From positions 124,001-188,000 of the forward strand of contig NZ_RCZM01000003.1 of the NCBI RefSeq assembly GCF_006438965.1: a stretch of 64,000 bases of DNA, given 5' to 3'. The stretch's first letter is position 1; every line of letters begins with the position of its first letter. A program made the position numbers and the translations under genes. Shown here piece after piece: positions 1-64,000 of this stretch. The notes beneath the pieces are model-generated. The model was not told the origin of the DNA and did not search any database. It was given only the letters and a program-made list of their open reading frames with translations. Source of the DNA: Pedococcus bigeumensis. GTDB taxonomy: Bacteria; Actinomycetota; Actinomycetes; Actinomycetales; Dermatophilaceae.

Positions 1-519
1 CAGGTCTGCCACGGCGGCGCCGGGGACCTTGCCCGTGAACGAGGTCAGCACGTCCGACCCGTCGCGGACCTGGTCACCCTTGGCGAGGGACTGGGTCTTG
101 CCGATCAGGCTGGTGATGCCGGTCTCCTTGTTGAACAGCTGCGCGGGATTGGGCGCGCCGTAGGTGGCTGGGTCGATCTTGTTGTAGCCGGGCGTGAAGA
201 ACTTCATGTAGGTGTCCTGCTCGACCGCGACCACGTCGACGGTGCCCGTCACACCCGCGATGGTCGCGTTGAGCGTGCCCTTGAAGGACGGCGGCGTGAA
301 CAGTCCGGTGCCCTTGGCGGCGGACACGCCGATCGCCTTGCTGGGCAGCCCGGTCGCGTCGAGGGTGAAGGTCACCGCGGGACTCTTCTCGAGGTTGGTG
401 CGCGCCGCTGCGAGCTGCTCGGCGGGACTGCCTTCCTTGACCGGCGCCTCCCCGCCCGACGAGCAGGCCACGAGGGTCAGTGCCGCGATCCCGGCGATGG
501 CGAATCCCTTGAGGCGCAT
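1..519 (-). CDS. LppX/LprAFG-family lipoprotein, C-terminus cut by window edge
   Basis: The reverse strand is open for 173 codons from an ATG at 519 to the window edge, so the C-terminus is missing. The N-terminus has a short basic start, a hydrophobic stretch and a lipobox ending Leu-Val-Ala-Cys at residues 16-19, so it should be a secreted lipoprotein anchored in the membrane. The body (AAARTNLEKSPAVTFTLDA, then a Tyr-Met-Lys-Phe-Phe region) resembles the LppX/LprAFG family, hydrophobic-pocket lipoproteins that carry lipids across the envelope. It is transcribed away from the NlpC/P60 gene. No clear ribosome-binding site is visible, so the start rests on the signal peptide. Family assignment is from pattern recognition only. 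Confidence 0.72.
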   Translation of the reverse strand, partial: MRLKGFAIAGIAALTLVACSSGGEAPVKEGSPAEQLAAARTNLEKSPAVTFTLDATGLPSKAIGVSAAKGTGLFTPPSFKGTLNATIAGVTGTVDVVAVEQDTYMKFFTPGYNKIDPATYGAPNPAQLFNKETGITSLIGKTQSLAKGDQVRDGSDVLTSFTGKVPGAAVADL

Positions 520-626
520 GGCACCCACGGTAGTCGGAGGGGACTGCTCCCCATGGTCGCAACGCGGCATCCCGCCCTAGCGTTCGAGCGAACCGGCACC
601 GGCCGGCATACCGAGGGGGACTTCTC

Positions 627-1463
627 ATGGAACTGCTCAGCACCCGCAGGCGCAGGCTGGTGACCGCCGCCGCCACCGCCGCGTTCATCGCCGTGCCACT
701 CGTCACGGGGCTGGCGGCGAACGCCGCCACCGCGACCGGCGCCGTCAACACGACCGGCAACCCCGGCCCGGCCCTCACTGTGCGCGCCCACCCCACGTCG
801 CAGTCCGACGCGGTCGGCAAGCGCGCCGACGGCGCCACGATCACCATCGTCTGCCAGACCTACGGACAGCAGGTGACGGGCACCTACGGAACGACGAAGA
901 TCTGGGACAAGGTCAAGAGCGGCGGCTATGTCAGCGACGCCTTCATCAGGACCGGCTCCGACGGCCTGGTCGCGCCGCTGTGTGCGGGCAGCACGCCGCC
1001 GACCGAACCCAGCCAGAGCGCCAAGGTCAAGGCGACCATCGCAGCGGCCAGGGCCATGACCGGCAAGTACCCCTACTCGTGGGGTGGCGGCAACTACACC
1101 GGTCCCACCAAGGGAATCTGCTGCAGTCCCAGCGGGATCGACGACCGCAACACCGTCGGCTTCGACTGCTCGGGCCTGATGGAGTACGCCTTCTTCAAGG
1201 GCGCCGGCCTCAAGGTCTCCAGCACCTCACGCAGCCAGTACGCCGACGGACCGCGCGTCCCGATCGGCCAGCTCAAGGCCGGCGACATGGTGTTCTGGTC
1301 CAGCGCCAGCAAGACCGAGTCCGGCATCCACCACGTCGCGCTCTACATCGGCGACGGGCAGATCGTCGAGGCCGACCGGGTGAGCGGCCCGGACGTCCGC
1401 GTCCGCTCGTTCTCCACCGGCGAGTCCGGCGTCATGCCCTTCGCGGTCCGGCCGAACCGCTGA
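627..1463 (+). CDS. Secreted NlpC/P60 cell-wall hydrolase with SH3-like region
   Basis: This 278-residue protein has an Arg-rich start and a signal peptide to about residue 36 (ending near AANAATA). An SH3-like part follows (about 45-120, with RAHPTSQSDAVGKRADGATI), and the C-terminus is an NlpC/P60 cysteine peptidase domain. The catalytic Cys is in GFDCSGLMEYAF (Cys181), and the His is in SGIHHVALYIGDG (His235 or 236). Such enzymes cut peptidoglycan stem peptides, usually gamma-D-Glu-diaminopimelate bonds, in the cell wall. A GAGGGGGA ribosome-binding site lies about 8 bases before the ATG. The divergent gene to the left is a lipoprotein. The exact bond cut cannot be told from sequence. Confidence 0.88.
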   Translation: MELLSTRRRRLVTAAATAAFIAVPLVTGLAANAATATGAVNTTGNPGPALTVRAHPTSQSDAVGKRADGATITIVCQTYGQQVTGTYGTTKIWDKVKSGGYVSDAFIRTGSDGLVAPLCAGSTPPTEPSQSAKVKATIAAARAMTGKYPYSWGGGNYTGPTKGICCSPSGIDDRNTVGFDCSGLMEYAFFKGAGLKVSSTSRSQYADGPRVPIGQLKAGDMVFWSSASKTESGIHHVALYIGDGQIVEADRVSGPDVRVRSFSTGESGVMPFAVRPNR

Positions 1464-1485
1464 CCGTCCCGCACGCAGCGCACAC

Positions 1486-1522
1486 CGAGGTATGCCGGGT
1501 GGTCACCACCTGGCATACCTCG
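1486..1522. repeat. Intergenic inverted pair of the GTATGCCG motif (hairpin)
   Basis: Two 18-base arms, one at 1486-1503 (CGAGGTATGCCGGGTGGT) and its complement at 1505-1522, face each other with one G-U type mismatch and a single-base loop. The element lies between the end of the NlpC/P60 gene (1463) and the start of the glycerophosphodiesterase gene (1555), so it could end transcription of the former. No T-run follows. It belongs to the dispersed family described in the findings. Confidence 0.85.
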
Positions 1523-1554
1523 CGCTGAGCGGGCCGGCAGCTAGCCTCGCCCCC

Positions 1555-2457
1555 ATGCGCCGCGCCCGGACCCGCCTGTGTGCGGCTGCCGCGCTGGCGC
1601 TGCTCACGGCCTGCGGGGCCGGCTCACCGGACGCCGCGACGAGCCAGTCGTCGCCGTCCGCGACGTCGTCCGCAGTGTCGTCCTCGCCGTCGTCCTCGCC
1701 GTCGTCCTCGCCGTCGTCCACGCCGTCGTCCACGCCATCCTCCTCGGCGTCGGGGCCCGGCGCTGGACCGCTCTCGGGGTATCCCGTCATCGCCCACCGC
1801 GGGGGCCCGGCGCGTCACGCGGAGGAGTCGGTGGCCGCCTACCGCGCCGTCGCTGCCCAGGGCTTCGCGCTCGAGCTGGACGTGCAGCCGTTGGCCGACG
1901 GCACCCTGGTGGTCATGCACGACGACACGGTCGATCGCACGACCGACGGCACCGGGGCGGTCCGGGACCTCACGCTGGCTCAGTGGCAGCGGCTGCGGCT
2001 CGCCGACGGCAGCACCCCGCCCACCTGGGACCAGGTCGTCGAGGAGTTCGGGGACAACCTGCTCGTGCCCGAGGTCAAGTCACCGGACGCGCTGCGGCCG
2101 CTCATCGCCTCTGTGCAGTCGCACCGCCTGGAGGACCGCCTCGTGGCGCAGTCCTTCCTTCCCGAGGACGCGAGAGCACTGGCAGCCAGCGGCATCCCCG
2201 CGATGCTGCTGACGTCCGCTGCCGCACCAGCCCGCGACCTGGCGTCGCTGCGTGACGCGGGGGTCGACTACATCGGCGCCAGCGCAGCGACCCCGGACCT
2301 CACCCGATATGCCGACCAGACCCGCGAGGCAGGCCTCGGCTTCGCCGTGTGGGTCGTCAACGACGCCGGCGCAGCCGCCGGTCTGGTCCGCTCAGGTGCG
2401 GTCTCGGTGTTCACCGACGACCCCTGGGCGATGCGCACGGCGCTCAGGTCAGGGTGA
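1555..2457 (+). CDS. Glycerophosphodiester phosphodiesterase lipoprotein
   Basis: The protein has 300 residues from ATG 1555, chosen over an upstream in-frame start because it begins a proper lipoprotein signal (Arg-rich, hydrophobic, Leu-Leu-Thr-Ala-Cys). A Ser/Pro low-complexity linker of about 40 residues follows, encoded by 12-base tandem repeats near 1680-1745 and probably spanning the wall. The GDPD TIM barrel starts with VIAHRGGPARHAEESVAAY (catalytic His-Arg) and has LELDVQPLADGTLVVMHDD, where Glu and Asp bind metal and the second His acts in catalysis. The enzyme hydrolyses glycerophosphodiesters to glycerol-3-phosphate and an alcohol outside the membrane. Its stop overlaps that of clpB by 14 bases, tail to tail. 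Confidence 0.9.
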   Translation: MRRARTRLCAAAALALLTACGAGSPDAATSQSSPSATSSAVSSSPSSSPSSSPSSTPSSTPSSSASGPGAGPLSGYPVIAHRGGPARHAEESVAAYRAVAAQGFALELDVQPLADGTLVVMHDDTVDRTTDGTGAVRDLTLAQWQRLRLADGSTPPTWDQVVEEFGDNLLVPEVKSPDALRPLIASVQSHRLEDRLVAQSFLPEDARALAASGIPAMLLTSAAAPARDLASLRDAGVDYIGASAATPDLTRYADQTREAGLGFAVWVVNDAGAAAGLVRSGAVSVFTDDPWAMRTALRSG

Positions 2458-5017
2458 GGGTGTCCGCTGCCCCGTCGAGGTCGACGGTGACGGTGTCGCC
2501 GTCGCGAACCCGGCCACCGAGCACGGCCTTGGCGAGGCGGTCGCCGATCTCCTTCTGCACCAGCCGGCGCAACGGCCGGGCGCCGTAGGCCGGGTCGTAG
2601 CCGGTGATCGCCAGCCACTCGCGGGCGGCCTCGGTCACCTCGAGGGTGATCCGCCGGTCGACCAGGCGGGTGGCCAGCTCGCGGACCTGCAGCTCGACGA
2701 TGTGGCTCAGCTCAGCCGAGGTGAGGGCGTCGAAGATGACGACCTCGTCCAGCCGGTTCAGGAACTCGGGCTTGAAGCTGGCCCGCACCACCCCCATCAC
2801 CGCCTCGCGCTTGTCCGCTTCGGGCAGGCTGGGGTCGACCAGGAACTGGCTGCCGAGGTTGCTGGTCATCACCAGGATGACGTTGCGGAAGTCGACGGTC
2901 CGCCCCTGGCCGTCGGTGAGCCGACCGTCGTCGAGCACCTGCAGCAGGATGTCGAACGTCTCGGGGTGCGCCTTCTCCACCTCGTCGAGCAGGACGACCG
3001 AGTAGGGGCGACGCCGGACCGCTTCGGTGAGCTGGCCGCCCTCCTCGTAGCCGACGTACCCGGGTGGCGCACCGATGAGACGGGCGACCGCGTGCCGCTC
3101 GGAGTACTCGCTCATGTCGATGCGGACCATCGCCCGCTCGTCGTCGAAGAGGAAGTCCGCCAGCGACTTGGCGAGCTCGGTCTTGCCGACACCCGTCGGT
3201 CCCAGGAACAGGAACGACCCGGTCGGCCGGTTCGGGTCGGCGAGACCCGCGCGCGAACGACGGACCGCGTCGGACACGGCCTCGACGGCGGCGGACTGCC
3301 CGATCAGCCGGGACCCGATGATCGACTCCATCGACAGCAGCTTCTCGGTCTCACCCTGCAGCAGCCGGCCCGCGGGGATGCCGGTCCAGGCCGAGATCAC
3401 CTCGGCGATGTCGTCGGCACCCACCCGCTCCTTGACCATGAGGTCGGCGCTGGCCCGGCCGGATGCGACCTCGTCCTCGTTGGCGACGGCCAGCGCCTTC
3501 TCGAGCTCGGGGATCTCGCCGAACTCGATCCGGCTGGCGGTCTCGAAGTCGTAGTCACGCCGGGCCTTCTCGAGCCGGGTGCGAGCCTCGTCGATCTGGG
3601 TCTTGAGGTCGCCCACCCGGTTGAGGCCGGACTTCTCCGACTCCCAGCGGGCGTTGAGCCCGGCCAGCTCCTCGGACTTGTTGGCCAGGTCCTCGCGGAG
3701 CCTGGCGAGCCGCTCCACCGAGGCGTCGTCGGTCTCCCGCTCGAGATGCAGCTCCTCCATCTTGAGCCGGTCCACCGATCGCCGGAGCTCGTCGATCTCG
3801 ACCGGGCTGGAGTCGATCTCCATCCGCAGTCGCGACGCTGCCTCGTCGACGAGGTCGATCGCCTTGTCCGGCAGCTGGCGGCCGCTGATGTAGCGGTCCG
3901 ACAGGCTTGCGGCGGCAACCAGCGCGGCGTCCTCGATCTCCACCTTGTGGTGCGCCTCGTAGCGCTCCTTGAGCCCACGCAGGATGGCAATGGTGTCCTC
4001 GACCGACGGCTCGCCGACGAAGACCTGCTGGAAGCGGCGCTCGAGCGCCGCGTCCTTCTCGATGTGCTGGCGGTACTCGTCGAGCGTCGTGGCACCCACG
4101 AGTCGCAGCTCGCCGCGCGCCAGCAGCGGCTTGAGCATGTTGCCGGCGTCCATCGCGCCCTCGCCGGACGCACCGGCTCCGACGACCGTGTGCAGCTCGT
4201 CGATGAACGTGACGACCTGGCCGTTGCTCTCCTTGATCTCCTCGAGCACGGCCTTGAGCCGCTCCTCGAACTCGCCGCGGTACTTCGCCCCGGCGACCAT
4301 CGCCCCCAGGTCGAGGCTGATCAACCGCTTGTCCCGCAACGACTCCGGGACGTCACCGTCGACGATGCGCTGAGCCAGTCCCTCGACGACAGCGGTCTTG
4401 CCGACGCCGGGCTCGCCGATGAGGACGGGGTTGTTCTTGGTGCGGCGGGACAGCACCTGCACCACACGACGGATCTCCGAGTCGCGTCCGATCACCGGGT
4501 CGAGCTTGCCGTCGCGGGCCTCCTGGGTGAGGTCGGTGCCGTACTTCGCCAGCGCCTCACCGGCCTCCGCGGGGGTCTCGCTCGTCACCTTGCGGCCGCC
4601 GCGCAGCGCGTCGATCTTCGCCTCCATGTCCTTGGCACCGCGCTTCTCGACCGCAGCCAGGTGACCGGTCTCGGCGAGTGCGAGCAGGAGCAGGTCGAGG
4701 GCGAGGAAGGTGTCGCCCTTGGCGCGCATCATGGTGTCGGCCTGCTGGAGCACAGCCGCTGCCTGTCGGCCGATGCCGGGCGCCTGGGCTGCGCCGGAGG
4801 CGGTGGGCAGCGCACGCAGGCGGGCGTCGGCCTGGGCCAGCACCTGCGACGCGCCAGTGCCGGCCGCCTGCAGGAGGGTGTCGGCCAGCGGGGTGTCGAG
4901 CCGGACGAGGGCGCTCGTGAGGTGGTCGGGGGTGATCTCGGGGTGGCCGGCGCCCTGCGCCTCGCGTTGTGCGAGGGCCAGCGCTTCGGCCACCTTCGCT
5001 GTCGGCTTCAGCTCCAT
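2444..5017 (-). CDS. clpB: ATP-dependent disaggregase ClpB
   Basis: ClpB (857 residues) extracts proteins from aggregates together with DnaK. The start is ATG 5017, with AGGAG upstream; the longer reading frame to 5170 runs through the promoter. Domains: Clp N-domain (about 1-145), AAA1 with Walker A GEPGVGKT at 201-208, a coiled-coil M-domain (about 400-520, rich in Glu, Leu and Arg), and AAA2 with GPTGVGKT plus the ClpB signature [13 protein letters not shown]. Length fits the family. A HAIR operator lies 56 bases upstream (5073-5093), so HspR, encoded at 7402-7857, should repress it. It is monocistronic and convergent with the glycerophosphodiesterase gene. The C-terminus ([13 protein letters not shown]) is normal. 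Confidence 0.97.
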
Positions 5018-5072
5018 GCGTGGATGTTCTCCTGTTGTCGGTGTTGGGTCCACTGGGGACAACCCTGCCAAA

Positions 5073-5093
5073 GTTGAGCCTATTCCACTCAAC
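5073..5093. promoter_or_regulatory. HAIR operator for HspR upstream of clpB
   Basis: The sequence GTTGAGC, seven bases, ACTCAAC matches the HspR inverted repeat consensus CTTGAGT-N7-ACTCAAG with changes only at outer bases. The symmetry extends to AAGTTGAG...CTCAACTT (5071-5095). The site is 56 bases before the clpB start, where it could block RNA polymerase. HspR is encoded in the same window. Confidence 0.85.
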
Positions 5094-5112
5094 TTTGTTT
5101 CGCCGCACCCTG

Positions 5113-5149
5113 GGTATGCCGGGTGCGCGAGCCGGCCACGCGGCATACC
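5113..5149. repeat. Intergenic inverted pair of the GTATGCCG motif
   Basis: GGTATGCCGGGTG at 5113-5125 faces CACGCGGCATACC at 5137-5149, pairing 12 of 13 positions with an 11-base loop. It lies between the divergent starts of clpB (5017) and the nitroreductase-family gene (5158), not at a gene end. A pure terminator role is therefore unlikely here. Confidence 0.8.
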
Positions 5150-5157
5150 GTCAGGGC

Positions 5158-5577
5158 ATGCCCGTCCCACGCGCCGTCGGCACGCTCAACCGGGTCGGGT
5201 TCAACCACCTGACCCGGCCGATCCTGCGGCACCTGCCCGGCTTCGCGGTCGTCCACCACCGCGGTCGGTCGTCCGGTCGGGAGTTCCAGACTCCGGTGAT
5301 GCTGTTCCGGACCGACCGCGGGTTCGTCATCGCACTGGCCTACGGGCCGCACACCGACTGGGTCAAGAACGTCCTGGCCGCCGGGTCGTGCACCGTCGAG
5401 ACCCATGGGGTGCCGGTGCCGTGCACCGCGCCGAGGCTCTATCGCGACCAGAGCCGACAGCACATCCGCCCGATCGAGAGCACCGTCCTCGGCTGGCTCG
5501 ACGTGGAGGAGTTCCTGGGGCTCGACCGGGCGACCGATGGTGACTCCGCCGGCGGCCAGGCAAGGGTGTCCACGTGA
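5158..5577 (+). CDS. F420-dependent nitroreductase-family (DUF385) protein
   Basis: The protein is 139 residues, counted from ATG 5158 because the family typically starts with such a short Pro/Arg segment (MPVPRAVGTLNRVG). It has the split beta-barrel pattern of deazaflavin (F420)-dependent nitroreductases: VVHHRGRSSGREFQTPVMLF, then WVKNVLAAGSCTVETHG. Members of this family reduce quinones, nitro compounds or other substrates with F420H2; the substrate here is unknown. The ribosome-binding site is weak (CAGGG). Its stop overlaps the GTG start of the GH3 gene as GTGA, so the two are probably translated together. Confidence 0.8.
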   Translation: MPVPRAVGTLNRVGFNHLTRPILRHLPGFAVVHHRGRSSGREFQTPVMLFRTDRGFVIALAYGPHTDWVKNVLAAGSCTVETHGVPVPCTAPRLYRDQSRQHIRPIESTVLGWLDVEEFLGLDRATDGDSAGGQARVST

Positions 5578-7073
5578 ACGGCAGCCGGCCGACCCCGTCT
5601 GCCCCGGGACAGGACGTCGCCGGGCTGCGTCGCCTCGCCCTGGCCGTGGTGCAGCCCGGCTTCACCGGGCTGACCGCTCCCGACTGGTTGCTGCGCCGGC
5701 TCGACGAGGGGCTGGGCGGCGTGGCGCTGTTCGCCCGCAACATCGCCTCGCCCGACCAGCTGGCCGCGCTGACCTCGGCGATCCACGAGGCGAACCCCGC
5801 CGCCCTCGTGGCCGTGGACGAGGAGGGTGGCGACGTCACCCGGCTGGAGTACCGCACCGGTTCCTCGTGGCCGGGCAACCTCGCCCTCGGCACGGTCGAC
5901 GACGTGGACCTGACACGGTCGGTGGCGGGCGAGATCGGGACCGCGCTCGCGGACGTCGGGATCGACCTCGACTACGCCCCGGACGCGGACGTCAACGTCG
6001 AGGCGAGCAACCCGGTGATCGGCGTTCGCAGCTTCGGGTCCGATGCCGCGCTCGTGGCGCGGCACACGGCCGCCTGGGTGCAGGGACTTCAGTCCGCTGG
6101 GGTGCTCGCGTGCGCCAAGCACTTCCCCGGGCACGGCGGGACACGGGTCGACAGCCACCTGGGACTGCCCGAGGTCGACCTCGGCGACGACCCCACCACC
6201 AGCCCGGCGCTCGACCCGTTTCGCGCGGCCGTCGCCGCCGGGACGGCTGCGGTGATGAGTGGTCACCTGCGGGTCACCGGTCTCGACCCACGCCCGGCGA
6301 CGCTGGTGCCCGCCGTGATGACCGGCCTCCTGCGCGACCACTTGGGCTTCACGGGGCTGGCCGTGTCGGACGGCCTCGAGATGGGTGCCGTCGCAGACAC
6401 TGCCGGGCTGGCCAGCGGTGCCGTCCAGGCCGTTGCCGCGGGAGTGGACGCGCTCTGCATCGGCGGCGGACTCGCAGGGGCGGACACGCTGGACCTGGTC
6501 GTGGCCGCGCTCATCGACGGGGTCCACGACGGACGGCTCGGGGAGGAACGCCTGGCCGAGGCTGCGGCACGGGTCACGACGGCATCGGTGCTGCGGAACT
6601 CGTTGCGGGAGAATGCAACCCGTGCATCCGCTGGCGCCCCCGCAGGGCTTGCTGCCGCCGCGCGCGGGTTGGCCGTGCGTGGAACTCCTGGCGTCCGACC
6701 AGAGCGCCCGGTCGTTGCTGAGCTCGTGGCGGCGGGGAACATCGCCGTCGGGGACGAAACCGCCTCCGGGCTGGCCGCTGCGGTCCGTCGCCGTTGGCCG
6801 GACACGCCACTGTGTCACCTCACCGAAGGGGCCGACCTGGACGCCGCACTCGCCGCGGCGGTCGACCGACCTATGTGGGTCGTCGTCCGCGACCCGCACC
6901 GTCACCGGTGGATGGCCGAGCTGGTGGCGGCCATCGTCCGACGCCGACCCGACGTCGTCGTGATCGACACCGGCTGGCCGGGGTGGTCACCGCCCGAGCC
7001 GGCCGTCCACGTCATCACCCACGGGGCCTCCCGGGCCAGCGGTGAGGCTGTCGTCAGGCTGCTGGCCCCCTGA
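5574..7073 (+). CDS. Glycoside hydrolase family 3 (beta-N-acetylhexosaminidase-like)
   Basis: The 499-residue protein starts at GTG 5574, inside the stop of the preceding gene. The N-terminal TIM barrel has VALFARNIASPDQL, the NagZ-type loop CAKHFPGHGGTRVDSHLGLP carrying the catalytic His, and LAVSDGLEMGAV with the likely nucleophile Asp. A C-terminal domain of about 150 residues follows the barrel. NagZ-like GH3 enzymes remove N-acetylglucosamine from muropeptides or glycoproteins. No signal peptide is visible, so it is probably cytoplasmic and acts in wall recycling or sugar catabolism. Substrate choice is inferred from the KHFPGHG loop. Confidence 0.87.
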   Translation: MNGSRPTPSAPGQDVAGLRRLALAVVQPGFTGLTAPDWLLRRLDEGLGGVALFARNIASPDQLAALTSAIHEANPAALVAVDEEGGDVTRLEYRTGSSWPGNLALGTVDDVDLTRSVAGEIGTALADVGIDLDYAPDADVNVEASNPVIGVRSFGSDAALVARHTAAWVQGLQSAGVLACAKHFPGHGGTRVDSHLGLPEVDLGDDPTTSPALDPFRAAVAAGTAAVMSGHLRVTGLDPRPATLVPAVMTGLLRDHLGFTGLAVSDGLEMGAVADTAGLASGAVQAVAAGVDALCIGGGLAGADTLDLVVAALIDGVHDGRLGEERLAEAAARVTTASVLRNSLRENATRASAGAPAGLAAAARGLAVRGTPGVRPERPVVAELVAAGNIAVGDETASGLAAAVRRRWPDTPLCHLTEGADLDAALAAAVDRPMWVVVRDPHRHRWMAELVAAIVRRRPDVVVIDTGWPGWSPPEPAVHVITHGASRASGEAVVRLLAP

Positions 7074-7082
7074 CCTCGCGAC

Positions 7083-7355
7083 TCAGGAGCCTGCAGCAGG
7101 CTCCGGGTCGTACCATCCGCCATGCTCCTCGGCCAGCGCACTGAACCGGTCTCGGAGCCCCGACTCCACGGGGCCCGACTCGTCGGCAACCATTTCCTCG
7201 ACGATGTGGACGGCCCACTCGTGGTCATCCGAGTCATCTTCTCCCGCAAGGGCTTCGCGCACGACACGCACCTCGGAGAAGCCCTCATGGGCCAGCTCGG
7301 CAGCCACGTCCTCGGCGGTCTCACGGTCGGGGAAGACCAACAGGTGTTCGCTCAC
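7083..7355 (-). CDS. Small RraB-like (ribonuclease E inhibitor domain) protein
   Basis: About 90 residues from GTG 7355 (SEHLLVFPDRETAEDVAAEL, then EWAVHIVEEM and a C-terminal LRDRFSALAEEHGGWYDPEP). The Trp-Tyr-Asp ending and the early phenylalanine-Pro-Asp strand resemble the RraB domain, which in Escherichia coli binds RNase E; the function here is inferred. No Shine-Dalgarno is present. A CATACT box lies 7 bases before the GTG, so the gene may be transcribed leaderless. It follows the GH3 gene tail to tail and sits just downstream of the hspR terminator-like hairpin. Confidence 0.6.
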   Translation of the reverse strand: MSEHLLVFPDRETAEDVAAELAHEGFSEVRVVREALAGEDDSDDHEWAVHIVEEMVADESGPVESGLRDRFSALAEEHGGWYDPEPAAGS

Positions 7356-7365
7356 AGACAGGAGT

Positions 7366-7392
7366 ATGCCGCGTGGCCGGGCCACGCGGCAT
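7366..7392. terminator. Hairpin after hspR, built from the GTATGCCG motif
   Basis: Perfect 12-base arms ATGCCGCGTGGC and GCCACGCGGCAT with a 3-base loop lie 9 bases past the hspR stop and just before the next gene on the same strand. This is a good candidate for terminating the dnaK operon, although no T-run follows. The left arm is a member of the dispersed motif; the right arm has lost one base of it (GGCATG). Confidence 0.7.
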
Positions 7393-7401
7393 GTCCAGGT
7401 G

Positions 7402-7857
7402 TCAGTGCGACGAGGGGCGCCAGACGACCAGCGCCTGCGACCCGCCGAGACGCGGACGCTGGCCCGCGCGGACGGCAATGACGTCGCCGGTCGGACCGAC
7501 GGCGAAAACCCTCGAGGACGAACGGGTTCCGGTCGCCAGCCGGGCGCGCTCCACCTCGTCCGAGAGCTCGAGCACCCGCGCCCGCAGGGCAGTCACCTGG
7601 TTCTCGAGCTCCAGGATGCGCTGGATGCCGGCGAGGCTGACGCCCTCCTCCTGGGAGAGGCGCTGCACCTCACGCAGCATCGCGACGTCACGGCCGGAGT
7701 AGCGGCGCCCGCCCCCGCGCGTCCGCGACGGGCTGACCAGCCCGAGCCGGTCGTACTGACGCAGCGTCTGGGCGTGCATGCCGGCCAGGGTAGCCGCCAC
7801 CGAGATGACGAAGATCGGCACATCGTCGTCGGGCGAGAACCCACGCACCTCAGTCAT
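7402..7857 (-). CDS. hspR: Heat-shock repressor HspR (MerR family)
   Basis: HspR (151 residues) represses the dnaK operon and clpB by binding HAIR inverted repeats, with DnaK as co-repressor in other actinomycetes. The N-terminal MerR-type winged helix is clear: VPIFVISVAATLAGMHAQTL, then RQYDRLGLVSPSRTRGGGRR and YSGRDVAMLREVQRLSQEEG, with a short coiled coil around residues 75-100. The Ala/Ser-rich C-terminus is variable in the family. It is the last gene of dnaK-grpE-dnaJ-hspR, 6 bases after dnaJ. HAIR sites occur at 5073, 11487 and 11548. Confidence 0.95.
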   Translation of the reverse strand: MTEVRGFSPDDDVPIFVISVAATLAGMHAQTLRQYDRLGLVSPSRTRGGGRRYSGRDVAMLREVQRLSQEEGVSLAGIQRILELENQVTALRARVLELSDEVERARLATGTRSSSRVFAVGPTGDVIAVRAGQRPRLGGSQALVVWRPSSH

Positions 7858-7863
7858 CGCACG

Positions 7864-8871
7864 TCACCTCGTCGCGTTCTCGAACAGCTCCGCCCGGGGG
7901 TCGAAGCCCTCGTCCAGCGACTGCAGGGTCTCGACAGCGGCCTTCGCCTCGTCGGAGAGTCGTTGCGGCACCACGACGCTGACCCTGGCCATCAGGTCAC
8001 CGGGCTTGTCCTTGACCGGCACCCCGCGCCCCTTGAGGCGCAGTACGCGACCGCTCGGGGTTCCCGGTGCCACGCGCACCTTGACGGAGGACCCGTCGAG
8101 GGTCGGCACCGCGACGGTGGCCCCCAGGGTGGCCTCGGCGAAGGTCACCGGCAGGTCGATGGTGAGGTTGTTCCCATCGCGACCGAACACCGGGTGCTTC
8201 TCCACCGTGACGGTGAGGATGAGGTCACCGGGCGTGGCGCCGGCGTCGCCGCGCTGGCCCTTGCCGCGGAGCCGGATCTTCTGGCCGTCCTTGACGCCGG
8301 CGGGGATCCGCGTGGTGATCTGGTCACCCCCGTTGGTGCTGAGCGTGACGGTCGCACCCTCGACCGCGTCGCGGAACGACAGGGTCGTGCGAGCGGTCAG
8401 GTCGGCGCCCTTGCGCGGTCCCTGCGGCGCACGGAAGCCAGCGCCCCCGTATGCCGGGCCGCCCCCGCCGCCGAACATTCCGCCGAGCAGGTCCTCGAGG
8501 TCGGGCTGCCCACCGCCGCCGGTCGAGTACCGCACCCGGGCACCGCCGCCGCCGCCGCCGAACATCGAGGAGAAGACGTCGTCGAAGCCGCCGTTGCCGC
8601 CGCCGGGACCGCCCGCCGTGAAGCGGGCGCCGCCGTGCGCCATCTGCCGGACGGCGTCGTACTCGCGACGCTTCTCGGCATCGGACAGGACCGAGTTGGC
8701 CTCACCGATGTCCTTGAAGCGCTGCTCGGCTGCTGCGTCCCCTGCGTTCTGGTCGGGGTGGTGCTTGCGCGCGAGCTTGCGGTAGGCCTTCTTGATCGCC
8801 GCGCCGTCAGCATCCTTGGGGACGCCGAGGATCGCGTAGAAGTCCTTCTCGAACCAGTCCTGGCTAGCCAT
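7864..8871 (-). CDS. dnaJ: Co-chaperone DnaJ, type II (no zinc finger)
   Basis: This 335-residue J-protein stimulates DnaK ATPase. The J-domain (about 9-75) has the essential His-Pro-Asp in ARKHHPDQNAG. A long Gly/Phe region follows (about 80-150), then the two substrate-binding beta domains and the C-terminus (PAGVKDGQKIRLRGKGQRGD, DLPVTFAEATLGATVAVPTL). There is no cysteine at all, so the CxxCxGxG zinc domain of classical DnaJ is absent and the protein is of the CbpA/DnaJ2 type, although it sits in the dnaK operon. The gene lies between grpE and hspR. Confidence 0.94.
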   Translation of the reverse strand: MASQDWFEKDFYAILGVPKDADGAAIKKAYRKLARKHHPDQNAGDAAAEQRFKDIGEANSVLSDAEKRREYDAVRQMAHGGARFTAGGPGGGNGGFDDVFSSMFGGGGGGARVRYSTGGGGQPDLEDLLGGMFGGGGGPAYGGAGFRAPQGPRKGADLTARTTLSFRDAVEGATVTLSTNGGDQITTRIPAGVKDGQKIRLRGKGQRGDAGATPGDLILTVTVEKHPVFGRDGNNLTIDLPVTFAEATLGATVAVPTLDGSSVKVRVAPGTPSGRVLRLKGRGVPVKDKPGDLMARVSVVVPQRLSDEAKAAVETLQSLDEGFDPRAELFENATR

Positions 8872-8903
8872 GTCGACGCCCTCCTCTCAGCTCGGTCGTG
8901 GTG

Positions 8904-9547
8904 TTACTCAGGATCGGCCACAGCGACCCGCGCGGCGCGCAGGACTCGCTCGCCGGCGCGGTAACCGGGCTGCAGCACTTGCACGACGGTGGTCGAGTCG
9001 GTCGGCTCGACAGAGCCGTCCTGCGGCCAGGCGGTGTGCATGAGAGCCTCGTGCAGGCTCGGGTCGAACTGCTCGCCGATCGCGCCGTAACGCTCCAGCC
9101 CGAACTTCACGAGGGTGGACTCCAGCTTGTCGGCGATGGCCGAGAACGGTCCGTCGACGAGGTCGCCGTGCTCACGTGCGGCGTGGATGTCGTCGAGCAC
9201 CGGCAGCAGTGCCTCGATCACCGACTGGGCTGCGCGCTCCTGCACGACGGCCCGGTCGCGGTCGACGCGACGCTTGTAGTTGACGTACTCGGCCTGCAGT
9301 CGCTGGAGGTCGCTCAGCCGCTCGGCTGCGAGGAACGTGTCCGGGTGCAAGTCATCGGCCGAGCCGTCAGACGCCTCGTCGGACCTGTCCTCGGGCGCGT
9401 CACCGGCCTGAGCGACCGCGCCCTCCGGGACGTCACCCTCGTCGAGGATGTCGCCCTGGAGCGCGGCCGCCTCGGCGGTGGTGGGCTCGACTGTCTCGTC
9501 GGCGCCCACCACCTCCTCGGCACCGTCAGCAGGCTGGTGCTGCTCGG

Positions 9548-9551
<4 letters not shown>
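8904..9551 (-). CDS. grpE: Nucleotide exchange factor GrpE
   Basis: GrpE (215 residues) releases ADP from DnaK. The GTG start at 9551 overlaps the dnaK stop as GTGA, indicating translational coupling. An acidic, disordered N-terminus of about 75 residues precedes the coiled coil ([21 protein letters not shown]) and the conserved beta domain ([11 protein letters not shown], then [20 protein letters not shown]). The acidic N-terminal extension is longer than in Escherichia coli GrpE but usual in actinomycetes. Expression follows the HAIR-controlled dnaK promoter. Confidence 0.96.
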
Positions 9552-11452
<1,901 letters not shown>

Positions 11453-11486
11453 GGTGAATCTCCTGTTGCGTTGGGGTTGAGTCTGG

Positions 11487-11507
11487 GTTGAGTTGCCTGC
11501 ACTCAAG
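11487..11507. promoter_or_regulatory. HAIR operator 1 upstream of dnaK
   Basis: GTTGAGT, seven bases, ACTCAAG differs from the HAIR consensus CTTGAGT-N7-ACTCAAG at one outer base only. It lies 35 bases before the dnaK start codon. Further TTGAG half-sites just downstream (11474-11481) could extend HspR binding. Confidence 0.9.
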
Positions 11508-11547
11508 TTAGGAGCCGGTATGCCGCGTGGCAAATCGGTGCGCGAAA

Positions 11548-11568
11548 CTTGCGTTCACTCGACTCAAC
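11548..11568. promoter_or_regulatory. HAIR operator 2 upstream of dnaK
   Basis: CTTGCGT, seven bases, ACTCAAC is a second, weaker HAIR match 41 bases from the first one. The spacing of 61 bases between repeat starts allows HspR to occupy both sides of the promoter. It lies 72 bases before the divergent SDR gene (11640), which might share the control. Confidence 0.75.
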
Positions 11569-11639
11569 TTCGTGCGTGGCGAGTCTGTTCCCGGTTCGAT
11601 CGTCTTTCTTGGTGGGTACTTCGCTGAGAGGGTGGGGAC

Positions 11640-12440
11640 ATGCCACGTGAGGGTGCTCGCTTTGCCGGTTCGCGGGTCTTGGTGACCGGCGGTGCGCACG
11701 GGATCGGGCGGGCCTGCGCACGGTGGCTGGCGGGTGAGGGCGCTCGGGTGGCGGTGGCCGACCTCGACCTCGCGGCGGCGACGGAGGTCGTCACCGCACT
11801 GGACAGCACCGAGTCCGGCGGCGAGCATCGAGGCGACCAGCCGGCCGAGCACCTCGCGGTCGAGCTGGATGTCACCGACGACGACTCGGTGCGGGCGGCC
11901 GTCGCGGCGGCTGCCGATCATCTCGGTGGCCTCGACGTGCTGGTGAACGTCGCCGGCGGGGATGTCGAGCATCCCGACTTCGAGCACACCGGTGACGACG
12001 TGTGGGCGTGGACCCTCGAGCTCAACCTGATGAGCGTCGTGCGTTGCACCCGGGCCGCCATGCCCCACCTCCGCCGCAGCACCCTCAGCCCGGCCGTCGT
12101 GTCGGTGACGTCGGTCAACGCGCTGGCCGCCCTCGGCAGTGAGCCCTACTCGACGGCCAAGCTGGGCATCGTGGCACTGACAAGGAATCTCGGCGCGGAG
12201 CTCGGCCCCGCGGGTATCCGGGTCAACGCTGTCGCACCCGGGACGGTGCGCACCCGGGTGTGGGACAGCCAGGAGGGCGGTGCCGAGCGCATGCTGCCCC
12301 TGTACCCGCTGGGCAGGGTGGGCGAGCCCGACGACATCGCGGCCGCGGTCGCCTTCCTCGCCTCCCGCGAAGCCGGCTGGATCACCGGCCACACCCTGCC
12401 GGTCGACGGCGGTCTCCTCACCGGCCACCGTCACCTCTGA
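11640..12440 (+). CDS. Short-chain dehydrogenase/reductase (SDR)
   Basis: This 266-residue classical SDR has the cofactor motif VTGGAHGIGRACA near residues 15-27. Asp after beta-2 (VAVADLDLA) favours NAD over NADP. It also has the NVAGG motif, catalytic Ser in SVTSVNA, and YSTAKLG with Tyr and Lys. The closing part GWITGHTLPVDGGLLTG is typical of FabG-like enzymes. The substrate cannot be told. A GAGGGTGGGG ribosome-binding site precedes the ATG. The gene diverges from dnaK, and HAIR operator 2 lies closer to it than to dnaK, so heat regulation is possible but unproven. Confidence 0.85.
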   Translation: MPREGARFAGSRVLVTGGAHGIGRACARWLAGEGARVAVADLDLAAATEVVTALDSTESGGEHRGDQPAEHLAVELDVTDDDSVRAAVAAAADHLGGLDVLVNVAGGDVEHPDFEHTGDDVWAWTLELNLMSVVRCTRAAMPHLRRSTLSPAVVSVTSVNALAALGSEPYSTAKLGIVALTRNLGAELGPAGIRVNAVAPGTVRTRVWDSQEGGAERMLPLYPLGRVGEPDDIAAAVAFLASREAGWITGHTLPVDGGLLTGHRHL

Positions 12441-12468
12441 CCCGCCCTGCCGCAGGCGTCGCCCGACG

Positions 12469-12565
12469 GTCGTCGAACAGCAGGTGACGCTCGCCTCTGC
12501 CGCCGCGGCGTGCCGCAAGGGTGCTCGACCGGCTCGCACCATGACGCCCGGCGTGCTCAGGAACG
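12469..12565 (+). pseudogene. Fragment of an AlkA-type DNA glycosylase gene, frameshifted
   Basis: The stretch from 12472 reads (V)EQQVTLASAAAACRK and aligns codon by codon with LEQQVSLASSAAAYRK of the intact glycosylase gene at 18420-19061. By hand, 39 of 48 bases match over 16 codons. One extra base then shifts the frame (VLDRL follows against VLDRV), and a compensating deletion comes before the Met-x-Pro part. No start or catalytic region remains, so this is the remnant of a second, related gene between the SDR and the sensor kinase genes. Confidence 0.7.
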
Positions 12566-12661
12566 TCTCAGGTGGACGACCGGCGGCGGAGGTAGAGTCC
12601 GGCTCGGGCGATCCCGAGCGCCGCGGCGTCCGCCCGGCCGATGTCCACGAGGGGGACCGAC

Positions 12662-14041
12662 GTGAAGCGGTGGCGGTCCTGGTCGCTGCAGCGACGGGTG
12701 CTCGTGGGCGCCGCAGCCGTCGCCACCATCGTGCTCGTGCTGGGGCTGACCGCCTTCGCGGTGACCCTGGACCGCATCCTCTACAGCTCGGCGCAGGACT
12801 CTGCCCGCGTCCAGGCGGCGCAGGTCGCCGACGTCGTGGGCAAGGGGGAGGCGCCGGTCGAGGCCGCCCTGGAGGAGATCCCTGGGCACGGCTCGATCCT
12901 GCAGATCATCGAGCGGCGCGGTGGCGTCGTGGCCAGCTCCGAAGTGGCTCGGCGCGCGCCGATCACCAAGCTGCGGCCCGCTCCGGGCAGCGTCGCCCTC
13001 GACCAGGTGACCGGCATACCGGGCGAGACCGGTGAGCCGCACGCGATCGTCGCGCAGGGGGTCCGCGACCCCCGCGGCGCCGAGTTCGTGGTCGTGGTCG
13101 GCACTCCGCTGGACGTTGCCACCGACACGGTCCAGACCGCGACCGGGCTGCTGGCGATCGGCGCGACCACTCTGCTGGTGCTGCTGCTGGTCCTGATCTG
13201 GCGGATCCTGCGGCAGGCCCTGCAGCCGGTGGAGCGGATCCGCAGCGAGGTCGCCCGCATCACCAGGGTGCGCGGCCGCGGCCACCTCACCGTCCCGCCC
13301 TCGGGGGACGAGATCGCCCGGCTGGCCGAGACGATGAACCTGATGCTCGACCGGCTCGAGCAGGCGGACGCCACCACCCGGCGGTTCGTCAGCGACGCGT
13401 CCCACGAGCTGCGCAGCCCGCTGGCCACGATCATCGCCGCCATCGACGTCGCCGCACGCAGCAAGCCCCTCGACCGGACCACTGACCAGGGCCGCGACGA
13501 GGTCATCGCGTCCGAGGCGCTGCGCATGCAGCGGCTCGTCGACGACCTGCTGACCCTGGCCAAAGCCGACGACGGGCTCCCCCTGGCGTTGCAGGACGTC
13601 GATGTCGACGACCTGGTCGACGTCGAGGTGCGGCGACTTCGTGCCACCGTGGAGTTCCGGGTCACCGCCTCGATCTCGGCCGCCCGCGTCACCGGGGACC
13701 CGGTGCGGCTCAGCCAGGCCATCCGCAACCTCGTGGACAACGCGGCCCGACACACGACGGGCGGCGTCGACCTCGGGGTGGGCGTCGACGGCGGCGACGT
13801 GGTGGTGACGGTGGACAACGACGGCCCGCCGATCCCCGAGTCCGAGCGGGGCCGGGTGTTCGACCGCTTCGCCCGGCTCGAGGAGGCGCGCGGCCGGGAC
13901 CGCGGTGGCAGCGGGCTGGGGCTGGCGATCGTGCGCACTGTCGTCGAGGCCCACGGCGGAACCGTGCACGCGGGTGCCTCACCCACGGGTCAGTGCCGGT
14001 TCGAGATCAGACTGCCCGGCGACGGCGCTTCGTCGGCCTGA
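12662..14041 (+). CDS. Membrane sensor histidine kinase (HAMP, HisKA, HATPase)
   Basis: This kinase of 459 residues has a transmembrane helix at about 14-36, an extracytoplasmic sensor region of about 120 residues, a second helix at about 160-183 (LLAIGATTLLVLLLVLIWRI), and a HAMP domain. The phospho-acceptor His248 is in DASHELRSPLATI, followed by the N-box NLVDNAARHT and the G-box GGSGLGLAIV. GTG 12662 is preferred to ATG 12641 because GAGGGGG sits 6 bases before it. Its likely partner regulator (14099-14782) is on the opposite strand and converges with it, so the two are not in one operon. The signal sensed is unknown. Confidence 0.9.
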   Translation: MKRWRSWSLQRRVLVGAAAVATIVLVLGLTAFAVTLDRILYSSAQDSARVQAAQVADVVGKGEAPVEAALEEIPGHGSILQIIERRGGVVASSEVARRAPITKLRPAPGSVALDQVTGIPGETGEPHAIVAQGVRDPRGAEFVVVVGTPLDVATDTVQTATGLLAIGATTLLVLLLVLIWRILRQALQPVERIRSEVARITRVRGRGHLTVPPSGDEIARLAETMNLMLDRLEQADATTRRFVSDASHELRSPLATIIAAIDVAARSKPLDRTTDQGRDEVIASEALRMQRLVDDLLTLAKADDGLPLALQDVDVDDLVDVEVRRLRATVEFRVTASISAARVTGDPVRLSQAIRNLVDNAARHTTGGVDLGVGVDGGDVVVTVDNDGPPIPESERGRVFDRFARLEEARGRDRGGSGLGLAIVRTVVEAHGGTVHAGASPTGQCRFEIRLPGDGASSA

Positions 14042-14098
14042 GCGGGATCAGCCCCCGCGTGCGGGACCAGTGCGCGAGTCCGTCGGACGAGGGTTGGA

Positions 14099-14782
14099 TC
14101 AGCGCGTCGTGGTGACCGGCATCAGCCGGTAACCCATGCCGCGCACCGTCTCGACCGAGACCACCCCGAAGGCCGAGTCGATCTTCCGGCGCAGGTAGCC
14201 CACGTAGACCTCGACGATGTTCTCGCTGCCGTCGAACGCGGGGTCCCAGACGTTCTCGAGGATCTCGGCCTTCGAGAGCACCATCTCAGGGTGGCGCATC
14301 AGGTAGTGCAGCACGGCGAACTCCCGTGCCGTCAACGAGATCTGGTGACCTGCCCGGCATACCGTCCGCTTGTTGGGGTCCAGCTCCAGGTCGCCCACCG
14401 TCAGCGTGACCGGTCGCGCCGGTGCGCCGCGACGGACCAGCGCCCGCAGCCGGGCCACGAGGACCATGAAGCTGAACGGCTTGGTGAGGTAGTCGTCCGC
14501 CCCGAGCTCGAACGCGTCGGTCTGGTCGTACTCGCCGTCCTTGGCGGTCAGCATCAGTGTCGGCGCCCAGATCTTGAGGGCCCGCAGGTTGCGCAGCACG
14601 TCGTAGCCGTTGCGCCCGGGCAGCATGATGTCGAGCACGATGACGTCGTAGGGGTTCTCGGTCGCCATCCACTGGCCGGTGATGCCGTCGTGCGCCACGT
14701 CCACGACGAAGCCCTCGTTGGTCAGGCCACGGCGGACCGTCTCGGCGAGGGCCGCCTCGTCCTCAACGAGCAGGACGCGCAT
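14099..14782 (-). CDS. OmpR/PhoB-family response regulator
   Basis: The 227-residue regulator has a receiver domain with acidic pocket VEDE, phospho-acceptor Asp51 in VLDIMLPG and Lys101 in YLTKPFSF. A winged-helix DNA-binding domain follows (ISLTAREFAVLHYLMRHPEM, then VYVGYLRRKIDSAFGVVSVE and RGMGYRLMP). It resembles TcrA/CseB-like regulators that pair with HAMP kinases. Its stop is 58 bases from the kinase stop, convergent. Its start overlaps the stop of the PAP2 gene by 20 bases, so phosphatase and regulator form one transcript on the minus strand. Confidence 0.92.
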   Translation of the reverse strand: MRVLLVEDEAALAETVRRGLTNEGFVVDVAHDGITGQWMATENPYDVIVLDIMLPGRNGYDVLRNLRALKIWAPTLMLTAKDGEYDQTDAFELGADDYLTKPFSFMVLVARLRALVRRGAPARPVTLTVGDLELDPNKRTVCRAGHQISLTAREFAVLHYLMRHPEMVLSKAEILENVWDPAFDGSENIVEVYVGYLRRKIDSAFGVVSVETVRGMGYRLMPVTTTR

Positions 14783-15557
14783 CGGACCACTCCCCTTCGC
14801 TGGCTGACTGCGAGCCTCCAGCGTAGGGCTGCGAACCGCCCCGGGGAGCAGTCTGACGACGGCGCTCGACCACGCCCACTACCGCCGCGGTGGCAGCGAG
14901 CACGCCCACCGCCAGGCACCACCCCGCCAGGACGTCGGTCAGCCAGTGGTAGCCGAGATAAAGCCGGCTCGCACCGATGGCCGCGCTGAGCACGGCCCAG
15001 GCTGCCACGACGAGCCAGCGCCGTGACCCCTGCCAGGACCCGCGCAGCAGCAGGCCCGCGACCAGCCCGAAGAAGACGGTGGAGAACACCGTGTGTCCCG
15101 AGGGGAAGGAGGCTCCGGAGTCGAAGGCTCCCATCATCACCGAGGCCGGCGGCCGGGTCCGGCCGACGACGTGCTTGACCGCGAGGGTCAGCCCCGCGGC
15201 GACGACCATGGCGCTGCCCACCACTGCTGCAGTGGTCACCTCCCGGCGTCGCACCACGAGCCACGTGACCAGGGCCAGGGTCAGCAGGCCGATCGAGACC
15301 TCGCTGCCGACCGCCGTCACTGCGTGGGCCAGCGCCGTGAGGACTGCGGTCCGGTGGCTGACCACCGCATCGGTGACAGCCGGGTCGTGGGCGGCGAGGT
15401 CGCCGTGCTCCCCCGCTCCGTCAGCCAGCGCGACGGTGCCGAGCCCCGCGGAGGCGGCGGCCACGGCATACGCGACGACGACGCGGCCCAGGACCGCATC
15501 GGGGCGGCCTGACAGCCCTCGTCCGGGGGACGTCGGCAGCGCGACGGGGTGGCTCAT
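14763..15557 (-). CDS. PAP2-family membrane phosphatase
   Basis: The 264-residue protein has about six transmembrane helices and the three phosphatase signatures KHVVGRTRP, SFPSGHTVF and SRLYLGYHWLTD, with all catalytic residues (Lys, Arg, Ser-Gly-His, Arg, His, Asp) present. Such enzymes remove phosphate from lipid phosphates or undecaprenyl pyrophosphate on the outer face of the membrane. It is followed by the response regulator gene with a 20-base overlap and diverges from a flippase-like gene, which points to envelope lipid work. The last 30 residues are polar and probably cytoplasmic. Confidence 0.9.
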   Translation of the reverse strand: MSHPVALPTSPGRGLSGRPDAVLGRVVVAYAVAAASAGLGTVALADGAGEHGDLAAHDPAVTDAVVSHRTAVLTALAHAVTAVGSEVSIGLLTLALVTWLVVRRREVTTAAVVGSAMVVAAGLTLAVKHVVGRTRPPASVMMGAFDSGASFPSGHTVFSTVFFGLVAGLLLRGSWQGSRRWLVVAAWAVLSAAIGASRLYLGYHWLTDVLAGWCLAVGVLAATAAVVGVVERRRQTAPRGGSQPYAGGSQSASEGEWSDARPAR

Positions 15558-15609
15558 CGGTGGGGCTCCTCAGGTGTGCGGGTCACCAGTGTCGGCTGCG
15601 GAGTCTGAG

Positions 15610-15659
15610 CGATTCCTGAGGAATCGGACCGACGGCCGGTCTCTCAGGAATGGCTCAGG
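15610..15659. promoter_or_regulatory. Palindrome and CTCAGG direct repeats between divergent PAP2 and flippase genes
   Basis: The 164-base divergent region holds a perfect palindrome of 8-base arms, CGATTCCT G AGGAATCG (15610-15626), and a direct repeat CTCAGGAATGGCTCAGG (15643-15659). OmpR-family regulators bind direct repeats of this size, and the regulator encoded by 14099-14782 is in the adjoining operon. It is the natural candidate, but this is inference. Confidence 0.45.
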
Positions 15660-15720
15660 TTCGAGCCGTCATGGTGGGGCCCGGTAGCCACCGCAGCTAC
15701 CTGCCGATCGAGGGGACCCC

Positions 15721-16779
15721 ATGTCAGCACTGGCAGCGCCGACCGCACCGCGGCGGGGCTTCACGGTGCCCGGCGCGGTGCGTGTGGTGACCGGCATCGC
15801 CGTCACCGGGGCGATGTTCGGCTGGGTCGTCCCCGCCCTCGCAGGTGCCCGGTGGTCCGCGATCGGCGAGGTGCTCGCCCGCGTCAGCACACCCCAGCTG
15901 GCAGCCCTGGCCCTGCTCTGGGCGGCAGGGCTCTTCGCCCACTCGTTCGTGCTCACCGGCGGCCTCCCCGGACTGAGCCGGCGCCGAGCGCTGACCCTGA
16001 GCCTGACGGGCAGCGCGGTCTCCAACGTCGCGCCGATGGGTGGGGCGCTCGGGGTCGGGACCAACCTGGCCATGATCCGCGCCTGGCGGTTCCGCGAGAC
16101 CGCCTTCGCCGCGTTCACGATCGTCACGAACATCTGGGACGTCCTCGCCAAGCTGCTGCTCCCCGTCATCGCCATCGCCGCCCTCGTGCTCACCGGGCAC
16201 GCCACCGGCCACCTCCTGCGCAGCACAGCTGCGGTCGCCTCGCTCCTGCTGCTGGCGGTGGTCATCGCCATCCTCGGGGCCCTGGGCAGCGAGCGGGCAG
16301 CCACCCGCACGGTCGATGCCTTGGTGCGGGTGCTCCGCCTGGTCCTGCGCGGCCGTGGCGAGAAGTGGCTGGGGAGCCTCACCCGGAGCGTCCTAGAGAC
16401 GCGCGGTGCAGTGCGTGCCGTCGCCTCGCGCACCTGGCCGCAGCTGACCACCGGCATGGGCGCCTACGTGCTCCTCCAGGGAGCGCTCCTCTGGGGGTGC
16501 CTGCACGTGGTCGCCGCGGACCTGCCCTGGTATGCCGTCCTGACCGGCTTCGCGGTCGAACGTCTCCTCTCGCTCGTCGTGGTCACGCCCGGCGGCACCG
16601 GGACGACCGAGGCCGGGACGGTCGCGGCGCTGGTCGCCCTCGGCGGTGACCCGCTGACGGTCGCCGCGGGCGTCCTGCTCTACCGCGGCTTCATCTTCCT
16701 GCTCGAGATCCCGGTCGGCGGCGTGTGGCTGGGTGGCTGGTTCGTGGCTCGCAGCCGCGCAGTTCGGGTGCCCGGATGA
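15721..16779 (+). CDS. UPF0104/LPG-synthase-TM flippase-like membrane protein
   Basis: A 352-residue protein with about eight hydrophobic segments. The region SNVAPMGGALGVGTNLAMIRAW and the later VVTPGGTGTTEAGTVAALVAL match the lysylphosphatidylglycerol synthase transmembrane (UPF0104, AglD-like) family. The C-terminal aminoacyl-transfer domain of MprF is absent, so this is a stand-alone lipid flippase-like unit. It overlaps the next gene, a glycosyltransferase, as ATGA (16776-16779). Together with the PAP2 phosphatase they suggest assembly or movement of a glycosylated lipid. Confidence 0.85.
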   Translation: MSALAAPTAPRRGFTVPGAVRVVTGIAVTGAMFGWVVPALAGARWSAIGEVLARVSTPQLAALALLWAAGLFAHSFVLTGGLPGLSRRRALTLSLTGSAVSNVAPMGGALGVGTNLAMIRAWRFRETAFAAFTIVTNIWDVLAKLLLPVIAIAALVLTGHATGHLLRSTAAVASLLLLAVVIAILGALGSERAATRTVDALVRVLRLVLRGRGEKWLGSLTRSVLETRGAVRAVASRTWPQLTTGMGAYVLLQGALLWGCLHVVAADLPWYAVLTGFAVERLLSLVVVTPGGTGTTEAGTVAALVALGGDPLTVAAGVLLYRGFIFLLEIPVGGVWLGGWFVARSRAVRVPG

Positions 16780-17912
16780 AGATCCTGCACGCCACGGACA
16801 CCTACGCCCCCACGGTGGGTGGCATCGAGGTACTGGTCCACGACCTCGCCGCCCACCAGGCCGCCGCCGGGCACGACGTCACCGTGCTCACCCGCACCCC
16901 GGGACCGACCGGGGTCGACTCCAACGGTGTCATGGTGGTCAGAGATGCCCGCGCCATGCGCGCGCTGGTGGCGGAGGCGGACATGGTCCACGCGCACGTG
17001 TCTGCGATCTCTCCGCTCGCCCTGCGCGCGGCCGAGATCGCTGCGGCGCAACGAGTTCCGGCCGTGGCGACGGTGCACTCGATGTGGGCTGCGGCCTGGC
17101 CGTTGTTCCGTGCCGCGGCGCTGGCTCGCGGCTGGGACCAGCTCTCGATCCAGTGGACCGCGGTGAGCGAGGCGGCAGCCGACCCGGTGCGCCGCGTCCT
17201 CGGAGGTCGACCGGTGTTGATCCTCCCCAACGCTGTCGACACGGATCTCTGGGCGGCGGCGCACGCGGCCGACTCCACACCATCGGGGCAGGAGCGTGGA
17301 CCGGTCACCATCGTCAGCGTCATGCGAGTCGCCCGCCGCAAGCGCCCCCTGCGGCTGTTGGCCGTGCTGCGTCGGGTGCGAGCAGCCCTGCCCTCGGACG
17401 TCGAGGTCCGCGTGGTGCTCGTGGGCGACGGACCCCAGCTGGGCCGGTTGCAGGCCCGGATCTCGGACTGGGGCATGCAGGGATGGGTGGAGGCGCCCGG
17501 CGCCCTGGAGCACCACCAGATCCGGGCCCTCTACGAACGGGCAGACGTGTTCGTCGCCCCCGCCACGCTCGAGTCGTTCGGGATCGCCGCACTGGAGGCC
17601 CGCGCCTCGGGGCTGGCCGTCGTGGCACGGGCCGGCACGGGCGTGGCCGACTTCGTGGCGGACGGCGTCGAGGGACTGCTGGCGCGCACCGACGCCGAGA
17701 TGGTCGGCCAGCTCGCGCTGCTCTGCACCGACGCCGCCGCGCGGGCACGCATCCAGCGGCACAACGCCACTGTCCGCCCGGCATACGACTGGTCCGACGT
17801 CCTGTGGCGCACGACGTACGCCTACGACGCGGCTGCCGAGCTCACTGCGGGCACGAGCCGGTCCGCACAGCAGGCGCCCCTGAAGACCGACCGACCACGG
17901 TCTGCGGCATGA
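16776..17912 (+). CDS. GT4-family glycosyltransferase
   Basis: A 378-residue GT-B enzyme from ATG 16776, which lies within the stop of the flippase-like gene. The N-domain opens MKILHATDTYAPTVGGIEV, the Gly-Gly loop that receives the sugar acceptor. The C-domain has VVLVGDGPQLGRLQARI and APATLESFGIAALEARASG, the E-x7-E nucleotide-sugar binding motif of retaining GT4 transferases. It is cytoplasmic or membrane-attached. The acceptor is probably a lipid, given the neighbours, as in PimB/PimC-like mannosyltransferases; the sugar is not predictable. Confidence 0.88.
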   Translation: MKILHATDTYAPTVGGIEVLVHDLAAHQAAAGHDVTVLTRTPGPTGVDSNGVMVVRDARAMRALVAEADMVHAHVSAISPLALRAAEIAAAQRVPAVATVHSMWAAAWPLFRAAALARGWDQLSIQWTAVSEAAADPVRRVLGGRPVLILPNAVDTDLWAAAHAADSTPSGQERGPVTIVSVMRVARRKRPLRLLAVLRRVRAALPSDVEVRVVLVGDGPQLGRLQARISDWGMQGWVEAPGALEHHQIRALYERADVFVAPATLESFGIAALEARASGLAVVARAGTGVADFVADGVEGLLARTDAEMVGQLALLCTDAAARARIQRHNATVRPAYDWSDVLWRTTYAYDAAAELTAGTSRSAQQAPLKTDRPRSAA

Positions 17913-18091
17913 CGACGACGCCACGCTCGAGACCGCGGTCCTTCGGCCCTGTCGGCCTCGGCCCTGACACCACCACGACGAGCGCCGGTACCCCCACCGG
18001 CACGCTCGGACTGGTCACCAACCTCGCCCGGTTCCTGCGCGATCGTCCCCCTGGGATCGCCACGAGGGACCTCGAGGGCGAGCCAGCCTGA
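17909..18091 (+). CDS. Possible small protein coupled to the glycosyltransferase
   Basis: A 60-residue frame begins at an ATG overlapping the glycosyltransferase stop (ATGA, 17909-17912) and ends just before a strong terminator hairpin (18119-18158). The sequence is Thr/Pro/Gly-rich at first, then has an amphipathic LGLVTNLARFLRDRP segment. I do not recognise it. Position, coupling and the terminator argue for a real gene; composition alone does not. Confidence 0.4.
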   Translation: MTTTPRSRPRSFGPVGLGPDTTTTSAGTPTGTLGLVTNLARFLRDRPPGIATRDLEGEPA

Positions 18092-18118
18092 GCGGGTCCC
18101 CCCACCCGCCGGCTGGCC

Positions 18119-18158
18119 GGTGGCGTCTGGCGGCGCCTTTCCGCCGTCAGACGCCACC
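18119..18158. terminator. Terminator hairpin after the flippase-glycosyltransferase operon
   Basis: GGTGGCGTCTG at 18119-18129 pairs with CAGACGCCACC at 18148-18158, and an inner CGGCG-like stem encloses a CTTTC loop. It lies 28 bases after the small frame ending at 18091. No T-run follows, as is usual in actinomycetes. Confidence 0.8.
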
Positions 18159-18242
18159 TCCGCACCATCTCACCCCGTCCCGAGCACGGCGCGGGCGGGC
18201 ACGGACGTCCCGCTGTCGGTGGTGCGTCCTACCGTCTGTGCC

Positions 18243-18383
18243 ATGGCCGAACAACGCACCACACACCTTCGGGTGGTCCGCCCGCCGAGGTCCGCGACGC
18301 CAACGCCAGACGCCTCCCGGGCGGCCTACTGGGCCGAGGTCCAGGCGTTGCGCGACCAGCGCCAGCGGCTGCGCGCCGGCTGA
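18243..18383 (+). CDS. Small basic hypothetical protein upstream of alkA-like gene
   Basis: A 46-residue frame from ATG 18243 (MAEQRTTHLRVVRPP, then AAYWAEVQALRDQRQRLRAG) with a helical, Arg-rich C-terminus. A TACCGT box lies about 7 bases before the ATG with no Shine-Dalgarno, consistent with a leaderless transcript. It lies 36 bases before the glycosylase gene on the same strand. The function is unknown; it might be a small DNA- or RNA-associated protein. Confidence 0.5.
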   Translation: MAEQRTTHLRVVRPPRSATPTPDASRAAYWAEVQALRDQRQRLRAG

Positions 18384-18419
18384 CCACTCGGCAGTCCGCT
18401 CCTCGGATAGCGTCGCCGC

Positions 18420-19061
18420 GTGGATGACGAGCTCTTCCAACGCGCCGTGGCCGACCTGACGGCGGCCGACCCACGGCTCGCGAAGCTCGTCGCCACCCAC
18501 GGGGTCCCGGCGTTGTGGCTGCGCCCGACCGGGTTCCCGAGCCTGGTCCTGTTCATCCTCGAGCAGCAGGTGTCCCTCGCGTCTTCCGCGGCGGCATACC
18601 GCAAGGTCCTGGACCGCGTCGGCACGATGGTGCCGGCCGCACTGTTGGCGACCACTCCCGACGAGCTGCGGCTCGACGGGGTCTCCCGGCAGAAGGACCG
18701 CTACCTGCGCGCCCTGGCGGTCGCGGTCGACACGGGCGACCTCGATCTCGACGGACTCGCCCACCTCGACGACCAGGCCGTCCGTCGCGCCCTGACCGCC
18801 CTGCCCGGCATCGGTCGCTGGACCGCCGACGTCTACCTGCTGGCCTGCCTGGGCCGTCCAGACCTGTGGCCGGTCGGCGACAGGGCGCTCCAGGTGGCGA
18901 CCGCTGAGACCCTCGGGCTCGACGCCGTCCCCGACCAGGCGGCTCTCGAGGTGTTGGGCGAGCGCTGGAGACCGCACCGTTCGACTGCGGCGCGGCTGCT
19001 GTGGCACGGCTACCTCGTGCGGCGGGGCCGCGTCGAAACAGCCGGCGACCTCTTCGCCTAG
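18420..19061 (+). CDS. DNA-3-methyladenine glycosylase II (HhH-GPD, AlkA-like)
   Basis: The 213-residue enzyme from GTG 18420 removes alkylated bases from DNA. It has the helix VLFILEQQVSLASSAAAYRK and the helix-hairpin-helix LTALPGIGRWTADVYLLACL. The catalytic Asp lies in WPVGDRALQVA about 18 residues later. The N-terminal AlkA beta domain is missing, as in short bacterial members. A degraded second copy of part of this gene is at 12469-12565. It ends 26 bases before a 46-base palindrome and converges with the EF-G-like gene. Confidence 0.88.
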   Translation: MDDELFQRAVADLTAADPRLAKLVATHGVPALWLRPTGFPSLVLFILEQQVSLASSAAAYRKVLDRVGTMVPAALLATTPDELRLDGVSRQKDRYLRALAVAVDTGDLDLDGLAHLDDQAVRRALTALPGIGRWTADVYLLACLGRPDLWPVGDRALQVATAETLGLDAVPDQAALEVLGERWRPHRSTAARLLWHGYLVRRGRVETAGDLFA

Positions 19062-19086
19062 GGCACCCGCCGGCCGCCCGGCCCCT

Positions 19087-19132
19087 TGTTGGAAGTGGAA
19101 CTTCCGGATATCCGGAAGTTCCGCTTCCAACA
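19087..19132. repeat. 46-base dispersed palindromic element, copy 1
   Basis: The left half starts TGTTGGAAGTGGAACTTCC and the right half is its complement with one mismatch; the centre is CCGGATATCCGG. There is no loop. It fills the gap between two convergent genes (ends at 19061 and 19140), so it could end transcription in both directions. A second copy of exactly the same length is at 32880-32925. Confidence 0.9.
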
Positions 19133-19139
19133 GGCGAGC

Positions 19140-21233
19140 TCAGCCTGCGGTCACCTCTCGGGCCAGGGCGGGTGGCATGTAGTCGTAGCGGACGAAGCTG
19201 CGGGTGAACGAGCCGGTGCCGTGGGAGACCGACCTCAGGTCGACCGGATAGCGGGCCAGCTCATGAGCGGGTACCTCGGCGTGGATGACGGTGCGCCCCA
19301 CGAACTCCGACGGCTCGGTGCCGTGGACCTGCCCGCGTCGGCCGCGCAGGTCGGCGAGCACGCCGCCGACCGCCTCGTCGCTGACCTCGATGTGCACCTC
19401 GTCCACGGGTTCGAGCATGGCCACGGTGGAGTCGTTGGCGGCCTCGCGGAGCGCCATCCCGGCAGCCGTCTGGAAGGCCATGTCGGAGGAGTCGACCGAA
19501 TGGGACTTGCCGTCGACCAGGGTGATCCGCACGTCCACGACCGGGTAGCCCGCGAGCACGCCCTTCTCCAGCTGGAGGCGGGCGCCCTTCTCGACCGAGG
19601 GGATGTAGTTGCGAGGCACCGAACCGCCGACCACCTTGTCGACGAACTCGATCCCCGCCCCACGCTCCAACGGCTCGATCTCGAGGTGGCACACGGCGTA
19701 CTGCCCGTGCCCGCCGGACTGCTTGACCAGCCGGCCCTGGACCTTGGTGGGACGCACGAACGTCTCGCGCAGGGACGTCCGCACCGGTTCCACCTCGACC
19801 GGCACGTGGTAGCGCGCCGCCAGCATCGCGATGAGCTGGTCGACGTGGGCCGGTCCCATCGCCCAGAGCACCAGCTGGTGCGTCTCGGCGTTGTGCTCGA
19901 GCCGCATGGTCACGTCCTCGGCCACGAGCCGCTGCAAGGCCGTCGCCAGCTTGTCCTCGTCGCCCTTGGATCTCGCGTGGATGGCCACCGGCAGCAGCGG
20001 GTTGGGCAGCACCCACGGCTCGACGAGGGCGGCCTTCTCCTTGCGGGACAACGTGTCCGACGTCTCCGCGCCGGCGAGCTTGGACACCACGACGATGTTG
20101 CCAGCGATCCCTGCGCCGATCGGTCGGGTCTCGTCGCCCACCGGCGCGGCCAGCGGACCGACGCGTTCGTCGTCGGAGTCGTGGTCGGCGTGCTCGTCCA
20201 CGAGGTGGGTGGCGAAGTGCTGCAGGTGCCCCGAGATGTGCACCGGGTCGTCGGGATGCAGCGTCCCGGAGAAGACCCGGACCAGCGACTGACGGCCCAC
20301 GAACGGGTCGGTCGTCGTCCGCACCACCTCGGCCACCAGCGGGCCATTCGGGTCACAGGTGACGGTGCCGAAATCACCACCCGCCGACGTGTAGACGGTT
20401 GGCACTGCCGCGCCGACCGGCGAGGGAAATCCCTTCTCGCACAGCTCGATCAGCGCCTCGATCCCCGCTCCGGTGGGCGCATGAGTCGGCAGGATCGGGA
20501 AGAACCGGGCCGTGGCGATGGCCAGTCGCAAGTCACCAGAGATCACCTCCGTGTCGATCTCCTCACCCCCCAGATAGCGCTCGAGGAGCCCTTCGTCCTC
20601 GGACTCCTCGATCACGGACTCGATCAGCTCGCCCCGCTGGGCGTCGATCAGCTCTGCCTCGTCGACGCTCGGCTCCCGGTCGGCCTCACCGCCACCCGGC
20701 TGCTGCTCGGTCACGGTGCGGCGCAACAGGTTGAGCAGCCCGGTCACCGTGCCGTCGACCATCAGCGGCAGCGCCAGTGGCTCGGCGTCGCCGAACGCCC
20801 GCTGGCAGGCATCCACGGTCGCCTCGAAGTCCGCCCGCGCCTGCTCGAGCCGCGTGATGACGACCGCCCGCGGCATACCGAGCACGTCGCACTCTCGCCA
20901 CAGCAGGCGGGTGGCTTCGTCGACGCCGTCCGCCGCGGACACGACGAACACGGCCGCGTCGGCGGCACGCAGCCCCGCGCGCACCTCTCCCATGAAGTCC
21001 GGGTGGCCGGGGGTGTCGAGCAGGTTGACGGTCACCTCGCCGGTCGGGACCGATGCTGCGGCGAGCGACAACGTCGCCGACGAGTCCCCCTCACGAGCGC
21101 GGCGGCCCGGGATCCGAGCCGCCACAAACTGGTCGAACAGAGCCGTCTTGCCGGCCCCGCTCGACCCCACCAGGACCACGTTGCGGATCTGCTCGGGAGT
21201 GCTTGGACCCGCGGCGTCGCTGACACGGTTCAT
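19140..21233 (-). CDS. Elongation factor G-like GTPase (EF-G2 type)
   Basis: The 697-residue protein from ATG 21233 has the EF-G layout: G-domain, domain II, then III-V ending in YDYMPPALAREVTAG. The P-loop is GSSGAGKT and G3 is DTPGHPDF. The G4 site, normally Asn/Thr-Lys-x-Asp, reads Thr-Arg-Leu-Glu (ITRLEQARADF), so guanine specificity may be weak. An acidic insert lies in the G-domain (EESEDEGLLER). It is distinct from the housekeeping EF-G, which is usually next to tuf and rps genes. The family's role is not established; some members act as ribosome-associated or resistance-like factors. It converges with the glycosylase gene. Confidence 0.88.
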   Translation of the reverse strand: MNRVSDAAGPSTPEQIRNVVLVGSSGAGKTALFDQFVAARIPGRRAREGDSSATLSLAAASVPTGEVTVNLLDTPGHPDFMGEVRAGLRAADAAVFVVSAADGVDEATRLLWRECDVLGMPRAVVITRLEQARADFEATVDACQRAFGDAEPLALPLMVDGTVTGLLNLLRRTVTEQQPGGGEADREPSVDEAELIDAQRGELIESVIEESEDEGLLERYLGGEEIDTEVISGDLRLAIATARFFPILPTHAPTGAGIEALIELCEKGFPSPVGAAVPTVYTSAGGDFGTVTCDPNGPLVAEVVRTTTDPFVGRQSLVRVFSGTLHPDDPVHISGHLQHFATHLVDEHADHDSDDERVGPLAAPVGDETRPIGAGIAGNIVVVSKLAGAETSDTLSRKEKAALVEPWVLPNPLLPVAIHARSKGDEDKLATALQRLVAEDVTMRLEHNAETHQLVLWAMGPAHVDQLIAMLAARYHVPVEVEPVRTSLRETFVRPTKVQGRLVKQSGGHGQYAVCHLEIEPLERGAGIEFVDKVVGGSVPRNYIPSVEKGARLQLEKGVLAGYPVVDVRITLVDGKSHSVDSSDMAFQTAAGMALREAANDSTVAMLEPVDEVHIEVSDEAVGGVLADLRGRRGQVHGTEPSEFVGRTVIHAEVPAHELARYPVDLRSVSHGTGSFTRSFVRYDYMPPALAREVTAG

Positions 21234-21287
21234 GGGGTTCACCTTGCTCCGGTCACCCACGCCGCACAAGACCCGGACCGCAGCGGG

Positions 21288-23711
21288 TCAGCGTCCGGCG
21301 GCCGCCACGAGCACCGGCAGCACGCTGGCCACGACGACCAGCCAGTCCGCCCCGCGCCACGGTGCCGGCGCCGCCCAGGTGCGCCGGTATGCCGTGGCGA
21401 ACCCTCGCGCGTCCATCGCGACGGCCAGCGTGGCTGCGGCCTGGAGCGAACGCACGAGGATCCCGATCGTGAGCGCCCACAGCTCGGCCAGCACGGAGCG
21501 CGGCGACCGGGCCGTGGCACCGATCCCGCGCACGCGACGGGCGCGGGCGATCTCGGTCCAGAGGTCGCCGAACGTGTGCACCCGCTGCAGCGCCGCCGCC
21601 AGGGCCACCACCGGACGGGCCGGCAGGTGCAGCTGCTGGGCCAGGTGGTCGCCCAACGCATCGGCATCGACGTAGCGGACCAGCACGGCCGAGGGGAGCA
21701 CGATGATGAGGACCCGCAGTCCCGCCGTGAATCCTGTGGAAAGGTCATGGCCTCCGAGCAGCCACGTCGACCACGCGACGGACAGGCCTCCCACCAGCCC
21801 GGGCAGCATCCGCAGGAACACCGCCTTGGCGCGGCTCCTTGGGGCCGGGGCGCCGGTGTCGGCATCGCGGGACGGGGCCCACAGGGCCACCACTGCCAGC
21901 AGCACCTGGATCCCGAGGACGACCAGACTGGTGGTCCAGTGCGGCGAGAGCACGCCGGCCGGTATCGCGAGGACGGCGGCCGCGAGCAGGGAGAGCGGAC
22001 CGCACCGCGCGACCAGGGGTCGTCTCGGTGCTGGCGCGGGTGGCGACTGCTCGGGGCGCGTCATGGCCGTCGTGCGGTCGGCGAGCTCGACGACGTCGTC
22101 GTCATGGGTGGTGAGGATGACGGCTGACCCCGCGTCGCGGAGGGCTGTGACCACCCCGGTGACGGCGGCCCAGGTGAGTCGGTCCTGCCCGACCGTGGGC
22201 TCGTCGGCGAGCAGCACCGCGGGGTGGTGCACCACCGCGGAGACCACGGCCAGCCGGCGCTGTTCGCCACCGGACAGGTGACGCGGATCGACCTGCTCCA
22301 GGTGCGCCAGGCCCACGACGTCGAGCAGGGTGCGGGCCCGGGTGAGCGCCTCGGTCTCCACCAGTGCGAGCGCGCGCGAGGTCGTCATCACCTCGTCGAG
22401 CACGGTGTGCGCGACCAGGGTCGAGCTGGCCCACTGCGGGACCCAGGCGAGAACCCGAGCGAGGTCGGTGGTGCTCCAGCCTGCGGGGTCTGCGCCAGCC
22501 GCGCGGCCCGAGCCTCCAGGGCCGCCAGGGCCACCAGGGCCACCAGGGCCACCAGGGCCACCAGGGCCACCAGGGCCACCAGGGCCACCAGCGCCGCCCG
22601 AGCCACCGGCCCGGCCCGAGCCGTGTGGGACCAGGTCGGGATGGACGGCTACCGACCCTGCGTGCTCGAGCAGGCCGGCCATCGCGAGCACCATCGACGA
22701 CTTGCCGGACCCGCTCGGGCCGACCAGGGCCTGGACCTGTCCGGCGCGGGCGGCCAACGCCTGGCCCCGGACGGCCGTTGTCGTACGGGTCGACCCGTCG
22801 AGACGCCGGACGCTGCGACGCACCGTGACGTCCTCGGCCGAGAGCGCGACGACGTTCGCCCCTATCGGGCTCGTGTCAAAGGTGCCTGCGGGCAGCTCGA
22901 GGGGTGCGGGTCCAGCGACGCCCGGGACCCAGATCCCCTCGGCGGCCAGGCTCGCACCGTGGCGGGCGAGGACCTCGTGCGGGTCACCATCGGCAGCGAC
23001 GGCACCGCTGTGGTCGAGCACGACGAGCCGGTCCGCGAAGTCGAGCCACGGACCGAGCTTGTGCTCGACCACCACCGTGGTCAGGCGCTGGGCGTCGGCG
23101 ACCTCGGCGACGCTGGCTCGGACCGATGCGGCACTGTCGGGGTCGAGCATCGCCGTCGGCTCGTCGAGCAGCAGGAGCGAGGGCCCCAGCGCCAGCGCAC
23201 CGGCCAGCGCCAGGCGCTGCTGCTCTCCCCCCGACAGGGCGTGGGTCGGGGTGTCCTGGGGCATGTCCAGACGGACCGCGGCCAGCGCAGCAGCGACCCG
23301 GGCAGGCATGTCGGGCCTGGCCACACCGATGTTCTCGAGGCCGAACGCGACGTCCCGGCCCACCGTGGCCGACACGATGCCGGCGCCCGGTTCCTGCAGG
23401 ACGAGGCCGACGGCACCGGCCCGCGACCCGGGCTCGGCGCCGTCCAGCCGGACCGTCCCGGACCGCTCTCCCGAGTCGGCCACCTCCAGCACCCCTGCCA
23501 GCGCCCGGAGCAGCGTCGACTTCCCGGAGCCGCTCGGACCGACGAGGAGCACCCGCTGACCGGCCGGGATGTCGAGGTCGAGACCCGGGATCACCGCTGT
23601 TCGTCGACCGAACGGACGCCACCTCAGCTGACTGACCTCGACCCGCCCCCGGGGCGCAGCGACCTCGACGGGGTCGGTCGCGGCATGCGACCGACCCCGC
23701 CCGGCGGTCAC
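21288..23711 (-). CDS. ECF transporter fusion: two ATPases plus EcfT (YkoD-YkoC type)
   Basis: An 807-residue fusion. ATPase 1 (about 20-240) has Walker A GPSGSGKST, signature LSGGEQQRLALAGAL and LLLLDEPTAMLDPDS. ATPase 2 (about 285-550) has GPSGSGKSS, LSGGEQRRLAVVSAV and VLLADEPTVGQDR. The last 230 residues are a membrane EcfT domain with the Ala-Arg-Ala-coupling helix TEIARARRVRG. A run of eight Gly-Gly-Pro triplets interrupts ATPase 2 between Walker A and the Q-loop. It powers uptake of the vitamin precursor bound by the YkoE-like protein encoded 10 bases upstream, both below a TPP riboswitch. The start is GTG 23711. Confidence 0.9.
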   Translation of the reverse strand: MTAGRGRSHAATDPVEVAAPRGRVEVSQLRWRPFGRRTAVIPGLDLDIPAGQRVLLVGPSGSGKSTLLRALAGVLEVADSGERSGTVRLDGAEPGSRAGAVGLVLQEPGAGIVSATVGRDVAFGLENIGVARPDMPARVAAALAAVRLDMPQDTPTHALSGGEQQRLALAGALALGPSLLLLDEPTAMLDPDSAASVRASVAEVADAQRLTTVVVEHKLGPWLDFADRLVVLDHSGAVAADGDPHEVLARHGASLAAEGIWVPGVAGPAPLELPAGTFDTSPIGANVVALSAEDVTVRRSVRRLDGSTRTTTAVRGQALAARAGQVQALVGPSGSGKSSMVLAMAGLLEHAGSVAVHPDLVPHGSGRAGGSGGAGGPGGPGGPGGPGGPGGPGGPGGPGGSGRAAGADPAGWSTTDLARVLAWVPQWASSTLVAHTVLDEVMTTSRALALVETEALTRARTLLDVVGLAHLEQVDPRHLSGGEQRRLAVVSAVVHHPAVLLADEPTVGQDRLTWAAVTGVVTALRDAGSAVILTTHDDDVVELADRTTAMTRPEQSPPAPAPRRPLVARCGPLSLLAAAVLAIPAGVLSPHWTTSLVVLGIQVLLAVVALWAPSRDADTGAPAPRSRAKAVFLRMLPGLVGGLSVAWSTWLLGGHDLSTGFTAGLRVLIIVLPSAVLVRYVDADALGDHLAQQLHLPARPVVALAAALQRVHTFGDLWTEIARARRVRGIGATARSPRSVLAELWALTIGILVRSLQAAATLAVAMDARGFATAYRRTWAAPAPWRGADWLVVVASVLPVLVAAAGR
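22521..22592. repeat. Tandem 9-base repeat encoding (Gly-Gly-Pro)8
   Basis: Eight copies of the unit CCAGGGCCA (plus-strand view) lie within the second ATPase domain of the ECF fusion gene, flanked by degenerate Gly-rich codons. Unit length keeps the frame, so copy-number change would alter linker length without breaking the protein. Confidence 0.85.
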
Positions 23712-23721
23712 GTCGAGGTGC

Positions 23722-24495
23722 TCAGACAGCGCGCGACTCCCGTTCCTCCTGGCCGGCGGGAAAGGCTCCCAGCGCCCCGGCCCTGGCGAGGGCCTTGGTC
23801 AACAGCCAGCCACCCGCGCCGGCGACGACGGCGCCGCTGACGGTGAGGATCCCGGCATACGCGAACTTCCAGCCGAGCGCCCAGTCCTTGATCCAGTTGG
23901 TCGCCTCGTACCCTGCCTCGAGCGGCCCCGCGAGCGCGCCGGCGGCGATGGCGGCGACGAGCCCGAAGGCGGTGTAGCCGAGGAGTGCGAAGGCGAGCTC
24001 GGTGCCCACGCCCTGGACGATGCCGGAGACCAGCGTCGTGGCTCCCCACTGGGTGCCGGGGAGCATGGAGACCAGCGCGGCGATGACCTCGCAGGCCAGC
24101 GCCGCACCGGGCCTCCGGATGACCAGGCCGCCGACGACGCCGGCGATGAACCAGGGACCGGCGAACAGGCCGGACAGCGGCGGGAACCCGGCGCTGATGG
24201 CGTTGGCCGGGGCTTCGTAGGCCAGGCCCCAGCCCCAGTAGGCGATGCCGAACGCTGCTCCGAGGAACGCGACGGTGAGCAGGTCGACGGTGCGCCACCC
24301 GGCGAGGGGCGCCGACGCGCGGATGCTGCCGCGACGTGCGATGGTGGGCGTGGGGTCGACCGAGGCGGACGAGGTGTCGGCCGAGGCGGACGAGGTGTCG
24401 GCCGAGGCGGACGAGGTGTCGGCCGAGGCGGACGTGGTGTCGGCCGAGGCGGACGTGGTGTCGGCCGAGGTGGCCGGGGTGTTGATGCTGCTCAT
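23722..24495 (-). CDS. ECF substrate-binding component, YkoE-like (thiamine/HMP)
   Basis: A 257-residue membrane protein starting at ATG 24495, with GGGAGAAG 6 bases upstream. An unusual N-terminal extension of about 60 residues consists of heptapeptide repeats (Ser-Ala-Asp-Thr-Ser-Ser-Ala). About six hydrophobic segments follow, beginning WRTVDLLTVAFLGAAFGIAY, the YkoE pattern, with GTQWGATTLVSGIVQGVGTE. In Bacillus, YkoEDC imports hydroxymethylpyrimidine or thiamine. A TPP riboswitch directly upstream supports that substrate. The ATPase/EcfT fusion follows after 10 bases. Confidence 0.88.
   Translation of the reverse strand: MSSINTPATSADTTSASADTTSASADTSSASADTSSASADTSSASVDPTPTIARRGSIRASAPLAGWRTVDLLTVAFLGAAFGIAYWGWGLAYEAPANAISAGFPPLSGLFAGPWFIAGVVGGLVIRRPGAALACEVIAALVSMLPGTQWGATTLVSGIVQGVGTELAFALLGYTAFGLVAAIAAGALAGPLEAGYEATNWIKDWALGWKFAYAGILTVSGAVVAGAGGWLLTKALARAGALGAFPAGQEERESRAV
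24358..24477. repeat. 21-base tandem repeat in the YkoE-like gene
   Basis: About six copies of a unit of the form GTCGGCCGAGGCGGACGAG(GT) encode the heptad Ser-Ala-Asp-Thr-(Thr/Ser)-Ser-Ala at the protein N-terminus. Copies differ at one or two bases. Loss or gain of a unit would preserve frame. Confidence 0.85.
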
Positions 24496-24554
24496 GTGTT
24501 CTTCTCCCGTGGAATCCGGTGGATGCCTCGGGGAGACCCCTTGCCGAGAGAAGG

Positions 24555-24588
24555 ACACCTGTGGTGGCGCACTTCGCCCGACAGGTGT
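24555..24588 (-). promoter_or_regulatory. Expression-platform hairpin below the TPP aptamer
   Basis: On the minus strand ACACCTGT (24588-24581) pairs with ACAGGTGT (24562-24555) around an 18-base loop. It lies between the aptamer and the YkoE-like start codon. It may act as the terminator or as a partner of the aptamer, whose own ACACCTGAT segment has similar sequence. The similarity between this hairpin arm and the aptamer suggests alternative pairing; this is inference. Confidence 0.55.
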
Positions 24589-24601
24589 CTGAGATTCTCG
24601 A

Positions 24602-24680
24602 CTCCCTACGCCGGTGCGAACCGGATCAGGTGTGAGGGTCTGCGGTCTCCCGCACTCTCAGCGCTCACGCGCTCCCCTGT
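24602..24680 (-). promoter_or_regulatory. TPP (THI-box) riboswitch
   Basis: Read on the minus strand, the conserved aptamer elements occur in order: GGGGAGC, CTGAGA (in GCGCTGAGAG), GACCCTC, ACCTGATCCGG, and CCGGCGTAGGGA. These are the signature strings of the thiamine pyrophosphate riboswitch. It precedes the YkoE-like gene by about 107 bases, so thiamine pyrophosphate should turn the transporter operon down. A TATGGT box about 17 bases upstream of the aptamer is a possible -10 element. Confidence 0.95.
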
Positions 24681-24774
24681 CGTTACGTGTCGAACCATAC
24701 TCCTGCGTGTGGCAGGGTGGAGCCGCAGGTCAGTGGCACTTTTGCGGCGACCGGAACTCGGAGAGGTGTGCGAC

Positions 24775-25053
24775 ATGGGACCACTGGTGTGGCGAGTGCT
24801 GGGGACCGGATCGGCGGTGCTCGCAGGTGTCGTCGCCAACAAGCTGGTCACCACCGTGTGGAAGAAGGCCGGCCGCGACGCCGTGGTCGACCCCCGCGAC
24901 CCTCGGACCCCGTGGCGGGACGCCATCGCCTTCGCGGCCCTGACCGGTCTCGCCGCCGGTGCGGCCAAGGTCATCGCGACCCGGAAGGCCGCCGAGTACT
25001 ACGAGAAGTCGGCCGGCCACCTGCCCAAGGCGATGCAGGAGGGCGACGCCTGA
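24775..25053 (+). CDS. DUF4235 small membrane protein
   Basis: A 92-residue protein from ATG 24775, with GGAGAGG 8 bases upstream. A hydrophobic segment (VWRVLGTGSAVLAGVVANKL) is followed by WKKAGRDAVVDPRDPRTPWRDAI and a second helix (FAALTGLAAGAAKVIATRKAA). This two-helix layout and the central Pro-Arg motif match the DUF4235 family of actinomycetes, of unknown function. The gene diverges from the riboswitch operon and converges with hutI at a distance of 4 bases. Confidence 0.8.
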   Translation: MGPLVWRVLGTGSAVLAGVVANKLVTTVWKKAGRDAVVDPRDPRTPWRDAIAFAALTGLAAGAAKVIATRKAAEYYEKSAGHLPKAMQEGDA

Positions 25054-25057
25054 CCGC

Positions 25058-26236
25058 TCACACCTCGTCGACCGGCAGGTCGAGGGCGCGCGCGATGGGC
25101 ACCCCGGCGCGGTAGGACAGGTGGACGTGTGAGGGTGCGTCCAGGACCGTGAGATCGGCTCGCGCCCCCAGGACGAGGCGACCGATATCGCTGCGCCGCA
25201 ACGATTTCGCCGACCCCACCGTCGCCGCGAGCACCGCCTCAGCCGGCGTCAGACCCATCTCGCGCACCGCCAGCGCGATGACGAAGGGCATCGACGACGA
25301 GTAGCAGGTGCCGGGGTTGCAGTCGGTCGCCAGCGCGATCGAGACGCCCGCGCGCAGCAAGGCCGCGGCGTCCGGGTAGGGAGAGCGGGTCGAGAACTCC
25401 ACCCCCGGGAGGAGGGTCGCCACCGTGGTGTCCGCCGCACCGGCAAGGGCGTCGACGTCGGCGTCCGAGAGGTAGGTGCAGTGGTCCACGCTCGCGGCCT
25501 CGAGCTCGACGGCCAGCTGGACTCCGGGACCGTGGCCGAGCTGGTTGCCGTGCACCCGCAGCTCGAGTCCCGCCTCGCGACCGGCGAGCAGCACGGTCCG
25601 TGCCTCGTGCTCGGTGAAGGCGTGCGTCGAGTACGGCTCGCAGAACACGTCGATCCACCTCGAGTGCGGAGCCGCCGCGGCCAGCATCGGCCCGGTCACC
25701 AGCTCGAGGTATGCCGCGCGGTCGCCGGCATACTCGCGTGGCACCACGTGGGCGCCGAGGAAGGTGGTCTCCGAGGTGAACTCCCCAGCGATCACCAGGG
25801 CCCGCGCCTCGTCCTCGACCGTCAGGCCGTAGCCGCTCTTGATCTCGACGGTGGTGGTGCCCTGCGCGCGCATCTCGGCCACCCGGGCGGCGACGAGCGA
25901 ACGCAGCTCGTCGTCGGTGGCGGTGCGGGTGGCATCCACCGAGACGCCGATCCCACCGCCGTCATAGGGGGTGCCGGCCATTCGCGCAGCGAACTCGTCG
26001 CCGCGGTCCCCCGCGAACACGAGGTGCGAGTGGGAGTCGACGAAGCCCGGCAGCACCGCCCGGCCACCCACGTCGACCTGGTGGTCAGCCATCGGAGCGT
26101 CCGATGCTGGGCCGAGCCAGGCGACATGGCCGTCCTCGATGACCACCGCCGCATCCGCGACGATGCCGAGCCCGTCAGGGGTGGACCCGTCACACGTGAT
26201 GAGCTCGGCGATACCGGTGACGACGGTGCTGCTCAC
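25058..26236 (-). CDS. hutI: Imidazolonepropionase
   Basis: HutI (392 residues) hydrolyses 4-imidazolone-5-propionate to N-formimidoyl-L-glutamate, the third step of histidine breakdown. Metal ligands are in [13 protein letters not shown] and later His and Asp residues ([20 protein letters not shown]-like region [11 protein letters not shown], and [17 protein letters not shown]). GTG 26236 overlaps the hutF stop as GTGA. The order M20 amidohydrolase-hutF-hutI forms one overlapping operon. A GTCTC-N6-GAGAC palindrome upstream of the operon (28906) marks the likely regulator site. Confidence 0.95.
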
Positions 26237-27588
26237 TGGTGCTCCCTCACGTCGGACAGTGCCTTGCCGAGCATCGAGGCGACGTCACCGAGCAGGTGAC
26301 GCCCCGATTCCACGACGGTACGGCCGCCGACGACCACCCGGTCGACGTCGGATCGTGTTGCGCAGTAGAGGATCTGGCCCGCCTTGGCGCCGACCGTGTT
26401 GACCGTGTCGGTGCGGACGACGATGAAGTCCGCTGCGGCCCCCTCGGCGATGAGACCAGCGTCCTGCCAGCCGAGACTGCGGTAGCCGTCCACGGTCGCT
26501 GCCGTCAGGAGCTCGTCCGCGGTGAACCGGCCGCGTTCGTTGCTGGCGAGCCGCTCGTGCATCTCGAGCCCGCGCACCTCCTCGAACGGGTCGATGACGG
26601 CATGCTGGTCGGAGCCGAGCGACAACCGGGCGCCCGCATCGGCCAGGGCCCTGGCCGGACCGATGCCGTCGGCGAGGTCGCGCTCCGTCGTCGGGCAGAA
26701 GCAGGCCGTCGAGTCCGACTGGCCGAGCAGGCTGATGTCCCGGTCGGACAGGTGGGTCGCGTGCACCGCACTGAACCGCTCGCCCAGCAGCCCAGCGTCG
26801 TGGAGGAGCTCGGTGGGCGTCGCCCCGTAGAACATCTGGGTGGCGAGGTTCTCGGCCGGCTGCTCGCTGACGTGGGCGTGCACGGTGCGGCCGCGAGTCA
26901 CCTCGGCCATCGCCCGGAGGTCGTCGCGGGGCACGGCCCGCACCGAGTGCACGGCGGCGCCGATCCGGGTGGTCGGGTCAGGGGTCAGGGCGGCAACGCG
27001 GGTAGCCCACGCGTCGACGTTGCCGTCGGTGAACCGTCGCTGCACGTCGTCGAGCGGCACGTGCCCGTCGCCCGCCAGACCACCGGCGAGGTAGCAGGTG
27101 TCGAGCAGGGTGAGCCGCAGACCCGCGTCCCGCGCGGCCTCGATGAGCGCCTCCCCCATGGCGTTCGGGTCGGCATACGGCCGCCCGCCCACGTCGTGGT
27201 GGAGGTAGTGGAACTCGCCGACGACGGTGATCCCGGACAGCACCATCTCGGCGAAGACCGCCCGCGCCAGGGCGAGGTAGGTGTCGGGCGTGAGGTGCCG
27301 CGTGACGGCATACATCTGCTGGCGCCACGTCCAGAAGTTGCCACCGTCCCCGTGCGTCCGCCCGCGCAGGGCGCGGTGGAAGGCGTGGCTGTGCGAGTTG
27401 GCGAAGCCCGGCAGAACGACCCCGTGCAGCCGTTCGTCGCCGGCCTCGGCCCGGCCCCGGCGGTGCACGCCGGCGAAGACGCCGTCGACGACCTCGAACC
27501 GGACACCCGTCGCCAGCCCAGAGGGGAGCCAGGCGTGCTCGGCCCAATAGCTGGTCGATCCAGGGTTGATCGATCCCGCGGTGGTCAC
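26233..27588 (-). CDS. hutF: Formimidoylglutamate deiminase
   Basis: HutF (451 residues) converts N-formimidoyl-L-glutamate to N-formyl-L-glutamate and ammonia. It is an amidohydrolase with metal-binding [19 protein letters not shown], then [31 protein letters not shown] and [12 protein letters not shown]. The start is GTG 27588, overlapping the stop of the M20 gene as GTGA; the longer frame upstream runs inside that gene and is not used. The stop overlaps hutI in the same way, so the three genes are tightly coupled. Presence of HutF means the five-step route by way of formylglutamate. Confidence 0.94.
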
Positions 27589-28793
27589 GCCGGCGCCCCC
27601 GCCAGGTCTTCGAGGACCGCGGTCAGGGCTGCGACACCTTCGAGGCAGTCGGAGAGCTCGGCGTGCTCCTCGGGCGAGTGCGAGATGCCGGTGGGGTTGC
27701 GGACGAACAGCATCGCGGTGGGGATGCCGGCGTTCGCGAGGATTCCTGCGTCGTGGCCCGCACCGGTGCCCAGGACAGGTATGCCGCCGAGCCGGGTCCC
27801 GAGGCGGGCGCTCAGTGCGGCGTCGAAGGGGGTCGACGGCGTCCACGACTCCTCAGTGATCTGACCCCCGGACTGCTCGACCATCGCCGTGATGTCGGCG
27901 ACCGCCCTGCGCACGGCGCGAGGGCTCGCCCCACGGGCGTCGAGCCACCCGGTCACCGCGCTGGGGATGGCATTGACGCCGCCGGGGACGACGTGGACCT
28001 TGCCCACCGTCGCCACGCAACCGTGCTGGGTCGCGGCCTCGCGCGCGGCGAGGACGGCCGCGGCATACGCGAGCATCGCGTCGTGGCGGTCCTCGAGCCG
28101 GGTGGTGCCTGCGTGGTTGGCCTCGCCGGTGAAGTCCATCCGCCACCGGCCGTGCGGCCAGATGTCGCTGCCGACAGCCACGGGGTGGTCGAGGTCGATG
28201 AGTCCGCGGCCCTGCTCGACGTGGAGCTCGACGAAGCTGCCGATCCTGCGCATCGCGTCGTCGTCGCGGCCGATCTGGTGCGGATCGCGGCCGGCCGCCT
28301 TGAGGGCCTCGGCCATGGTGGTGCCGTCGGTGTCGGTGAGGCTGCGGGCCCGTCGCGCGGTCATGGCTCCGGTGATGACTCGCGACCCGGCGCAGGCGAC
28401 ACCGAACCGGGCACCCTCCTCGTCGACGAAGTTCACCACGCCGATCGGTCGGGAGGGCTGAAATTCCTTGTCCTGCAACACGTCGATCGCCGCCAGGGCG
28501 CTCACGACGCCGAGCGGACCGTCGAACGCGCCGCCATCGGGAACGCTGTCGAGGTGCGACCCGGTGACGACGCCCCTGTCGCCGGCGGAGGCCGCTGCGT
28601 CGGGGTCACCCCACCAGGCCCACTGGTTGCCCATCCGGTCCTCTGTGAGGTCGAGACCTCGAGCGGCACACTCGCCCCCGAACCACTCGCGCAGGTCATG
28701 GTCCTCGCGGGTCCAGGCAAATCGTCGGTAGCCACCCGACTGGGCGCTGCGTCCGACCGGCTGCAGGTCAGCCCACATCGACTCGAAGCTCAC
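27585..28793 (-). CDS. M20-family amidohydrolase of the hut operon (allantoate amidohydrolase-like)
   Basis: A 402-residue M20 peptidase-family enzyme, starting at GTG 28793 with GAGAGGG upstream. Metal ligands appear in VVTGSHLDSVPDGGAFDGPLG, FVDEEGARFGVACAGS and ELHVEQGRGL, the pattern of allantoate amidohydrolases and N-carbamoyl-amino-acid hydrolases. The dimer-domain has DFTGEANHAGTTRLEDRHDA, and the C-terminus has GAGHDAGILANAGIPTAMLF. By context it probably hydrolyses N-formyl-L-glutamate made by HutF, since no HutG is in the window; this is inference. A GTCTC-N6-GAGAC operator lies 113 bases upstream. Confidence 0.85.
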   Translation of the reverse strand: MSFESMWADLQPVGRSAQSGGYRRFAWTREDHDLREWFGGECAARGLDLTEDRMGNQWAWWGDPDAAASAGDRGVVTGSHLDSVPDGGAFDGPLGVVSALAAIDVLQDKEFQPSRPIGVVNFVDEEGARFGVACAGSRVITGAMTARRARSLTDTDGTTMAEALKAAGRDPHQIGRDDDAMRRIGSFVELHVEQGRGLIDLDHPVAVGSDIWPHGRWRMDFTGEANHAGTTRLEDRHDAMLAYAAAVLAAREAATQHGCVATVGKVHVVPGGVNAIPSAVTGWLDARGASPRAVRRAVADITAMVEQSGGQITEESWTPSTPFDAALSARLGTRLGGIPVLGTGAGHDAGILANAGIPTAMLFVRNPTGISHSPEEHAELSDCLEGVAALTAVLEDLAGAPA

Positions 28794-28905
28794 GGTGCCC
28801 TCTCTGGCGGCGGCTGGACTGGGGGCGGTCCGCGATGGCGCAGACCGACCACGAGACCATTCCACACCAGCGGACGCGATGATGCGGGGGCTCCCCGGTC
28901 AATCC

Positions 28906-28921
28906 GTCTCGGATCGGAGAC
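28906..28921. promoter_or_regulatory. Palindromic operator GTCTC-N6-GAGAC, hut site 2
   Basis: GTCTC GGATCG GAGAC lies in the divergent region between the M20-hutF-hutI operon (start 28793) and the YbaK-type gene (start 28976). The same palindrome with the same spacing occurs before hutH (32843-32860) and before the IclR gene (44644-44659). Confidence 0.7.
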
Positions 28922-28975
28922 AGGCCCGGTCCGAGCGGGCCGGGCGCGACCAGCCTCGGCGCCTAGGCTGGCCGC

Positions 28976-29449
28976 ATGAGTGAGGACGGCGCGGACCGCG
29001 CAGCGGCGGCCCTGCACAGCAGCGGCATCGAGCACACCATCACGCGGCACGGTCGGGTCGGGTCGCTCGAAGAGGCCGCCGCAGCGCGAGGCGTCGAACC
29101 CAGCGACATCATCAAGACGCTCGTGGTGCGCCGGGGAGAAGGCGACTACCTGTTCGTCCTGGTGCCGGGAGGCCGGGAGATCTCCTGGCCGAAGCTGCGT
29201 GCCCTGCTGGGGGTGAACCGGATGTCGATGCCCGATGCCGCGACCGCCAAGGAGGTCACCGGCTACGAGCGCGGCACCATCACGCCGTTCGGCTCGCTGA
29301 CGGCCTGGCCGGTCGTGGCAGATGCCACCGTGTCCGGTCGGCTCATCTCCATCGGGGCCGGCGCCCATGGCGTGGCGGCGACGGCAGAGGCGGACGACGT
29401 GGTGCGCGTGCTCGATGCCCAGGTCGCCGACGTCACCGACCCCGCCTGA
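28976..29449 (+). CDS. YbaK/EbsC-type aminoacyl-tRNA deacylase
   Basis: A 157-residue member of the YbaK/ProX editing family, which hydrolyses mischarged tRNA in trans. The conserved Lys is in DIIKTLVVRRGEGDYLFVLVPG, followed by ISWPKLRALLGVNRMSMPDA. The Gly-x-x-x-Pro-Phe loop is in ERGTITPFGSLTAWPVV. It lies between two hut operons but on the opposite strand, so functional linkage is doubtful. The start codon has no strong ribosome-binding site. A perfect hairpin follows 4 bases after its stop. Confidence 0.85.
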   Translation: MSEDGADRAAAALHSSGIEHTITRHGRVGSLEEAAAARGVEPSDIIKTLVVRRGEGDYLFVLVPGGREISWPKLRALLGVNRMSMPDAATAKEVTGYERGTITPFGSLTAWPVVADATVSGRLISIGAGAHGVAATAEADDVVRVLDAQVADVTDPA

Positions 29450-29453
29450 ACGC

Positions 29454-29488
29454 GAGGTATGCCGGGTGGCGGCCACCCGGCATACCTC
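29454..29488. repeat. Perfect inverted pair of the GTATGCCG motif
   Basis: Two perfect 17-base arms, GAGGTATGCCGGGTGGC and its complement, are separated by one base. It fills the gap between the convergent ends of the YbaK-type gene (29449) and hutU (29504), so it can act as a terminator for both. It is the most regular member of the family. Confidence 0.92.
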
Positions 29489-29503
29489 ATCGTGGGTGCG
29501 AGC

Positions 29504-31159
29504 TCAGCTCTCGCGCATAGGGATTCGCACGCCCTGCTCCTGCGCGGTGCGCTCGGCGATGTCGTAGCCGGCGTCGACGTGGCGGATGACGCCCATCGCC
29601 GGGTCGTTGGTGAGGACGCGGGCCAGCTTCTGGGCGGCGAGCTCGGTGCCGTCAGCGAGGGACACCTGTCCGGCGTGCAACGACCGGCCGATGCCGACGC
29701 CGCCGCCGTGGTGGATCGACACCCAGGAGGCACCTGACGAGGTGTTGACGAGGGCGTTGAGCAGCGGCCAGTCGGCGATGGCGTCGGAGCCGTCGAGCAT
29801 GGCCTCGGTCTCGCGGTAGGGGCTGGCCACGGAACCGGTGTCCAGGTGGTCGCGGCCGATGACGATGGGGGCGCTGACCGCACCGGTGCGGACCAGCTCG
29901 TTGAACGCCAGACCGGCCTTGTCGCGCTCACCCTGGCCGAGCCAGCAGATGCGAGCAGGCAGGCCCTGGAAGGCGATCCGGTCCTGGGCGCCGCGGATCC
30001 ACTTGTGCAGCCGGTCGTTGTCCGGGAACAGGTCGAGGACGGCCTTGTCGGTGGTTGCGATGTCCTTCGGGTCGCCCGAGAGGGCCACCCAGCGGAACGG
30101 GCCCTTGCCCTCGCAGAACAGCGGCCGGATGTAGGCCGGCACGAAGCCGGGGAACTCGAACGCCCGGTCGTAGCCGCCCTGCCTCGCCTCGTCGCGGATC
30201 GAGTTGCCGTAGTCGAAGACCTCGGCGCCGCCGTCCTGGAACTCGACCATCGCCTGCACGTGCTTGGCCATCGACTCACGGGCCCGGTCGGTGAACTCTT
30301 CCGGCTTCTTCTCGGCGTACTCGTGCCAGTCGCCGAGCTCGATCCCCTCGGGGAGGTAGGACAGCGGGTCGTGCGCCGAGGTCTGGTCGGTGACGACGTC
30401 GATCGGCACGCCGCGACGCAGCAGCTCGGGGAAGATCTCGGCGGCGTTGCCGACCACGCCGACCGACCACGCGCGCCGCTCGTTCTTGGCGGCGACGGCC
30501 TTGTCGATGGCCTCGTCGAGCGAGTCCGCGACCTCGTCGAGGTAGCGGTGCTCGACCCGACGGCGCAGCCGCGACTCGTCGACGTCGACGATCAGGCAGG
30601 CGCCCTCGTTCATGGTGACGGCGAGCGGCTGCGCGCCACCCATGCCGCCACAGCCGCCCGTGAGGGTCAGGGTGCCGGCCAGGGTGCCGCCGAACCGCTT
30701 CTCGGCAATCGCGGCGAACGTCTCGTAGGTCCCCTGCACGATGCCCTGGGTGCCGATGTAGATCCACGACCCCGCGGTCATCTGGCCGTACATCGTCAGC
30801 CCGAGGTGCTCGAGGCGGCGGAACTCCGGCCAGGTCGCCCAGTCGCCGACCAGGTTCGAGTTGGCGATCAGCACGCGGGGTGCCCACTCATGGGTCTGCA
30901 TGACGCCGACCGGTCGCCCGCTCTGCACGAGCATGGTCTCGTCCTGCTTGAGGCTGGTCAGGGTGCGGACCATGGCGTCGAAGGACTTCCAGTCCCGCGC
31001 CGCCCGACCGGTGCCGCCGTAGACGACCAGGTCGTCAGGGCGTTCGGCGTTCTCCGGGTCGAGGTTGTTCATCAGCATGCGCAGCGGGGCCTCGGCCCCC
31101 CAGTGCTGGGCGGTGAGCTGCGAGCCGCGCGGTGAGCGGACGGGGCGGGCGCCTTCCAT
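29504..31159 (-). CDS. hutU: Urocanate hydratase
   Basis: HutU (551 residues) turns urocanate into 4-imidazolone-5-propionate using tightly bound NAD. The start is ATG 31159 with AGGAGAAC upstream; the longer frame runs into hutH and is not used. The NAD-binding segment [20 protein letters not shown] and the active-site region [20 protein letters not shown] (with the conserved Cys) are present, with [20 protein letters not shown] near the end. Length fits the family (about 550). It follows hutH by 61 bases, probably in the same transcript. Confidence 0.97.
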
Positions 31160-31220
31160 GTCGTTCTCCTTCAGTGCCTTGGTCAGACGGTTCAGTGACG
31201 AGCGGGGTATGCCGGTGGGT

Positions 31221-32789
31221 TCAGTTGAGGGGTCCGGTGACCGATTCTGCGGCCACGACGGCGGCGCCGCTCGCGACGAGCTGGAACGCCACCTCGATCT
31301 CGGGGGCAAGGAAACGGTCGGTGCCGGGCGCCGGAGCACCTGCTCCGCGGAGCGCAGCCACCACCGCGCCCGTCGCGGGGGCCGGGGTGAGCGGTGCGCG
31401 CAGGTCGATCGCGCGGGCAGCGGTGAGCAGCTCGACCGCCAGGACACGGGTCAGGCCGTCGACCGAGCGGCGCAGCTTGCGTGCGGCCGACCAGCCCATC
31501 GAGACGTGGTCCTCCTGCATCGCCGAGCTCGGGATCGAGTCGACCGAGGCCGGGACGGCGAGCCGCTTCATCTCCGAGACGATCGCGGCCTGGGTGTACT
31601 GGGCGATCATGTGGCCGCTGTCCACGCCCGGGTCATCGGCAAGGAACGCGTTGAGCCCATGACTGCGCGACACGTCGAGGAACCGGTCAGTACGACGCTC
31701 CGAGATCGAGGCGAGGTCGGCGGCGACGATCGCGAGGAAGTCGAGCACGTAGGCCACCGGCGCACCGTGGAAGTTGCCGTTGGACTCGACCCGGCCGTCG
31801 GGGGTCACGACCGGGTTGTCGACCGCTGAGGCGAGCTCGAAGCCGGCGACCGTGGCGGCGTACTCCACCGTGTCGCGGACGGCACCGGCCACCTGTGGTG
31901 AGCAGCGCAGCGAGTAGGCGTCCTGTACCCGGGTGCAGGCCTCCGGGTCGCGGTGGCTGTCGCGGATCCCGCTGTCCTGCATGATCTTTCGCAGGTTCGC
32001 GGCCGCGAGCGCCTGCCCCGGCTGGGGGCGCAGCGCGTGCAGGTCGGCGGCGAAGACGTCGTCGGTGCCGAGCTGGCCCTCGACGCTCATCGCAGCCGTG
32101 ATGTCGGCCGTCCTGAGCAGCATCCGCAGGTCGGTGATGGCGAGGATCAGCATGCCGAGCATGCCGTCGGTGCCGTTGATGAGGGCCAGGCCCTCCTTCT
32201 CGCGCAGCTCGACCGGCGTGATGCCTGCGGCCGCGAACGCGTCGGCCGTCGCCATCTTCTCGCCCGCGACGTCACGCACGACGCCCTCGCCCATCAGCGC
32301 CAGCGCGCAGTGCGACAGCGGGGCGAGGTCACCCGAGCAGCCGAGCGAGCCGTACTCGTGGACGACCGGGGTGATGCCGGCGTTGAGCATCGCGACGTAG
32401 GTCTGCAGGGTCTCCTCGCGGATGCCGGTGCGTCCGGTCGCCAGGGTGGAGATGCGCAGCAGCATGAGCGCACGGACCACCTCGCGCTCGACCTCGGCGC
32501 CCGAGCCGGCCGCGTGCGAGCGCACCAGCGATCGCTGCAGCTGGGCGCGGAGCTCGACCGGGATGTGCCGCGTGGCCAGGGCCCCGAAGCCCGTCGAGAC
32601 GCCGTAGTGGGCAGTGTCCGCATCCTCGGCCAGGGCTTCGATGACCGCTCGACTGCGCCGCACCTCCTCGAGCGACTCCGGCGAGATCTCCACGCGGGCA
32701 TCGTGCCGCGCGACCGCGACGACGTCATCGAACGAAACAGGCCCGGTCCCGACGGTGACCGTCGGCGCGGAGGTGGCAGTGGTCGTCAT
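31221..32789 (-). CDS. hutH: Histidine ammonia-lyase
   Basis: HutH (522 residues) removes ammonia from histidine, giving urocanate. The catalytic Tyr loop is [16 protein letters not shown]. The prosthetic-group loop reads [14 protein letters not shown], so the cofactor-forming triad is Cys-Ser-Gly rather than the more common Ala-Ser-Gly. Further conserved parts are [26 protein letters not shown] and [12 protein letters not shown] 32789 is taken as the start. A palindromic operator lies 55 bases upstream. It leads a hutH-hutU transcript, separate from the M20-hutF-hutI operon. Confidence 0.97.
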
Positions 32790-32806
32790 GCCTCCATTGC
32801 AGCGGA

Positions 32807-32843
32807 GGTATGCCGCGATCGCGCCCTGCGAACGCGGCATACC
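32807..32843. repeat. Inverted pair of the GTATGCCG motif upstream of hutH
   Basis: GGTATGCCGCG at 32807-32817 faces CGCGGCATACC at 32833-32843, perfect over 11 bases with a 15-base loop. It lies between the hutH start codon and its operator, within what should be the 5-prime leader or promoter. It is therefore not simply a terminator. Confidence 0.85.
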
Positions 32844-32860
32844 GTCTCGCATCCGAGACG
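32843..32860. promoter_or_regulatory. Palindromic operator GTCTC-N6-GAGAC, hut site 1
   Basis: CGTCTCGCATCCGAGACG, a perfect 6-base-arm palindrome, is 55 bases upstream of hutH. Sites with the same arms and spacing lie before the M20-hutF-hutI operon and before the IclR gene. The 14-base core is of the same size as IclR-type HutR sites described in corynebacteria. Confidence 0.75.
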
Positions 32861-32879
32861 AGGCGACCTGCTCGCCCTC

Positions 32880-32925
32880 TGTTGGAAGCGAAACTGCCGG
32901 ATATCCGGGTGTTTCACTTCCAACA
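32880..32925. repeat. 46-base dispersed palindromic element, copy 2
   Basis: Starts TGTTGGAAGCGAAACTGCC and ends with the near-complement, with 3 mismatches between halves; the centre CCGGATATCCGG is identical to copy 1 (19087-19132). It lies between the end of the aldehyde dehydrogenase gene (32943, same strand) and the hutH promoter, where it could end the upstream operon. Confidence 0.9.
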
Positions 32926-32942
32926 GACGGGCAGCGCAGCGG

Positions 32943-34334
32943 TCAGCTGGACACCCAGTAGGTGCGCTGGTTGGTGAACTCGAGGATGCCGGCCTCAGCG
33001 AGCTCGCGACCGTATCCACTGCGCTTCGTCCCGCCGAACGGGACCCGGGGGTCGGAGGCGACCACCGCATTGACGAACGCAGCACCCGAGGTGATCCGGC
33101 GGGCCACGGCGACGGCTCGTTCCGTCGATCGGCTCCAGACGCTGAGGCCCAGGCCGTACTGCGTGGCGTTGGCCAGTCGGACCGCGTCGTCCTCGTCGAC
33201 GGCCACCGCCACGGCGGCGACCGGGCCGAAGGTCTCCTCGTCGAAGGCCGGCATCCCGGGAGCTGCGTCCAGCAGGACGGTCGGCGCGTAGAAGTACCCC
33301 GCACCATCGACACTCCGACCACCGGCGGCGAGGGTCGCCCCTGCCGCCACCGAGAGGTCGACCTGACGCTGCAGGGCCTCACGCAGGTCGGCTCGGGCCA
33401 GCGGTCCGACCGTCGTCGCCGGGTCCGTCGGGTCGCCGACGACCAGCGCCCGGACCCCCTCCAGGAACAGCCGTGTGAACTCCTCCGCGATCGGCGCCTC
33501 GACGATGAAGCGCTTCGCGCAGACGCAGCTCTGGCCAGAGTTGGTGAACCGGGTACCGACGGCGGCGGCTGCGGCGGCCGGCACATCGGCGTCCGCGAGG
33601 ACGACGAAGGCGTCCGAACCACCGAGCTCGAGGACGGACCTCTTGGAGGCTCGCCCTGCGGCGGCTCCGACCATCTCGCCGGCGCGGTTGCTCCCAGTCA
33701 GGGTCACTGCGGCGATGCGGTCGTCCTCGATGAGCTGGCCCACGGTCGCCGGGACGTCCTCCTCGGCCACGACCAGCGTGGTGAACAGTCCGGTCGGGAA
33801 GCCTGCAGCGACGAACGCGTCCGCGAGAGCCAAGGCGGACCCGGTGACGTTGGGCGAGTGCTTGAGCAGGACTCCGTTGCCGGCGGCGAGAGTGGGGATG
33901 GCGAACCGCATGACCTGCCAGACGGGGAAGTTCCAGGGCATCACGGCCAGCACCAGTCCCAACGGCTCCGGCGACACGAAGGCGGAAACGCCTGCGGGAG
34001 AGTCGATCTCAACGTGTCGGGCAGCGAGAATCGAGGGTGCCTGGCTCGCGTAGTAGTCCGCGGTCACTGCGGACTTCTCGACCTCCCCCCTGGACTGGGC
34101 CAGCGGCTTGCCCATCTCGGAGGTGACCAGGGCGGCATACCGCTCGGCATCGGCGCGGAGGTGGACTGCAAGTCGGGCAAGCAGGTCCGCGCGCTCTGTG
34201 ACGGGGACCTGCCCCCACGCTGCGGCCGCATCGGCACCCGCCGCGAGGGCCTGTTCGATCTCGGCCGGGCCCATCGCGTCGTAGCCCGCGAGGACGCTGC
34301 CGTCGGCGGGGTTGATGGTCGTGACGGTGGTCAT
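32943..34334 (-). CDS. NAD(P)-dependent aldehyde dehydrogenase (succinate-semialdehyde type)
   Basis: A 463-residue aldehyde dehydrogenase, last of five overlapping genes controlled by GntR. It has the cofactor region LAVMPWNFPVWQVMRFAIP, the general base Glu in VLELGGSDAFVVL, and the catalytic Cys in NSGQSCVCAKRFIVE. The C-terminus has PFGGTKRSGYGRELA. The short length and SDAFVVL motif point to the succinate-semialdehyde dehydrogenase branch, but the real substrate is likely an oxo-acid from the pathway of its neighbours. The start overlaps the cupin stop as ATGA. Confidence 0.88.
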   Translation of the reverse strand: MTTVTTINPADGSVLAGYDAMGPAEIEQALAAGADAAAAWGQVPVTERADLLARLAVHLRADAERYAALVTSEMGKPLAQSRGEVEKSAVTADYYASQAPSILAARHVEIDSPAGVSAFVSPEPLGLVLAVMPWNFPVWQVMRFAIPTLAAGNGVLLKHSPNVTGSALALADAFVAAGFPTGLFTTLVVAEEDVPATVGQLIEDDRIAAVTLTGSNRAGEMVGAAAGRASKRSVLELGGSDAFVVLADADVPAAAAAAVGTRFTNSGQSCVCAKRFIVEAPIAEEFTRLFLEGVRALVVGDPTDPATTVGPLARADLREALQRQVDLSVAAGATLAAGGRSVDGAGYFYAPTVLLDAAPGMPAFDEETFGPVAAVAVAVDEDDAVRLANATQYGLGLSVWSRSTERAVAVARRITSGAAFVNAVVASDPRVPFGGTKRSGYGRELAEAGILEFTNQRTYWVSS

Positions 34335-34762
34335 GGCGTGCTCAGCCCGCCACGGTCGCTCTCCGAGAGGTGCTCGAAGGTCTCGCCGGTCGCCGTGATC
34401 GTGCGGGTGACGTCGCGTCCGCCGTACACCCAGTAGATCCGCATCAGCCCCTCACCACGGTTGTAGAAGCGGTGCGGGACTCCGGCCGGCACCCAGGTCG
34501 CCTCGCCTGCCACCAGGTCGAAGCGCTCCTCACCGATCTCGGCGACCGCCTCGCCCTCGAGGATCAGGACCGACTCCTCGACGTTGTGGCTGTGCAGCGG
34601 CAGTCCGGTGCCCGGCTGGAACTGGGTTTGCCCGGTGGTGACCCGGTTCGCCTCGCAGTTCCACTTCCCGACGTAGGGGAGGGTGACGACGCCGTTCCCG
34701 CGGTCGACGGGCCGGACCTGGTCGGGGCGGATCAGCAGGGTGGGGGCTTGCGGCTCAGACAC
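34331..34762 (-). CDS. Cupin-domain protein
   Basis: A 143-residue single-domain cupin, starting at GTG 34762. The metal site follows the pattern GTGLPLHSHNVEESVLILEG with two His and a Glu, then PAGVPHRFYNRGEG with the third His. Such proteins are isomerases, dioxygenases or binding proteins. It overlaps the preceding dehydrogenase gene by 8 bases and the following aldehyde dehydrogenase by 4. The pathway role is unknown; by position it may decarboxylate or isomerise an intermediate of the same acid pathway. Confidence 0.8.
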   Translation of the reverse strand: MSEPQAPTLLIRPDQVRPVDRGNGVVTLPYVGKWNCEANRVTTGQTQFQPGTGLPLHSHNVEESVLILEGEAVAEIGEERFDLVAGEATWVPAGVPHRFYNRGEGLMRIYWVYGGRDVTRTITATGETFEHLSESDRGGLSTP

Positions 34763-35852
34763 GGGAGTCCTCCTGGTCGGGGGTGGACGGGACAGCGGCC
34801 AGCCGGTCGAGCAGCGCGCTGGTGAACTCGGCGGTGCCGAGGGTGCCCCCGAGGTCGCGGGTGCGGGTGGTGGGATCGGCGATGGTGGCGGTGACGGCCG
34901 CATCGAGCAGCCGCCAGGCCTCACGCAGCTCTGGGCGACCCTCGCGAGCGCCGAACCAGTCGAGCAGCATGCCCGCCGAGAGGATCAGCGACGCCGGGTT
35001 GGCCACGCCCCGCCCGGCGATGTCCGGGGCCGAGCCGTGCTGGGCCTGTGCGACACAGATCCCGTCGCCGGCGTTCACCGCCCCGCCGAGGCCGAGGCTG
35101 CCGCAGAGCTCGGAGGCCTCGTCGCTCAGGATGTCGCCGAACATGTTGGTCGTCACGACGACGTCGAACGAGCCCGGGTCGCGGATCAGCCGAGCCGCCG
35201 CGGCGTCGACGATCAGCTCGCGCAGCTCGACGTCGGGGAACTCGGCCGCGACCTCGCGCACACAGCGCAGGAACAGGCCGTCGGACAGCTTCAGCACGTT
35301 GGCCTTGTGCACCGCGGTGACGTGGCGACGGCGGGTGCGCGCGAGCTCGAAAGCCGCACGGGCCACCCGTCGCGAGGCTGTCGCCGTCACCTTGCGGATC
35401 GAGAACGCGGAGTCCTCGTCGGGCATGAACTCGCCGGCGCCGGCATACATGTTGCGGTCGGAGTAGAAGCCCTCCGTGTTCTCCCTGACGATGACGAGAT
35501 CCATCGACGTGCGCAGCACGCTGAGTCCCTCGACGGACCGACAGGGCCGGATGTTGGCGTAGAGGGCGAACCTGGTCCGCAGCTCCGCTGACGGGTTGAT
35601 CCCGCCATCAGCGCGCGGCGGGTAGTCGTAGTGCGACACCGGGCCGAGGATGGTGCCGTCGACCTCGCTGACCCGCGCCAGCACTGGGTCGGGCAGGGTC
35701 GACCCGCTGTCCGCGAGGGAGGCGAGCCCGATGTCGTGCTGCTCGAGCTCGAGCCCGAGACCCAGCCGGTCGTCAAGGGCACGCAGCACCTCCACGGTCG
35801 CGGCGGTGATCTCCGGACCGATCCCGTCGCCGGGAAGCACGAGGATCCTCAC
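34755..35852 (-). CDS. Isocitrate/isopropylmalate dehydrogenase-family enzyme (tartrate/D-malate type)
   Basis: A 365-residue beta-decarboxylating dehydrogenase from GTG 35852. It has LPGDGIGPEITAATVEVL, IRPCRSVEGLSVLRTSMDLV, the hallmark VIVRENTEGFYSDRN, and the metal site with VVTTNMFGDILSDEASEL. Family members oxidise 2-hydroxy acids carrying a neighbouring carboxylate (isopropylmalate, isocitrate, D-malate, tartrate, homoisocitrate). No leucine genes are nearby, so a catabolic acid is more likely than leucine synthesis. The start overlaps the stop of the small monooxygenase gene as GTGA. Confidence 0.87.
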   Translation of the reverse strand: MRILVLPGDGIGPEITAATVEVLRALDDRLGLGLELEQHDIGLASLADSGSTLPDPVLARVSEVDGTILGPVSHYDYPPRADGGINPSAELRTRFALYANIRPCRSVEGLSVLRTSMDLVIVRENTEGFYSDRNMYAGAGEFMPDEDSAFSIRKVTATASRRVARAAFELARTRRRHVTAVHKANVLKLSDGLFLRCVREVAAEFPDVELRELIVDAAAARLIRDPGSFDVVVTTNMFGDILSDEASELCGSLGLGGAVNAGDGICVAQAQHGSAPDIAGRGVANPASLILSAGMLLDWFGAREGRPELREAWRLLDAAVTATIADPTTRTRDLGGTLGTAEFTSALLDRLAAVPSTPDQEDSRV

Positions 35853-36163
35853 AGTCCCTCGCCACCGTGGTGGAAGCGTTGCACGGCAAGGGTGTTCACC
35901 TGACTGCCGGGCACCACACACCGGGCCACGGCCGCGCGCCAGTCGGCGAAGTGGGGCGCCGCACGGTGCGCGGCCACTGCGTCATCGTCGGCGTACAGCT
36001 CGTAGAGCACGAAGTGGTGGTCGTCAGCGACGTCCTGGGTCACGTCGAAGTAGAGGCAGCCGGGTTCGTCGGTGAACGATCGCTCGGCGTTCATGGCGAT
36101 GGCGGTGACGAACTCTTCGAGCCTCCCGGGGATGACGGCGAGGGAGACGGTGAGGGCGATCAT
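35849..36163 (-). CDS. ABM-domain (antibiotic biosynthesis monooxygenase-like) small protein
   Basis: A 104-residue ferredoxin-like ABM domain: IALTVSLAVIPGRLEEFVTA, then NAERSFTDEPGCLYFDVTQD and HHFVLYELYADDDAVAAH with HFADWRAAV. Some members are cofactor-free oxygenases, others are isomerases such as LsrG; the sequence does not decide. It is the second gene of the GntR-controlled operon, with 4-base overlaps at both ends. It may process a reactive keto-acid in the same path. Confidence 0.8.
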   Translation of the reverse strand: MIALTVSLAVIPGRLEEFVTAIAMNAERSFTDEPGCLYFDVTQDVADDHHFVLYELYADDDAVAAHRAAPHFADWRAAVARCVVPGSQVNTLAVQRFHHGGEGL

Positions 36164-37272
36164 GCGGGGACCTCCGGTCCGACGGGCGACAGTGGACTGG
36201 GCAGGACGACGTGCGCTTCTCGTCCCAGGGCGGCGAGGGCTTCGGTCGTGGTGAGGGCCAGGGGTATGCCGTCGGCGGACAGCCGACGTCGGTTCCGGTC
36301 TTCGAGCTCGCCGGGGACCAGGATCTCGTCCGCCCAGGCCGCGAGCGCGCCACCACGGGTCTGGTCTACGAGTGCTTCGATGCGGGCCGCGAACTCCGTC
36401 GGGTCGGACACGGCCGACACGTCGATGGTGATCAGGAGGTGCCCGGCGCCGCTGCGACGCTGCGGGTCGTAGGGGCCCGCGACGCCGTCGCCGAAGGCGC
36501 TCCCCGTCAGCACCCCCGCCAGCACGTCCATCATGAACGAGATGACGTACCCCTTGGGACCGGCCATCGGCAGGATCAGCCCGGCGATCGCGGCCGCCGG
36601 GTCGGTGGTGGGAGTCCCATCCGCAGCGGCGGCCCAGCCGTCAGGAATCTGCTCGCCGCGCTCGGCCGCGAGGTAGACCTTGCCGCGGGCTACCGCCGTG
36701 TTGGCCAGGTCCATGACGACCACCCCATGGCGACCTGCAGGGGCAGCGATGGACCAGGGGTTCGTGCCGATGCTCTTCACGGTGCCGCCCCACGGCGCCA
36801 TCGCGGGGCTGGCGTTCGTGACGAGCAGGGCGACGCAGCCCGCCTCGGCCGCCTGTCGGGTGAAGTAGGCCGCCGTTCCGAAGTGACCGGAGTTGCGGAC
36901 CGCGACCCCGCTGATCCCGTGGGTCCGGGCCCGCTCGATCCCCAGCTCGACCGCCCGCTGGGTGATCACCTGACCGATGCCGTGCTGCCCGTCGAGGACG
37001 ACCACGGCAGCGCTGTCCCGAGCCACCTCCGGGGCGGTGACCGCCTGCATCGCACCGGAGCGCAGCCGGGTGAGGTACCAGGGAAGCCGGAGCATCCCGT
37101 GCGAGGCGTGGCCCCACAGCTCCGCGGTGACCAGGGAGTCGGCCAGGAGCGCGGCGTCCGGTTCCGGGACCCCCTCGAGCAGCAGGAGACGGGTCGCGAA
37201 GTCCGCGAGGTCAGGCGCCGCGAAGATGGCACTACGAGGAGCGGCGGCTCCGGCGGCCTCGGACGGTGTCAC
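36160..37272 (-). CDS. Ldh_2-family malate/L-lactate/sulfolactate-type dehydrogenase
   Basis: A 370-residue member of the Ldh_2 (malate/L-lactate, ureidoglycolate, sulfolactate) dehydrogenase family. The start is GTG 37272, with GAGGAG 6 bases before it. It has the conserved catalytic His in LWGHASHGMLRLPWY, then GVAVRNSGHFGTAAYFT, TNPWSIAAPAG and GPKGYVISFMMDVLAGVLTGSAFG. Such enzymes oxidise 2-hydroxy acids with NAD(P). It leads the operon Ldh_2-ABM-decarboxylating dehydrogenase-cupin-aldehyde dehydrogenase and diverges from the GntR gene over a shared operator. Confidence 0.88.
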   Translation of the reverse strand: MTPSEAAGAAAPRSAIFAAPDLADFATRLLLLEGVPEPDAALLADSLVTAELWGHASHGMLRLPWYLTRLRSGAMQAVTAPEVARDSAAVVVLDGQHGIGQVITQRAVELGIERARTHGISGVAVRNSGHFGTAAYFTRQAAEAGCVALLVTNASPAMAPWGGTVKSIGTNPWSIAAPAGRHGVVVMDLANTAVARGKVYLAAERGEQIPDGWAAAADGTPTTDPAAAIAGLILPMAGPKGYVISFMMDVLAGVLTGSAFGDGVAGPYDPQRRSGAGHLLITIDVSAVSDPTEFAARIEALVDQTRGGALAAWADEILVPGELEDRNRRRLSADGIPLALTTTEALAALGREAHVVLPSPLSPVGPEVPA

Positions 37273-37319
37273 GTGGTGCTCCTCGCTCGGACTGTGCAAG
37301 ACTGGACGAAGGAAAGCAT

Positions 37320-37333
37320 ACTTGTATACAAGT
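37320..37333. promoter_or_regulatory. GntR operator ACTTGTATACAAGT
   Basis: A perfect 14-base palindrome, ACTTGTATACAAGT, stands in the 80-base gap between the divergent Ldh_2 operon and the GntR gene. FCD-type GntR proteins typically bind TTGTATACAA-like sequences, so this site should control both directions. A second CTTGCACA-like half site occurs at 37334-37340 on the reverse strand. Confidence 0.85.
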
Positions 37334-37352
37334 GTGCAAGATGGGAGACCAG

Positions 37353-38018
37353 ATGGTGGATCGTCCACGCCGGGCATCCGGCGGACAGCTCGTCTACGCC
37401 GAGCTGCGCCGGCAGATCCTCGACCTCGAGCTCAAGCCCGGGCAGCGGCTCTACGAGCCCGACCTGGCCAGCCGCATGCAGGTGAGCCGGACGCCGCTGC
37501 GCGAGGCGCTGCGCTTGCTGCTGGCCGAGGACCTCCTCGACCAGCTGCCGACCGGTGGGATGGTCGTGCGACAGCTGAGCGCGCGCGAGATCGAGGAGCT
37601 CTACTCGGTACGCGGCGCACTGGAGGGCCTGATGGCCGCCGAGGCCGCGACCCGGCTGGACGACGTGGGGGCGGCCACGTTGCGTCGGCTGGTGGACCGC
37701 AACGAGAAGCTCGTCGACCTACCGACCGACGCGATGAATGCAGGGCACGACTTCCACCTGGCCATCGCCGAGATCGCCGGGCACGAGTGGGCCTCCCGCC
37801 TGCACTCCCAGGTCGACGGGCAGATGGCGCGCTACCGCGCCTTCACCAACCAGTCCCAGGAACGTCGGACCGCCGCCCTGCGAGAGCACCAGGACATTCT
37901 CGACGCCCTGGTGGCCCGCGACCCGGCCCGCGCCCACGCCGTTGCGCAGGCGCACGTGCTTGCGGCACGTGACACCGCACTCAAGGCCATCTCCGACCGC
38001 CTCGAACAGTCCGGCTGA
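37353..38018 (+). CDS. GntR-family (FCD) transcriptional regulator
   Basis: A 221-residue regulator, start at ATG 37353 because GGGAG sits 5 bases upstream; ATG 37341 is an alternative. The winged helix (about 10-75) has VYAELRRQILDLELKPGQRL and RMQVSRTPLREALRLLLAED. The FCD ligand-binding domain has HDFHLAIAEIAGHEWASRLH, then EHQDILDALVARDPARAHAV, with the His and Asp residues for metal and acid binding. It probably senses the acid degraded by the divergent operon and releases the ACTTGTATACAAGT operator. Confidence 0.9.
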   Translation: MVDRPRRASGGQLVYAELRRQILDLELKPGQRLYEPDLASRMQVSRTPLREALRLLLAEDLLDQLPTGGMVVRQLSAREIEELYSVRGALEGLMAAEAATRLDDVGAATLRRLVDRNEKLVDLPTDAMNAGHDFHLAIAEIAGHEWASRLHSQVDGQMARYRAFTNQSQERRTAALREHQDILDALVARDPARAHAVAQAHVLAARDTALKAISDRLEQSG

Positions 38019-38117
38019 CGTCGCGCGACACCGGTCTGTGAGGCAGGTCAGGCGTCGGCAGGTCAGACGACCCAGGTCCCGCGGCCGGCACGGCCAGTTC
38101 TCCGGGCTCGGACGGCC

Positions 38118-38792
38118 TCAGCGAACCCGGTAGCGGCGTTCGGGCCTCCCGGCCGCGCCGTACTTCGGGCGCATCTCTGCCGTGCCGACCGAGACGAGGT
38201 GCTCGAGGTAGCGCCGGGTGCTGCTGCGCGACAGCCCGGTCGACTCGGCACACTCCGTCGCCGACAGACCGTCCTCGTCAGCTGCCTCGAGGGCCCGGAG
38301 CACCAAGTCAGTCGTCTCCGGGCTGATGCCCTTGGGCAAGCCGCCGACGACGCGCACCCCGCTCGCCCGGAACACCCGGTCGACGTCGTCCTGACCCGCC
38401 TCGGTGAGCTCGGCCAGCTCGGTCCGGTGAACGGCATACTCGCCGAGTCGTTGCTGGAGGGACTCGATCTCGAACGGTTTGACGAGGTACTGGAAAACAC
38501 CGCCCCGCAAGGCGGTTCGCAATGTCTCGAGGTCGCGCGCGGCACTGATCACGATGACGTCGACGTCCTCCCCAGGTCCCTCGCGCAGGCGGGCCAACAC
38601 CTCGAGGCCGGTCATGTCGGGGAGGTAGATGTCGAGCAGGAGCAGGTCGGGGCGGGTCGCCTCGACTGCCCGCAGCGCATCGTTGCCGGTGCTCGCGATG
38701 CCCGCGACCTCGAAGCCCTGCTGCCTCGCCACCACGCTGGAGTGCAGCCGGGCCACCATGAAGTCGTCGTCGACGACGAGCACCCTGATCAC
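38118..38792 (-). CDS. CitB/DcuR-type response regulator
   Basis: A 224-residue regulator: receiver domain with VVDDD, phospho-acceptor Asp in LLLLDIYLPDMTGLEVL and Lys in YLVKPFEIESL. The C-terminal helix-turn-helix LSATECAESTGLSRSSTRRY is of the CitB type. It pairs with the sensor kinase encoded next to it (38789-40399); the GTG start overlaps the kinase stop as GTGA. In related systems it activates di- or tricarboxylate transporters. The divergent tctCBA genes are therefore the likely target. Confidence 0.93.
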   Translation of the reverse strand: MIRVLVVDDDFMVARLHSSVVARQQGFEVAGIASTGNDALRAVEATRPDLLLLDIYLPDMTGLEVLARLREGPGEDVDVIVISAARDLETLRTALRGGVFQYLVKPFEIESLQQRLGEYAVHRTELAELTEAGQDDVDRVFRASGVRVVGGLPKGISPETTDLVLRALEAADEDGLSATECAESTGLSRSSTRRYLEHLVSVGTAEMRPKYGAAGRPERRYRVR

Positions 38793-40399
38793 GATGCCTC
38801 CTGGTGCACCAGCACCGGCAGGGTGGCCACGAAGACCGCTCCGTCGTCGTTGGTGACGACGATGTCGCCGCCGCGGTTGCGACAGATGAGCCGCACGATG
38901 GCCAGGCCGATGCCGCGCTCCTGGGCTGTGGTCGCCTTCGTGCTGAAGCCCCTCGTGAAGACCATCTCGCCAATGGTTGAGTCGACGCCGGGACCGCTGT
39001 CGTGGACTGTCACCCTGACCGCATCTCCGCCGTGCGAAAGGGCCACCCGCACCACGGGATCGGCACTGCCGGCGGCCGCGTCGAACGCGTTGTCGATCAG
39101 GTTGCCCATCACGGTGTTGACATCAGCCGCGAGCGCGTCGTCGAGGGGAGGCACGTTGCTCCTCTCGTCGACGACGAGGTCCACGCCCCGCTCTGTGGCC
39201 TGGCTCGCCTTGGCGATGAGAAGGGCCGCGACCGCAGGATCCTGGACGTGCTCGCCAACGCTGGTGCTCAGCGTGCTGGAGTCGTCGGTGATCTGCCGGA
39301 TGTAGTTGCGAACGCCGTCGTACTCCTCCAACGCGATCAAACCGCTGACGACGTGCATCCGGTTGCTGAACTCGTGGGCCTGCGCCCGCAAGGTGTCGGT
39401 GGTGCTCTTGGTCAGGTCCAGCTCGCGCTGGAGCGCGAGCATCTCGGTGCGGTCGCGCATGGTCGCGACCCAGCCGATGTGCCTGCCCCGACTGGTCACC
39501 GGCATCCGGTTCACCGTGAGCACCCGTCCGCGGACCGGCATCACATGGTCGGTCAGTTCCCCACCCTGGTCGAAGATCTGGGCAGCGCGACCGGTCGCGT
39601 CCACCTCCGAGAGCGTCCGACCTCCAGACGTGAGGGGTATGCCGAGCAGGTGTGCCGCTTCGTCGTTGACCATGGTGATCCGGTCGTCCAGGTCGACGGC
39701 GAGCACGCCCTCCTTGATCCCGTGCAGCAGCGCCTCCCGCTGCTCCACCAGACCGGCGATCTCGCGAGGCTCGAGTCCGAGGGTCTGCCGTTTGACCCGC
39801 CGGGCCAGCAGCAGCGACCCGACCACCCCGAGCAGGCTGGCGATGCCCAGGTAGGTCAGCAGGTTCGGCATCGCCTCGGCCAGGTTGTCCAACACGGAGG
39901 GATAGGCCCGTGCGACCGCGACCACGCCGTCGGTCTCCCGGGTGTCGAGGTTGATGATGGGAGCCATGGCGAACGCCGCTCCCGTGCCGTCTTGCGTCCC
40001 GACCCAGGCACGCCCCAAGAAGCCCTCAGTGTCCTGCAGGTAGACGGAACGGCTCGTGGGCACCGGATCGGTCGAGGCGATGACACGTCGGTCTTCCGTG
40101 GCCACGATCACCGTGGTTGACCCAGAGAACGAGCGGCCGGACTCGACCACCGACTGGGCCTGGCCGAGGAAGTCCTGTCCGCCAGACGCCGCTGCCTCCC
40201 GCACCCCAGCGGTCACCGCCAGGCGCTCCGCCACGGCCAGCGCCCGACGACCCTCGGTGTCACGAGCCCTCGCGTCGGACTGGGCCAGTGACACGGCTGC
40301 CACGCCCACGAGGACGACGCACACGATGGCGAGCTGCATCGCCAGCATGCGGCTGGCGAGCGTCCAGCGCCGCTGCCAGGGCCACCGCCGGCCTTCCAT
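38789..40399 (-). CDS. CitA/DcuS-type sensor histidine kinase
   Basis: A 536-residue kinase (ATG 40399; a GTG at 40420 is possible). A first helix (MLAMQLAIVCVVLVGVAAVS) is followed by a PAS-like periplasmic citrate-sensing domain of about 130 residues, a second helix (LTYLGIASLLGVVGSLLLA), a cytoplasmic PAS (GIKEGVLAVDLDDRITMVND), and the phospho-acceptor His in RAQAHEFSNRMHVVSG. The ATPase has NLIDNAFDAA and GIGLAIV. The family binds citrate, malate or fumarate directly. It diverges from tctC at a distance of 168 bases, and the regulator overlaps it. Confidence 0.92.
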   Translation of the reverse strand: MEGRRWPWQRRWTLASRMLAMQLAIVCVVLVGVAAVSLAQSDARARDTEGRRALAVAERLAVTAGVREAAASGGQDFLGQAQSVVESGRSFSGSTTVIVATEDRRVIASTDPVPTSRSVYLQDTEGFLGRAWVGTQDGTGAAFAMAPIINLDTRETDGVVAVARAYPSVLDNLAEAMPNLLTYLGIASLLGVVGSLLLARRVKRQTLGLEPREIAGLVEQREALLHGIKEGVLAVDLDDRITMVNDEAAHLLGIPLTSGGRTLSEVDATGRAAQIFDQGGELTDHVMPVRGRVLTVNRMPVTSRGRHIGWVATMRDRTEMLALQRELDLTKSTTDTLRAQAHEFSNRMHVVSGLIALEEYDGVRNYIRQITDDSSTLSTSVGEHVQDPAVAALLIAKASQATERGVDLVVDERSNVPPLDDALAADVNTVMGNLIDNAFDAAAGSADPVVRVALSHGGDAVRVTVHDSGPGVDSTIGEMVFTRGFSTKATTAQERGIGLAIVRLICRNRGGDIVVTNDDGAVFVATLPVLVHQEAS

Positions 40400-40567
40400 C
40401 CACCCGCGCCATCGAACGTCCACGGGTTGATTGTGGCTGGGGCGCCTCCGTCCGGCCAGCGCCCCGTGAGCACAAAGGACGAAACAGAGTTTGCGCACCT
40501 AACCGTGACACCGCGGCCAAGGCCGGGCACGGTGTGCTTCGAACCCCCTCAGACAAAGGAGTCTCCC

Positions 40568-41572
40568 GTGCGTGTACGGACCCCCATCAAGGTCGTGGCA
40601 GCCGCCACGGTCGCCGGTCTTGCCCTCAGCGCCTGTGGCGTGAGCGGCGACGACTCGTCAACAGGGACGAGCAGCTCCTCGGGCCCCGTCAAGGGCCTGC
40701 GGATCCTCGTGCCCAACTCACCCGGCAGCGGGTACGACACCACCGCTCGTCTCGCGGCCAAGGCCATGCAGGACGCCAAGCTCAGCGAGACGATCGAGGT
40801 CTTCAACTCGGCAGGCGCCGGCGGCACCGTCGGCCTGCAGCGCCTCGTCAACGAGAAGGGCCACGACGACATCCTCATGCAGATGGGGCTCGGGGTCGTG
40901 GGCGCCGTCTACACGAACAAGTCGAAGGCCACGCTTAACGACACCGTCCCGATCGCCAAGCTGATCGAGGAGTCGGAGGCGATCGTCGTGCCGAAGGGCT
41001 CCCCCTACGACACCCTCGACAAGCTCGTCGCGGCCTGGAAGGCCAACCCGGGCAAGGTTCCCGTGGGTGGCGCCTCCAACGCCGGTGGCCCCGACCATCT
41101 GACCCCGATGCTGCTCGCCAAGGCCGTGGGTATCACCCCGAAGGACGTCAACTACGTCGCCTACGACGGTGGTGGCGAGCTGCTCACCGGAGTCCTCGGC
41201 AAGAAGGTCGCCTTCGCGGCGACCGGCATCGGCGAGGTCGCCGAGCAGGCGAAGTCCGGCGACGTGAAGATCCTGGCCGTCACAAGTGCCAACCCGGTGG
41301 AGGGCGTGGACGCTCCCACCCTCAAGAGCCTCGGCGTCGACATGGAGTTCACCAACTGGCGCGGCATCGTCGGCCCTCCCGGACTCAGCGACGCCAAGGC
41401 CAAGGAGTACGTCGACCTGCTGACCAAGATGCACGGCACCGACCAGTGGAAGAAGACCTTGGCCGACCAGGGTTGGACGGACTCCTTCCAGACCGGCGAC
41501 GACTTCAAGACCTTCCTGACCGCGCAGAACGACAGCGTTGCCGGCGTTCTCAAGGAACTGGGACTGGCCTGA
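40568..41572 (+). CDS. tctC: Tripartite tricarboxylate transporter substrate-binding lipoprotein
   Basis: TctC-type binding protein (334 residues) from GTG 40568 with AAAGGAG upstream. The lipobox is Leu-Ser-Ala-Cys in [10 protein letters not shown], so it is tethered to the membrane. The mature domain begins [20 protein letters not shown], then [17 protein letters not shown] and [15 protein letters not shown], the Bug/TctC pattern for carboxylate binding. It starts the tctC-tctB-tctA-uspA-rraA operon divergent from the CitA-like kinase. The ligand is a di- or tricarboxylate, identity unknown. Confidence 0.93.
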
Positions 41573-42078
41573 TGTCCAGCAGCCCGACTGCGGCAGAGAA
41601 GGGGGGCCGCTCCGAGTACGGGGTGGCCCTCCTCCTCCTGGGCCTCGGCGCGTGGGCGATCGTCGACGCACTAGGGGTGACCGACACCGCATCCCGTGGT
41701 CCCGTCAATGCGCGCACCGTCCCGATCGCGGTCGGGCTGCTGCTCATCCTCATGGCCGTCCTGCTCACCGTGGACCTGGTCCGCGGTGGGCGGGGCGAGG
41801 CCGAGGGCGGCGAGGACGTCGACCTCAGCCACGGCAGCGACTGGCGCACGATCGGCCTGCTCGTCGGCTCGTTCGCCGCCAACGCCCTGCTGATCGACTC
41901 GCTCGGCTGGCCGATCTCGGGGGCGATCCTGTTCTTCGGGACCACCTACGCACTCGGTGCGCGGCACTACGTCCGCATGGCCCTGATCTCGATCGTGCTC
42001 TCGGTGGGGTCCTGGTACCTCTTCTTCCTCGGCCTGGGCATCAAGCTCCCGGTCGGGCTGCTCAAGGGAATCCTCTGA
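41572..42078 (+). CDS. tctB: Tripartite tricarboxylate transporter small subunit TctB
   Basis: A 168-residue membrane protein with four helices ([40 protein letters not shown], then two more in the C-half) and a polar loop rich in Gly and Asp. The TctB family has the same size and layout and is the small membrane part of the symporter. Its ATG overlaps the tctC stop by one base (TGATG), and its own stop overlaps the tctA ATG similarly. Confidence 0.92.
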
Positions 42079-43646
42079 TGGACGGCATCAATGCTCTCAT
42101 CGACGGCTTCGGCACAGCCCTGACGCCGATCAACCTCCTCTACGCCGTCATCGGCGTGGTGCTCGGCACCGCCATCGGCGTGCTCCCCGGCATCGGCCCG
42201 GCGATGACCATCGCCCTGCTGCTGCCCCTCACCTTCACGCTCGAGCCCACCCAGGCGTTCATCATGTTCGCGGGGATCTACTACGGCGGCATGTACGGCG
42301 GGTCGACGACCTCGATCCTGCTCAACACGCCAGGTGAGAGCGCATCGGTCATCACAGCGATCGAGGGCAACCTGATGGCCAAGAAGGGAAGGGGTGCCGC
42401 CGCCCTGGCCACCGCGGCCATCGGGTCGTTCATCGCGGGCACCATCGGCACCCTCGCGCTGGCCCTGGTTGCCCCCCAGATCGTCAAGCTCGCGATCCAG
42501 CTCGGTTCGCCGGACTACTTCGCCATCATGATGTTGGCCTTCATCGCCGTGACCACCGTGCTGGGGTCGTCGAAGATCCGTGGTCTCGCCTCACTCGGCA
42601 TCGGACTGCTCATCGGCACCGTCGGCATCGACCCGACATCTGGCCAGCAGCGGCTCACGCTCGGCATCCCCCAGCTCGCCGACGGCATCGACGTCGTCGT
42701 GGTCGCGGTGGGCCTGTTCGCGGTCGGCGAGGCGCTCTGGATCGCCGCGCACCTGCGCCGCAACCCCGCCGAGATCATCCACGTCGACGGTGCCCGCATG
42801 AACCGCGAGGACTGGCGCCGCTCCTGGAAGCCCTGGCTGCGCGGCACCCTGATCGGCTTCCCCTTCGGTGCCATCCCCGCGGGTGGGGCGGAGATCCCCA
42901 CCTTCCTGTCGTACGCCATGGAGAAGAAGCTCACCAAGCACCCCGAGGAGTTCGGCCACGGAGCCATCGAGGGCGTGGCCGGCCCTGAGGCCACCAACAA
43001 CGCCTCGGCCGCCGGTGGCCTGGTGCCACTGCTGACCCTCGGCATCCCCACCACCGCGACCGCGGCGGTGATGCTCGGTGCGTTCCAGTCCTATGGCATC
43101 CAGCCTGGACCGCGCCTGCTGGACGAGCAGGCGGACCTGGTCTGGGGGCTGATCGCCTCGCTGTTCATCGGCAACGTGATCCTGCTCGCCCTGAACCTGC
43201 CCCTCGCCACGATCTGGGCCCGGCTGCTCAACATCCCCCGCCCGTACCTGTATGCCGGCATCCTCTTCTTCGCCAGCATCGGGGCCTACGCGGCCAACAC
43301 GTCGACGTTCGACCTGTGGCTGCTGCTGATCATCGGCGGGCTCGGGTTCTTCATGCGCCGCTTCGGCCTGCCTGTGGTCCCGGCCATCATCGCGATCATC
43401 CTCGGCCCGGTGGCCGAGGAGCAACTGCGACGCGCGTTGCAGATCAGCGACGGCGAGCTGTCCGGCCTGGTCAACACGCCGTTCTCCAAGGTGGTCTACG
43501 TCATCGTCGTCCTCCTGCTCGTCGTCCCCGTAGTCATCGACCGCGTGCAGTCGCGGCGCCGTGGCGGCGACCAGGGCGACCAGGGCGACGGCATCCAGGA
43601 CGCGCCCTCGCTCGGCCACCAGCACGCCAACCAGGAAGGGCAGTAG
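42078..43646 (+). CDS. tctA: Tripartite tricarboxylate transporter large permease TctA
   Basis: A 522-residue permease with about 11-12 helices. The TctA signatures are [40 protein letters not shown] and [20 protein letters not shown] with [17 protein letters not shown]. It uses an ion gradient to take up the acid delivered by TctC. The polar C-tail ([18 protein letters not shown]) is variable. The order TctC-TctB-TctA is typical. Confidence 0.96.
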
Positions 43647-43648
43647 TC

Positions 43649-44047
43649 ATGGCCATCGTCGTGGGGTTCGTCCCCCGTCCGGAGGGTCACGCAGCCCTCG
43701 ACCGAGCCATCGAGGAGGCCAAGCTCCGGCGGGTGAGGCTGGTCGTCCTCAATGTGAGCCGAGGTGACGCCCTGGTCGACTCGAGGTTCGCGTCATCCTC
43801 CGACTGGGAGGCCGTCAAGGCCAAGCTCGAGGCGTCCGGGGTCGAGCACGAGGTCGCCCAGACCGTCGAGGCCCGCGACCCCGCCGACCAGCTGCTCCGC
43901 GTGGCCGAGGAGACGAACGCGGAGCTGATCGTCATCGGCCTTCGTCGTCGGACCCCGGTCGGCAAGCTGATCATGGGCAGCGCGGCCCAGACCGTGCTGC
44001 TCGACGCGGACGCCCCCGTGCTGGCGGTCAAGGCAGCGAGGGACTGA
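43649..44047 (+). CDS. Universal stress protein (UspA family) in the transporter operon
   Basis: A 132-residue single USP domain from ATG 43649, 2 bases after the tctA stop. It has an ATP-binding motif GLRRRTPVGKLIMGSAAQTV and begins AIVVGFVPRPEGHAALDRAI. In TeaD of Halomonas, a USP protein encoded in the transporter operon modulates uptake in response to ATP; a similar role is inferred here. Its stop overlaps the start of the RraA-like gene by one base. Confidence 0.88.
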   Translation: MAIVVGFVPRPEGHAALDRAIEEAKLRRVRLVVLNVSRGDALVDSRFASSSDWEAVKAKLEASGVEHEVAQTVEARDPADQLLRVAEETNAELIVIGLRRRTPVGKLIMGSAAQTVLLDADAPVLAVKAARD

Positions 44048-44520
44048 TGGGCGCGGTGTCCACCGCGGACCTCTACGACGAGCACGGCGACGACCTCCAG
44101 TCGTGCTCGGCGCAGTTCCGTCACTACGGTGCCGAGCGCTCGTTCGAGGGTGTCATCACCACCATCCGGTGCCACCGCGACAACGCGATGGTCAAGGCCA
44201 CCCTCACCGAACCCGGTGCCGGACGGGTCCTCGTGGTCGACGGGGGCGCGTCCCTGGAGTCGGCCCTGATGGGTGACCTCATCGCGGCCAGCGCGGTAAC
44301 CAACGGCTGGGAGGGTGTCGTCATCCACGGCGCCGTCCGCGACGTGACGGCGCTGCGCGACCTCCCGCTCGGCGTGCTCGCGCTCGGCTCCAACCCGCGC
44401 AAGAGCGCCAAGGACGGAGTGGGCGAGCGCGACGTGGTCGTCAGCTTCGGCGGCGTCGACTTCGCCCCGGGGCAGCGGCTGTTCGCCGACGAGGACGGCA
44501 TCCTCGTCACCCGAGCCTGA
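44047..44520 (+). CDS. RraA-family protein (HMG/CHA aldolase or oxaloacetate decarboxylase-like)
   Basis: A 157-residue protein of the RraA fold (AQFRHYGAERSFEGVITTIR, then VVDGGASLESALMGDLIAAS and GVVIHGAVRDVTALRDL). The Gly-Asp and Arg-Asp motifs match enzymes that cleave 4-hydroxy-4-methyl-2-oxoglutarate to pyruvates or decarboxylate oxaloacetate, as well as the RNase E regulator RraA. As last gene of a carboxylate-uptake operon, the aldolase/decarboxylase reading is favoured over RNA regulation. Confidence 0.8.
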   Translation: MGAVSTADLYDEHGDDLQSCSAQFRHYGAERSFEGVITTIRCHRDNAMVKATLTEPGAGRVLVVDGGASLESALMGDLIAASAVTNGWEGVVIHGAVRDVTALRDLPLGVLALGSNPRKSAKDGVGERDVVVSFGGVDFAPGQRLFADEDGILVTRA

Positions 44521-44574
44521 CGCCAGCGGGCCGCCCGCCCGCCGGCCGCCGGCTCGCCTGGCCACAACACCCTG

Positions 44575-44612
44575 GGGTATGCCGCGAGCGCACGTCCGCC
44601 CGCGGCATACCC
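44575..44612. repeat. Inverted pair of the GTATGCCG motif after rraA-like gene
   Basis: GGGTATGCCGCG at 44575-44586 pairs perfectly with CGCGGCATACCC at 44601-44612 around a 14-base loop. It lies 54 bases after the stop of the RraA-like gene, so it may end the tct operon. It also lies upstream of the IclR gene (44669). Confidence 0.85.
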
Positions 44613-44643
44613 GATGGTCGTGGCCGGAAAGCCGCGCCCGCGC

Positions 44644-44659
44644 GTCTCGCACCTGAGAC
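44644..44659. promoter_or_regulatory. Palindromic operator GTCTC-N6-GAGAC upstream of IclR gene
   Basis: GTCTC GCACCT GAGAC ends 9 bases before the GTG start of the IclR-type gene. The position suggests autoregulation. Arms and spacing are identical to the sites before hutH and before the M20-hutF-hutI operon. Confidence 0.7.
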
Positions 44660-44668
44660 ACTGGCGAG

Positions 44669-45430
44669 GTGGCCAACGCACCCGCCGCCCGGCACACCCT
44701 CCAGCTGCTGACCCTGCTCGCGCGGCACACCGAGCCGCTCCCGGCGGGGTCGATCGCGCGCGAGCTCGGACTGCCACGCTCGACGACCTACCACCTGCTG
44801 GCGGTGCTGAGGGACCACGGTTTCGTCACCCACCTCGAGGAGGAGCGGCGCTACGGCCTGGGCGTCGCGGCCTTCGAGCTGGGCTCGGCCTACCAGCGTC
44901 AGGCCCCGCTGCAGCGCATCGCCCGCCCACTGCTCGGCCGGCTGGTCGATACGACGACGCACAACGCCCACCTCGCCGTGCTGCACGGCCGCGACGTCCT
45001 CTACGTCATCGAGGAACGCGCACCCGGGCGGCCGCTGCTCGTCACCGACGTCGGAGTCCGCTTGCCCGCGACCCTGACCGCGAGCGGCCTGGCCATGCTG
45101 GCCCAGCTGCCGGCCGCCCAGGTCCGCGCACTGTTCCCGCACCGCGACACCCTCGTGCAGCGCGACGGTCACGGACCCACCTCCGTCAGCGAGCTGCGGC
45201 GCGAGCTCACCGAGGTGCGGACGCGCGGGTACGCGCTCGAGGACGACTCGGTCAGCGTCGGGCTGTCGTCGGTGGCGCGGGCGGTCCTCGACCACACCGG
45301 GCACCCCGTGGCCGGTGTGGCGCTGACCTTCCCGCGGGACGAGGTCGACGAGACCGAACGCAGTCGCCTCGTGGCCGCCGTGACGCGGGCTGCCGCCACG
45401 CTGTCGGCCCGGATCGGCGGGGTCCGCTGA
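44669..45430 (+). CDS. IclR-family regulator, candidate hut regulator
   Basis: A 253-residue IclR protein from GTG 44669. The N-terminal winged helix has PAARHTLQLLTLLARHTEPL and GLPRSTTYHLLAVLRDHGFV. The ligand-binding domain has AHLAVLHGRDVLYVIEERAP, TASGLAMLAQLPAAQV and GVALTFPRDEVDE. It stands after the tct operon, but the operator in its own promoter also occurs at the hut genes 12-16 kb away, so histidine control is proposed. Other options: it regulates the tct genes or itself only. Confidence 0.88.
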   Translation: MANAPAARHTLQLLTLLARHTEPLPAGSIARELGLPRSTTYHLLAVLRDHGFVTHLEEERRYGLGVAAFELGSAYQRQAPLQRIARPLLGRLVDTTTHNAHLAVLHGRDVLYVIEERAPGRPLLVTDVGVRLPATLTASGLAMLAQLPAAQVRALFPHRDTLVQRDGHGPTSVSELRRELTEVRTRGYALEDDSVSVGLSSVARAVLDHTGHPVAGVALTFPRDEVDETERSRLVAAVTRAAATLSARIGGVR

Positions 45431-45484
45431 CATCTGCCCCTCTCCTGCCACACTCGTCTGGGCCACAGCAGAGGGGGTGAAGCC

Positions 45485-46216
45485 ATGACCACGACGCACC
45501 TGTCGGCTGGTCGACGTCGTCGTCAGCGGCTGCGCCGCACCCTGGTCGTGACCGCCGTCCTCGTTGTCGGTGGCGGAGCAGCCGGGTATGCCGCGTGGCA
45601 CGACGGCGACTCCACCTCATCTGCGGCAGCGTCCCCGGCTGCCGGCCAAGCCGGCGCGCGTGCCTCATCCGGGGCCCCGGGGAAGGCCAAGTCGGCCAAG
45701 CCGGCCAAGCCGGCCAAGCGCAGCGTCGGTTCGACGTCTGGAGCCGGTGCTGGCGCGAAAGCGGTTGCAGGCAAAGGCTTTCCACCGGTGGTGATCGACC
45801 GCATCCCCACTCCGACGACCAGCCTGCCGTTGTCCGCACCGATCCCGGGTACGACGAACATGCAGCCCGCCGCTGCCTCCGCCTTCAAGCGAGCCTTCGC
45901 CGACGCGAGGGCCGACGGCCTGACGCCGGAGATCCGCTCGGCCTGGCGCAGCGCCGAGTGGCAGCAGATCCTGTTCGACCGGGCCGTGACGAAGTACGGC
46001 TCACGCACGGAGGCCTCCAAGTGGGTGCTCTCCCCGGCGAGGTCGGCGCACGTGAAGGGCTACGCGATCGATGTCCACCCGCAGGCGATGGCCAGCTGGC
46101 TCGAGGAGCACGGCCCGGCGTACGGGCTGTGCCGCACCTACGACAACGAGTGGTGGCACTTCGAGTACCTCGCGACCTCCACCTGCCCACCCCGTCAGCC
46201 CACCGCAGCAGGCTGA
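45485..46216 (+). CDS. D-alanyl-D-alanine carboxypeptidase, VanY-type (peptidase M15)
   Basis: A 243-residue protein from ATG 45485 with GAGGGGGTGA upstream. An Arg-rich start and a helix (TLVVTAVLVVGGGAAGYAAW) anchor or export it. A low-complexity Ala-Lys-Pro linker follows, then the M15 zinc domain with RSAWRSAEWQQILFDRAVTK, SAHVKGYAIDVHP (His and Asp ligands) and DNEWWHFEYLA (catalytic Glu and His). It trims the terminal D-Ala from peptidoglycan precursors or mature wall. Confidence 0.9.
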   Translation: MTTTHLSAGRRRRQRLRRTLVVTAVLVVGGGAAGYAAWHDGDSTSSAAASPAAGQAGARASSGAPGKAKSAKPAKPAKRSVGSTSGAGAGAKAVAGKGFPPVVIDRIPTPTTSLPLSAPIPGTTNMQPAAASAFKRAFADARADGLTPEIRSAWRSAEWQQILFDRAVTKYGSRTEASKWVLSPARSAHVKGYAIDVHPQAMASWLEEHGPAYGLCRTYDNEWWHFEYLATSTCPPRQPTAAG

Positions 46217-46251
46217 GGGCCGCGAGCACGCCCGCCCCCCACAATGGCGGG

Positions 46252-46842
46252 GTGAGCATCCCCTCCGTGACGGCCATCGTCCTCTGCGGTGGCGCCGGGC
46301 GCCGGTTCGGTGGCGACAAGACCCGCGCCGACCTCGCGGGCAGTCCGGTGCTGGACCACGTCCTCGACGGCCTTCCGTCCGCCTGGCCGGTGGTCTGCGT
46401 GGGCGACCCCCGCCCCACCGCGCGCCCCGTCGCGTGGTGCCGCGAGGACCCGCCCGGCGGCGGACCGGTGGCCGCGATCGCTGCTGCGCTCCCCCACGTC
46501 GACAGCCCCGTCGTCGTCGTGCTCGGCGGTGACATGCCGTATGCCGCGAGCCCGGCTCCCGACCTCGCCTCCCGCCTTGCCGTAGGCCCGGGCCTCGACG
46601 TCGTGCTGGGCCGCGATGGCGACGGGCGGCTGCAACCGCTGCTCGCGGCATACCGGACCGAGGCGTTGTGCGCTGCACTGCCGAAGCCTGCGGCCGGGAC
46701 CCCGCTGATGCGGCTGCTCGACTCGCTGCGCACCCTGGTCGTCGCGCTGCCGGAGGGCGCCGCCCTGGACGTCGACACCACCGCGGACCTCGACCGGGCG
46801 CGTCGTAGGCCGCGTCCAACGCGCCATAGGCTCGACCCGTGA
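46252..46842 (+). CDS. mobA: Molybdenum cofactor guanylyltransferase (MobA-like)
   Basis: A 196-residue nucleotidyltransferase from GTG 46252. The signature IVLCGGAGRRFGGDKTRADL binds GTP. GGDMPYA and GRDGDGRLQPLLAAYRTEAL are typical MobA parts. It attaches GMP to molybdopterin to make the bis-MGD precursor. Its stop overlaps the start of the oxidoreductase gene (GTGA). No other molybdenum cofactor gene is in the window. Confidence 0.9.
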   Translation: MSIPSVTAIVLCGGAGRRFGGDKTRADLAGSPVLDHVLDGLPSAWPVVCVGDPRPTARPVAWCREDPPGGGPVAAIAAALPHVDSPVVVVLGGDMPYAASPAPDLASRLAVGPGLDVVLGRDGDGRLQPLLAAYRTEALCAALPKPAAGTPLMRLLDSLRTLVVALPEGAALDVDTTADLDRARRRPRPTRHRLDP

Positions 46843-47816
46843 AGGCGATCACCATCCCGCAGCCCGGCGACGCTTCGGCGCTCGTGCTGACCGACGTCCC
46901 CGACCCGCTGCCGGCTCCCGGCGAGGTCCGGATCCGGATGGCGGCGGCCGGGGTCAACCGCGCGGACGTCATGCAGCGGATGGGCTTCTACGCGCCCCCT
47001 CCGGGTGCGTCGGAGTACCCCGGCCTCGAGGTCAGCGGCACCGTGGACGCTGTGGGCGACGGCGTTGACGGCTGGAGCGCGGGTGACGAGGTGTGCGCGC
47101 TGCTGTCCGGAGGGGGCTACGCCGAGCTGGTCTGCGTGCCGGTCGAGCAGGTCCTCCCGGTGCCGACCGGCGTCTCGCTCGCCGACGCGGCAGCCCTGCC
47201 CGAGGTCGTGAGCACCGTGTGGTCCAACGTGTTCATGACGGCGAATCTCCTTCCGGGACAGACCTTCCTGGTACACGGTGGGTCTTCCGGCATCGGCACG
47301 ATGGCAATCCAGCTGGCCCGTGAGGTTGGGGCCCGCGTCGCGGTCACCGCCGGGTCGGCCGACAAGCTCGAGGTCTGTCGGGAGCTGGGCGCCGAGATCC
47401 TCGTCAACTACCGCGAGCAGGACTTCGTCGAGAAGCTGCGCGCGGCCACCGCCGGTGCCGGTGCGGACGTGATCCTCGACAACATGGGGGCCAAGTACCT
47501 CGCTCGCAACGTGGATGCGCTCGCCCCGAACGGGCGGCTCGTGGTGATCGGCCTGCAGGGTGGCGCCAAGGCCGAGCTCGACCTGGGCCAGCTGCTGCGC
47601 AAGCGGGCGGCCGTGATCGCGACCTCGCTGCGCGCCCGGCCTGCAGACGAGAAGGCGACCATCGTCGCGGCCGTTCGCGAACACGTCTGGCCGCTGATCG
47701 GGGCCGGTCGGGTCCAGCCGGTGATCCACGGCCGCTACCCGCTCGCACAGGCGGCGGAGGCGCACCGCGAGCTCGAGGCCAGCGGCCACATCGGCAAGAT
47801 CCTGCTGACCCCCTGA
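46839..47816 (+). CDS. Zinc-less quinone oxidoreductase of MDR family (PIG3-like)
   Basis: A 325-residue medium-chain dehydrogenase/reductase with GTG start 46839. It has the N-terminal AAGVNRADVMQRMGFYAPPP and the NADPH-binding FLVHGGSSGIGTMAIQLARE. The catalytic zinc ligands of alcohol dehydrogenases are missing, as expected for NADPH:quinone reductases (QOR/TP53I3-like). It overlaps mobA by 4 bases, but a functional link is not obvious. Confidence 0.9.
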   Translation: MKAITIPQPGDASALVLTDVPDPLPAPGEVRIRMAAAGVNRADVMQRMGFYAPPPGASEYPGLEVSGTVDAVGDGVDGWSAGDEVCALLSGGGYAELVCVPVEQVLPVPTGVSLADAAALPEVVSTVWSNVFMTANLLPGQTFLVHGGSSGIGTMAIQLAREVGARVAVTAGSADKLEVCRELGAEILVNYREQDFVEKLRAATAGAGADVILDNMGAKYLARNVDALAPNGRLVVIGLQGGAKAELDLGQLLRKRAAVIATSLRARPADEKATIVAAVREHVWPLIGAGRVQPVIHGRYPLAQAAEAHRELEASGHIGKILLTP

Positions 47817-47865
47817 CCTGAGCGAGTCGCCCGCACGGGCTGGCCTCGTCTGCCACCCTGAGGCC

Positions 47866-48228
47866 ATGAACGCTGTCGCCACGGTGCTCGTCGCAGTCGT
47901 CGCCCTCATCCACGTCTACATCGTCGTGCTGGAGATGGTCCTCTGGACGACACCCCGCGGTCGGGCCGCCTTCGGCCTCACTCCGGAGTTCGCCGAGCAG
48001 ACCAAGGCGCTGGCCGGCAACCAGGGTCTCTACAACGGCTTCCTCGCGGCCGGCCTGGTGTGGGGCATCGTCGGCCCGGACCACCTGCGCTTCGGGTTCC
48101 AGGTGTTCTTCCTGCTGTGCGTCGTCGTCGCCGGCCTCTACGGCGCGGCCACGGCGAGCCGCAAGATCCTGTTCGTCCAGGCGGTCCCGGGCGCCCTCGC
48201 GCTGGCCGCCGTCCTCCTCGCCCGCTGA
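47866..48228 (+). CDS. DUF1304 membrane protein
   Basis: A 120-residue protein with four hydrophobic helices (VATVLVAVVALIHVYIVVLE, GLYNGFLAAGLVWGIVG, FQVFFLLCVVVAGLYGA, VQAVPGALALAAVLLA) and the family motif KALAGNQGLYNGFLAAGL. Its function is not known. It is followed by a hairpin and the promoter of the padR operon. It is single and stands 49 bases after the quinone reductase gene. Confidence 0.9.
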   Translation: MNAVATVLVAVVALIHVYIVVLEMVLWTTPRGRAAFGLTPEFAEQTKALAGNQGLYNGFLAAGLVWGIVGPDHLRFGFQVFFLLCVVVAGLYGAATASRKILFVQAVPGALALAAVLLAR

Positions 48229-48312
48229 CCACCAAGGGCCAGGGCTCGCACTTCTGGGCACCTGTCCCCCATCCGGGTGGCGGTTCCGGTCACGCACCCG
48301 ACACCCGTGGCC

Positions 48313-48336
48313 AGAGGTGCTTGACGCAGCACCTCT
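48313..48336. terminator. Hairpin upstream of padR
   Basis: AGAGGTGC and GCACCTCT are perfect 8-base arms around TTGACGCA. It stands 84 bases after the DUF1304 gene and next to repeated ATACTNGGTAT elements. It may terminate upstream transcription or form part of the regulatory region. Confidence 0.5.
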
Positions 48337-48381
48337 ATACTCGGTATACATCTCTTCACCAGTGGTAATACTGGGTATGTA
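48337..48381. promoter_or_regulatory. Two direct repeats ATACTNGGTAT upstream of padR (likely PadR operator)
   Basis: ATACTCGGTATACA (48337-48350) and ATACTGGGTATGTA (48368-48381) are 31 bases apart, about three helical turns, and each is partly palindromic. PadR regulators bind AT-rich inverted sequences close to their own promoter. In this GC-rich DNA the AT-rich patch stands out. The second repeat ends 30 bases before the padR start. Confidence 0.65.
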
Positions 48382-48411
48382 GGGGACACACAACGGGGAT
48401 GGTGGGGCCGG

Positions 48412-49062
48412 ATGTCGGTCAAACAGGGGCTCTTGGCCCTGCTGGCGACGGAGCCGATGTATGGCGCGCGGTTGCGCGCCGAGTTCGAGTCCAGGACCGG
48501 AGGGACCTGGCCGCTCAACGTCGGGCAGGTCTACACGACGCTGGCCAGGCTCGAACGCGACGGCCTGGTCGAGGCGATCGGGGAGGACGCCGAAGGGCGG
48601 ATCTCCTACCGCCTGACCCGCACCGGCCGCGCCGAGGTCGCGATGTGGTGGGCCTCACCCGTCACCCGGGAGACCACCCCCCGTGACGAGCTCGTCATCA
48701 AGCTCGCCCTGGCCGTCACGGTCGACGGCGTGGACGTCAACCGCGTGGTGCAGACGCAGCGGACCGCCACCCTGCGCCACCTGCAGGACCTCACCCGCCT
48801 CAAGCAGCGGGCCACCACCCACCACGAGGCGGCAGCCGACGGCGACGGCCAGGTCGACCTCGCCTGGCTGCTCGTCCTGGAGAACCTCATCTACGCCGGC
48901 GAGGCCGAGGTCCGCTGGCTCGACCACGTCGAAGCCCGCCTGGTCCGCGAGGCGAACCGCCCGCGCAAGTCCGCCGACGGCATACCCACCACTGTGCAGG
49001 ACGGCACCACGGACAGTGCGACACGGATGGTCAGCAACGCACTCAAGGGGGGAACACGATGA
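48412..49062 (+). CDS. PadR-family transcriptional regulator
   Basis: A 216-residue regulator (ATG 48412). The N-terminal winged helix has LLALLATEPMYGARLRAEFE, TWPLNVGQVYTTLARLERDG and RISYRLTRTGRAEVA. The C-terminal helices (about 90-180) form the PadR dimer region, including LAWLLVLENLIYAGEAEVRW. Its stop overlaps the start of the ABC ATPase gene as ATGA, so it presumably represses the padR-ABC-permease operon and responds to the exported compound. Confidence 0.92.
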   Translation: MSVKQGLLALLATEPMYGARLRAEFESRTGGTWPLNVGQVYTTLARLERDGLVEAIGEDAEGRISYRLTRTGRAEVAMWWASPVTRETTPRDELVIKLALAVTVDGVDVNRVVQTQRTATLRHLQDLTRLKQRATTHHEAAADGDGQVDLAWLLVLENLIYAGEAEVRWLDHVEARLVREANRPRKSADGIPTTVQDGTTDSATRMVSNALKGGTR

Positions 49063-49796
49063 GCAACGCACCGAGCAACGACGTCATCCTGCGCCTGGAC
49101 AACGTCACCCGTGTCCACGGCACCGACGGCACCGCAGTCCGGGCCCTGGCAGGGGTCAGCCTCGACGTCCGGGCTGGGGAGCTCGTCGCCGTGATGGGCC
49201 CGAGCGGCTCCGGCAAGTCCACCCTGCTCAACCTCGCCGGCGGGCTGGACGCGGCCACCAGCGGACAGGTGATCATCGAGGGACAGAGCATCGGCACCCT
49301 CAAGGGCGACGCGCTCGCCAAGCTGCGCCGGCGCCGGGTCGGCTTCGTCTTCCAGGACTTCAACCTGATCCCGTCGCTCACCGCCGTCGAGAACGTCGCC
49401 CTGCCGCTGGAGCTCGACGGCCAGCGGGTGGGCAAGGCGCGGCGCCGGGCCATCGACGCCCTGAGCATGGTCGGCGTCCAGGACCTCGCCGACCGCTACC
49501 CGGACAAGATGTCCGGCGGCCAGCAGCAGCGCGTCGCCATCGCCCGCGCGCTTGTCGGCGACCGCCGGCTGGTGCTCGCCGACGAACCCACCGGGGCCCT
49601 CGACTCGCACACCGGCGAAGGCGTGCTGCGCGTGCTCCGCGAGCGCTGTGATGCCGGCGCGGCCGGCCTGCTGGTCACCCACGAGGCGCGGCACGCGGCC
49701 TGGGCCGACCGGGTCGTGTTCCTGCGCGACGGCGTGGTCGTCGACAGCACGGGGACACCTGACACGGCCGAGGCCCTGCTCGAGCCGACCGCCTGA
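49059..49796 (+). CDS. ABC transporter ATP-binding protein (MacB/LolD type)
   Basis: A 245-residue ATPase with Walker A GPSGSGKST, Q-loop FVFQDFNLIPSL, signature MSGGQQQRVAIARAL and Walker B LVLADEPTGALDS. The sequence groups with ATPases that partner FtsX-like permeases and export peptides, lipids or drugs. It sits between padR (4-base overlap) and the large permease gene (8-base gap). Confidence 0.94.
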   Translation: MSNAPSNDVILRLDNVTRVHGTDGTAVRALAGVSLDVRAGELVAVMGPSGSGKSTLLNLAGGLDAATSGQVIIEGQSIGTLKGDALAKLRRRRVGFVFQDFNLIPSLTAVENVALPLELDGQRVGKARRRAIDALSMVGVQDLADRYPDKMSGGQQQRVAIARALVGDRRLVLADEPTGALDSHTGEGVLRVLRERCDAGAAGLLVTHEARHAAWADRVVFLRDGVVVDSTGTPDTAEALLEPTA

Positions 49797-49804
49797 GTCG
49801 CGCC

Positions 49805-52660
49805 ATGACCACCCTCATGGAACGAGAGGCACCAGCAGGTATGCCGCGTGGTTCCGACCGCGACGAGGACCAGAGCTCGCGACTGTCCCGGTGGCGCGCC
49901 TCGTGGCGGGTTGCCCTGCGGATGGCCAAGCGGGACGCCTGGCGCTACAAGGGACGCAGCGTCCTCGTGCTCATCATGGTGGCGCTGCCGGTCGGCGTCC
50001 TCGTGGGCACCCTGGTGTTCGCGACGAGCTCGTCGGTCAGCAGCGTGGAGCGCATCCCCACCTCCCTGGGCAGTGCACAGGCCCTCATCCAGGGGCCCTC
50101 GGAACAGGTGGTCTGGCAGACCGCAGACCCCAACGAGGGCTGGTCCACCGACTCGAACAGCCAGCCCGACAAGGCGACGCCGGTGCCCGGCTTCAACCCC
50201 GGTGAAAGCCTCGGGTCCGCAGCCAACGTCGCAGCGCTCCAGCAGGTCACCGGCGGCACGGTCGTGCCGGTCGGGGAGATGACCCTGCGGCGCGTCCTCG
50301 ACGAGAGGCGCACGCGCGGCATCCAGGTGGCGACCTTCGCGGCCGGCACGGTCGACCTCGGGACGAAGGCCACGCTGGTCTCCGGACGGTGGCCCGCCAC
50401 CGCGGGCGAGATCGCCGCAACGCCCTACGGCATCAGCCGGGGCATGCCGGACCACGGCACCACCACGCTCCGCTCAGCGGGCAAGAGCATCGACGTCACC
50501 GTCGTCGGCGTCGCCAACTTCTTCAACGGGTGGGGGGGACAGCCGGACGCCATCTCGGCGCGCCCTCTCGACCCAGAGGCGGTCCTCGACTGGCAGTACC
50601 TCCTCCTGCGCGACGCGGGGGTGCCGTACTCCGAGGTGAAGAAGCTCAACGCCTACGGGCTCCAGGTGACCAGCGCCGAGGCGCTGCGCAACCCGCCCTC
50701 CCCGGCCGCGCTGCCGCCGACGATGCGGCAGATGCAGGACTACGCGGCCCGGGACGTCCAGACCATGGTGGCCATCGGCGGCGTGTTGCTCCTCCTGGTC
50801 ACCACCCTGTTGGTCGCCCCGGCCTTTGCTGTCAGCGCCTCTCGTCAGCGGCGGACCCTGGCGCTCGCCGCCAGCAACGGCGCCGAGACCCGGCAGCTGC
50901 GGCGCAAGGTGCTGGCCCAGGCCCTGCTGCTCGGAGCCCTGTCGGCCATCGTCGCGGCCGGCCTCGCAGTCCTGGCTGTGCGCGTGGTGATGTGGGTGCT
51001 GGTCGCCCGGCGACCCTGGACCACGTTCCGCTTCTTCGAGGTACCCCTGTGGGCCGTCGCCGCGGTCATCGTGATGGCCGTCGTCAGCGCCCTTGTCGCG
51101 GCGCTCATCCCCGCCTTGCGACTGCGGCGGCTCGACATCGTCGGCGTGATGAAGGGCCAGAACGTCTCACCCCGGCTCAACCGGGTGGTGCCCGTCCTCG
51201 GAGTCCTCCTTGCCGGCACCGGCGGCGTCGGCCTGGTTGCCGCGGTGGCGACCAAGCAACGTGAGTACACGATCGCAGGGCTGGCCATCGCGCTCACCGT
51301 GGGCGCCCTCATGCTCGTCCCCCTCGTCCTGGTGGTGGCGGGCCGGCTGTCGGCCCGGCTGCCCGTCGCCGCGCGGATGGCCACCCGGGACGCCGCCCGT
51401 CACCGGGCGCGCTCCGTGCCGACGGTCGCCGCGATCATGGCCGGGGCTATCGCCCTCACGGCCTTCAGCATCGGGCTCGCGAGCGACACCGAGCAGTCCA
51501 TCCGCGACTACCAGCCCCAGCAGCCGGCCGGTCAGGGCGCGATCTTCGTCGCCAGCGACCTGTCCGTGCTGGCGCCGGGCGCAGTCGACCCGGCGCTGGA
51601 GGATGCCGAGGAGCTCGTCCGCGGCCTGACGCCCGACCTGGTCTCGACGAGGCTCGCGCAGGTGACGACGCCGTTCGACCCCAAGAACCCCAACGCCCCA
51701 GTGCCGTTCGTGACGGTCGTCAAGCCCGGCTGCACGGTCGACCGGGCCGTGACCGACGCCCAGTCCGACCAGCAGAGCGGACGCCCGGTGTGTCAGCTCC
51801 TCGGCACCAACGGGCAGCGCAGCATCGCTGTCCTCCCGGCCGCGGACATCACCCGCCTGCTACGCCTGTCCCCCTCGGACTCAGCGCGGGTCAGCAACGG
51901 AGGAATCGCCGTCAACGAGGCCGCCCTGATCTCGACGGCTGGCACGGTCGCGGTCGCCAGCGGGACGGTCACCACCAACCAGAACACCGGTCTGGTCGAG
52001 TCGCTGAAGGACACCCGTACTGCCGCCCTGCCTGCCGTGGTCGGCAAGCTCCCGATGGCCCAGGGCCAGTACGGCGGTGTGGTCACGCCCGAAACCGCCT
52101 CGAAGCTGGGCTGGTTCGTCGGCAGCTACTCCCTGCTGCTTCGCAACCCCGATGGCGCGATCAGCAAGGCCGACGAGAAGGCCCTGTCCGAGCAGCTCGG
52201 CGAGGACGGCGGGGTCTACGTCGAGCGAGGCTTCGTCCGCGACGACATCCTCATCATGCGGATCTTGTTCGTGGCCTTCGGGCTGCTCTTGCTCATCGTC
52301 ACACTGATCTCCACGGCGCTCGCTCTGGCGGAACAGCAGAGCGACATGGGCACCCTGGCGGCGGTCGGTGCCACCAAGGGCACGAGGCGCCGACTCGCCG
52401 CGGCGCAAGCTGCGACGGTGGCCTTCATCGGTGCCCTGGTCGGGATCGCGGTGGGGCTGGCCCCCGGCATCGCCGTCAGCTACCCCCTGACCGCGGACTC
52501 CTACGACCCGGAGACCGGTCGCCAGCTGGCCCCTGACCCGATCACCGTCATCCCGTGGTTGCCCCTCGGCCTTCTGCTGGTGGCCGTGCCCGTGATCGCT
52601 GCGCTGCTCTCCGCGGCAGCGATCCGGCGAGCTCCGGCGCTGACGCGGCGGGCCGACTGA
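49805..52660 (+). CDS. FtsX-domain ABC transporter permease
   Basis: A 951-residue permease with ten or so helices. It has an N-terminal helix (GRSVLVLIMVALPVGVLVG), an extracytoplasmic domain of about 230 residues, an FtsX unit of three helices (VAIGGVLLLLVTTLLVAPAF onward), then a helix pair, a second large extracytoplasmic domain and a second FtsX unit near the C-terminus (ILFVAFGLLLLIVTLISTAL, GALVGIAVGLAPGIAVS). Two FtsX units in one chain suit a single-gene permease used with the preceding ATPase. The cargo is unknown. A strong terminator follows. Confidence 0.92.
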   Translation: MTTLMEREAPAGMPRGSDRDEDQSSRLSRWRASWRVALRMAKRDAWRYKGRSVLVLIMVALPVGVLVGTLVFATSSSVSSVERIPTSLGSAQALIQGPSEQVVWQTADPNEGWSTDSNSQPDKATPVPGFNPGESLGSAANVAALQQVTGGTVVPVGEMTLRRVLDERRTRGIQVATFAAGTVDLGTKATLVSGRWPATAGEIAATPYGISRGMPDHGTTTLRSAGKSIDVTVVGVANFFNGWGGQPDAISARPLDPEAVLDWQYLLLRDAGVPYSEVKKLNAYGLQVTSAEALRNPPSPAALPPTMRQMQDYAARDVQTMVAIGGVLLLLVTTLLVAPAFAVSASRQRRTLALAASNGAETRQLRRKVLAQALLLGALSAIVAAGLAVLAVRVVMWVLVARRPWTTFRFFEVPLWAVAAVIVMAVVSALVAALIPALRLRRLDIVGVMKGQNVSPRLNRVVPVLGVLLAGTGGVGLVAAVATKQREYTIAGLAIALTVGALMLVPLVLVVAGRLSARLPVAARMATRDAARHRARSVPTVAAIMAGAIALTAFSIGLASDTEQSIRDYQPQQPAGQGAIFVASDLSVLAPGAVDPALEDAEELVRGLTPDLVSTRLAQVTTPFDPKNPNAPVPFVTVVKPGCTVDRAVTDAQSDQQSGRPVCQLLGTNGQRSIAVLPAADITRLLRLSPSDSARVSNGGIAVNEAALISTAGTVAVASGTVTTNQNTGLVESLKDTRTAALPAVVGKLPMAQGQYGGVVTPETASKLGWFVGSYSLLLRNPDGAISKADEKALSEQLGEDGGVYVERGFVRDDILIMRILFVAFGLLLLIVTLISTALALAEQQSDMGTLAAVGATKGTRRRLAAAQAATVAFIGALVGIAVGLAPGIAVSYPLTADSYDPETGRQLAPDPITVIPWLPLGLLLVAVPVIAALLSAAAIRRAPALTRRAD

Positions 52661-52664
52661 GACG

Positions 52665-52711
52665 GGTCCACCGCGGGATGTCGGTCGGGGGGCCGACACC
52701 CGCGGTGGACC
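52665..52711. terminator. Strong terminator hairpin after the ABC exporter
   Basis: GGTCCACCGCGGG (52665-52677) pairs with CCCGCGGTGGACC (52699-52711), a 13-base stem, and inside it TGTCGG pairs with CCGACA. It begins 5 bases after the permease stop. The stem extends over about 19 pairs, the strongest in the window. Confidence 0.92.
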
Positions 52712-52804
52712 GCACCTCCCGCATCACCGTGATGGCTTCCCCCTCTGCACCTGGACCGACCACACCCGGGGCAGCCCTGGCGCCCGTGGGGCAGGATGGG
52801 TGAC

Positions 52805-53401
52805 ATGAGCCAGACGCCAGACGAGCAGCAGACCGACCCGGCCGGCAACGGCGATCAGCAGCAGCGGGTCGTCGTCGTCACCCAGGACGGCATGGGCATC
52901 GCCCCGCACCGTGAGGGTGAGGACGGGCCCACCAACCCGGCCGACCTCGTGGAGCAGCCGGCCAAGGTGATGCGGATAGGGTCGATGATCAAGCAGCTCC
53001 TCGAAGAGGTCCGCAACGCCCCACTCGACGAAGCCGGGCGGGCCCGCCTCGCGGAGATCCACCGCCGCTCGATCAAGGAGCTCGAGGACGGCCTCGCCCC
53101 CGAGCTGATCGACGAGCTCGAGCGGATCGCGTTGCCCTTCAACGAGAACGTCCCACCCACCGACGCAGAGCTTCGGATCGCCCAGGCCCAGCTCGTGGGC
53201 TGGCTGGAAGGCCTGTTTCACGGCATACAGACCGCGCTCTTCGCCCAGCAGATGGCGGCGCAGCAGCAGCTCCAGCAGATCCGTCGCGCCCTGCCGCCCG
53301 GCCACGCCCCCGAGGGCGGACAGGGCATGGAGGGTATGCCGGGAGCTCCCGGCCTGCGCCCCGACACCGGTGAGGGCGGCCCCACCGGTCAGTACCTCTA
53401 G
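52805..53401 (+). CDS. bpa: Bacterial proteasome activator Bpa
   Basis: A 198-residue Bpa (DUF2587) protein from ATG 52805 (an ATG at 52796 is possible). The conserved core is DLVEQPAKVMRIGSMIKQLL, then ELEDGLAPELIDELERI and LRIAQAQLVGWLEGLFHGIQ. The last residues Gly-Gln-Tyr-Leu form the tail that opens the 20S proteasome gate. Bpa forms a ring that feeds unfolded proteins, including HspR in mycobacteria, to the proteasome without ATP. HspR is encoded 45 kb away in this window. Confidence 0.95.
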   Translation: MSQTPDEQQTDPAGNGDQQQRVVVVTQDGMGIAPHREGEDGPTNPADLVEQPAKVMRIGSMIKQLLEEVRNAPLDEAGRARLAEIHRRSIKELEDGLAPELIDELERIALPFNENVPPTDAELRIAQAQLVGWLEGLFHGIQTALFAQQMAAQQQLQQIRRALPPGHAPEGGQGMEGMPGAPGLRPDTGEGGPTGQYL

Positions 53402-53422
53402 GGCCGGCCCTTCCCGGGGCGG

Positions 53423-54703
53423 TCAGGCCGTTCTGCCCGCTCGTGTCAGGGCGTCCTCGGCTGCGACCCGGCGCAGCGGCGAGAGCCAGGCGTAGGCCGC
53501 CCCCACGAAGCCCACACAGACGAGGCCCACCATGGCCGGTCGCACCGAGAAGGCCGTCGCGAGAACCCCGCCCGCCACTGACCCGACCGTCCAGCCAAGA
53601 CCCCAGGACATCATCCGGCCGGCCGTGTTGACCCGCCCGAGCAGGTGCTCCGGGGTGACCTGCATCCGGTAGGTGAGCGAGGTGATCAGCACGAGCTGGT
53701 AGGCCACGCCCCACACCACCATGCCCACACTCGCCAGCACCCAGCTGGGGGCGAGCGCGGTGGCGAGACCGGCGACCGCAGACACGGGGATGGCTCCCAG
53801 CGTGACCCGGGCGGCGGGATAGCGGCGCAGCAGCACCGGGGTCAGGGCGGAGGCGGCGACTCCGCCGATGCCCCAAACCGCGAAGACCAGTCCGAACCGC
53901 CACCCGGACGTACCGATGTGGAGCACCTGGTCCGCCCACGGGACGAACAGCGCGACGAAGCCGGCACCGCCGGCGGACTGGAGGGCTCCCACGATCGTGT
54001 TGGAGCGAACTCCGGGATGACGCCAGAGAAAGGTCACTCCTTCGCGGATGTCCTTGAACACCACCGATGGTCGCAACGGAGCGAGGTTGGCCCGCACGGT
54101 GGACAGGGCGCGACGGACCATCCGGATGAGGAGTGCCGACACCAGGAAGCTGAGCGCGTCGACGGCGAGCAGGGTCGATGGGTGGGCCACCGCGAGGGCG
54201 AGCCCCACGGCGGCCGGGACCACCAGGTCGAGGACGCCACCCACGCCCCAGATGGCCGCGTTGGCCTCGCCGACCCGCTCCCGGCCGACGAGCACCGGGA
54301 GGGCCCCGAAGTTCGCGCCGTCGAAGAAGGTGAACAGGCTCTGGGCGAGGAGTCCGGCGATGAGGACGTGGGGCACGGTCAGGACGTCCAGCCAGTGGGC
54401 GACCGGGACCGACCCGATGACAACGACGTTGGCGAGGTCGGCAGCGACCATCACGCGCTTGCGGTTCCAGCGGTCGCTGAGCGCGCCGGCGAAGAGACCG
54501 ATCAGCAGATAGGGCAGCGCGTCCAAGGTGGTCGTCAGCGCCGTCAGGGCCGGCGAGCCGGTGAGTGTGTAGACGAGGACGGGCATCGCCACCACGGTGA
54601 TCAGCGAACCGGTCAGCGAGACGATGCGCGCAGCCCAGTAGAGCCGGAAGTCGCCGTCGTTGCGCAACCGGCCCCGGTCGCCAGTGCTGCTGTCGCTGCT
54701 CAC
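53423..54703 (-). CDS. MFS transporter (drug-efflux-like)
   Basis: A 426-residue major-facilitator protein with about 12 helices. It starts at GTG 54703 (MSSDSSTGDRGRLRNDGDFR, then LYWAARIVSLTGSLITVVAM). Loop 2-3 has the family motif GALSDRWNRKRVMVAADLAN. It is of the 12-helix DHA3 exporter type (like Mef/Tap) rather than a sugar porter. It diverges from the DUF885 gene and converges with bpa. The substrate is unknown. Confidence 0.9.
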   Translation of the reverse strand: MSSDSSTGDRGRLRNDGDFRLYWAARIVSLTGSLITVVAMPVLVYTLTGSPALTALTTTLDALPYLLIGLFAGALSDRWNRKRVMVAADLANVVVIGSVPVAHWLDVLTVPHVLIAGLLAQSLFTFFDGANFGALPVLVGRERVGEANAAIWGVGGVLDLVVPAAVGLALAVAHPSTLLAVDALSFLVSALLIRMVRRALSTVRANLAPLRPSVVFKDIREGVTFLWRHPGVRSNTIVGALQSAGGAGFVALFVPWADQVLHIGTSGWRFGLVFAVWGIGGVAASALTPVLLRRYPAARVTLGAIPVSAVAGLATALAPSWVLASVGMVVWGVAYQLVLITSLTYRMQVTPEHLLGRVNTAGRMMSWGLGWTVGSVAGGVLATAFSVRPAMVGLVCVGFVGAAYAWLSPLRRVAAEDALTRAGRTA

Positions 54704-54785
54704 CGGCCCGAGTCTGCCGGTTCAACCCCACTTCAGCTCAACCCTCGAGTTCCAGCGGCCCGGTCGGGCCGGTACGTTCGAGGTC

Positions 54786-56441
54786 ATGACCGACTCGGTG
54801 CAGCAGCTGGCGGACGACTTCCACGACTACCGCATGCGGACCTCGCCCACCTGGGCGCACATGCTCGGCGACTACCGGTTCGCCGACCAGTACGAAGACG
54901 GGTCGAGGGCAGCGGAGGATGCCGAGATCGCTGCCCTGCGTGAGTTTGCCGCCCGCGCCGAAGCCATCCCTGACGAAGGCCTGGGCGGGCCCGACCGGGT
55001 GACCCGCGACATCGTGGCCTTCGACGCGACCACGTCCGCCGACGTCGGCGAGGCGCACTCGTCCGAGTTCGGTGTAGACCCGGTGTTCGGAGTGCAGGTC
55101 GCCCTCGGCGTCGCCATCGCCGGCCTGTCGCTGCCGACGGCCGAGGTCGCCGACGCGATGGTGCCCAAGTACCGCGGCATCGCGCAGAGCATCCGCGACT
55201 TCGCCGAGCGGCACCGCGAGGGAGTGGCGGCAGGACGCACCCCCGCGACCTTCGCGGTGGAGCGCGCGATCGAGCAGATCGAGCGATGGCTGGCCACCCC
55301 CCTCGCCGAGGACATGCTGCTCACCTCCACGACCGAACCACCCGCCGGCTACGACGTCGAGGCGTGGCGCGGCCGGCTCTCGGACGTCATCGCGACCGAC
55401 GTCCGGCCCGCCCTCGAGGTGTTCCGCGACGTGCTGCGCGACGAGGTTGCGCCGGTCATGCGACCGGACGAGCAGTGCGGTCTGTCCTGGCTCCCCGACG
55501 GCGGGCAGACCTATGCCCGCCTCCTTGCCCGCGACACCACCACGACCCTGTCGGCCGACGAGATCCACCAGATCGGCCTGGACCAGATCGCGTCCCTGGC
55601 AGAGGAGTACCGCACCCTCGCGCCCGCAGTGGTCGGCACCGACGACCTCCCGTCCATCTACCGCGCGCTGCGCGAGGACCCCGCGCTCCGGCACTCGAGC
55701 ACCCCCGACATCGTCGCTGCGTGCGAGGCGGCGTTCGCCAAGGCCCGGGGCGTGATGCCCGAGTGGTTCGACCGCCTCCCCGTGGCCGACTGCGTGGTGA
55801 AGTCCACCGACGTGGGCGCTGCTGCCTACTACTACCCGCCGGCCGACGACGGCAGCCGCGGCGGCACGTTCTACATCAACACCGCTGACCCGGCGCACTG
55901 GGGCCGCTACGAGCTCGAGGCGCTTTCCTACCACGAGGGCATCCCGGGCCATCACCTCCAGCTGGCGATCGCCGGCGAGCTGACCGACGTGCCGAAGTAC
56001 CGCAAGTTCACGATCTTCAACGCCTACGCCGAGGGCTGGGGGCTCTACACCGAACGCCTCGCCGACGAGATGGGCCTCTACACCAGTCCCCTCGAACGCC
56101 TCGGCATGCTGACGATGGACTCCATGCGCGCGTGCCGCCTCGTCGTCGACACCGGGCTGCACGCGATGGGCTGGAGTCGGCAGCAGGCCGTCGACTACAT
56201 GGTCGCCAACTGCCCGCTCAGCGTGGGTGGTGTCAAGGCCGAGATCGACAGGTATGCCGTGCACCCGGGTCAGGCGTGCGGCTACATGATCGGGCGCCTG
56301 GAGATCCTGCGGATCCGTCGCGAGGCGCAGGAACGCCAGGGCGAGCGGTTCGACATCAAGGCGTTCCACAACGCGGTGCTCGACGGTGGCAGCGTCCCGC
56401 TGGCCGTGCTCGACACCGTGGTCCGCACCCGCCTCCCCTGA
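54786..56441 (+). CDS. DUF885 putative metallopeptidase
   Basis: A 551-residue protein of the DUF885 family. The start is ATG 54786; an upstream in-frame start overlaps the divergent MFS gene. The core motif is YHEGIPGHHLQ, with His383, Glu384 and His389 or 390, similar to zinc-peptidase sites; RYELEALSYHEG and NAYAEGWGLYTERLADEMG are also characteristic. Members are thought to be peptidases, but activity is not well established. No signal peptide is visible, so it is probably cytoplasmic. Confidence 0.85.
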   Translation: MTDSVQQLADDFHDYRMRTSPTWAHMLGDYRFADQYEDGSRAAEDAEIAALREFAARAEAIPDEGLGGPDRVTRDIVAFDATTSADVGEAHSSEFGVDPVFGVQVALGVAIAGLSLPTAEVADAMVPKYRGIAQSIRDFAERHREGVAAGRTPATFAVERAIEQIERWLATPLAEDMLLTSTTEPPAGYDVEAWRGRLSDVIATDVRPALEVFRDVLRDEVAPVMRPDEQCGLSWLPDGGQTYARLLARDTTTTLSADEIHQIGLDQIASLAEEYRTLAPAVVGTDDLPSIYRALREDPALRHSSTPDIVAACEAAFAKARGVMPEWFDRLPVADCVVKSTDVGAAAYYYPPADDGSRGGTFYINTADPAHWGRYELEALSYHEGIPGHHLQLAIAGELTDVPKYRKFTIFNAYAEGWGLYTERLADEMGLYTSPLERLGMLTMDSMRACRLVVDTGLHAMGWSRQQAVDYMVANCPLSVGGVKAEIDRYAVHPGQACGYMIGRLEILRIRREAQERQGERFDIKAFHNAVLDGGSVPLAVLDTVVRTRLP

Positions 56442-56452
56442 GCCTGCCCGCC

Positions 56453-56528
56453 AGTCTGTGCACAGACTCTGGGCCAGGTGCGCACTGATGCGGTCTCTGC
56501 GCACAGGTGCCAACGTCTGTGCACAGAC
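56453..56528. repeat. Repeated palindrome GTCTGTGCACAGAC between convergent genes
   Basis: AGTCTGTGCACAGACT (56453-56468) is a perfect 16-base palindrome. GTCTGTGCACAGAC (56515-56528) is a perfect 14-base copy starting 61 bases after the first. Between them are degenerate versions (CTGCGCACAG at 56497-56506 and GTGCGCAC at 56478-56485). They lie in the 131-base gap between the ends of the DUF885 gene and the flavoprotein gene. Confidence 0.8.
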
Positions 56529-56572
56529 CTTGGCGGGGGTCGGGGGTATGCCGGGTGGTCGCCTCGGGTGGG

Positions 56573-58228
56573 TCAGCTGACGGCCGCTGCCGCTGCGCGT
56601 CCCGCGGTGCGGCCGGAGAAGATGCAGCCGCCGAGGAAGGTGCCCTCGAGCGCGCGGTAGCCGTGCACCCCACCGCCGCCGAACCCGGCGACCTCGCCCG
56701 CGGCATACAGGCCGGGCACCGGCTCACCGGACGCGGTCAGGACGCGCGACGAGAGGTCCGTCTCGAGACCACCGAGGGTCTTGCGGGTGAGGATGTTGAG
56801 GCGCACCGCGATGAGCGGGCCGGCCTTGGGGTCGAGGATCCGGTGCGGGGTGGCGGTGCGAATCAGCTTGTCACCACGGTAGTTCCGCGCGCCGTGGATC
56901 GCCGTCACCTGGGCGTCCTTGCTGAAGTCGTTGTCGATCTGCCGGTCGCGGTCGACGATCTGGCGCTCGATGTGGGCCAGCTTCAGCGGCGCATCGGGGG
57001 TCAGCGCGTTCATCTTGGCAACCAGCTCGCCGAGCGTGTCGGCGAAGACGAAATCGGCGCCCTTGTCGAGGAACGCCCGGACCGGTGCGGGCATGTCCGC
57101 TCGCGCTCTCCCGAGCACGTCCTTGACCGACTTGCCGGTCAGGTCCGGGTTCTGCTCCGACCCGGACAGCGCGAACTCCTTGCCGATGATCTTCTTGGTG
57201 AGGATGAACCAGCTGTGGTCGTGCCCGGTCTGGCGCAGGTGCGACAGGGTGCCTAGGGTGTCGAAGCCGGGGAACAGTGGCGCAGGAAGCCGGTCGCCGT
57301 TGCCGTCGAACCACAGCGAGCTCGGCCCGGGCAGGATGCGGATCGCGTGGGACGGCCAGATCGGGTCCCAGTTCTCGATGCCCTCGACGTAGTGCCACAT
57401 CCGGTCGCGGTTGACGAGACGACCACCGGCGGCCTCGGTGATCGCGAGCATGCGACCGTCGACGTGGGCCGGCACTCCCGTGAGCATGTGGTCGGGCGCC
57501 GTGCCCAGCCGCGAGGGCCAGTTGGCCCGGACGAGGTCGTGGTTGGCCCCGATGCCACCACTGGTGACGACGACTGCTTGCGCGGTCAGCTCGAACTCGC
57601 CTGCGCTGTCTCGGTTCGTGGGTCGCCCGCGGTCGGCGCCGTCGGGGGCGAGCAGGGTCCCGCGCACGCCCGTGACCGTGCCGCCAGAGGTGACCAGCTC
57701 GTCGACCTGGTGGCGGTGCCGGATCTCCACCCGACCGGACGCAACGTGCTCCGCCACCCGTCGCAGGAAGGGTGCCAACACCCCGGGACCGGTCCCCCAG
57801 ACGATGTGGAACCGCGGCACCGAGTTGCCGTGCCCGGACGCGGAGCCGTCACCGCGCTCGGCCCAGCCCACGACCGGGAAGAACCGCATGCCCTGCCCGT
57901 GCAGCCAGGACCGTTTCTCCCCCGACGCGAAGTCGACGTAGGCGCGCGCCCACTGGGCCCCCCACTTGTCCTCGTCCTCGAGCCGGTCGAACCCCGCGGA
58001 GCCCTGCCAGTCCTGCCACGCGAGGTCGACGCCGTCCTTGATCCCCATCCGCCGTTGCTCGGGGCTGTCGACGAGGAACAGTCCGCCGAACGACCAGTGG
58101 GCCTGCCCACCGAGGTTGGCCGCACTCTCCTGGTCGACGACCAGGACGCGTCGTCCCGCGTCGGCGATCTCGGCAGCAGCGACGAGTCCGGACAGCCCGG
58201 CTCCGACCACGATGACGTCAGCGTCCAT
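56573..58228 (-). CDS. FAD-dependent dehydrogenase (fumarate reductase/KstD-like)
   Basis: A 551-residue flavoprotein with the Rossmann start DVIVVGAGLSGLVAAAEIAD and the second FAD motif VVVTSGGIGANHDLVR. The C-terminus has PVPGLYAAGEVAGFGGGGVH and LEGTFLGGCIFSGRTAGRAA. The overall form is that of the FAD-binding dehydrogenase group related to fumarate reductase and 3-ketosteroid 1-dehydrogenase, but no steroid genes are nearby. The substrate is unknown. It is monocistronic, 9 bases from the downstream end of the HAD gene. Confidence 0.87.
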   Translation of the reverse strand: MDADVIVVGAGLSGLVAAAEIADAGRRVLVVDQESAANLGGQAHWSFGGLFLVDSPEQRRMGIKDGVDLAWQDWQGSAGFDRLEDEDKWGAQWARAYVDFASGEKRSWLHGQGMRFFPVVGWAERGDGSASGHGNSVPRFHIVWGTGPGVLAPFLRRVAEHVASGRVEIRHRHQVDELVTSGGTVTGVRGTLLAPDGADRGRPTNRDSAGEFELTAQAVVVTSGGIGANHDLVRANWPSRLGTAPDHMLTGVPAHVDGRMLAITEAAGGRLVNRDRMWHYVEGIENWDPIWPSHAIRILPGPSSLWFDGNGDRLPAPLFPGFDTLGTLSHLRQTGHDHSWFILTKKIIGKEFALSGSEQNPDLTGKSVKDVLGRARADMPAPVRAFLDKGADFVFADTLGELVAKMNALTPDAPLKLAHIERQIVDRDRQIDNDFSKDAQVTAIHGARNYRGDKLIRTATPHRILDPKAGPLIAVRLNILTRKTLGGLETDLSSRVLTASGEPVPGLYAAGEVAGFGGGGVHGYRALEGTFLGGCIFSGRTAGRAAAAAVS

Positions 58229-58237
58229 GGGCCCAAC

Positions 58238-58918
58238 CTACGGGCCGGTAATCGCCGCCGTCACGTGAACGCGGCCAGCCACCACGGAGAACCGCACGTC
58301 CGCCAGCGTCGCCACGACAGCGTCGGCCACGAGGTCTGACTCGGCAGTCGTCGTCGTGACCGCGAGGGTGGTGCACCCGGCAGCGCGGGCCGCGTCGAGA
58401 CCACCGGGCGCGTCCTCCACCACCAGGCAGTCGGCCGGGTCGACCCCGAGCCGCGTGGCCGCGAGCAGGAACGGGTCGGGGTGGGGTTTGCCCTGGGCAA
58501 CGTCGCTCGCGGTGACGACCACCCCTGGAGCAGGGAGCCGTGTCGCGGCCAGTCGCGTGTCAGCCAGCGGACGCGTGCACGAGGTGGCGATCGCGCACAG
58601 CTCCACCTGGCCGGTCAGGGCAGCCAGCGCGTCGAGGGCGCCCGGCAGCACCGTGATGCCGTCGGTGTCAGCGATCTCGATGGCTTCGATCCGGTCGAAG
58701 GCGGCGTCCAACCGCTCGGGGGGCAGCAGCGTTGCGATGATGCCCTTTGCGGGCACGCCGTGGAAGCCGGTCAGCCGCCTCGGGTCGACCCCCTCTTCCT
58801 GCGCCCACCGCACCCAGGACCGGATGACGACGGGGATCGAGTCGATCAGCGTGCCGTCCATGTCGAACAGCACCGCCGCGAAGGTGCGGCCTTCGAGCGT
58901 CCCCAGGCTGCGCGGCAT
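58238..58918 (-). CDS. HAD-family sugar-phosphatase-like hydrolase
   Basis: A 226-residue HAD phosphatase with motif I AVLFDMDGTLIDS, motif II ATSCTRP, the conserved Lys in VAQGKPHPDPFLLAA and motif IV LVVEDAPGGLDAARAAG. A four-helix cap (about 25-95) matches sugar phosphatases such as YfbT or DOG. The ATG start lies inside a copy of the GGTATGCCGCG motif (58912-58922 region), so the motif overlaps the initiation site. The exact substrate is not known. Confidence 0.9.
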   Translation of the reverse strand: MPRSLGTLEGRTFAAVLFDMDGTLIDSIPVVIRSWVRWAQEEGVDPRRLTGFHGVPAKGIIATLLPPERLDAAFDRIEAIEIADTDGITVLPGALDALAALTGQVELCAIATSCTRPLADTRLAATRLPAPGVVVTASDVAQGKPHPDPFLLAATRLGVDPADCLVVEDAPGGLDAARAAGCTTLAVTTTTAESDLVADAVVATLADVRFSVVAGRVHVTAAITGP

Positions 58919-58941
58919 ACCGCAACCCTAGGAGGTCGCGA

Positions 58942-60639
58942 GTGGCGAAGCGGCGGTGGTCCAGCAGCGGAGCCGGTTACGGTGGAGAGGTGAGCACGCC
59001 GCCCGATAGCCCACACCGGTGGCGTCGTGCGTCCCGGTGGCTGCTGCGGATCGGTGCGCTCGTCCTCCTCTTCGTCGCCTGCAACAGCGGTGGTGTCGCC
59101 GCGACCACGCTGTTCCCGAGCAGCGCCGACACGCTCAACTACGGTGCCGACCTGCACTTGTCGCTGAGTCCGGGTGACACGTCGGCGATCCAGAGCCCGA
59201 CCATCTTCGGCGACATCCGGATGGACTTCGGTGGTGTGGTCCCGGCTCCTGGCGTGGTGGCCAACGTGCACGTCAAGGAACGCATCACCGACCTGCTCGC
59301 CCGGCCCAACATCTCCGTGCGGTCGCTCCAGCCGGGCCCGCTCGAGCTCGAACGTGCCGCCCGCGGTGGAGCCATCGCGCTGGGGTGGCGGTTCGCCGTG
59401 GGCGCCCTCGTCGTCGCCCTCCTCGCCCTCGGCGGGTATGCCGCGTGGCGGCGGCGGGCGCCCCGGGTGCGGTGGTCAGCGGTGGTCGCCTCCGTCTGGG
59501 TCGCGTCGTGCCTGGCGACCTTCGGCGTGATCGGGGTGACCTACCAGCCGGAGCGGCTCGACAGCTTCACGACGACCGGGATCCTCGGCACGGTCCAGCG
59601 CAACGCCGATCTCCTGGAGGGCGTCGAGACCCGGGCCGAGCAGGTCACGCCCTACCTCAAGAACCTGCTGGCCCTCTCCGCTGCGCTGCAGGGCAAGTAC
59701 GCCCCCCAGGCGCTCGACCAGCCCGTGGCCGCGCGGCTGCTCCTGGTGTCGGACATCCACGGCGGGAACCAGTACCCCCTGATGAAGACGATCGTCACCC
59801 AGGAACGGATCGATGCGGTCATCGACTCGGGCGACCTGGTCAACTTCGGCAGCGCCACCGAGGCGGAGGCGGCCGGCATCTTCGAGGGCATCGCCTCCCT
59901 CGGGGTCCCGTACCTGTTCGTCAAGGGCAACCACGACGGCCGGACCGACGTCGACCGTGAGCTGCTGGACCGGCTGGCCAAGGTGCGCAACGTCGTGCTG
60001 CTCGAGCCCGACGCCCAGACCTACGCGGTCGAGAGCATCCACGGGGTGCGGATCGCCGGCTTCAACGACCCGCGGTGGTTCGGCGACGACAACACCAACA
60101 ACGCGGCCAAGCAGAAGCCGGCGGCGGCCCGGTTCAACGCTGCGATGGCCGACCAGCCGGTCCCGGACATCGTCGTCTCCCACGAGCCAGCTGCCGCGAA
60201 AGACGTTGCCCGGGCGGGAATCCGGATCAACGGCCACATGCACGTGAGCCAGCTCGAGGGTTCGCGGATCGGTGTCGGCACCTTTACCGGGGGCGGGCCC
60301 TTCAGCCACTTCATCGCCGGCGACACCGCAGACGGTGGCAGTGGGAACAAGGCCGATGCCGGGGAGCTCACCGGCCAACCCTCGGCGTTCGACATCGCGA
60401 CGTTCGGCACCGACTGTCGGCTGGCGTCACTCACCCGCTACCAGTTCCGCAACGTCATCGAGGGGCGCCCAGCCTACGACGACGTGACCCTCATCAACGG
60501 GTCCCGGATCGAGGACAAGGCACCCGACCCGGCGCCGCCTGCCAGCGAGGCCGACGCCACGAGCACCGCGACGCCGACCCGGACCTGTGCGACCACGATG
60601 GAGCAGACCCGGGAACGCGTGACCGTCGCCCCACGTTGA
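58942..60639 (+). CDS. Membrane-bound metallophosphoesterase
   Basis: A 565-residue protein from GTG 58942, chosen because AGGAGGT sits 5 bases upstream; GTG 58990 is less likely. Membrane helices occur at about 33-55 and two near 150-200 (WRFAVGALVVALLALGGYAA; VVASVWVASCLATFGVIGV). The C-terminal calcineurin-like domain has LLLVSDIHGGNQY, DAVIDSGDLVNFG, YLFVKGNHDG, VVSHEP and RINGHMHVSQ with all metal ligands. It likely hydrolyses an extracytoplasmic phosphoester. The tail is Ala/Thr-rich. Confidence 0.88.
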   Translation: MAKRRWSSSGAGYGGEVSTPPDSPHRWRRASRWLLRIGALVLLFVACNSGGVAATTLFPSSADTLNYGADLHLSLSPGDTSAIQSPTIFGDIRMDFGGVVPAPGVVANVHVKERITDLLARPNISVRSLQPGPLELERAARGGAIALGWRFAVGALVVALLALGGYAAWRRRAPRVRWSAVVASVWVASCLATFGVIGVTYQPERLDSFTTTGILGTVQRNADLLEGVETRAEQVTPYLKNLLALSAALQGKYAPQALDQPVAARLLLVSDIHGGNQYPLMKTIVTQERIDAVIDSGDLVNFGSATEAEAAGIFEGIASLGVPYLFVKGNHDGRTDVDRELLDRLAKVRNVVLLEPDAQTYAVESIHGVRIAGFNDPRWFGDDNTNNAAKQKPAAARFNAAMADQPVPDIVVSHEPAAAKDVARAGIRINGHMHVSQLEGSRIGVGTFTGGGPFSHFIAGDTADGGSGNKADAGELTGQPSAFDIATFGTDCRLASLTRYQFRNVIEGRPAYDDVTLINGSRIEDKAPDPAPPASEADATSTATPTRTCATTMEQTRERVTVAPR

Positions 60640-60674
60640 AGCTCGGCCACCAGCACCGTGCCCAGAGGAGAACC

Positions 60675-61286
60675 GTGACCGGGACCGAGTTCGACCGACA
60701 GCTCCAGACCTACCTCGACGCCAAGTACCCGACCCTCGCGGGCATCGACGAGAGCGAGTTCGTCGAACTCGTCGAACCGTTGCGGGACAAGGCCTCCGAC
60801 GCCACGGCCACGAGCGATGGCCGGATCCCGTTCGCCCTCGTCGTCACGTCCCGGCTGGTCAGTCCGGACCAGGTGCTGCCGACCGTCCACTGGAAGGCCA
60901 CCACCGGCTGGACCGAGTACACCGCCGACGACCTGGCCGGCTACCACCCGATCGGAGGTGTGGACGTCCCGGACCACGCGGCATACCTCGCCACCGACGT
61001 CGACACCGGGAAGGCGACCCTCGACGTGCGAGCCAAGGACGCCGTGCCACTCATCGAGGGAGAGGGGCGTACGGCGCTCACGATCGACGAAGGCGTCAGC
61101 CTCCTCGCGCTGTGGCCGGGAATCCTCAAGGACCGCAACGCCTTCTTCCTTCCGGGCTCGAGGGATGCGAGCAAGCGCGTGGCCGCCCTGTGGGTCAGCA
61201 AGGGGCACCCGCGGCTGGGCTGGTGCTGGGAGGGCAACCCGCACACCTGGCTGGGATCGGCGTCGTGCGGCGGCAGGGTCGCCTGA
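60675..61286 (+). CDS. DUF5701 family protein
   Basis: A 203-residue protein from GTG 60675 with AGAGGAG upstream. The conserved C-terminal part includes TALTIDEGVSLLALWPGILK, FFLPGSRDASKRVAALWVS and LGWCWEGNPHTWLGSASCGG. These match the DUF5701 family, which has no assigned function. No signal or membrane segment is seen. It follows the phosphoesterase gene by 35 bases and may be cotranscribed. Confidence 0.75.
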   Translation: MTGTEFDRQLQTYLDAKYPTLAGIDESEFVELVEPLRDKASDATATSDGRIPFALVVTSRLVSPDQVLPTVHWKATTGWTEYTADDLAGYHPIGGVDVPDHAAYLATDVDTGKATLDVRAKDAVPLIEGEGRTALTIDEGVSLLALWPGILKDRNAFFLPGSRDASKRVAALWVSKGHPRLGWCWEGNPHTWLGSASCGGRVA

Positions 61287-61302
61287 CCCCGCCGAGCTGC
61301 GT

Positions 61303-62220
61303 TCAGTCGTGGCGGTCGGCCAACGAGGTCGTCCACACGAAGGCCGACGCGTCTGACTCGGCCCGACAGGTGAGCCGAGCGGCGGGCTGCCGCGTCCGGT
61401 GCACCGTCACCTCGGTCCGCGCCGGCACCTCTCCGGCACCGAGCACCTCCACGCGCCAGTCGTCAGCGGTCATCTCCACCGCGCCGGGCCGGACGTCGCC
61501 CACGGCTGCGGGGCCGTGCGCACGCAGCACTGCGGCGAGGGCGGCCTGCACGGGCGGGGGGTGAGCTGAGAAGCCGCGGAGGTGTTCGGTGTCGACGGTT
61601 CCGAGCAGGTGTCGCTCCAGGACGTCGACGGCGGACTCTGGGTCGAGGCTGCCGTACACGGTGCCGTCCGGGACCACCAGGACGTTGGCGGCGAACCGGT
61701 CGCCGCCGATGTGGGTGCACTCCCAGGCCTGGTCCGGCCACCGGGCGGCGAGAGCCAGCGCGACGGGTCTGCCCCGCACGGCGCAGCAGATGTCGTGCCG
61801 TCCGTGGGTGCAGACGAGCAGCAGCGGGGGGGGCAGGCCTGCCGGACCGGGTTCGTGGGAACCGTGAGCCGGACCCTCGACGAGCACGGCGAGGGCCGCG
61901 CGCAGGTCGTCGGACTCAGTCCAGGTCCCCCACTGCTGGCGGCCGTCCAGGTCCACCACGCCCCATCGCCGCCAAGCCCCGCGGCGAGCGCCGGCACCGC
62001 GCTCGACGGGCCGACGGACGAGGACCACGCGTCCCCGGACGGACAGGGCAGCTCGGTGCAGACGGTCCGCCATGTCCGGGCTGATGCCGTCGCTGTCGAG
62101 CGCCACCGGAGCCCACCCACCCGGGTGCTCGACGAGCAGCCAGCGCGTGGCCGGCGCCGCGGTGCCGATCAGCGGGTCGCCACGTTGCCGTGCGGAGGTC
62201 GAGCACCTGGGGGTGGTCAT
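61303..62220 (-). CDS. Sucrase/ferredoxin-like (Suc_Fer) iron-sulfur protein
   Basis: A 305-residue protein of the sucrase/ferredoxin-like family, a thioredoxin-like ferredoxin fold. Cluster ligands are probably Cys137, Cys145 and/or Cys146, and Cys168 in VCTHGRHDICCAVRGRP and WECTHIGGDRFAANVLVVPD, with further His residues nearby. The domain resembles the [2Fe-2S] thioredoxin-like ferredoxins. The start overlaps the stop of the JmjC gene as ATGA. By context it may deliver electrons to the oxygenase. The name sucrase is historical and does not imply sucrose hydrolysis. Confidence 0.85.
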   Translation of the reverse strand: MTTPRCSTSARQRGDPLIGTAAPATRWLLVEHPGGWAPVALDSDGISPDMADRLHRAALSVRGRVVLVRRPVERGAGARRGAWRRWGVVDLDGRQQWGTWTESDDLRAALAVLVEGPAHGSHEPGPAGLPPPLLLVCTHGRHDICCAVRGRPVALALAARWPDQAWECTHIGGDRFAANVLVVPDGTVYGSLDPESAVDVLERHLLGTVDTEHLRGFSAHPPPVQAALAAVLRAHGPAAVGDVRPGAVEMTADDWRVEVLGAGEVPARTEVTVHRTRQPAARLTCRAESDASAFVWTTSLADRHD

Positions 62221-63458
62221 GCAGGGACGACGACGCCGGAGCGCAGGAGAGTGCGGGTGAGCTCCAGGCCGAGCTCGGCCGCTGTCGCGGTGCCCCTGTC
62301 CAACAGCCCTTCGATCGCCGCCAGATCGGTGCGTTCGACGGCGGTCGTGCCGACCCGGCTGCGCAGCACGGTGCGACCACCTGCGGCCGGCAGCAACACG
62401 GCAGCGACATGGGCACGAAGGGCAACCCTCGACGTCTCGGTGAGGGCGTTCGCCGCCTCGGCCTGGGCCAGTGGCGCCAGTGGCGCGGGGCGTTGAGCGG
62501 CTTGGGCCGAACCCGCCAGCCCGGCGAGGAGGTCACCCGCATCGACCTGCTGCAGCGCCTCGAGCAGCGCTGCCCGTACCGCCTCGACGTCGTGGGGGGC
62601 CGGCCCCTCCCCCAGCAGGTCGGTGCCGAGCGGTAGGGCCAGGCGCATCTCTGGTGACCGGCTGGCCCGGGTCAGGGCGGTCTTCACGAGCTCGTCCGCG
62701 ACCTGGCGGCGGGTCCACGGGTGGACCCCGATGGTCAGGTGGATGCTCGTGCCGCCCAAGGCCGTGGCCGAGTGCAGGTATCCGCGCGGTAGGTAGAGGC
62801 AGTCACCGGGGGCAAATGTCTCCTCGATCAGTGGCTCGTTCTGCGCGGCCTCCTCGACGGCGCCTCGCCGGGCGGTCCATGGCTCGTCGCGCAGCGGCAG
62901 CTCGTGCACGGGTGGGCGGATCCGCCACCGCTTCTCGCCCGCGATCTGCAGTACGAAGACGTCGTGGACGTCGTAGTGGTCGCTGAAACCGGTGTTCTCC
63001 GGCGGGGTGACGTAGGCGTTGACCTGCACCGGGTGGCCGAGCTCGCCGGCCAGCGTCTGGGAGAAGTCGATGATCGGGCGCCAGGTCCGGTGCAGCCCCT
63101 GCAGCACCAAGGTCGCGCCCTCGGAGAAGTGGTGCAGCACCGCGTCGTCGCTGACCTGGTCACCGATCGCTGCGCCGATCCCCCCACCACGGGTGAAGGT
63201 GCGGTCCTCCAGCGTCGTGCCGTCGCGCGCCATCCGCAGGAACGGCGTCCGCAACCCACGACCCGAGACGAGCTCGTCGACCCCGTCGGCGGAGAAGAGG
63301 TCGCCGAAACCCGCCGGCAGGTCGGCAGCCCGGCTGAGCAGGGGTTCGCGCGACCAGTACCGCTCGGCGAAGTCGGTCGGCGTGACCGCCACGAGGCGCG
63401 ACAGCACCGAGTGCCCACCGCTGCCGGTGGGCACTCGGTGCGGTGACGTGGTCGTCAC
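62217..63458 (-). CDS. JmjC/cupin ribosomal-oxygenase-like 2-oxoglutarate hydroxylase
   Basis: A 413-residue JmjC protein from GTG 63458. Iron ligands are His161 and Asp163 (GFSDHYDVHDVFVLQIAGEK) and His229 (YLPRGYLHSATALGG). A Lys follows the HxD site at residue 176 as candidate 2-oxoglutarate contact. The N-terminal part (FAERYWSREPLLSRAADLP) is typical of YcfD/ROX-like hydroxylases, which modify Arg or His of proteins. Helical winged C-terminal regions are present. It follows a small repeat peptide gene by 29 bases and overlaps the ferredoxin-like gene, suggesting a peptide- or protein-modifying unit. Confidence 0.88.
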   Translation of the reverse strand: MTTTSPHRVPTGSGGHSVLSRLVAVTPTDFAERYWSREPLLSRAADLPAGFGDLFSADGVDELVSGRGLRTPFLRMARDGTTLEDRTFTRGGGIGAAIGDQVSDDAVLHHFSEGATLVLQGLHRTWRPIIDFSQTLAGELGHPVQVNAYVTPPENTGFSDHYDVHDVFVLQIAGEKRWRIRPPVHELPLRDEPWTARRGAVEEAAQNEPLIEETFAPGDCLYLPRGYLHSATALGGTSIHLTIGVHPWTRRQVADELVKTALTRASRSPEMRLALPLGTDLLGEGPAPHDVEAVRAALLEALQQVDAGDLLAGLAGSAQAAQRPAPLAPLAQAEAANALTETSRVALRAHVAAVLLPAAGGRTVLRSRVGTTAVERTDLAAIEGLLDRGTATAAELGLELTRTLLRSGVVVPA

Positions 63459-63487
63459 CCGGTCACCGGGTCGCTGCTCGGCGACCG

Positions 63488-63784
63488 CTACGCCTGGCCG
63501 TCGGCGCCACCGTCCGCGCCACCATCAGCGCCGCCGTCGTGACCTCCGGTGTTCGCGCCGCCATCCGCCGGCCCGTCACCCGCGCCACCGTCAGCGCCGC
63601 CATCGGCACCACCGTCGTGTCCGCCTGCGTTGGCGCCACCGTCAGCCGGACCCTCACCTGCGCCACCGTCGGCGCCGCCATCGGCACCCCCGTCGGTGCT
63701 GCCCGGCATACCTGCCGCCCCGCCGTCAGCTGGTCCCTGGCCGCCTTCGTCGTCGCTTGCTTCGTTCAGGGGGGTTTCGGTCAT
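63488..63784 (-). CDS. Gly/Ala/Asp-rich repeat peptide, candidate JmjC substrate
   Basis: A 98-residue frame starting at ATG 63784, with AGGGAG 8 bases upstream. The first 20-30 residues are acidic and non-repetitive (MTETPLNEASDDEGGQ). Residues 31-56 and 57-82 are two copies of a 26-residue unit differing at two positions, and 83-98 a partial copy. Each unit has Asp-Gly-Gly-Ala steps plus one Asn-x-Gly-Gly-His-Asp site. There is no Cys, aromatic, Lys or Arg, and no signal peptide. The frame is followed directly by the JmjC and ferredoxin-like genes. The peptide may be the substrate of the oxygenase; no known family was recognised. Confidence 0.7.
   Translation of the reverse strand: MTETPLNEASDDEGGQGPADGGAAGMPGSTDGGADGGADGGAGEGPADGGANAGGHDGGADGGADGGAGDGPADGGANTGGHDGGADGGADGGADGQA
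63491..63694. repeat. 78-base tandem repeat in the repeat-peptide gene
   Basis: Two complete 78-base units (63617-63694 and 63539-63616) and a partial third (63491-63538) encode the 26-residue peptide repeats. Protein copies 1 and 2 agree at 24 of 26 positions, while third-position bases differ more, so the repetition is kept at protein level. Confidence 0.85.
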
Positions 63785-63958
63785 GGCTGGATCTCCCTAC
63801 CTTCGGGCGGCGCCTCGTCGCGTCGCTGTCCCTTCCTATGCCACTGCGGCGCGCGCCGCCACTCAGAACCTGGCGTTTGTGCAGGTCAGGGCGCCGGAAC
63901 AGGTGTCGGCGCCGACTCCTTCGGGTGCCACCGGCCAGTCCCCACCGGAGGTAAGAAC

Positions 63959-64000
63959 TTGGCAACGGTTCGTCCTCACCCCGCCATGCCCGCCTCCGCA
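63959..64000 (+). CDS. Possible N-terminus of a gene running off the right edge
   Basis: GGAGGT at 63947-63952 is followed after 6 bases by TTG 63959, and the frame stays open to the edge (14 codons: LATVRPHPAMPASA with the first read as Met). An in-frame ATG also occurs at 63986. It diverges from the repeat-peptide gene. The only support is the strong ribosome-binding site, so it is weak. Confidence 0.25.
   Translation, partial: MATVRPHPAMPASA

What the first reader, a model, noticed from the sequence alone, without database searches (positions are those of the whole stretch)
603..63713. A GTATGCCG word repeated about 50 times, as single copies in genes and as inverted pairs between genes
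Seen: by hand count the core GTATGCC(G) occurs about 51 times in 64 kb, about 23 on the plus and 28 on the minus strand. From base composition only 2-3 are expected (my rough estimate at 70 percent GC). Extended form GGTATGCCGCGTGGC, e.g. at 11516, 45586, 49838, 59434. Copies inside genes force otherwise rare codons (Tyr TAT, Ala GCA, Ile ATA, Val GTA), seen as Gly-Met-Pro, Ala-Ala-Tyr or Gly-Ile-Pro. Intergenic ones often pair as hairpins (1486, 5113, 7366, 29454, 32807, 44575). Known: this layout and density are those of DNA uptake sequences in Neisseria and Pasteurellaceae. Inference: a genome-wide marker for DNA uptake, or another chromosome-wide function, in an actinomycete.
Basis: partly seen in the sequence, partly recalled or inferred. 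Interest (0 to 1): 0.85.

Follow-up and report, generated by a model that had tools for sequence, protein, structure and literature searches.

The report
Genome-wide DNA tag in Actinobacteria
An eight-letter DNA word is stamped thousands of times across the chromosomes of one actinobacterial family, with related bacteria using one-letter variants of it, much like the tags by which some other bacteria recognise and take up DNA of their own kind.

Summary
GTATGCCG occurs 50 times in the window (1.1 expected) and 2,551 times in the 4.22-Mb genome (1264/1287 by strand; reversed-word control 35/39). It is not codon bias: where G-TAY-GCC-G is possible, 84% of tyrosine codons are TAT, against 6.6% elsewhere. 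Copies lie in genes and as intergenic hairpin pairs and show no polarity with GC skew. Among 297 sampled genomes of the order the word is abundant only in this family. Relatives carry one-letter dialects, GGATGCCG or GTACGCCG, with matching codon signatures; GTACGCCG recurs in Propionibacteriales. This fits a DNA uptake sequence in a naturally transformable lineage: comEA-comEC and Tad pilus loci are present, genera wholly lacking one Tad locus are 6 of 12 no-word genera and 0 of 41 others, and large inserts split its ATPase gene in 7 of 149 genomes. Binding and uptake are untested and the receptor is unknown; ComEA shows no dialect signature, and hairpin pairs are lacking for GTACGCCG. New variant of a known kind.

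The parts
1490..1518 (.). inverted pair (hairpin): GTATGCCG + at 1490, GGCATAC at 1512-1518 (the only one of 51 7-mer copies not followed by G)
   Evidence: -27.7 kcal/mol, z -6.8
5114..5148 (.). inverted pair (hairpin): + at 5114, - at 5141
   Evidence: -27.1, z -3.1
7364..7392 (.). hairpin, + copy at 7364, imperfect second arm
   Evidence: -29.5, z -4.6
25709..25733 (.). inverted pair inside a gene: + at 25709, - at 25726
   Evidence: z -2.0
29457..29485 (.). inverted pair (hairpin) between convergent genes: + at 29457, - at 29478
   Evidence: -33.9, z -7.0
32808..32842 (.). inverted pair (hairpin): + at 32808, - at 32835
   Evidence: z -5.8
44577..44610 (.). inverted pair (hairpin): + at 44577, - at 44603
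   Evidence: z -5.5
604..611 (-). GTATGCCG copy
8449..8456 (+). GTATGCCG copy
9694..9701 (-). GTATGCCG copy in dnaK
11518..11525 (+). GTATGCCG copy (extended form from 11517)
13012..13019 (-). GTATGCCG copy
14355..14362 (-). GTATGCCG copy
15464..15471 (-). GTATGCCG copy
16530..16537 (+). GTATGCCG copy
17779..17786 (-). GTATGCCG copy
18592..18599 (-). GTATGCCG copy
20871..20878 (-). GTATGCCG copy
21387..21394 (+). GTATGCCG copy
23853..23860 (-). GTATGCCG copy
27171..27178 (-). GTATGCCG copy
27306..27313 (-). GTATGCCG copy
27779..27786 (+). GTATGCCG copy
28061..28068 (-). GTATGCCG copy
31207..31214 (+). GTATGCCG copy
34133..34140 (-). GTATGCCG copy
35441..35448 (-). GTATGCCG copy
36264..36271 (+). 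GTATGCCG copy
38432..38439 (-). GTATGCCG copy
39637..39644 (+). GTATGCCG copy
43250..43257 (+). GTATGCCG copy
45586..45593 (+). GTATGCCG copy (extended form from 45585)
46539..46546 (+). GTATGCCG copy
46646..46653 (-). GTATGCCG copy
48978..48985 (-). GTATGCCG copy
49839..49846 (+). GTATGCCG copy
53221..53228 (-). GTATGCCG copy
53334..53341 (+). GTATGCCG copy
56252..56259 (+). GTATGCCG copy
56546..56553 (+). GTATGCCG copy
56701..56708 (-). GTATGCCG copy
58913..58920 (-). GTATGCCG copy
59436..59443 (+). GTATGCCG copy (extended form from 59435)
60979..60986 (-). GTATGCCG copy
63704..63711 (-). GTATGCCG copy

Best explanation
GTATGCCG (fuller form about G-GTATGCCG-C-G-N-g-G) is a DNA uptake sequence. 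A surface protein of the competence machinery, probably a pilin or pseudopilin of a Tad-type pilus feeding ComEA/ComEC, binds the word on free DNA, so that DNA of the same lineage is taken up in preference and recombined. Copies that arise by mutation travel with the DNA taken up, so over time the word spreads to silent positions in several frames and to gene ends, where inverted pairs also make hairpins. When the reader protein's specificity drifts, the genome is re-written to a new dialect. Shown here: the genome-wide excess, its nucleotide-level cause, the lack of polarity with GC skew, the dialects, the presence of com and tad genes.
For: 2,551 copies against 74 for the reversed control, 1264/1287 by strand. 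Strand unrelated to GC skew over 33 stretches (f/r 95/100 at positive skew, 117/128 at negative; Spearman P 0.34). Codon test in 704 kb: TAT 152/180 in context vs 247/3740 elsewhere; GCA 95/162 vs 7.2%; ATA 34/106 vs 0.5%. Intergenic density 2.7 times coding density. Neighbours 9-40 bp apart: 19 of 148 convergent, 4 of 147 divergent, 2 of 112 tandem; in 12 other family loci (10 from named organisms or MAGs of that call) 5 of 52, 1 of 48, 0 of 56. Dialects by whole genome: GGATGCCG up to 2258/2222 (control 130/132), GTACGCCG up to 2125/2060 (118/89); each set shows the codon signature of its own word, and the labels cluster on a 21-genome DnaK tree (6 changes, shuffled mean 9.3, as low in 1 of 200). 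At two of 36 compared site columns the position is kept while GTATGCCG becomes GTACGCCG in a genome rich in the latter (G124, G131). comEC in 145 of 149 genomes; comEA-comEC and Tad loci in this genome; [quoted passage not shown] Genera wholly lacking the L202-type tadA: 6 of 12 no-word genera, 0 of 41 others. Neisseriaceae uptake sequences show dialects, inverted pairs and thousands of copies (PMC3630211, passages).
Against: No binding, uptake or transformation data. comEC is nearly universal in the family, so it does not separate word-rich from no-word genomes. The L202-type tadA is present in 31 of 45 no-word genomes, so it is not sufficient, and was not found in 3 word-bearing genomes, G047 (100% complete), G085 (68%) and G087 (73%); a fourth, G092, has only a match as weak as the paralogues. 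Flp_Fap pilins do not track the word. ComEA is alike across dialects. Convergent close pairs are lacking for GTACGCCG (0 of 33 in family members, 1 of 28 in Propionibacteriales) and not in excess for GGATGCCG (2 of 36 convergent, 3 of 36 divergent, 5 of 56 tandem). Codon signatures are not perfectly exclusive: GAT in the GGATGCCG context is 26/128 vs 7.2% in this genome; TAT is 7/21 vs 3.6% in the GGATGCCG set (two of its four genomes also hold GTATGCCG); the CGT test for GTACGCCG is negative (1/16 vs 10%); the no-word set has weak signals (GTA 5/60 vs 0.8%, GCA 4/21 vs 3.5%). One-letter-off cores are not in excess except GGGATGCCG. On a 13-genome tree the dialect labels are no more clustered than shuffled ones. 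Bias towards maintenance genes was not tested.
Confidence: 0.78

Rival explanations
1. A HIP1-like word: kept abundant because a methyltransferase or repair enzyme acts on it, as proposed for the cyanobacterial palindrome, with no link to DNA uptake.
For: HIP1 is likewise abundant and linked to methyltransferases (PMC4390886, start of abstract in the search listing). Core mismatches are not in excess, as for a sharply recognised site.
Against: The word is not palindromic; it changes by one letter between lineages while GCCG stays; its absence goes with absence of a Tad locus in 6 genera. No methyltransferase search was made.
Confidence: 0.1
2. A binding site for a chromosome-organising, segregating or transcription-terminating protein that needs very many sites.
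For: Rather even spread (mean 12.2 per 20 kb, variance 16.6 over 32 stretches), hairpins between genes.
Against: 152 of 180 tyrosine opportunities inside genes carry the word, more than termination would need; no polarity with GC skew as translocase or Chi sites would have; the word differs between relatives.
Confidence: 0.07
3. A tag for conjugative or other cell-to-cell DNA translocation (TraB-like motor sites) rather than for uptake of free DNA.
For: Would also mark kin DNA without replichore polarity (inference).
Against: The read parts of inserts in four GTATGCCG-type hosts hold 8 copies in 66 kb, about 41 at this genome's mean density, though host densities differ; no shared conjugation locus was sought.
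Confidence: 0.04
4. Codon or composition bias, or debris of one mobile element.
For: None found.
Against: Context-specific codon tests; flanks beyond about +16 are unrelated.
Confidence: 0.01

Closest known systems
DUS of Neisseriaceae (DNA uptake sequence, reader ComP)
   Same: Thousands of copies of a short word, in genes and as inverted pairs linked to terminators, dialects that follow phylogeny with a constant core, one genome with two dialects (PMC3630211, passages).
   Different: Word unrelated; GC-rich actinobacterial hosts; the three pilus-type ATPases of this genome lie in Tad-like loci; no ComP homologue sought; uptake untested; inverted pairs not seen for the GTACGCCG dialect.
USS of Pasteurellaceae
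   Same: A 9-letter core with weaker flanking positions at similar density (recalled).
   Different: Word and phylum differ; the flank here is a short 3' G-rich extension.
HIP1 of cyanobacteria
   Same: Very abundant short word.
   Different: HIP1 is a palindrome with orphan methyltransferases as a clue to function (PMC4390886, abstract start); the present word is asymmetric and has dialects.
Flp/Tad-pilus-dependent transformation of Micrococcus luteus
   Same: Same phylum; two tad clusters plus comEA/comEC (PMC4322843, passages).
   Different: The terms searched for uptake sequences do not occur in the two M. luteus papers looked into.

Membership tests
DNA uptake sequence (DUS/USS) | Short word in vast genome-wide excess on both strands | tested here: met
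DNA uptake sequence (DUS/USS) | No replication polarity | tested here: met
   GC skew is only a proxy, the genome is a draft of 13 contigs and 33 stretches were examined
DNA uptake sequence (DUS/USS) | Copies both in genes and as intergenic inverted pairs | tested here: met
   for GTATGCCG; pairs lacking for GTACGCCG and not in excess for GGATGCCG
DNA uptake sequence (DUS/USS) | Dialects in related lineages with a constant core | tested here: met
   G-[TG]-A-[TC]-GCCG across three firm dialects
DNA uptake sequence (DUS/USS) | Competence machinery encoded | tested here: met
DNA uptake sequence (DUS/USS) | Scarce in recently acquired DNA | tested here: inconclusive
   3 of 32 stretches low (1, 2, 5 copies against a mean of 12.2), one of them low in GC; few copies in tadA inserts; phage TJE1 at chance, 2 vs 0.9 expected, its host's own word not determined
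DNA uptake sequence (DUS/USS) | Specific receptor and preferential uptake | not testable with these tools
   needs binding and uptake assays
HIP1-type repeat | Palindromic word | tested here: not met
   GTATGCCG is asymmetric
HIP1-type repeat | Cognate methyltransferase | not tested
   no search for one was made
Chi / KOPS-type polar site | Strand bias along replichores | tested here: not met
   (GC skew as proxy)

The most novel reading that the evidence does not exclude
A DNA-uptake code shared by two orders of Actinomycetota: an ancestral GTACGCCG still in use in Nocardioides, Kribbella and relatives (up to 3827/3743 copies) and in several genera of this family, changed in one or two letters to GTATGCCG or GGATGCCG in others, read by a TadE-like pseudopilin of a Tad pilus (TadE2 carries PCLTR in 5 of 7 judged GTACGCCG genomes and in 0 of 19 GTATGCCG or GGATGCCG genomes), while mobile elements with serine recombinases split that pilus's ATPase gene and so perhaps switch transformation off.
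Probability: 0.45. Interest if true: 0.93.

Novelty: new variant of a known kind. Interest (0 to 1): 0.86.

Why it matters
Uptake sequences are known from two Gram-negative families (recalled; the papers seen concern these). A further, independent system in GC-rich actinobacteria, with many genera and several dialects, would allow tests of how such codes arise, spread and change, would predict which actinobacteria are naturally transformable, and would suggest a practical way to transform hard-to-engineer genera (add the host's word to donor DNA). It also offers a comparative route to the receptor.

Tried and rejected
TadE2: PCLTR in 5 of 7 judged GTACGCCG genomes (G019, G024, G040, G081, G102; not G107, G124) and in 0 of 19 GTATGCCG or GGATGCCG genomes, but kinship alone could give this (G040, G102 and G081 group on the DnaK tree), and TadE2 was missing or misread for G023, G026, G069, G077, G118 and in part G126, which I left as it was; G023 reads CLSR. 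A string search for GGTATGCCG in papers found 55 papers; the 20 listed are on unrelated topics by title. GGACGCCG as a further dialect (29 in 40 kb, 5.6 expected, G010) is not firm: no codon test was made for it. 'No word' was set by eye (45 of 149 genomes); 11 of these (g37, g38) have their own word CGAAGGGGG (50/47 by strand in 176 kb, 66 in genes, 30 between), and g2 has a weak GGATGCCG codon signal (7/25 and 2/8). Moving g37 and g38 to the word side leaves the locus test standing (13/34 vs 4/115), as does counting G092 as lacking the locus (14/45 vs 4/104, P 1.2e-5). The first Fisher figure used 105 for 104 and is replaced. These tests ignore descent. Streptomyces loci use GTA in the GTACGCCG contexts no more than in control contexts, so they are not counted as users.

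No structure prediction, methylation analysis, methyltransferase search or ComP search was done.
Full report
Observation. In the 64-kb window (71.2% GC) GTATGCCG occurs 23 times on the plus and 27 times on the minus strand; an order-2 Markov model expects 1.1. The window lies in a 4,223,823-base draft genome of 13 contigs; there GGTATGCCG counts 712/719 with 0/5 for the pattern read backwards, and GTATGCCG 1264/1287 with 35/39. I sampled 32 further stretches of 20 kb and with the window had 704 kb: 440 copies. Counts per 20-kb stretch average 12.2 with variance 16.6; three are low (1, 2, 5). The core is sharp: over 439 aligned sites the flanks add G at -1 (58%), C at +8 (52%), G at +9 (73%) and G at +12 (59%), with weak signal to about +16. 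One-letter-off words of the core are near or below expectation except GGGATGCCG (32 vs 16.5) and a few rare words.

It is a nucleotide-level signal. With a simple codon-usage gene caller (651 genes), 308 copies lie in genes, 124 between genes and 8 on edges; density between genes is 2.7 times higher. At G-TAY-GCC-G the tyrosine codon TAT is used in 152 of 180 cases against 247 of 3740 elsewhere; before TAC after CG, alanine GCA in 95 of 162 against 7.2%; in CGGC-ATH-C, isoleucine ATA in 34 of 106 against 0.5% (a first version with slightly different genes and contexts, agrees). So silent sites on both strands and in several frames are converted to the word. Strand is unrelated to GC skew. Of neighbouring copies 9-40 bp apart, 19 of 148 are convergent, 4 of 147 divergent, 2 of 112 tandem; of 23 convergent pairs within 60 bp, 15 lie between tandem genes, 3 between convergent, 2 between divergent genes and 3 inside genes. 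Six window hairpins, intergenic by my gene caller, fold at z -3.1 to -7.0, the in-gene pair at -2.0.

Who has it. In 149 genomes of the same family (53 genera, own included) GGTATGCCG is in strand-balanced excess in about 88 by eye and near background in the rest. In 297 sampled genomes of the order, the 273 from 19 other families have at most 94 GTATGCCG per strand, near their controls; 24 are of the family. Loci of Knoellia remsis, Intrasporangium oryzae, Humibacillus xanthopallidus, Phycicoccus elongatus, Terrabacter sp. Root85, three Ornithinimicrobium and Arsenicicoccus bolidensis carry GTATGCCG above expectation; those of Intrasporangium flavum, Dermacoccus abyssi and an uncultured Phycicoccus have none. 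The genus of the window itself is not named.

Dialects. K-mers of 56 stretches, most from word-poor relatives, gave GGATGCCG and GTACGCCG. Whole-genome counts confirm them: GGATGCCG 1977/1972 (control 140/149) in G026, 1966/1850 in G016, 2258/2222 in G103, and over 980 per strand in G044, G064, G079, G118, against about 110-675 per strand in the others; GTACGCCG 1942/1961 (155/155) in G040, 2125/2060 in G102, and about 550-1310 per strand in G023, G024, G048, G054, G069, G077, G081, G107, with smaller rises in G019, G105, G124, G131. Within genus g26, G096 has 1,602 GGTATGCCG and G069 has 5 but 1,463 GTACGCCG. The codon test repeats by dialect: GAT 49/73 and GCA 30/36 (against about 5%) in the GGATGCCG set; GTA 18/35 and 17/89 (against about 2.5%) in the GTACGCCG set, with TAT 0/52 there. 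It is not perfectly exclusive: see evidence against. Two species of the window's own genus (G124, G131) hold both words; among 36 site columns of the dnaK region in 11 genomes, one site in dnaK reads GTATGCCG in 10 and GTACGCCG in G124, and another reads GTATGCCG in five and GTACGCCG in G131; most other columns hold the word in one or a few genomes. On a DnaK tree of 21 genomes the labels need 6 changes, shuffled mean 9.3, as low in 1 of 200; on a 13-genome DnaK+ClpB tree they need 5, no fewer than shuffled.

Beyond the family. Eleven loci of Propionibacteriales (order name recalled; 229 kb) show the GTACGCCG codon signature: GTA 21/57 and 11/30 against about 2.5%, control contexts flat; Pseudonocardiales do not, and Streptomyces are no higher than in their control contexts. 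Whole genomes reached through ten of these loci: two Kribbella 3827/3743 and 2283/2210 (controls 152-172), Actinopolymorpha rutila 1971/1857, five Nocardioides (one a MAG) 1138-1792 on the forward strand, a Marmoricola MAG 1263/1273, a Nocardioidaceae MAG 773/797; that is about 8 to 23 times control. The 16 other non-family genomes searched reach about 1.3 to 6 times control. Close inverted pairs are not seen for this word (0 of 33 and 1 of 28 convergent neighbours).

Machinery. comEC is found in 145 of 149 genomes, the four misses being drafts of 330-760 contigs; here it lies downstream of a ComEA-like SLBB-HhH gene. The genome has three T2SSE-family ATPases above cut-off, each in what reads as a Tad-like locus: L201 with Flp pilins and a ComF-like gene (by eye), L202 (tadA, two T2SSF genes, a short Flp-like protein by eye, two TadE, a TadG-like gene by eye) and L203 (by eye). 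[quoted passage not shown] A match to the L202 tadA is missing in 17 of 149 genomes: 14 of the 45 no-word genomes and 3 of the 104 others, two of these only 68% and 73% complete; G092's match is as weak as paralogues, and counting it as lacking gives 4 of 104. Genera wholly lacking it: 6 of 12 no-word, 0 of 41 others (genera are related by descent). A match to the L203 tadA is missing in 7 of 149, weak ones perhaps paralogues. In 7 of 149 genomes the L202-type tadA is split on one contig, between about codons 205 and 235, by 4-79 kb. I read all or part of the seven inserts: in 5 a long serine recombinase lies within 3.3 kb of the break (three confirmed by Pfam; two by eye); in G028, of which 20 of 35 kb was read, and in G135 none was called beside the break. 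In G026 and G069 other genes follow tadC where flp and tadE are expected. This resembles insertions known in competence genes elsewhere (recalled), and supports, but does not prove, that this locus serves transformation.

Reading. A DNA uptake sequence explains the set as a whole: excess, lack of polarity, spread to silent sites, pairs at gene ends, dialects, competence genes, scarcity in some acquired-looking DNA. The Neisseriaceae dialect paper describes much the same pattern (PMC3630211, passages). Rivals are listed with their evidence. Print record: uptake-sequence terms with Actinobacteria (with a third term, 0 papers, 2 papers, by title on other matters), Actinomycetota, Nocardioides, Intrasporangiaceae or natural transformation (136 papers, 20 listed), overrepresentation and dialects (34 papers, 25 listed) showed no title or abstract start describing an uptake sequence in this phylum. 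Only an open-licence library was searched; subscription papers are missing.

Noticed in passing
L245, L247, L248, L243, L241-L242, L244, L246 (G007, G122, G146, G131, G137, G028, G135): The tadA gene of the L202-type Tad locus is split by 4-79 kb inserts between about codons 205 and 235 in 7 of 149 family genomes; a long serine recombinase lies close to the break in 5 of the 7 (inserts of G137, G131 and G028 read only in part).
   Followed up: partly
L046, L097-L103, L219, L280 (genera g37, g38): A different word, CGAAGGGGG, is abundant and strand-balanced (50/47) and forms some close inverted pairs: possibly an unrelated uptake word.
   Followed up: partly
L045, L105 (G125, genus g35): CGTAGAGC 16 times in 40 kb (1.0 expected) in a genome with only 6 GGTATGCCG, unlike its sampled genus mates.
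   Followed up: no
L034 (own genome C7:420001-440000): Low-GC (63.9%) stretch with one copy of the word and a 1,856-residue predicted protein; looks acquired, not searched against families.
   Followed up: no
window 24586-24688 (-): TPP riboswitch (RF00059, 67.4 bits), on the strand of the genes at 21288-24495.
   Followed up: no
window 2444-11452 and 29504-32789: clpB and dnaK in one stretch, a usual heat-shock neighbourhood; hutU and hutH side by side.
   Followed up: no
L053 (G023:C1:1-20000): A repeat word containing CAGTTCGACGG counted 27 times in 20 kb; possibly a CRISPR array, not examined.
   Followed up: no
L258, L259 (G069, G026): Other genes sit where flp and tadE are expected after tadC, a second possible insertion point in the same Tad locus.
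   Followed up: no
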